Shown: positions 1 through 64,000 of the stretch, piece by piece
How positions within the stretch are numbered: the first letter of the stretch is position 1
How the letters are laid out: every line of letters begins with the position of its first letter
DNA from: Nannobrachium achirus
Taxonomy: Eukaryota; Chordata; Actinopteri; Myctophiformes; Myctophidae
Direction of reading: 5' to 3'
NCBI GenBank assembly: GCA_963921795.1
Contig: OY997655.1
Location: 13,301,230 to 13,365,229 of the forward strand
Length of the DNA stretch: 64,000 nt
Notes under the pieces: model-generated
What the model saw: the letters and a program-made list of their open reading frames with translations, nothing else
The model's database searches: none
Told to the model about the DNA's origin: nothing
Translations under genes and position numbers: made by a program

Positions 1-138
1 AAAGTAACTTAAGTTTTTAAATAATTGGATTGGAGTAAAAGAATTTTCCTCAAAGATGTAGTGGACTAAAAGTAAAAGTATTGAACCTTGTACATGACTA
101 CAGTACTTGAGTAAATGTACTTTACTTCACTACTCAAA
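1..138. mobile_element. Right end of Angel-like MITE, cut by window edge
   Basis: The sequence is rich in the words AGTAAAAGTA, TACTTGAGTAAATGTACTT and CTTTACTTCACTACT, the same vocabulary as the intact elements at 215-645 and 16606-17113. Only the right-hand part is present, because the left part lies before base 1. Assignment to the Angel-like family is by resemblance only. Confidence 0.5.
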
Positions 139-214
139 GTGTGGTCCAGGGACTGAAGATTAACTGGATAACACAGCTGATTCTACCACTGATAATTAAA
201 CTAGCAGTAGCAGC

Positions 215-645
215 CAGTGGTGGAAAGTAACTAATTACATTTACTCAAGTACTGTACTTGTGTACAATTATACTTTTACTTTACTTGAGTATTTCCAATG
301 TTCAATACTTGTTGTTCTACTCCACTACATCTCAGAGGCACAATGATTTGAAAACTTTGGTTTCTAGTTCCTACTTTGTTGATTTTGATTACGAAGCATA
401 TCCACTTCAGCCCTTTGGCAATTTAAAAATAGCCGATCTACAAGCTGAGAATGCGTCGCAGATCTGCTATTTTCAAAAGATTTTAATACATTTTCATACA
501 TAATGATACTTTGGGGCATTCTGCATAATGAGTACTTTTCCTTTTGGTACTTGATACCAATACTTTTGTAGCAACACTGTAGGTTTACATTGCAGTAGTG
601 ATACTTTTACTCAAGTAAAGACATTTAGTACTTTTTCCAGCACTG
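215..645. mobile_element. Angel-like hAT-type MITE with central hairpin
   Basis: It starts CAGTGGTGGAAAGTAACTA and ends with TACTTTTTCCAGCACTG, an imperfect terminal inverted repeat. It has no coding capacity. At 425-475 it carries the recurrent hairpin: AATAGCCGATCTACAAGC on the left and GATCTGCTATTT on the right. The name Angel rests on resemblance to the teleost repeat; an 8-bp target duplication is not clear for this copy. Confidence 0.6.
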
Positions 646-851
646 CAGCCACAGGTGTGTCTTGTTAGCTCTAATTAACCAAATCAAAGGCCCTCTGCGC
701 ATGCGTGCAGCTGACAAGGAAGCCTAGTTCATTTCCAACAAGTGTGTGCAGTGCACGTGGGTCTCAGTTGGAGGAGGTGTTGGTCAACTCAAGGAGTAAT
801 AGTTTACAGATCATTTTGTCAAGTTATTACTTTACTGCATCACTGGATAAC

Positions 852-3800
852 ATGTTGAGTAGATTCAAATCCCAGCTGGTAACTCCGGTCCTCAAATGTG
901 GATTGTCCACATGGACTGAACGTGAGCTGTTCAGGCTTTTCCAAGCAAGACAGAAGATGGTGATGGTTTCCAAAAACTGTTCATCTTTGTCAGAGGAGGA
1001 TGGATGCAGAATAATGGAGGCCATGCTGATGCCACAGATCAAGTTAAACAGAACAGGTATCTATTGATGTTTGTTTTGTAGCCTTTCTTTCATCTTCAAT
1101 AAGCCCTGTTTGAACAGGAGAGAGAATGAACAATTAAAGGGAGAATTATAGGACGATTTTTAGCCTCTAATGGGGCTAACTTGCTATACAATGGAAATAA
1201 TTCCAGTCAGACAGAGAATACTTTATAGCAGTGTTTCTCAAACCTTATCATGTCAAGGACCCCCAAATTGACACACATATTAGCCCATGGACCTCCATTA
1301 GAGAAGATGTTTATGGCTTCAGCAGTGATTCTCAACCATTTTAATTTCAAGGAACCCCAGTTTGATATGCATTAGTTAGACCACGGAATCCACTTGTTTC
1401 CTAACTATGAATCATTTGTCTGGGGACCCCCTGGAGCCCTCTGAAGGACCCCTGGTTACCAATCCTTTATACCAGAGAGTTGCATATTAAAGGAACTGAG
1501 TGGAGCATACAGTAGGCTACAGGCCATGTAGCAGTTGTATCTGTAAATAGCAGGTGGACTACACAACAACACATTGTCAACAGACAACACTATAAAATCT
1601 ACTGTCACCAGTATGGATACAGTTTAAATACATTGTCCTGTAAACACATGAATAATGAATACAAATGGTACTCCATCTTTAAAGTACAGTAGCCTACATG
1701 AGCCAATAACACAATTAAACTAGCAGACAGTTGCAAGGTAAGCAAAACAATAAATGTGTAGCATTTCATGAAAGTGTCACAGGTTGCTTTCGTGTTCTGT
1801 CCTTTACAGTATACAGTACATGTCATACGGCACGGCAGTGGTTCTCAACCTGTGGGTCAGGACCCAGGGGGTCCCCAAATTATTTTGGTCACTCAACAGT
1901 AAACAAACAAAGTTTAAGTGTATAGAGGGTATATCCACATTTATTAAGTGACAATTTAAGGACTTTTTAATACCTCTAAAATGACAAATTAAACATTGGC
2001 CAAATTGTCCAATTTTAGAGGCAGGCATTGTGAAAATAGCAGATCTGCATGAAGATCATCTATTTTCACTATAGAACCGTGTTATACAAAATGTGATTCC
2101 TCAACTCTTAGTGCTCGCTCGTCAGTGTGGGGGTCCCCAGTTAAAATATGATTATTTTGGGGGTCGCTGGCTTGAAAGGTTGAGAACCACTGTCATACAG
2201 CATGGCAGTGGCTCAGGGGTGGAGTTAGCCGCAAATTGCAACGCTTTTTTTTATATGTTGAATCTAGGGTTGCAATACCTCCCATAGGCAGCCAATGCAT
2301 CAAAACAGTTTTTGGCTATCTGATTGTATTAAACAACGTCAAACTCACCAACATTGGGGCGGTATGGAAAGCTTGGAGTATCCGCTTTCTATCTGCTTTC
2401 TAACAAGTGTTTGTTGATGCATTGGCTGCCTATGGGAGATATTGCAACCCTAGATTCAACCGATTAAAAACAAATCTAGTGTTGCAATTTGTGGCTAGGG
2501 TAGAGTGGCTGCTTGACAACCAGAAGGTTCCCAGTTCGATCCTGGGCTCCGCCAGTGTTGGGTGTCGAAGTGTCCTTGAGCAAGACGCTGAACCTCCTAA
2601 TATCTCCCGATGAGCAGGTTGGTGTATGCCATTGTCATTGGTGTGTGAATGGGTAAATGTAATGCACAATCTCTGTAAATCGCCTTGGATAAAGGCACTA
2701 TATAAATGCACCATTTACCATTTACATGTCAGGGTGATAGATGAGATGGACCAGAGGTTCTAAAAACCTTTTTGGCTCAGGTCACCTCTGTAAATAACCT
2801 TTTCATCCACGGCACCTCTGAATTATTATTGTTACTCTGCAGCACCTTACACTTATGTCATCTTATGGTAGCTAAACATAAGATGACATCAATGAGATGT
2901 CGCAAGGAAAACATATCCATTTTCCATTAGGACAGATTGAAAATAATTTGAACCAGTTGAATCCCAGCATCCTTATTCTGGGGGGAACATTTACCAAAAA
3001 TAGCAGATTGTTAGGCGTAAGCTTGGAGATCAGCTGGTGTAGATTGAAAGAAAAAAAAGAAAGGGAGAAAAGAAAACGCACCAATTACAGTATCAAGAGT
3101 TATAGTGAAGTGAAGTGATATTGAAAATTTTAGAGTTTATTCTAAAAGTTTAGAAACTTTTGGAATAAGGCTACTTTTGGAATAAGGCTATGCCCAAGTT
3201 ATCTCTAGGTATAGTGGAAACTTTCCATTTTAATGGCTTCTTTAGCTTTTTGAGACAGATTTTAAAAATATTTGTTCAGTACATTTAATTAATCAGATAC
3301 ATCCCCTTGTATAAACCCATTGTAACGTCAAGCTCCATTTTAGCCTTTTTCTTCTCCTTTTATTACATTTTTAAAACCTAAAGCCTGTATATTAATTATA
3401 TTCCAAAAGTGTTGAAAGTGCAGCATTTTCACCGGAGCCAAACTATTACCTTTTAGAAATTGTACCCCAACTGATATATCAAATATCTAAATACTGAATC
3501 AAGCAACTTAAATTAACTGGTTAAATGGTTCATTCAGCAGACTCCAGGCCTACCGTATCATTCTGAAGAGATGCTTTTAAAGTGAGAACATTATCACATG
3601 GCAACACAACGCATGTTATCTAATCATTTTGTGGTTTCTTCTTCTCTCCTCATTCTCCATCCCAGATTTCGTTCCTTCCCAACTACCAGTCAAGAAACAT
3701 GTTTGTGACCAGTGTGGGAAAATGTTCAGCCAGAGAGGTAGTCTCAAACAACACCAGAGCAACCACACTGGAGAAAAGTCCCACCACTGTGACCTGTGTG

Positions 3801-4360
3801 GTAAAACATTCAGCCGGAGAGGTAATCTCAAACAACACCAGACCATTCATACTGGAGAAAAGTCCCACCACTGTGACCTGTGTGGTAAAACGTTCAGCCA
3901 GAGAAGTAGTCTCAAACAGCACCAGAGAATTCATACAGGAGAAAAGTCCCACCACTGTGACCAGTGTGGGACAAAGTTCAGTGATGGAAATACTCTCAGA
4001 GTGCACCAGAGAATCCATACAGGAGAGAAGCCGTACCAATGTCTCCAGTGTGGGAAAGGTTTCAGCCAAATGCCCAATCTCAAAGAACACCAGAGAATCC
4101 ATACAGGAGAGAAGCCATACAACTGTCAGCAGTGTGGGAGAAAGTTTCGCCATAGGACTGATCTCAACCGTCACCAGAAGATTCACACAGGAGAGAAACC
4201 GTACCACTGTGACAAGTGTGAGAAATGTTTCAGCACTGATGATGGCCTCACATCTCACCAGAGGATTCATTCAGAAAACTATTTTTTCTGTGACCAGTGT
4301 GAGAAACGGTTCAAACGCCGCAGTAACTTAAAGAGTCACATCCAACATATTCATACTTGA
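852..4360 (+). CDS. C2H2 zinc-finger protein, two coding exons
   Basis: The predicted protein has 299 residues, from exon 1 (852-1056) and exon 2 (3666-4360). Exon 1 ends AACAG before GTATCT, and exon 2 begins after CTCCATCCCAG. Both junctions are phase 1, so the join restores one reading frame. The N-terminal 68 residues match no domain I recognise. The rest is eight tandem C2H2 fingers, probably a nuclear DNA-binding regulator. The target cannot be read from sequence. The finger exon is certain. Exon 1 is inferred from phase and splice sites, and its ATG at 852 is the first in frame after non-conserved-looking sequence; further 5' exons are possible. No KRAB, SCAN or BTB domain is visible. 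Confidence 0.65.
1230..1470. mobile_element. Decayed hAT-like repeat fragments
   Basis: GTGTTTCTCAAACC, AAGGACCCCCAAATTG and GGGGACCCCCTGGAGCCC resemble decayed copies of the CAGTGGTTCTCAACC-type element. Ends are not definable. This is the only recognisable content of the first 0.8 kb of the zinc-finger intron. Confidence 0.4.
1836..2192. mobile_element. hAT-type MITE, TIR CAGTGGTTCTCAACCT
   Basis: The terminal repeats CAGTGGTTCTCAACCT and AGGTTGAGAACCACTG are clear. Internally it has GGTCCCCAAATTATTTTGG and, at 2032-2070, a shortened copy of the recurrent hairpin (GAAAATAGCAGATCTGCATG). Relatives are at 24191-24870, 32757-33130, 33983-34075 and inside 40444-40932. It is non-autonomous, with no transposase. 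Confidence 0.7.
2235..2496. mobile_element. Palindromic MITE, about 260 bp
   Basis: Two arms form a long inverted repeat. GAATCTAGGGTTGCAATACC and TAGGCAGCCAATGCATCAA on the left return as TTGATGCATTGGCTGCCTA and TATTGCAACCCTAGATTC on the right. Outer ends are GCAAATTGCAACGC and GTGTTGCAATTTGTGGC. It is non-coding. Confidence 0.65.
2497..2728 (+). mobile_element. tRNA-derived SINE
   Basis: A tRNA-like head has a B-box-like CAGTTCGATCCTGGG. A body with GTGTCCTTGAGCAAGACGCT and GTGTGTGAATGGGTAAATGT follows, then a tail with GGCACTATATAAATGCACC and repeated CATTTACC. This layout is typical of fish SINEs with a conserved central domain. I cannot name the subfamily. Confidence 0.7.
2729..3665. 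other. Zinc-finger gene intron, 3' part, no recognisable feature
   Basis: It is AT-rich. GGCTCAGGTCACCTCTG near 2776 resembles the ends of degraded hAT elements (compare 20915). Otherwise I see no coding region, RNA gene or intact repeat. The branch region and acceptor are at the end (TTCTCCATCCCAG). Confidence 0.4.
3666..4360 (+). CDS. Terminal finger exon: eight C2H2 zinc fingers
   Basis: Eight CX2C-X12-HX3-4H units follow one another, joined by TGEK linkers. Fingers 1-4 use an unusual linker end, GEKSHHC, where GEKPYxC is typical; fingers 5-7 have the canonical form. Fingers 2 and 3 are nearly identical at the DNA level, which points to recent internal duplication. The last finger has an HX4H spacing and follows a degenerate linker (SENYFF). 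The stop is TGA at 4358-4360. Candidate poly(A) signals lie several hundred bases downstream. Confidence 0.9.
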
Positions 4361-4539
4361 ATGAAGCGAAGAAGGGTTTTAACCCATGCGGTATGATGCT
4401 TTTAAAGATGTGAACCTCTAGAGACTATCATACTGTGAATTGTTGGGAAAGGTTTTCAGGGGGACAGATGTTAGTGTCTCCATCTGCACTGAGCTAGACT
4501 GGTTGGCTGATATATGAGCCATTATCATTTGAAGTTTTT

Positions 4540-4724
4540 TAAAGATTTGTTTTTTGGCTTTTTATGCCTTTATTGACAGGACAGTAGACTGACAGGAAAT
4601 GGGGAGAGAGATGGGGAATGACATGCGGCTAAGGTCGTCCGGATCGGGAATCGAACCGGCGACGCCAGCAGGCATCATAGCCTAGTATGTGGTATGCGCC
4701 TTGACCGCCAGGCCAGCGGGCGCC
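4540..4724 (-). mobile_element. tRNA-derived SINE, reverse orientation
   Basis: Read on the - strand it begins GGGGCGCCCGCTGGCCTGGC and contains a B box within the complement of GGGAATCGAACCGGCG. It ends in the complement of TTTATGCCTTTATTGACAGG. The same family lies at 23529-23716 (+) and 37152-37283 (-). Confidence 0.75.
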
Positions 4725-5205
4725 CCATCATTTGAAGTTTTTGACAGAATCGGTGTCAGCAGTTTTTCAGGCAATGTCAATTTGAATCACTTTCGACCCA
4801 TCATCTGACATTTAGGCATTTTGTTATAGGCACACATGTTCGAAGCTTTTAAAATTTGCAATTATACTTACTATATGTTCTTTTATTATTTTGCACATAC
4901 GTTCTCAAATGCAAGCTTTTATTAAATCAATGTTTTTTTGTTTTTTGGTCAAAATATCGGCCAAAACTGTACTCGGGATCGGACATCTGAATGTGAAAAT
5001 CTGACATCACCCAGAACTTGTGCCTGTTTCCTTTCTATAATAGCTGATCTAAAAGCTCACCAAAGCTCCTTTTAGCTTTGAGTTTTTTTTTTTTTTCTAA
5101 TTGTTGTATGATCACCCACGTAAATTGTTTTGTTATTAAATGTCAGTTATTTCCCCAAATGTTTTTATTTATTTACATTCTTATGTTCCAGTGTTCAATG
5201 CCTAA

Positions 5206-5211
5206 AATAAA
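5206..5211 (+). promoter_or_regulatory. Possible poly(A) signal of the zinc-finger gene
   Basis: AATAAA lies about 850 bases after the stop codon, with T-rich sequence nearby. ATTAAA-type sites also occur at about 5136. Which is used cannot be told. Confidence 0.3.
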
Positions 5212-5494
5212 TGGAAATTGTTAAAGGACGACTTCACTTTCAGCCTATCTTCATACAGTGTCTTAGGAGGGCTGTGGATGATAGTTCAGAAACCTGCCTG
5301 CATCATCGAAGAGGAATCCAAGCTAATATAAACTGCAGGCTTTATATTCCTGGAAAGTTGCCATAATGGAAGTCATTGTTCTCATGTCTCGTGTTAATTA
5401 AAAATACATTAGAAATTGTAAGAAACCTGAATAACGATAAGGTAGGCGGTCACCTTAAATCTTTTATTTCAATTTGTATGTATTATTCTCAGCA

Positions 5495-5966
5495 TTAAAG
5501 GACAACTTTGTTTTTTTACAACAAGAGTTCATATTTTAGATTGTAAGTAGAGAAAAGAAAAAGTGAGTGTTAAAATGTTTTCATTTGTTTCGTTCTATTG
5601 TTTTATCGCGTTTACCGTGCTAAAATGTGGGGCATGCGTACGCATGGGGGCATGCGTACAAGTGGCTAAATATGTATTTTTAGACACAGTAAGCCAGCAG
5701 TTTCTTTATTGCTATTTACAGTAACACTTCTAGCCCCCATAAGTCACATCCAACCATGAAAGGTTGTGTTGTATCTTGGGAATGGGCTTATTCTGTGTAA
5801 AATGACATATTTAGCCACTTGTACACATGCCCCCAACCACTGAAATAAGAATCTCCAAAACAATAGAAAGAAGTAAATGAAATAATTTTAACACTCATCT
5901 TTTATATCCTTTAATTACAATCTAAAATATTAACCCTTGTTGTAAAAAACTAAAGTTGTCATTTAA
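5495..5966. mobile_element. Palindromic MITE flanked by TTAA
   Basis: The left end TTAAAGGACAACTTTG and the right end AAAGTTGTCATTTAA are inverted repeats extending inward (ACAACAAG...TAGATTGTAA on the left, TTACAATCTAAA on the right). The TTAA flanks suggest a piggyBac-type target. An inner inverted pair surrounds GGGGCATGCGTACGC near 5631-5660. A family relative is at 25329-26324. Confidence 0.6.
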
Positions 5967-6284
5967 GGTTTAAGGGGTGGGAAGGGGAGGTCTACACAAT
6001 TAGAGAATGTATAGAATTATTTTTGAATGATAAGTGTTTTCCTCTTATCTCTCCTATGGTTCCAACATCAATACGGAATGTGGAATTGTGGACAAAATCT
6101 TATCCAATGATGACAACATATTCTAAATGTTGGGTCTGAGAAGCTAAATCTCAAGCTCAAATGCCCAATAAATAATGGACCTTGATGTGAAAAGGGTTGA
6201 AAACCATTGCACTAGCGTCATGTCCAGGATGATGTAGAGAAATAGGAACCATACACTTTCATTCACTTTTAGGGCTGCAGTATA

Positions 6285-7025
6285 TAGTCCAGGCGTTTCG
6301 GGCAGTATTTTGATGGAATCGTGCACTTTATGAAAGAAGCATGAAATTTGGCACACAGTTAGAACATGCCATATGGAACATTTTTGGCTATAGGGGCATC
6401 GCAGATTTGTCTTTGGAAACTTGTGGGAGCCAATCAAAGTTGGGCTCTCATCAATCTGGGAACCCATCGTCAAAGAAGAAAGTGCGACACCTATCGGCTG
6501 TCTCGAGAGATTAGGCTCTCATAGACTTTACTATACAGTAAAATAATACAAAAAATAAATATGCTTTAAGTAGCATGTAAGGGGTCAAACTAGGTGTTCT
6601 TCATGATTCTGAATCCAATGCAAACATTTGTTTTGCAGGAAAAACATTCCTTGGGCTAGAAACGGACCCCATAAAAGTGATAAAACTATGGTTTATTGAC
6701 GAGTCATCACTTTTCACAGTGTTGTGGCGTCCGTTTCTCGGAAAGGAATGTTTTTCGTGCAAAACAAATGCCTGCATTGGATTCAGAATCCCAAAGAACA
6801 CCTAGTTTGACCCCTCACATGCTACTTAAAGCATATTTATTTTTTGTATTATTTTACTGTATAGTAAAGTCTATGAGAGCCCAACTTTGATTGGCTCCCA
6901 CAAGTTTCCCAAGACAAATCTGCGATGCCCCTATAGCCAAAAATGTTGCATATGGCATGTTCTAACTGTGTGCCAAATTTCATGCTTCTTTCATAAAGTG
7001 CACGATTTTTGCCTGAAACGCTCGG
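6285..7025. repeat. Large foldback element, about 740 bp
   Basis: The arms are near-perfect inverted copies around a centre near 6680. GCACTTTATGAAAGAAGCAT at about 6322 returns as ATGCTTCTTTCATAAAGTGC at about 6983. CTTTAAGTAGCATGTAAGGG returns as CCCTCACATGCTACTTAAAG. The left arm has about 65 extra bases (6452-6515) bounded by GCTCTCAT. The ends resemble AGTCC(A/G)GCGTTTC. Related internal sequence recurs at 44085-44200 and 51880-52050. No long open frame makes sense as protein. Confidence 0.75.
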
Positions 7026-7492
7026 ACTAATAACAGGAGGTAGAGACAGAGGTCTGTCTGTTGTATCAAATAAATCAATAGGGATAGCCAACGGTTGACC
7101 GTGAACCGCATGCATGTACTGCGCCTCGCTGACAACGCTGAGACACACACTTGCTGACTGAGAGCACAGAGCAGGGCAGACTTTGTGCTCCTGCTAATAA
7201 ATCATTATTGTCCACTCATCATGTTGTATGTCTGTGGCAAAGATGGGAGTTTGGCCAAAATGTCCACCACAAAGCCAACATGGCATTGACCCCTGCTAAA
7301 GAGCAAACATTCAGTATACTCACTCACACCAAAATAGACACGGCACACACACATATTTTGTCATGGAGTAAAAAGTACAATATTTTCCTATGAGATGTAG
7401 TGTGGTAGAAGTAATAGTATTGAACAATGAAGACCGTACTTGAGTACATAGACTCAGTTACTTTACACAACTGCACACACACAAGAACGCAC
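7026..7492. other. Intergenic, partial Angel-like repeat
   Basis: No gene is visible. From about 7375 the words GAGTAAAAAGTACAATATTT and GTACTTGAGTACATAGACTC mark a fragment of an Angel-like MITE that runs into the CA array. Confidence 0.4.
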
Positions 7493-7495
7493 ACG

Positions 7496-7561
<66 letters not shown>
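7493..7561. repeat. (CA)n microsatellite with CG steps
   Basis: A (CA)n run preceded by alternating CG, potentially Z-DNA-forming. Open frames reading HTHT or CVCV here are artefacts of the repeat. Confidence 0.95.
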
Positions 7562-7567
<6 letters not shown>

Positions 7568-7985
7568 GAAAATAGCTCAGAGCTTGGAGATGGGCTATTC
7601 TCGCCTGTTATAGCAGAGGTTCTTATATTGGGGTCTTGGGAGTTGGGACCCCGCAAAATAATCCTATTTGAAGGGACCCCCACACCCTAAAGGATCATGG
7701 AAAGGAGTTGAGGCATTACATTTAGTTTGACCCGGTTCCACAGATAAACATTTAAAGAAAATCTACAATTTCTCAACTCAAGGCCTTGTGTTGTGAGGTG
7801 TAGATTGGCTATTGTCAACATATTTCCCTCTTTCTTATATCATTTGACAGTTTGGCCAATGTTTGACCAGTTTATATACAATAGTTTGTTGATTAATTTT
7901 TATGCAGTAATCTTTTTAGGTACTAGTAAGATGCCTCAGGGCGACATGTCGCGACAGTTTTTGGCCTCTGGCCAGTGATGTATAT

Positions 7986-8345
7986 CGGACCCATATATGG
8001 AGATCCATGTACTGTATATAGTACAGTACATTCCATTTATGCCCATACATGGAGATCCCTGTCTGAACCAGCCGCACAGATATGGGCTGTCTTCCTCCAT
8101 GTATGGGAATTCCCATATGAAGTCCTGTTAGATATTGGTTAATATTGATGACATCAGGGATCTCCATATATGGGCATAAAGGGATTCTGTTAGAGTGGTT
8201 CCCATGACACCACAACATACAATATATTGTATGCCCATACATGGAGATCCCTATCTGAACCAGCCACACAGATATGTCTTGGCCAGTGATGACATCAGGG
8301 ATCTTCATATATGGGCATAAAAGGGATTCTGGGGAATACCCATAT
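7986..8345. repeat. Interlaced direct and inverted repeats
   Basis: CCCATACATGGAGATCCCT followed by TCTGAACCAGCC occurs at about 8042 and 8234. GATGACATCAGGGATCT followed by CATATATGGGCATAAA occurs at about 8147 and 8288 and is partly the inverse of the first motif. The set forms several alternative hairpins. No family is recognised. Confidence 0.6.
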
Positions 8346-8379
8346 ATGAACTTTTACATAGGTGATATATGGTCACTTA

Positions 8380-8548
8380 TAGGCATCCCTGTTTTTACTG
8401 CTCTTTTGTATTCTCTGTTACTGTGGGTGTTTTTAATTTATTGGTGTCTTCTCTGCAACTGTAGAGCTTATTTTTTTATTGAGTATTGTGTATCTGTAAA
8501 GCACTCTGTGCATTCGTGCTGTGAAGATGTGCTATATAAATAAAGTTC
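8380..8548 (+). mobile_element. 3' tail of an L2-like LINE
   Basis: The segment ending AAGCACTCTGTGCATTCGTG and GTGCTATATAAATAAAG is typical of the 3' end of fish L2-like retrotransposons. No coding part is left. Confidence 0.55.
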
Positions 8549-8614
8549 ATTCATATCCCCTGTGACATCACAGTGATGTGTCAAGGGAACCAACACATTG
8601 ACTGTAAGAAATGT

Positions 8615-8728
<114 letters not shown>

Positions 8729-8779
8729 TGACGTTTCTCATGGTGCGACCTTCGGTCGCAATTATCAAGGTCTTAAAAG

Positions 8780-9168
8780 TCCTTGATTGTCACTCCACTG
8801 TCATCTGGGGACCCCCTACCCTAAAATCATGCTGGTCTTCCCCCCTGGGGGTCCCTTGAGAACCACTGAATAATAACAGCATAATAATGAATGGCAGAGC
8901 TATGCTGCAACTCGCAGTGTACTGGCGACACCTTGCGGTCGACACCGTTATGTACACCTAACTTTCTCGATTGTCAAATCGACCATGTATTACACTGGTC
9001 TTGCACTGACTGGGGCCGGTCAGACCGGGTCAATGATTGTCGATTGTAAAGATCCAAAGTTCACATCATTGAAGATAGGAAGACAACAATCTCTCTGAAT
9101 AAACACATGCCTGGGTTTCTGGAAGCACTTCAACCACCACCACCATCATCATCATCATCATCCTCATC
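8780..9168 (+). other. tha1 upstream region and 5' UTR
   Basis: 8790-8870 holds the right end of a hAT-like repeat (GGGGGTCCCTTGAGAACCACTG). The rest is single-copy-looking and runs into the start codon through a CACCATCATCATC stretch. I see no convincing TATA box or other promoter element. Confidence 0.4.
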
Positions 9169-9442
9169 ATGTCCTTGAAAACCCTCAGTGTTCCAGCCAG
9201 GTTTGCGTTCCAGTGCGTCAGACAACAACAACACCTCTGCAAGTCAAAACAAACCAGATGTCATGTGCGCTTCTACTATGACACCGCCAGAGCCACCGAT
9301 CCCACGCCGGCCTCGGCGTCCCGTGTCCGGACTGTGGACCTCCGCAGCGACACGGTGACCAAGCCCGGAGAGGCCATGCGCCGCGCTATGGCCGTGGCCG
9401 AGGTGGGAGACGACGTGTTCGGGGAGGATCCCACTGTGAACG
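9169..9442 (+). CDS. tha1: tha1 exon 1 (leader and N-terminus)
   Basis: It encodes residues 1-91, with the probable mitochondrial leader and the conserved start of the catalytic domain. It ends GTGAACG before GTGTGT, phase 1. The ATG at 9169 is chosen because it opens the only long frame into LRSDTVTKP and has A at -3. Confidence 0.9.
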
Positions 9443-10512
9443 GTGTGTGTCTGGTCCTATACAGTCTGGTCAGGTGTTGTGATCAATGATCATCATGGAT
9501 TGATGGTGGTGTTTGTAGCCTACAACTAGTCTGTGGTGTAAAGTAACTCTAGGCTGGCTACTATTTTACTGTATATCCAGTTTTCAGTACTTTTTGGGGG
9601 GGCAAATCTTGTAGGCTGCTTTAACTACAATTATTTAAATAGTATTTTGGTTACTAAGTAGGAATAAAATAAAAACCAAAAAGGTAGCACAGCCAAAACG
9701 TTAAACCAATGGAGGACAAAGTATATTCACATTTCCACTTTTTATTGGCACACACCAACAAAGAATGCTTATGCGTTCACTTTCGGCTGTGAAACCTTTA
9801 GTTAGTGTTAGGCCTATTTCAAAACATACACAAACCACTTCAACCCTATATAGGTCTAGCTACTCATCATGCAAAATCAGTGTCCCATTTCATAAGTTTT
9901 AAAATTTATAAAATCTACAAGCTCACAATGTGACAACATTTAACATTTAGAATTCCAGACTTGTTGTAACAGAGTATTTCTACATTGCAGTGGTAAAACG
10001 TTTATGTGTAAACACATGAATACTTTTTTCCCCACCATTGCAACTACTTCATCATAATCAATCTCAGAGCAAAGTTCTGTAATATGTTATTTAATTACTT
10101 GATATGATAGACTAGCTGCTGTGAGCCAGCACTGTACTATGGAGACAGACAGTACAACTAAACTATAAGCATAAATCATATGATTAATAAGATTATACCC
10201 CACCATGCAACCAAAGAGACTGCAGAGACTCATCTTGGGCCCCATTTACACTGGCAGCCAAATCCAGCCTGGATCAGTTCGGGAGTCGCTCTCCATTCCG
10301 ACATGTTGCCACTCCGAAATTGACTTCTTATTGTCGGAGTGGCGACACTCCCATAGGGGTTAAGTTTAGGGTTAGGGATAGGGTTAGTGTCGGAATGGAG
10401 ACATGTCGGAAAGGAGACATGTCGGAGTGGTGGGGTGTAACCGATCAGATCTGTGTCAGAGCTACAGTATTTAACACTTCTTGTGACATCAACAACAACA
10501 AATCACTCACAG

Positions 10513-10564
<52 letters not shown>

Positions 10565-11439
10565 GCGTGCAGAGTTACAGAGGAGGGCAGCGGATATGTT
10601 TGGGATGGAGGCTGCCCTGTTTGTCCCCACTGGAACTATGAGCAACCTCATTGCAGGTCAGCAACAGCACCCACACTAATTATGATCCCCAGTTGGGATC
10701 AACATCTTAACAGATCTATCAGAGCACAGCAAAACCCAGTGTTACTCTCTACATTTTTATCCCACGATTTTGTAACCCATTTTTCACCCTGTGTCAGTTA
10801 TCTAATGTAATCCTGGGCTCTGCTCTCCCTCTGCCAACCTGGGGAGACAACGGGACTGACCTCATGCTTCCTTCTATGCATGAGGAGTCCAAGTAGTTGC
10901 TTCTTTTAACCTGACAGGAGGGAGTTTCCCCAGCTGGACGTAGCGCGTGGAAGGAACACATCATTCCAACCAGTTCCTTTCCCCTCCATCAGGCGCCCTG
11001 GCTGGCCAGGAGGAGGCAGTATAGAGACCAGGATTACTGCATGTTTTTTGTGAGGGTACCTACCTACCTACCCTAAGAGACACGGGGAGAGCAAAACCCA
11101 GTGTCTTAAGCCCCCATCAGAGTCGGTACCGCAGTGAAGAGCTATCCACCGCGGTGTAGTCTTTTTGAGTCATAAAACTACAACATTACGTCATTCCTCG
11201 CTGTGAAGAGCTTTCCACCGCAAGTCCCGACACATCTCTCTGTTTTTACTATCAGACAGATAGGCTCTTCGCCCCGTTCACTGATTGGTCGATCTAGACC
11301 AGTCAGTCACGGTGAATAGGACTTCACCGTGACTGACTATGATGGCCTTCACTTATTTTCTGACTTGAGGTGGAAAGCTTTACACCTAAAATGTGCGGTG
11401 GTAGGCTCTTCACCACAGACTCTGATAGAGGCTTAACAG

Positions 11440-11529
<90 letters not shown>

Positions 11530-21929: not shown

Positions 21930-22210
21930 ATCTCTTACATAATCTGAAATAAACACATTGGGTTTGGAACGTGCATGGCATGCACGTATGTTTTCTCATG
22001 CCAATAAAGCTGCTTTGAATTGAATTGCATGCACAGACTTTTCTGTGTTAAAGTGGCATCTATCTCTCCCAACACAAATATAACATTGATACTTCCATAT
22101 TCTGAAATAAACACATTAGTTTGGATTGGAACATGCATGCATGCACGTTTCTGTGTTAAAGTGTCAACTATCCTATCTCTCCCAACACAAATATATAACA
22201 TTGATCATAT
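21930..22210. repeat. Tandem pair of about 120-bp units
   Basis: CTGAAATAAACACATT, then GGAACGTGCATG or GGAACATGCATG, then TTTCTGTGTTAAAGTG, then CTATCTCTCCCAACACAAAT occurs twice (about 21943-22083 and 22102-22200). The first copy holds an inserted retroelement tail (CCAATAAAGCTGCTTTGAAT). Confidence 0.6.
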
Positions 22211-22434
22211 CATATAACAATATAAGTTTGTTTCATGGTTCATTTGTGCAGATTCTCTTCAAGGAAGAAGTGTTTGTTATAATGTTAACACCCATGATAA
22301 CATAACATGTTGTTTTGATTGCTGCCTGGCTGCTAGGCATTCTTCTGGCACAGATAAGCCCATGCCAAGCTTAAAGCAGTCCTCCCATGTTGGCATGGCA
22401 TAGATAGAAACCATGTGGAGTAAAGTAGCTAAAT

Positions 22435-22970
22435 AGACCTACATTTACTCAATTACAGTACTTAAGTACGACTTTGAGTTACTTTACTGGAGTATTAACA
22501 GTTTTCAGTGCTTTTACTTTTACTCCACTGCATCTCAGATTATTTGAAAACTCACTAAATACTTTGCAGATTAGATTATTATCATTTTGCATAACACGGT
22601 TCTATTGTGATATACATGCAATACTTTGCTAATTAGATTATTATCAAAAAACATACATTACATACAACCATATTTTGTCCATTTGAAAATAGCGGATCTA
22701 CAAGCTCACAATGCATTGTGAGCTTGTAGATCAAAATCATTTTTTAAACATTTTGAACTTAGTACCTGTGAAATTAGTACCTTTACTTTTGGTACTTGAG
22801 TACATTTTGATTACCGGATATTTAGATGGCAAAGTATTGATACTTTTGAGCTTCAGACTGTTTCAGACTGTTTTCAGAGAAGCTCATGTCACAGTGTAAT
22901 CTGCCCCTCAACCCCTTTAGGTGACAGTGCCCCTTTAAGTAAATAAATGTACTGCTTTTCCCACCACTTA
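22435..22970. mobile_element. Angel-like MITE with hairpin 22681-22738
   Basis: ACATTTACTCAATTACAGTA at the left and AAATGTACTGCTTTTCCCAC at the right. The central hairpin GGATCTACAAGCTCACAATG then CATTGTGAGCTTGTAGATC is a nearly perfect short stem without the CpG tip. Confidence 0.6.
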
Positions 22971-23528
22971 TTCTTTAGATTCCTGCCTGGCTCTGTAGAG
23001 GCATTCTTCTTCTGGCATAGATACTGTAGAAACCCAAGCTAAGCATAGCAACTGCACTGTACTCATACACGCCCCATGAATACACTTGAAACTGTTGTTT
23101 ACTTATGACTCTAGTGCTGGAAGTAACCACATTTACTTACAGTAGTACAACTTTGAGGTATTTGTACTGTACTGGAGTATTTCCAATTTTCAGGACTTTT
23201 ACTTCTACTCCACTACATCTCAGAGGCCAAATATTGTACTTTTACTACACTACAATTATTTGAGCACTTAGTTACTAGTTGTAGATTTAAACTATCATTA
23301 CAAAACATACATTAACCACTTAAGCCCTATATTTACATTTCTGGCGATCGCAGATCTACAAGCTCACAATGCGTCACGATGCGACGCATTGTGAGCTTGT
23401 ACATCTGCTATTTTCAAAAGATTTTATACTTTTGAAAACGTGTGCATAATGAGTACTTTCTACTTTTGATCCTCTTGAGTATATTTCAATGCCAATACTT
23501 TTGTACTTTTTCTCAAGAAAAGATTAAA

Positions 23529-23716
23529 AGGGGGTGCCCGCTGGCCTAGTGGTCCAGGCGCATACCACATATAGGCTTTGTGCAGCCTGCGGCGAGATGT
23601 GAGTTTGAATCCCACTCCTGACCACCTCTGCTGCGTGTCTCTCCCCATCTCTCTCTCTCTCTCTCTGTTTCCTGTCTATCTTCACTTAAATGAAGGCAGA
23701 AAAAGGCCCCCAAAAA
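23529..23716 (+). mobile_element. tRNA-derived SINE, plus strand
   Basis: GGGTGCCCGCTGGCCTAGTG holds an A-box-like TGGCCTAGTGG. GAGTTTGAATCCC is the B box. A (CT)n stretch and GTCTATCTTCACTTAAATGA follow. Same family as the reversed copies at 4540 and 37152. Confidence 0.8.
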
Positions 23717-23948
23717 TATCGTCACTGTCGGGCAGAAACCTTGTATCTCCAAGTTTCAAATTTGTACATTTCTTCGCAAAGTAAAGCAATGCTTCATCAC
23801 ACAAGGCCGTCGCACAAAAGTAGTGAAAACAGCGAGGCGTTGTGTGTGCTTGTAGATCGGCTGTTTTCACTAGTTTAAATCATTTAAAATGATAAATACA
23901 AAAGAAACGGTTTTGGACATACAAGGTTTCCACCCGACAACGACGATA
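23717..23948. mobile_element. CTGTCGGGC-family MITE, left hairpin arm deleted
   Basis: ATCGTCACTGTCGGGCAGAA at the left, ACAAGGTTTCCACCCGACAA at the right. Only AGCGAGGCG remains before the intact right arm GTGCTTGTAGATCGGCTG (about 23846). Confidence 0.7.
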
Positions 23949-24190
23949 TATATAAAAAAAAAAGAAAGATTTTAAATTCTGGACTTTTTTACTAAGTGAA
24001 ACATTTGAGTACCTTTCCCACCACTGATAGAAACCCAAGCTAAGCTTAGCAAACTGTACCCACGCCGGCCACACCCCTTGGGCATGAATCCAGTAATCCA
24101 CTTGAAACTGTTTACTTGACTGTCCAGCCTCCTGACAATCCCCTCCCTGCCTTGGCTTGTTGCACCTTGGCTGCAGCCACAGCCACGTGT

Positions 24191-24870
24191 TGTGGTTCTC
24201 AACCTTTTGCAGGCCGTGACCCCCAAAATAATCATATGTTAACTGCATGGGGACTAGGGCATTAACGACTTGTCATTTTTGCAAGTCGACTCGACTCAGT
24301 AAAAAGTAGAGTTGAAGTCGACTTTATCGCTTGATGACGTCATCACATCGTACACGACCCCCCAATTATTTTGGGGGGTCCCCAGATGATTAACTTAATG
24401 TGAAACATTGTTTTCTCACTCAACTGTAAACAAACCAATCTTCACATTTCTAAAGTGCCAATTTAAGGACCCCTAAAATGACAAATTAAACATTGGCCAA
24501 ATTGTCAAATATATCCACCTCTTTCCGAGATCTGCTATTTTCAACTTCGACTTTTGACTTCTTCTGGTGGGAGTCGACTTGTGTAATGTCGACTTCTTCG
24601 TTAATGCCCTAATGGGGACCCCCCGCCCTGACGAGCACTAAGAGTTGAGGCATTTACATTTTGTATAACACGGTTCTATTGCGAAAATAGCAGATCTACA
24701 TGCTAACAACGCCTTGCCTTGCGAGGGGCATGGTGAGCATGTAGATCGGCTACTTTCACAATTTCTGCCTCTAATATTTGACAATTTGGCCAATGTTTAA
24801 TTTGTCATTTTAGACTAGAGGTATGAAAAAGTCCTTCAAATGTCACTTTAGAAATGTGAAGACCCCTGCC
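24191..24870. mobile_element. GGTTCTCAACC hAT-type element, split by insertion
   Basis: GTGGTTCTCAACCTTTTGCA at the left. The body resumes at 24612 (ATGGGGACCCCC) and contains the hairpin 24680-24764 (AGCAGATCTACATGCTAAC ... GAGCATGTAGATCGGCT), then TCTGCCTCTAATATTTGACA. The interrupting element is 24255-24611. The right terminus is absent, ending about 70 bases before the eef2k start codon. Confidence 0.7.
24255..24611. mobile_element. MITE, TIR TAGGGCATTAACGA, nested
   Basis: Ends TAGGGCATTAACGACTTGTC and TCGTTAATGCCCTA are flanked by a perfect 8-bp duplication ATGGGGAC (24247-24254 and 24612-24619). Its own interior contains a reversed piece of the GGTTCTCAACC element (CAATTATTTTGGGGGGTCCC, ACAAATTAAACATTGGCC). 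Relative: 32551-33216. Confidence 0.85.
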
Positions 24871-24938
24871 TTATATAACGATTGTCTTGTCACAATTCCT
24901 CCTGTGACCCCAGAACCCCCCCACCCCACCCAGCCAAC

Positions 24939-54434
<29,496 letters not shown>

Positions 54435-54532
54435 CAACCAGGGACGTGCTGGCCATTGGGAAGAGCGGGACAACTCCCGAACGGCCGGTTCATTCTCGGC
54501 CGGTCCAGGCCGGCCACTAGGAAAAAAAATTA

Positions 54533-54538
54533 AATAAA
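54533..54538 (+). promoter_or_regulatory. Possible eef2k poly(A) signal
   Basis: AATAAA about 100 bases after the stop, in an A-rich stretch that itself looks repeat-derived. Use is not certain. Confidence 0.3.
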
Positions 54539-54584
54539 ATGTCGGCCTTCGTTCCATTTTGGGGGCTGGGCGGCCAACAAAGTA

Positions 54585-54782
54585 AATCGTCACTGTCGGG
54601 CAGAAACCTCGTATCTCCAAGTTTCAAATTTCATCATACAAGGCCGTCGCACAAAAGTAGTGAAAACGCCTGCAATGTGAGGCGTTGTGTGCTTGTAGAT
54701 CAGCTGTTTTCACTAGTTTAATTCATTTTTAAAATGATAAATACAAAACAAACGGTTTTGGACTTTCCACCCGACAACGAAG
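54585..54782. mobile_element. CTGTCGGGC-family MITE after eef2k stop
   Basis: ATCGTCACTGTCGGGCAGAA and TTTCCACCCGACAACGA at the ends. Hairpin remnant 54656-54716 lacks most of the left arm (AAAACGCCTGCAATGTGAGG ... GTGCTTGTAGATCAGCTG). Confidence 0.7.
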
Positions 54783-54918
54783 AAAATATAACTCACGTAA
54801 TTGGCCCACTGGCTTGTCACTTGTCATGATCTGAAATGGCAAATCTTTGAGTAGCAGCAGCGCTATAGAGAGAGATCTCTCTATATCGCGCAATGGGCCT
54901 CGCAGAGGGCCTCTCCAA

Positions 54919-54979
54919 CTCAACCAGTACTACATGAAGGCTGAGGAGGCCTGGGCCCTGGTGGAGGAGGAGGAGTAAC
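54919..54979 (+). pseudogene. eef2k: Detached second copy of eef2k terminal exon end
   Basis: CAACCAGTACTACATGAAGG, CTGAGGAGGCCTGGGCCCTG, GTGGAGGAGGAGGAGTAA repeats the last 19 codons with stop, differing by a few bases from 54377-54434. No acceptor with the right phase is evident, so it is probably non-coding 3' flank. Confidence 0.9.
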
Positions 54980-55583
54980 TGGGAAAGATGCAATTCTGGG
55001 AAATTGCAAGTGTGGTTGCGTTGTTTTTTGCATTTTACCATTTAAGTCAAAAGTCAATGGGGAAAATGAAAAGCCTGTGTCCATATTATCTCCAAAATGT
55101 TCGGTGAGTTGGACTTTCCGGCGTGCACATTTCCGAACTCTTAATTCGGCTTTTCAGAAGTCGAGAGTGACGTCATGTTGTAGTCGAACCGGACCTTTTT
55201 GACCAAAAAGTTCGGTTTCAGTCAAAGTATGGACAGGCCTTTATTCAATTAGAAATGATCTCAACAGCACATATCTCTTAGCAAAATGCAAAAGCACATG
55301 ATAAGCGATGAAGCCAGTCAATTTGACACATGATATGACTTGCGTGTGTGAGCCACCAAAACTGTGCGTTGTTAGTAGTCCGGCAAACACTACTCTACAG
55401 TATAAAGAATAAAGTTGGACAAGAACTATAATGTGTTGCCTATGGCAACCACACTAACTAGAAACATACTGGATAGGATACATATTTTTTTATTGCAATA
55501 AATAAATACATGTCTTGGTTGAGAGATGTGGGGCATTTCTGTTTCAGAGATGACTTTTTGTAATTATAGCAAGGAATATAGAG

Positions 55584-55806
55584 TAGGGATGGGACGATAT
55601 GAAACTTTAATATCACGATTATTAATAGCCGATCTACAAGCTCGATCTACAAGTGGTATCGGATATGCTTTTCGGCAAATAAAAGGTGAATTGATCCCAG
55701 TGCATGGCGGAAGACGATATCACGATAAATTAAATCTCCACGATACGATTATCGTGAGTGTTTTTTATCACGATAAACGATAATGTCGCGTATCGTCCCA
55801 TCCCTA
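55584..55806. mobile_element. TAGGGATGGGACGATA MITE, short copy
   Basis: A perfect 8-bp duplication ATATAGAG flanks it (55576-55583 and 55807-55814). Only one hairpin arm remains at about 55624 (AATAGCCGATCTACAAGCTC, then GATCTACAAG again). Confidence 0.9.
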
Positions 55807-55954
55807 ATATAGAGGCAGACAGACTTGACAGACTGACAGACTGTCAACCAGGCCAATCTGTCAAAAAGAAGAGGCCTGTTTGATTGATTCAGGATTCCAA
55901 CCTGAATGTTTAAGTTTACATTATGTATGTCTTTTTATGTTGTTCCAAATGCTG

Positions 55955-55956
<2 letters not shown>

Positions 55957-56013
<57 letters not shown>

Positions 56014-56068
56014 CGCGTGCGCGTGCGCGTGCGTGTGCGTGCGCATGTGAGCGTGTATGTGTGTGTGT
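55957..56068. repeat. (GT)n / (GCGT)n microsatellite
   Basis: GT run passing into GCGTGC repeats, then GTGTGTGC. Confidence 0.95.
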
Positions 56069-56069
56069 G

Positions 56070-56520
56070 CAGGGCCGGTTTCAGCTATAAGCAATATTAG
56101 CTTATATGGCCACAACTACTATTAGAGTTCTCAACTTCTGCCCAAACTCGACCCGACATTTAGGGTAGGGTAGAGCATAAAATGTGTGCCAGGTTAGTGC
56201 CTCGGGCTCAATGGCAAAAGAAATATATATTTTTTATTTTAGGGTTACTATTACTCTGTGATACAGTTCTCGAATTCTTTCCAAACCCAACCTGATGTTT
56301 CCGGGCCGGGTATAGGGCCTAAAATGTATGCTAACTAGTCGGGCAGGGTAGGGCCTTGGGCCGGCCCAGTTAGAAAAACATCTTTGGTTGTGGTTGCGCT
56401 GGGTATAACTGTGCCCAAATGCAGTTTTCTATGCATTTCGGAGGGGGCCTCACCCCTTGTTTTGGGGTGCCACCAAAAAAGATCTTGCTTGGGGCCACCA
56501 GAATCCTAGAACCGGCCCTG
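56070..56520. mobile_element. MITE, TIR CAGGGCCGG
   Basis: CAGGGCCGGTTTCAGC at the left and CTAGAACCGGCCCTG at the right; non-coding. The interior repeats the CTCAACTTCTGCCCAAACTC and CTCGAATTCTTTCCAAACCC units (56127 and 56266). Confidence 0.65.
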
Positions 56521-56723
56521 TCTCTATGCAGCCATTCAGAATCAGGCTTGAAAAACATTCTGAGGTAGGAAGATTTGTGATCAAAATGTTCAAATGATCA
56601 AAACGTCCAGTGGTTTAGGTGGTTATGGGAATAATTAATCTTTCTGCTTCTGTTTGTTTTTTGTCTATGTCTGTGTAATCCTGGGTTAAATCGTTGCATG
56701 TTTTATACATGCTGCTTTTGTGC

Positions 56724-57389
56724 TTAACTCATTTAGTGCCACCCCTTTCACCACTAGAGGGCGCCCAGTGGCCAGAGAAAATCCCATAGAGATATGCTGG
56801 TATATGCAGAAGCCCTGCAGCCATGACTTGCCTGAACACTTTCCTTTGTGCATGACTGCATGTACAGGAAGAGGATGAAGTTAGCTTGAAGTTAGCTATT
56901 GGCTACCAAGCATTTTAGAAGCCTTATTTTCGTCAACTTAGCCATGATTAAACCTTGCACACCTCATGCATGGGAAAAAAACAGAGAAGAATGAGCTCTG
57001 AAAAATCCAATGCAATCCTGGATTGCATTGGAGTGGATTTGTGCAGTTTGTTCACAGCTTTCAAACAAAAAAATCCGATTGGAAATCCGTTCAGGCATTC
57101 TTGAGATAATCGCCATTATGTTTTACATGTTATGTAAACAAACATGGCTGCCCTGTATGTTAGATGGGGTTGTATGGGGGTGGAACATGCAAAATCGCGA
57201 TTGAAATCATGTTCACCAGATTTGATGGGGTCCAAAAAAAAAAAAAAAAAAATTCAAAAAAATTTTTTTCAAAAAAAAAAAAAATTTTTTTTTTTTTTTT
57301 TTTTTATATCCCGAACTTGTTCGGGATAGGCACCCTGTGATACGATCATATATCCCGAACTAATTCGGGATAGGCACTCAATGAGTTAA
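56724..57389. mobile_element. TTAA-flanked repeat with long A/T runs
   Basis: TTAACTCATTTAGTGCCACC and GGCACTCAATGAGTTAA are the ends. 57234-57305 is A- and T-homopolymeric and self-complementary. Two TATCCCGAAC motifs (57307, 57351) follow. Confidence 0.65.
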
Positions 57390-57714
57390 AAGTGTTAAAA
57401 ATGGTTTATTGTTTAGTTTTTTAGTTTTTTTGGTAACTTACTATGTTTAGAATATGCCTACTCGTTGTTTGGCATGGAAGTATGAAAAGAATAATATTTT
57501 AAATAACATAAAAAGGTGTAAATAAACTTTTATTGAATTTTCTGGGTAAATTGTGTTGCAATTTCTTCTTAATCACAATAACATTTTACGTGAAGTAAAC
57601 TAGGGAAACAGTTATTTTATGGAAGGGCACACATATGAAGGAAAAGTCGGCTATAATAAAAACAAGTGCCATAAGATAACTTAATCGGTTAACTAGTTAA
57701 CTGCCATGTCATTA

Positions 57715-58542
57715 GTGGCGTTTCCATAAAGCCACTTTTTGCGCATTAACGGCTTATTCGCAAAATGTTTTATGGAAACACTTCAAAATGTGAATAAACT
57801 TTCATTATCCGCAAAAAAAATTATCCGCTTGGAGGAGGTGGATTTTGAGGCTTTATCGAATAAACTAAATGCGCATTTGTGAATGGAAACGGGTCAGACA
57901 ATAAATGCGAATAAAATATGACGTTCTGGTCCATATCGTCCTCCTATAACACTTTCCCCCGCCGCATAATTAACGTCCATTGTATAGCGTTAGCCCACAA
58001 AACAAACCGGTTGTTGCACACGGAGTGACCCTTCGTCATCACACCGTGTTGCGTGTGCCAAAAGTGGCCGTACAAGCTCACAGCAGCTCGCATCTGCGAT
58101 GCTGCAGGATGCAGTCTGTCCGGAGGACTCAACCAGGCGGCGGGGCGGCCACCCCGGCCAGGGTCGCTTGCTCTGTGCTCCCGCCGGCCGCACTTTCTCC
58201 GCGGCGGTGCCCGGTGCGTCGCGAACGGCTCTGGGTCGGGATGCGTGTGCAGCGAGTCTCAGCAGTGCCCTCACGTCTCTCGGTCTGAAAAAATCTGTCC
58301 CATGCCCCCATCCCAGCTCTGTGTGCACAGAGCTGGGATGGGGCTGATTTTTTTGCCAGTGTGCACTGTGTGCAAGCCCGCGGGAAGTGTTTACAGCACG
58401 TCGGTTAGACAGACCCAGGCAGGATCTCCCAAGAATCGCATTTCACCAGTTTAATGGAAACGGGCTAAATTTGCTTCGTCTTAATGCGTATTTCTGATAA
58501 TTCGCTTCCCTAATTCGAATACGTTTATGGAAACATGGTTAT
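57715..58542. mobile_element. MITE-like element with GC-rich core
   Basis: GGCGTTTCCATAAAGCCAC and GTTTATGGAAACATGG are the ends; CGAATAA and TTCGCA words mirror. The core 58085-58345 is CpG-rich, starts with the fragment TACAAGCTCACAGCAGC, and holds a 38-bp palindrome (58305-58342) CCCCATCCCAGCTCTGTGTG then its inverse. No protein is recognised. Confidence 0.6.
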
Positions 58543-59059
58543 TGTCACCTTCAGACCTCCACTTATGAATCTGCTCACCTCTGATTAAAATTTGGAGCCA
58601 TTGCATGAATGTAGTTGTGACACTGCATTCATTTAAATCCTGTCATGCCCTTTATCATAATCTAATCACTCATCATGCACGTCGTGTACAGTAAATGTAC
58701 TTTCTATTTCCTCATTGTTTTTCATTGTTCACAACATCACAACTATGCAAGGTCTAAGCCTTTCTCATCATGATAGAAGATATCAAGATATCACTGTGAT
58801 GGAAAGAAACTGATGAAGCTACCATAACAAAACAAAAAAAAAGTTTTAGATTTGTAAGATAGAACTGGTAGAATGTGATCTCCTCCTGACCTCAACTGTC
58901 CTCTGAAAAGCCAGCAATCTCTATAATAACCATCAGGGCAGGAATTTCATGAAGGCCATGGCCGTCGTTGCCCCTCAGTTTGGCCTTGTGCCCCTCAAAC
59001 CAATATGTGTTCTGTGTGGAGTTTGCATGTTCTCCCCATGTCCCATACCCCCAAAAAAA
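58543..59059. other. Intergenic, no gene
   Basis: AT-rich. 58950-59010 repeats the AGGCCATGGCCGTCGTTGCC motif of 52573. Nothing else is recognisable. Confidence 0.35.
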
Positions 59060-59300
59060 CATACAGTAATCCTGGTCTCTATACTGCCTCCCCCTGGCCA
59101 GCCGGGGCGCCTGATGGAGGGGAAAGGAACTGGTTGGAATAATGTGTTCCTTCCACGCGCTACGTCCTACCGGAAAAGCTCCCCCTTGTCAGGTGATAAG
59201 AAGCGGCCTGCTCACTCCTCATGCATTGAAGGAAGCATGAGCTCAGTTCAGGGAACTCCCCGGGTTGGCAGAGAGAGAGCAGCGCCCAGGATTACAGTTT
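59060..59300. repeat. Dispersed repeat, inverse of 10800-11060
   Basis: AATCCTGGTCTCTATACTGC, GGAAAGGAACTGGTTGGAAT and CCTTCCACGCGCTACGTC match the reverse complement of the tha1 intron copy. Confidence 0.65.
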
Positions 59301-61070
59301 AGGCAATTGGCACTGGGGGGAAAATGGATTACAAAATCATGGCATAAATTAAAAAATCTGATCAAACCTATGAGGCTGCTTTGACATGATGGACTGACTG
59401 CAGGGGCACCCTGGCCTTTCTCTCTCTCTCTCTTTTTAAGTCAGTGAATAAAGAAGTTGATTTGGCTGTGGCATTGACTGCGTGTGAACCTTACCTTGGT
59501 AATGTTACTGGACTTGTTGACTGGACCGGTTAACCATTTACCATCAGTGATGTTGTAAGATCTTATCAACAACATTGAATACCTCTCCACCATGATGGAA
59601 AACTGAACAGGAGAGGATATGCGCACTACCTGGAAATTATGTGGGAACGCCTACTGAGTCAGTAAACAGAGTCAGTATGGGGTCATGAGGCCATGAGGAG
59701 ATTTTACTAATAAAATGTATTGAATTGACTTTAATTGAGTGGCTTTCAGGCACTTTATTTTTGCTTTATTTTCTCAAGATTCACAGTTCAACGTTCTTTA
59801 TCATTTTATACAATGACCCCTCATCACCATGTCAGCTTGTGATGTGATGGACATTTCCATCAATATTTTATTTTTGCCACGCACATGCAAAACAAGTGGC
59901 CAATAATATTACCAGAAATTAACACATATAGGCCTAGCCCCAAAATGTAGCATATACTACAGGTATAGTACAAATGGAAGCCTGGTGTGCCATAGTGTAT
60001 ACTCCACTGCGTTACACGTATTAAAACAAAAGCTACTAAATCATTTTTGGGGAAAAGCTGATCTGCCAGCTCACAACACATTAAATGTGGCCTGGTCCAA
60101 ATATATTCCATGTCTGGGATTTCAATAATTGGGTCTTATCTGTTACTGCACAGACAGTGCTTCCATCATTGCAGGAGCAAAAGGGCCACATTTGCACGAG
60201 TGTAAAGACAATACAGAAGCGGGGAGGAGGCTTCACATCCGCTTTATCGCTTAATCATTTTCAGAGCGACCCAAACTGCATAAACGTTCCATTACAACAA
60301 CCAGTGCACAGTAGCAGAGCTCCTCCTCCGCCATCTTGGAGTGATGACGACGGTTGTTAAAAAAGCATTGTTTGGCATGAAAATAATACATATAGGCTAC
60401 AGGTGTAAATACACTATTTATTGCATTACCTTGGTAAATTGTGTTGGTTTGTGATTTCTTCTTAATCACAATGATATTTTAAATGAAGATTTAAACTAGA
60501 ACAATGTACCACAGTTAATGGAAGGGTATACTTACGAATATGGACGAATGATATATAAGAGTATAATAAAAACAAGTGCTTGATTGACTGAATACTTTAT
60601 TAGCAGTTATCATAGGAAAAGCACAGGGCAATCCAATTCAGATACAAGGTCTACAAATAGGATTTAAACCCGAGAAAGCACTATGGCATTTACATTGAGG
60701 TCCTTTTGTAGTCAATTCATAGAGTCATTGCATGCCATACCAGACAAATATACACAATAGGCCTACTATGCAAACAACATCATATATAAACAGTCAGAAA
60801 TCTGATATTTTTGTTTCAACTTGAAACCACCACCACCTGTAAGTGATCCCTGAATACATTTTAAATCTTTATTCGCAGACTTGGGTACAAATACATAAAG
60901 AGGAACATAGTATTGCAACAACTTTTGCTGTTGCAATTATTTACACAGGAATAGTAGCAGCTGAGATGTAGTACTTGTACTTGGGTTTATAGAAGGACTC
61001 CATTATGGTATGCTTCTTCTTCTGACTACAGTTATTAGTACAGTATGTTTTGTTCAAGGTTTCTTTATTT
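59301..61070. other. Intergenic between eef2k and the C1q gene
   Basis: Mostly AT-rich unique sequence. 60050-60085 has a decayed hairpin arm (AAAGCTGATCTGCCAGCTCA). TTCTTCTTAATCACAATGATAT (60458) recurs from 57566, suggesting a shared repeat at 57400-57690 and 60380-60590. No gene is seen. Confidence 0.4.
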
Positions 61071-61083
61071 TATTTTATTATTT

Positions 61084-61370
61084 ATATCCACCTCTTTCCG
61101 CGGGAATTTACTGGAGAATTTTTTGCACCACACTTCCGGTTAACAGCAGACATACAAGCTCATGTTGCGTCGCAGATGCAGCCGTTGTGATCTCGTAGAT
61201 CACACTCGGCTGCGGCGCCGGAAGCTCCGTCCAAACTACTGCGCAATGCACTTTGGGATGTTGGAAAGTTGTGGATATATATTCACAAAAGCATACAAGA
61301 AGTATTTTACCCCCCCACCTCCCGAAAGTTCCCGCTCCGAAAGAGCCACAACCCTGGTTGTACAGAATGT
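61084..61370. repeat. GC-rich segment with degenerate hairpin
   Basis: GCAGACATACAAGCTCATGT, TGCGTCGCAGATGCAGCCGT and TCTCGTAGATCACACTCGGC form an imperfect version of the recurrent hairpin at 61143-61210. CCGCGGGAATTTACT and GAAAGTTCCCGCTCCG flank it. Confidence 0.45.
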
Positions 61371-61477
61371 TTTTAACCAATTAACCCTGAGTTATACTTC
61401 ATCATACAACAGTATGAGTTTTCACCTCTAAAGACATTCCCAGGCTAAAATGCTACTGTGAAATCGATTTCCCTCCC

Positions 61478-61779
61478 TCACACTGTAAACAGCATGTGTC
61501 CACTGAACGTATTATGGTGATTAAAACTGTCATGTACCCGTGCATTAGCCCAGAGTTCCACCCAGACCAGATCCCCTGCTTCCAGCAGAAGTGAGGCTCC
61601 ATTAGACACGTTTATGGTAGGGTAGGTTGATAGCTTGCTATGGGTAGGTTGATGTCCACTGGCAATGACCACAAGTTTGCCGTTTTTAACCAAGACAGCT
61701 GATGTAAACTTTGACGATCCTGGACCATCGACGACAATACTGAACTGGAAGACACCTTTCAATGGTGCAGTAAAGAAAC
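61478..61779 (-). CDS. C1q gene last exon
   Basis: The second half of the C1q domain, with the family motif [12 protein letters not shown] and a final FSGHMLFTV. Acceptor CAAACCCAG on the - strand. Confidence 0.92.
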
Positions 61780-63221
61780 CTGGGTTTGGTAAACACATGG
61801 GTTTAGTTTAGAGATTTACTTTGGCTTTCCCAATTTAACTTCCAAAGGAGCAAATCTGAGTGAACAAATGGAAATATGACATATCTGTTTGTTTCATTTT
61901 TGTACAGATGCATGGAATCTATTATGCAAATGTAATTATGATTATCTCATATGATTAAGTGATTGTAAATGATTGTGACAGTTATATACAAACATAACAG
62001 TTTTCATGGTGTTACTGTATCTATAACTGTATGAATCACTATACCTGTATTTAGATTATATGCATTGCCAACATTGGTGAAGACATGTTTGTAGATCAGC
62101 TTAGTGTGAACATTGTAAGGTCCTATGACTACAGTTCCAGATTCCACAAGTGAGGCTGAGAAAGCCACTCGTTTGACTGGAAAACACACGTGACATCAGA
62201 GTTAACTTCAAACTATTACGAAAAGAATCGTCAACTAAATTTTTTCACTGACGAAAACTAAATAAACACTAAGCTACTGTATGATGACAATTTTGTCTAC
62301 AAATAAAAACTAAAATATTAGGGAGGGCCAAATGGAGAAGAGATCCAGTAGAACTAAAAGACAAGCCATTTATTGTTCGGTTGTGCCGGTTGCGCTTGGG
62401 TGGCGCACTCTGAAAATAGCAGATCTACAAGCTCACAATGCTTGCAGATCTTGTAGATCAGCTATTCAGTATGCAACCAAGTGTAAAATCTGCCATTACG
62501 ACACCATCAAGGCACCACCAAAATTATTTTTTGATGACAAAATCAACTGTAGATTTAGTCGACTAAAACTAGACTAAAATAAAATGCATGAAGTGCAATG
62601 TAATTATATAACTAATAACTATTGTTGCAAATTGCAATCCAGTATTAGTCTATTAATAACACAAGTTCATCTTTCTGTCTTACCTTCATTCAGCTTCTGT
62701 AGAGACTGTACCTCTTGCTCTGTTGCTTTTGATCTGCTTTCAATGGTTTCAAGAGCAACTGTGAATATATAACATTAAAAAAACAGTCAAGTTTTTTGTT
62801 ATAGGCCTACTTATAGAGTGCAGTGACAGCTCCAGAGAATTTTGACTGGGGAGGCTATGGGGGGCTGGCTTTTTTAGACTTTTAGGCTCATGAATTTTGG
62901 CAACAAACAACACTGAATAATACAAATAGACAAACGAGATTCTCTGGCTTAAGGTATTGATAACTGAACAGACCAGATCATTGGCAGATGCCAGCTTCAA
63001 ATCTGTGGACTGTAGGTGATGGGACAGGGTTTTTGTGAGGCTGAAGGCGCTTCCCAGCATAGTGACATGCAGATACAAACTGTCCATAGTATGTTTAGTA
63101 TATTAACTAAGAAGTTACCCCCGATAGAGTGTATAGTCAATAGAATTACCTTTCATTCGACTTCCACTGTCCTTCACTGCTTTTAGCTCCTGCTGGGTCC
63201 GTTGCAGGTCAACACGCTGCT
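61478..63221 (-). CDS. C1q-domain protein, 3' exons (5' end outside window)
   Basis: On the - strand the exons are 63221-63150 (or an older, longer version), 62758-62684, 62176-62045 and 61779-61478; all internal junctions are phase 1. The first two encode a helical stalk ([40 protein letters not shown]). The last two encode a C1q head: [40 protein letters not shown] and FSGHMLFTV with a TGA stop. Such fish C1q-like proteins are secreted and trimeric. Start, signal peptide and any collagen part are not in view. An AATAAA (- strand) near 61070 may end the transcript. A MITE interrupts the stalk exon at 63225. I cannot say which C1q-like or cerebellin-like paralogue this is. Confidence 0.85.
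62045..62176 (-). CDS. C1q gene, first half of head domain
   Basis: [20 protein letters not shown] to AYNLNT. Acceptor GTGTTTTCCAG, donor GTATAG. Confidence 0.92.
62205..62585. mobile_element. ACTAAAACTA-type MITE with hairpin 62411-62467
   Basis: AAATTTTTTCACTGACGAAA and AGATTTAGTCGACTAAAACT mirror each other. The hairpin is AATAGCAGATCTACAAGCTC ... GATCTTGTAGATCAGCTATT. It lies in the intron between two C1q gene exons. Confidence 0.65.
62684..62758 (-). CDS. C1q gene stalk exon
   Basis: [24 protein letters not shown], heptad-like. Acceptor ATATTCACAG, donor GTAAGA; 75 nt, phase 1 on both sides. Confidence 0.85.
63150..63221 (-). CDS. C1q gene stalk exon, part 3' of MITE insertion
   Basis: [23 protein letters not shown]; donor GTAATT. 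The likely acceptor is ATGCAG, formed by MITE end plus target duplication; it gives a 72-nt exon, phase 1 on both sides. Confidence 0.7.
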
Positions 63222-63224
63222 CTG

Positions 63225-63895
63225 CATTGGTGGAAAAAAGTACTCTCATTGTTTACTTGTCTTACTAAGTAAAAGTATCAAATGTAGAAATACTCTGTTA
63301 GGGTGCCCTCACACCAAAATACCTATGAGAGTGGAATCTGCGTTCCGCCGATTGCATCTCAATGATAAGGGAGCGTTTTTTGCAGAAATCCTCTGCTGGC
63401 ATGAAACCGCTTCACTCTCATTGAAATGCATTGGCGGAACGCGGATTCCACTCTCATAGGTATTTTGGTGTGAGGGCACCCTTACAAGTAAAAGTCTAGG
63501 AAATGATTTGTGTAAAAGTATTGGTATTGGTATCAAAATGTACTTAAAGTACCAAAAGTCGTTTCACAAATGTTCAAATATATAGACCTATAAAAATCTT
63601 ATGAAAGTAGCAGATACAAGCTCACAATGCGTGACACATTGTGACCATGTAGATTGTCTATTTTGGAATGGCCAAAATGTATATGGGTGGTTATATATAC
63701 TGTATGTTTTGTAGCCTACTAATAATGAAAAACAAGTACCTTAACTAAAGTTATAATGGTAGTGGAATAAAAGTACAATATTTGCCTTTGATATACAGTT
63801 GGGGCGTAGAAGTGTAAGTACTGAAAATAGGAAATGGCCTACTCCAGTAAAGTAAACAAATACTTTAACATACCGGTAGTTACTTCACACCACTG
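63225..63895. mobile_element. Angel-like hAT MITE inserted into C1q stalk exon
   Basis: CATTGGTGGAAAAAAGTACT and GTAGTTACTTCACACCACTG are the ends. CTGCTCTG is duplicated on both sides (63217-63224 and 63896-63903). It contains a second palindromic element (63299-63485, ends AGGGTGCCCTCACACC / GGTGTGAGGGCACCCT) and hairpin 63600-63664. Confidence 0.9.
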
Positions 63896-63922
63896 CTGCT
63901 CTGTCATAAAAGCAGTCATGTT
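63896..63922 (-). pseudogene. C1q stalk exon, part 5' of MITE insertion
   Basis: On the - strand AACATGACTGCTTTTATGAC, AGAGCAG reads NMTAFMTEQ. It joins in frame to [10 protein letters not shown] at 63216 once one copy of the 8-bp duplication and the MITE are removed. The frame stays open further upstream (ACFRS), so the exon boundary is not fixed. Confidence 0.75.
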
Positions 63923-64000
63923 GGAACGAAAACATGCTTTAGGCCTAAAATATTTAATAGTTACTAATATACATTCACTGTTTCGATAGTTACTATACCT

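Follow-up and report, generated by a model that had tools for sequence, protein, structure and literature searches.

The window, a stretch of 64,000 nucleotides of the Nannobrachium achirus genome, carries many copies of a self-complementary palindrome of about 85 bp, referred to here as the hairpin, whose conserved middle of 63 bp reads TAGC(A/C)GATCTACAAGCTCACAACGC...GCGTTGTGAGCTTGTAGATC(G/T)GCTA. Its arms, ATAGC(A/C)GATCTACAAGC and GCTTGTAGATC(G/T)GCTAT, occur at 30 and 34 places, respectively, when up to four substitutions are allowed. A profile built from five window copies recovered 41 copies at ≥8 bits, 33 at ≥15 bits and 23 at ≥30 bits, and returned no match at any of these three thresholds in the reversed window. 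The first-pass annotation's count of about 30 hairpins, or roughly one per 2 kb, is borne out by the 33 copies scoring ≥15 bits and the empty reversed control.

A near-perfect hairpin (TAGCAGATATACAAGC..GCTTGTAGATCGGCTA; 13835..13914, + strand, 89.6 bits) lies in a 392-bp MITE, TAGGGCTGTCAC..GTGACAGCCCTA (13735..14126, +), whose 8-bp target duplication matches at seven of eight positions; five of seven other copies of this MITE have an exact 8-bp duplication. Another hairpin, in a TAGGGATGGGACGAT MITE (28957..29036, +, 87.1 bits), has as its host the 422-bp element TAGGGATGGG..CCCATCCCTA (28719..29140, +; duplication 7/8). A second TAGGGATGGG MITE (35687-36117, duplication 5/8) contains a profile match with a shortened tip (35941..36005, +), and a short TAGGGATGGG MITE (55584-55806, exact 8-bp duplication) has an arm match to the left arm (55625..55641, +). 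Profile matches associated with CAGTGGTGGAAA comprise a hairpin with a lengthened tip (16779..16874, +) in a MITE at 16606-17113 at which no duplication was seen, a hairpin (63602..63664, +) in a MITE with an exact 8-bp duplication (63225-63895), and two copies in the CAGTGGTGGAAA flank family, one with a shortened tip (425..476, +) and one at 23343..23416 (-).

Three further profile matches belong to the CAGTGGTTCTCAACC flank family (24678..24759, -; 40645..40724, +; and a partial copy at 32892..32934, +). CTGTCGGGC MITEs contain four profile matches: two of the CAGC..GCTG form (12866..12939, -, in 12807-13049; 46738..46817, +, in 46642-46893, with AT on both sides), one with an arm mostly gone (23798..23873, +, in 23718-23947, AT on both sides) and one partial (54663..54716, +, in 54586-54784). 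The copy at 26962..27056, listed without a strand, has one arm base expanded into 3.2 tandem copies of AGCCGATCTACA (26964-27002) and a single CTGTCGGGC flank. Matches to the profile also include an inverted pair, whose first member (31100..31172, +) is of another subfamily, with tip GCGCGGCACCGAGTGCCGCGC, and whose second lies at 31426..31500 (-). Two copies near a proposed ACTAAAACTA host, which is putative, share flank clusters c18/c22 and match the profile (13280..13346, +; 62410..62466, +), and a degenerate hairpin (61142..61201, +, 27.7 bits) has no flank relative within the sample. Copies at 37468..37522 (-) and 49665..49728 (-), which had been described as hostless, belong by flank clustering and profile match to families f7_8 (six copies in the sample) and f13_14 (three copies).

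Structure and abundance of the hairpin

Beyond the 63-bp middle there is an AAAA/TTTT step and then a symmetric outer stretch, so that the palindrome extends past ATAGC, with AAAATAGC common to nearly all groups. The letters of this outer stretch vary from group to group while its symmetry reaches to about 11 bp from TA, and the symmetry stops at the same distance in copies that belong to families and in those whose flanks have no relative among the sampled sequences. The arms of the stem show paired changes. Both arms were found in 76 of 87 full-length matches, and 43 matches of exactly 63 bp gave 36 unique sequences with flanks. At the two positions of the TA on either side, T-A is present in 27 of these 36 and A-T in 31, with C-G replacing T-A in eight, counts that include related copies and are not independent. 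Because the TA changes in pairs, we read it as part of the stem rather than as a duplication, and the candidate TA duplication as boundary of the unit is weakened accordingly. As single-stranded DNA, window positions 13834-13917 fold at -43.9 kcal/mol, compared with -10.0 kcal/mol for shuffles (z -15.9).

The hairpin is common beyond the window. The search with an arm profile that the first-pass annotation had called for, run on the window and on 20 arbitrarily placed 10-kb loci of the same genome, found 77 copies scoring ≥15 bits in these loci (188,384 non-N bases), and none at that threshold in their reversed sequence. Genome-wide, an arm pattern of 26 bases matches exactly at 39,148 places (control, 0). 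Scaling the sampled density would put the genome total at about 0.6 to 0.7 million copies. Comparison of the window with RNA families gave a tRNA as the sole match at gathering score, and the arm patterns had no exact match in the viral and prokaryote collections. Six 14- to 15-base arm strings did not occur in the literature text searched; no description of this hairpin was recognised in titles and abstract openings on MITEs with exchanged or palindromic cores, and the available parts of two papers (PMC9587614, PMC2874221) have no bearing on it.

Hosts, lone copies and exchanged cores

Flanks were clustered for 122 of 155 profile matches (≥18 bits), L001, which lies in the window, being excluded. 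Comparison of 190 flank pairs from ten host families (60 shuffles per pair, the 12 bases adjoining the hairpin being excluded) gave z >4 in three, one of which is a family against itself, and z >3 in eight. The right flank of f7_8 is homologous to the left flank of TAGGGATGGG (z 5.8), and f3_16 and f4_15 have similar right flanks (z 5.1) and different left flanks; f4_10 was grouped with partly related hosts by clustering alone, its consensus z being 1.5. The ten families thus reduce to seven groups, and z is no higher than 4 for any flank pair that spans two groups. Identical 63-bp hairpins occur in two hosts with unrelated flanks, in a between-family comparison that excluded 10 of 48 copies without a family label. 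The view that the hosts are unrelated therefore holds for most flank pairs, which have no detectable similarity, and fails for the partly related f7_8/TAGGGATGGG and f3_16/f4_15.

Four hosts (TAGGGCTGTCAC, TAGGGATGGG, CAGTGGTGGAAA and CAGGGGCGTCAC) include copies with exact 8-bp target duplications, and a fifth, CAGTGGTTCTCAAC, has a 7/8 duplication in two hairpin-bearing copies (L024, L025). We take the ends of these 8-bp hosts to be hAT-like. The ends of the CTGTCGGGC host are different, and 8 of 13 copies are bordered by AT on each side, giving a tally of five hosts with 8-bp duplications and one with AT. No TA duplication was seen at any host examined, that is, those other than ACTAAAACTA; of the proposed contrast between TA and 8-bp duplications, the 8-bp class and the existence of two kinds stand, with AT in place of TA. 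The 8-bp duplications sit at the ends of the hosts; at the hairpin's own ends, where a hAT MITE would have one, none was visible by eye in the lone copies. A scan for hosts with 8-bp duplications was positive for 44 of 122 hairpins (2 of 27 with both flanks single) and for 95 of 381 random positions, and says little because MITEs are dense here.

Five hand-picked, and hence not random, copies without a family were studied further. Three of them (L027:4820, L012:5009 and L004:2458) have flanks that match their own locus alone in a joined-flank genome search, which skips very common words, a point that the comparison with 324 kb of sampled sequence answers for the sample: there, the 150-bp flanks of the three copies matched only themselves, and two host controls gave 19 to 36 matches per flank. 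These three hairpins therefore appear to stand alone in non-repeated DNA. The other two lie in repeats, so having no relative in the sample can also mean that a family was unsampled. L027:4820 is an almost intact unit 111 bp before an ATG, whose reading frame is presumably vps36. Inspection of the flanks of lone copies by eye revealed no duplication adjoining the unit. Any lone copy might also be what survives of a very ancient host, although this is less likely for L027:4820 given its intact state.

Alignment of hosts with and without the hairpin had been suggested as a source of empty sites, and proved misleading here because most copies that lack the hairpin seem to have arisen by secondary deletion of the centre, in ways that vary between loci. 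Among 100 short-gap copies listed for each of TAGGGATGGG and CAGTGGTGGAAA (of 180 and 192 matches, respectively, to patterns that require exact outer stems and so bear on such copies only), 98 and 95 differ from one another; at least seven hairpin bases persist in 52 and 68, and 48 and 32 have no stretch of seven hairpin bases. One in each family is an exact collapse. Real unfilled sites may be a minority among the short-gap copies without a seven-base remnant. With joined flanks as the query, 38 of 40 scored rows span the junction for TAGGGATGGG, and 25 of 40 begin at query base 16 or earlier for CAGTGGTGGAAA. Four copies of each of these families were read in sequence and, together with the 100 listed, revealed many remnants of deletion. 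L040, one of two junction-crossing rows for a family-less copy, also keeps a remnant. Of the 24 junction-crossing matches listed in the sampled sequence, four places were read: L028:5870 and L026:3560 retain pieces of the hairpin, window position 23700 is a partial hairpin, and window position 44360 lacks both the hairpin and part of its flank. No true pre-insertion site was identified among the hairpin-less copies read and listed, and with so many deletion remnants we do not take empty sites to prove that the hairpin inserted. In both host families whose deletions were listed, presence of the hairpin seems to be the ancestral state.

A different kind of replacement is seen in the hAT-like family CAGTGGCGTCA, which exists in a form with its own palindrome (L031, L006 and L022) and in a distinct form that contains the hairpin and has itself been amplified (L033, L038). 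The latter brings about 30 bp of CAGTGGTTCTCAACC flank, and its core in L033 is 90.7% identical over 108 bp to window positions 40637-40744. A search with a 262-base query gave 1,408 first-look candidates, of which 40 were scored, and every one of these 40 extends at least from base 3 to base 262. Since the same host ends enclose two cores, one of them with donor flank, cores have also been exchanged.

Origin and spread of the hairpin

We favour, at about even confidence, the reading that the hairpin is an independently mobile palindrome, a repeat unit of its own that is carried by MITEs. The first-pass annotation had proposed either a mobile hairpin or exchanged cores; the lone copies and the CAGTGGCGTCA chimera provide evidence for both, and the expected proof from empty sites did not materialise. 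Copies that occur alone would have arrived by insertion and would not be all that survives of a vanished carrier. The hairpin is carried by MITEs with both types of duplication, which would multiply it by their own transposition, and the spectrum of deletions suggests that the hairpin was present before amplification in two families. MITE families would also trade cores through recombination or template switching, an exchange seen in one family. Long palindromes usually end in central deletion, and after host insertion copies would decay by their own central deletions, leaving the remnants observed. The hairpin would most likely enter a site by being copied when a break or a stalled fork is bridged, not by a transposase of its own, and this copying may start and end on short AT-rich repeats at the hairpin base. 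The symmetric flanks would accord with a preference for cruciform tips, but equally with an outer stem that belongs to the hairpin and whose arms co-evolve.

A possible but doubtful alternative is that exchange accounts for everything: the hairpin would have been born once in one MITE, the cores of other families would have been replaced during gap repair or by template switching, a step eased by the palindromes that both partners contain, and lone copies would be the remains of old hosts. The two forms of CAGTGGCGTCA, one with its CAGTGGTTCTCAACC flank, agree with this, as do the flank common to f7_8 and TAGGGATGGG and the common right flank of f3_16 and f4_15 beside different left flanks. 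It fits poorly with the three of five family-less copies whose flanks are found nowhere else, with the almost intact L027:4820 beside the start of what we take to be a gene, and with the lack of detectable similarity past the palindrome base in most family pairs. We regard it as improbable that the hairpin is an ordinary tiny TA-target (Tc1/mariner-like) MITE, TA-[GCMGATC...GATCKGC]-TA, nested repeatedly in larger MITEs. The TA flanks of most copies, an exact collapse to TTTGCCAAAAAATATTTTTTGGCAAA at L030, whose host has an exact 8-bp duplication, and TTTGAAAATATTTTCAAA in a CAGTGGTGGAAA-type copy in L033 are what it predicts; however, exact collapse is as rare as one in 100 listed copies in each of two families, the TA itself behaves as stem, the symmetric flanks past TA are left unexplained, and the ends of the hairpin are presumably unlike those of Tc1/mariner elements. 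Descent of all hosts from one element, with the hairpin alone conserved for a role in transposition, is very improbable. Weak flank similarity between some families (the eight pairs with z >3) and the five hosts with hAT-like duplications could be cited for it, but the AT-duplication host with its different ends and the lone copies with unique flanks contradict it unless they are secondary; moreover, hairpin-less relatives of one host carry a different palindrome, and the hairpin is lost freely.

Angel/Tol2-type elements of fish have a palindromic middle, and on that general description their cores resemble the hairpin. hAT MITEs serve as its carriers (the five 8-bp hosts), yet it is also found in an AT-duplication MITE and alone. 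According to the available text of PMC4478555, yeast mitochondrial GC clusters, such as the 42-bp GC42 with AG or ACT direct repeats at its flanks, are likewise short, gene-less, palindromic mobile units that merge and shuffle, and sites that lack them are partly clean and partly remnant-bearing. In contrast to these clusters, the hairpin is nuclear, about 85 bp long, present in far more copies and located for the most part within MITEs, with no direct repeat seen at its edge. The sponge mitochondrial elements described in the abstract of PMC2800124 are also dispersed, repetitive and hairpin-forming, and are thought to be repeated invaders of intergenic DNA; they differ in being mitochondrial, and that abstract makes no link to MITEs. 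For Galileo, abortive gap repair and template switching are discussed, in the part of the paper available, as sources of defective or recombined copies (PMC4168063), a comparable mechanism that alters the core while both ends are kept, although there between copies of one transposon and here between families with unrelated ends. Tentatively, the hairpin might be a nuclear counterpart of the mitochondrial GC clusters: a gene-less unit copied into AT-rich, TA-centred sites via its own inverted base, without transposase or target duplication, making carriers of MITEs of any superfamily.

Whatever its origin, the hairpin is a known palindrome present in very many copies, many of which bear individual deletion scars, and these constitute a natural data set on the breakage and repair of long palindromes in an animal germ line. 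If palindromes are indeed exchanged between transposon families with different ends, MITE "families" would be mosaics, and a piece of DNA could become one of a genome's most abundant repeats by exploiting several transposases one after another.

Abundance and anatomy of the hairpin

The arms reported in the first-pass annotation are present in the window. A profile built on five window copies detected 33 hairpins there at ≥15 bits, and 77 at the same threshold in 20 loci of 10 kb each, taken at arbitrary places in this genome (188,384 non-N bases in all); the same profile found no hairpins in reversed sequence. Across the 1.66-Gb assembly (564 contigs) that holds the window, a 26-base arm pattern that accepts A or C at one place matched exactly 19,626 times in forward and 19,522 times in reverse orientation, and the pattern read backwards had none genome-wide. 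Scaled up from the 20 loci rather than counted, the genome total would be about 0.6 to 0.7 million copies.

The 63-bp middle, TAGC..GCTA, occurs in 43 of 76 full copies, with a perfect or near-perfect stem. The single-stranded DNA fold computed for one copy and its flanks has an energy of -43.9 kcal/mol; shuffled versions average -10.0 (z -15.9). Among 36 unique sequences, the pairing fraction was 0.8 to 1.0 at most stem positions, and several positions held more than one Watson-Crick type: T-A or C-G at the first position and, nearer the tip, A-T/G-C, G-C/C-G and T-A/G-C. The two arms thus tend to vary jointly. Mismatches are frequent at one position (A-G 11 and C-T 6, versus A-T 13 and C-G 4; n = 36).

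Outward of the TA, almost every group has AAAA. Farther out, the letters differ from group to group, yet mirror each other across the hairpin. With one vote for each of 37 groups and a background of ~0.29 (estimated at positions 15 to 30), mirror matches at positions 5, 6, 7 and 8 occurred in 25, 19, 23 and 24 groups (one-sided binomial p = 1e-6, 0.003, 3e-5 and 7e-6, respectively), and symmetry was down to background at about position 12. Twelve copies lacking a flank relative in the sample matched in 5 to 7 of 12 cases at positions 5 to 11 and in 1 of 12 at position 12: the end point is the same as in grouped copies.

Two window hairpins have unusual forms. At 26964-27002, 3.2 tandem copies of AGCCGATCTACA lengthen the base of one arm only, as if by slippage while the palindrome was copied. 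A distinct tip subfamily is represented at 31088-31512 by two hairpins in inverted orientation, separated by 255 bp; relatives have one flank in common and the other different. The window also contains a 259-codon reading frame (3581-4360) where inspection by eye shows repeated C2H2 zinc-finger motifs, and a minus-strand tRNA (19382-19463; 61.7 bits), its sole Rfam match at gathering score.

Host MITEs and their flanks

The hosts had been described as unrelated MITEs that differ in target duplication (TA versus 8 bp). Exact 8-bp duplications were found in copies of the TAGGGCTGTCAC, TAGGGATGGGACGAT, CAGTGGTGGAAA and CAGGGGCGTCAC hosts, and 7 of 8 duplication bases in two hairpin-bearing copies of the CAGTGGTTCTCAAC host; within a host family, not all copies show a duplication. 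In the CTGTCGGGC family, the ends ATCGTC..GACGAT stand between two AT dinucleotides in 8 of 13 copies. Two kinds of duplication were seen, 8 bp and AT, and no TA duplication appeared among the hosts examined.

Clustering the flanks of 122 hairpin hits yielded 23 clusters of at least two flanks and 85 single flanks. When ten host families were aligned, 3 of 190 flank consensus pairs exceeded z 4 and 8 of 190 exceeded z 3. One of the three strongest pairs comprises both flanks of CTGTCGGGC, a palindromic element itself. The right flank of family f7_8 aligns with the left flank of TAGGGATGGG over ~130 bp, and families f3_16 and f4_15 have a common right flank (z 5.1); clustering grouped f4_10 with these two. 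Given such links, we count seven groups instead of ten, with no between-group pair above z 4. Some of the seven may still be distantly related, given links at z 3.4 to 3.6 such as that between the CAGTGGTGGAAA right flank and the f7_8 left flank. A CAGTGGTGGAAA host (L012:2225) and five TAGGGCTGTCAC copies carry the same 63-bp hairpin without a difference, and the flanks of these two hosts are outside the list of similar pairs.

Three CTGTCGGGC elements (L028:216, L028:5901 and window 54586) have the same sequence just beyond their ends, CCAACAAAGTAA or CCGACAAAGTAA on the left and ATATAACTCA on the right; this MITE therefore seems to ride in a larger repeat. Separately, a hairpin-less MITE, TAGGGGTG..CACCCCTA (window 48728-49297; 570 bp, exact 8-bp duplication), adjoins a degraded hairpin at 48674.

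Hairpin-less copies and exchange of host cores

Joined-flank queries returned many copies crossing the junction. Some of these are exact or nearly exact hairpin-less junctions: locus L030 carries TTTGCCAAAAAATATTTTTTGGCAAA in a host whose 8-bp duplication is exact, L029 differs from this by the lack of two A, and L033 carries TTTGAAAATATTTTCAAA. The test by empty sites, as the first-pass annotation had proposed, yielded varied hairpin-less TAGGGATGGG and CAGTGGTGGAAA copies, many with remnants. A check for pre-insertion forms covered copies with 0 to 30 bases separating the two outer stems (180 TAGGGATGGG and 192 CAGTGGTGGAAA, 100 listed of each). Among the matches listed for TAGGGATGGG and CAGTGGTGGAAA, respectively, 98/100 and 95/100 sequences were distinct (a figure partly raised by point mutations), one of each 100 was an exact collapse, and 52/100 and 68/100 kept at least 7 consecutive hairpin bases, compared with 1.8% and 2.6% of shuffled strings; the 48/100 and 32/100 with no such stretch are indistinguishable from complete deletions. 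The commonest remnants among these matches, TAGCCGATCTGCTA (3/100) and TAGCAGATCGGCTA (4/100), are as expected from deletion between GATCT or GATC, short repeats of the two arms. We infer that in both families the hairpin predates amplification and was then lost through independent central deletions, and we accordingly rejected hairpin-less copies as proof of insertion.

The suggestion that cores are exchanged between MITE families is borne out in one family. The element at L033:2191-2771 has CAGTGGCGTCA ends, an exact 8-bp duplication and a hairpin in its middle; its relatives in L031, L006 and L022 (86 to 91% alike) are hairpin-less and have their own palindrome, GGTATGGCAACATG... The middle of the L033 element includes the hairpin plus ~30 bp of the CAGTGGTTCTCAACC MITE right flank, and this core is 90.7% identical to window 40637-40744 over 108 bp and 89.3% identical to L035:752-872 over 121 bp; the remainder of the replaced stretch matched no known source. 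In a second copy, in L038, the duplication agrees at 7 of 8 bases on comparison by eye, and together the two chimeras and the three relatives form a direct with/without pair for the hairpin. The chimera is an amplified family: all 40 matches scored, of 1,408 first-look candidates for the 262-base query, span bases 3 to 262 or more at 93 to 100%.

Hairpins apart from hosts and their proposed entry

We chose five hairpins whose flanks had no relative in the sample and searched the joined flanks against the genome. For L027:4820, L012:5009 and L004:2458, the hairpin's own place was the sole match (one first-look candidate each). Because this search skips very common words, 150-bp flanks were also compared with 324 kb of fetched sequence: for these three, matches were confined to the flanks themselves and to fetched loci covering the same place, and control flanks of two host copies gave 19 to 36 matches. 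Not every hairpin copy, then, is tied to a MITE. L027:4820 lies 111 bp upstream of an ATG that opens a 32-residue frame, after which stands a GT like that of a splice donor; we take this frame to be vps36. The other two hairpins lie inside repeats. L027:8834 had 1,096 first-look candidates; two of the best 40 scored cross the junction, and the one examined keeps a hairpin remnant. L015:8966 had 38 first-look candidates, with no junction-crossing match among 54 rows; two copies of its hairpin-carrying repeat, which spans at least 2,185 bp, are 99.9% identical over that length (L015:7392-9576 and L042). The longest frame among those listed at these two loci is 115 codons.

That three of five tested hairpins have flanks matching their own locus only agrees with the proposal that the hairpin is itself mobile, and these lone copies probably reached their sites by insertion. 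At entry, the hairpin's short, AT-rich inverted base may have served as microhomology on both sides, a route that would require a symmetric target, leave no duplication and account for the outer mirror stretch. The same symmetry numbers agree equally with an outer stretch that is part of the unit, both its arms drifting together. The hairpin could also be a TA-target MITE, but the paired loss of the TA in 8 of the 36 unique sequences speaks against this.

The arm strings did not occur in the literature texts searched. Published work describes mobile palindromic GC clusters that merge and shuffle in yeast mitochondria (PMC4478555) and hairpin elements thought to invade sponge mitochondria (PMC2800124). 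Palindromic targets are nothing unusual among cut-and-paste transposons: the target consensus of Tol2 is weak and palindrome-like (PMC2753552), and the P-superfamily element Galileo shows a preference for a palindromic target of 15 bp (PMC4168063).
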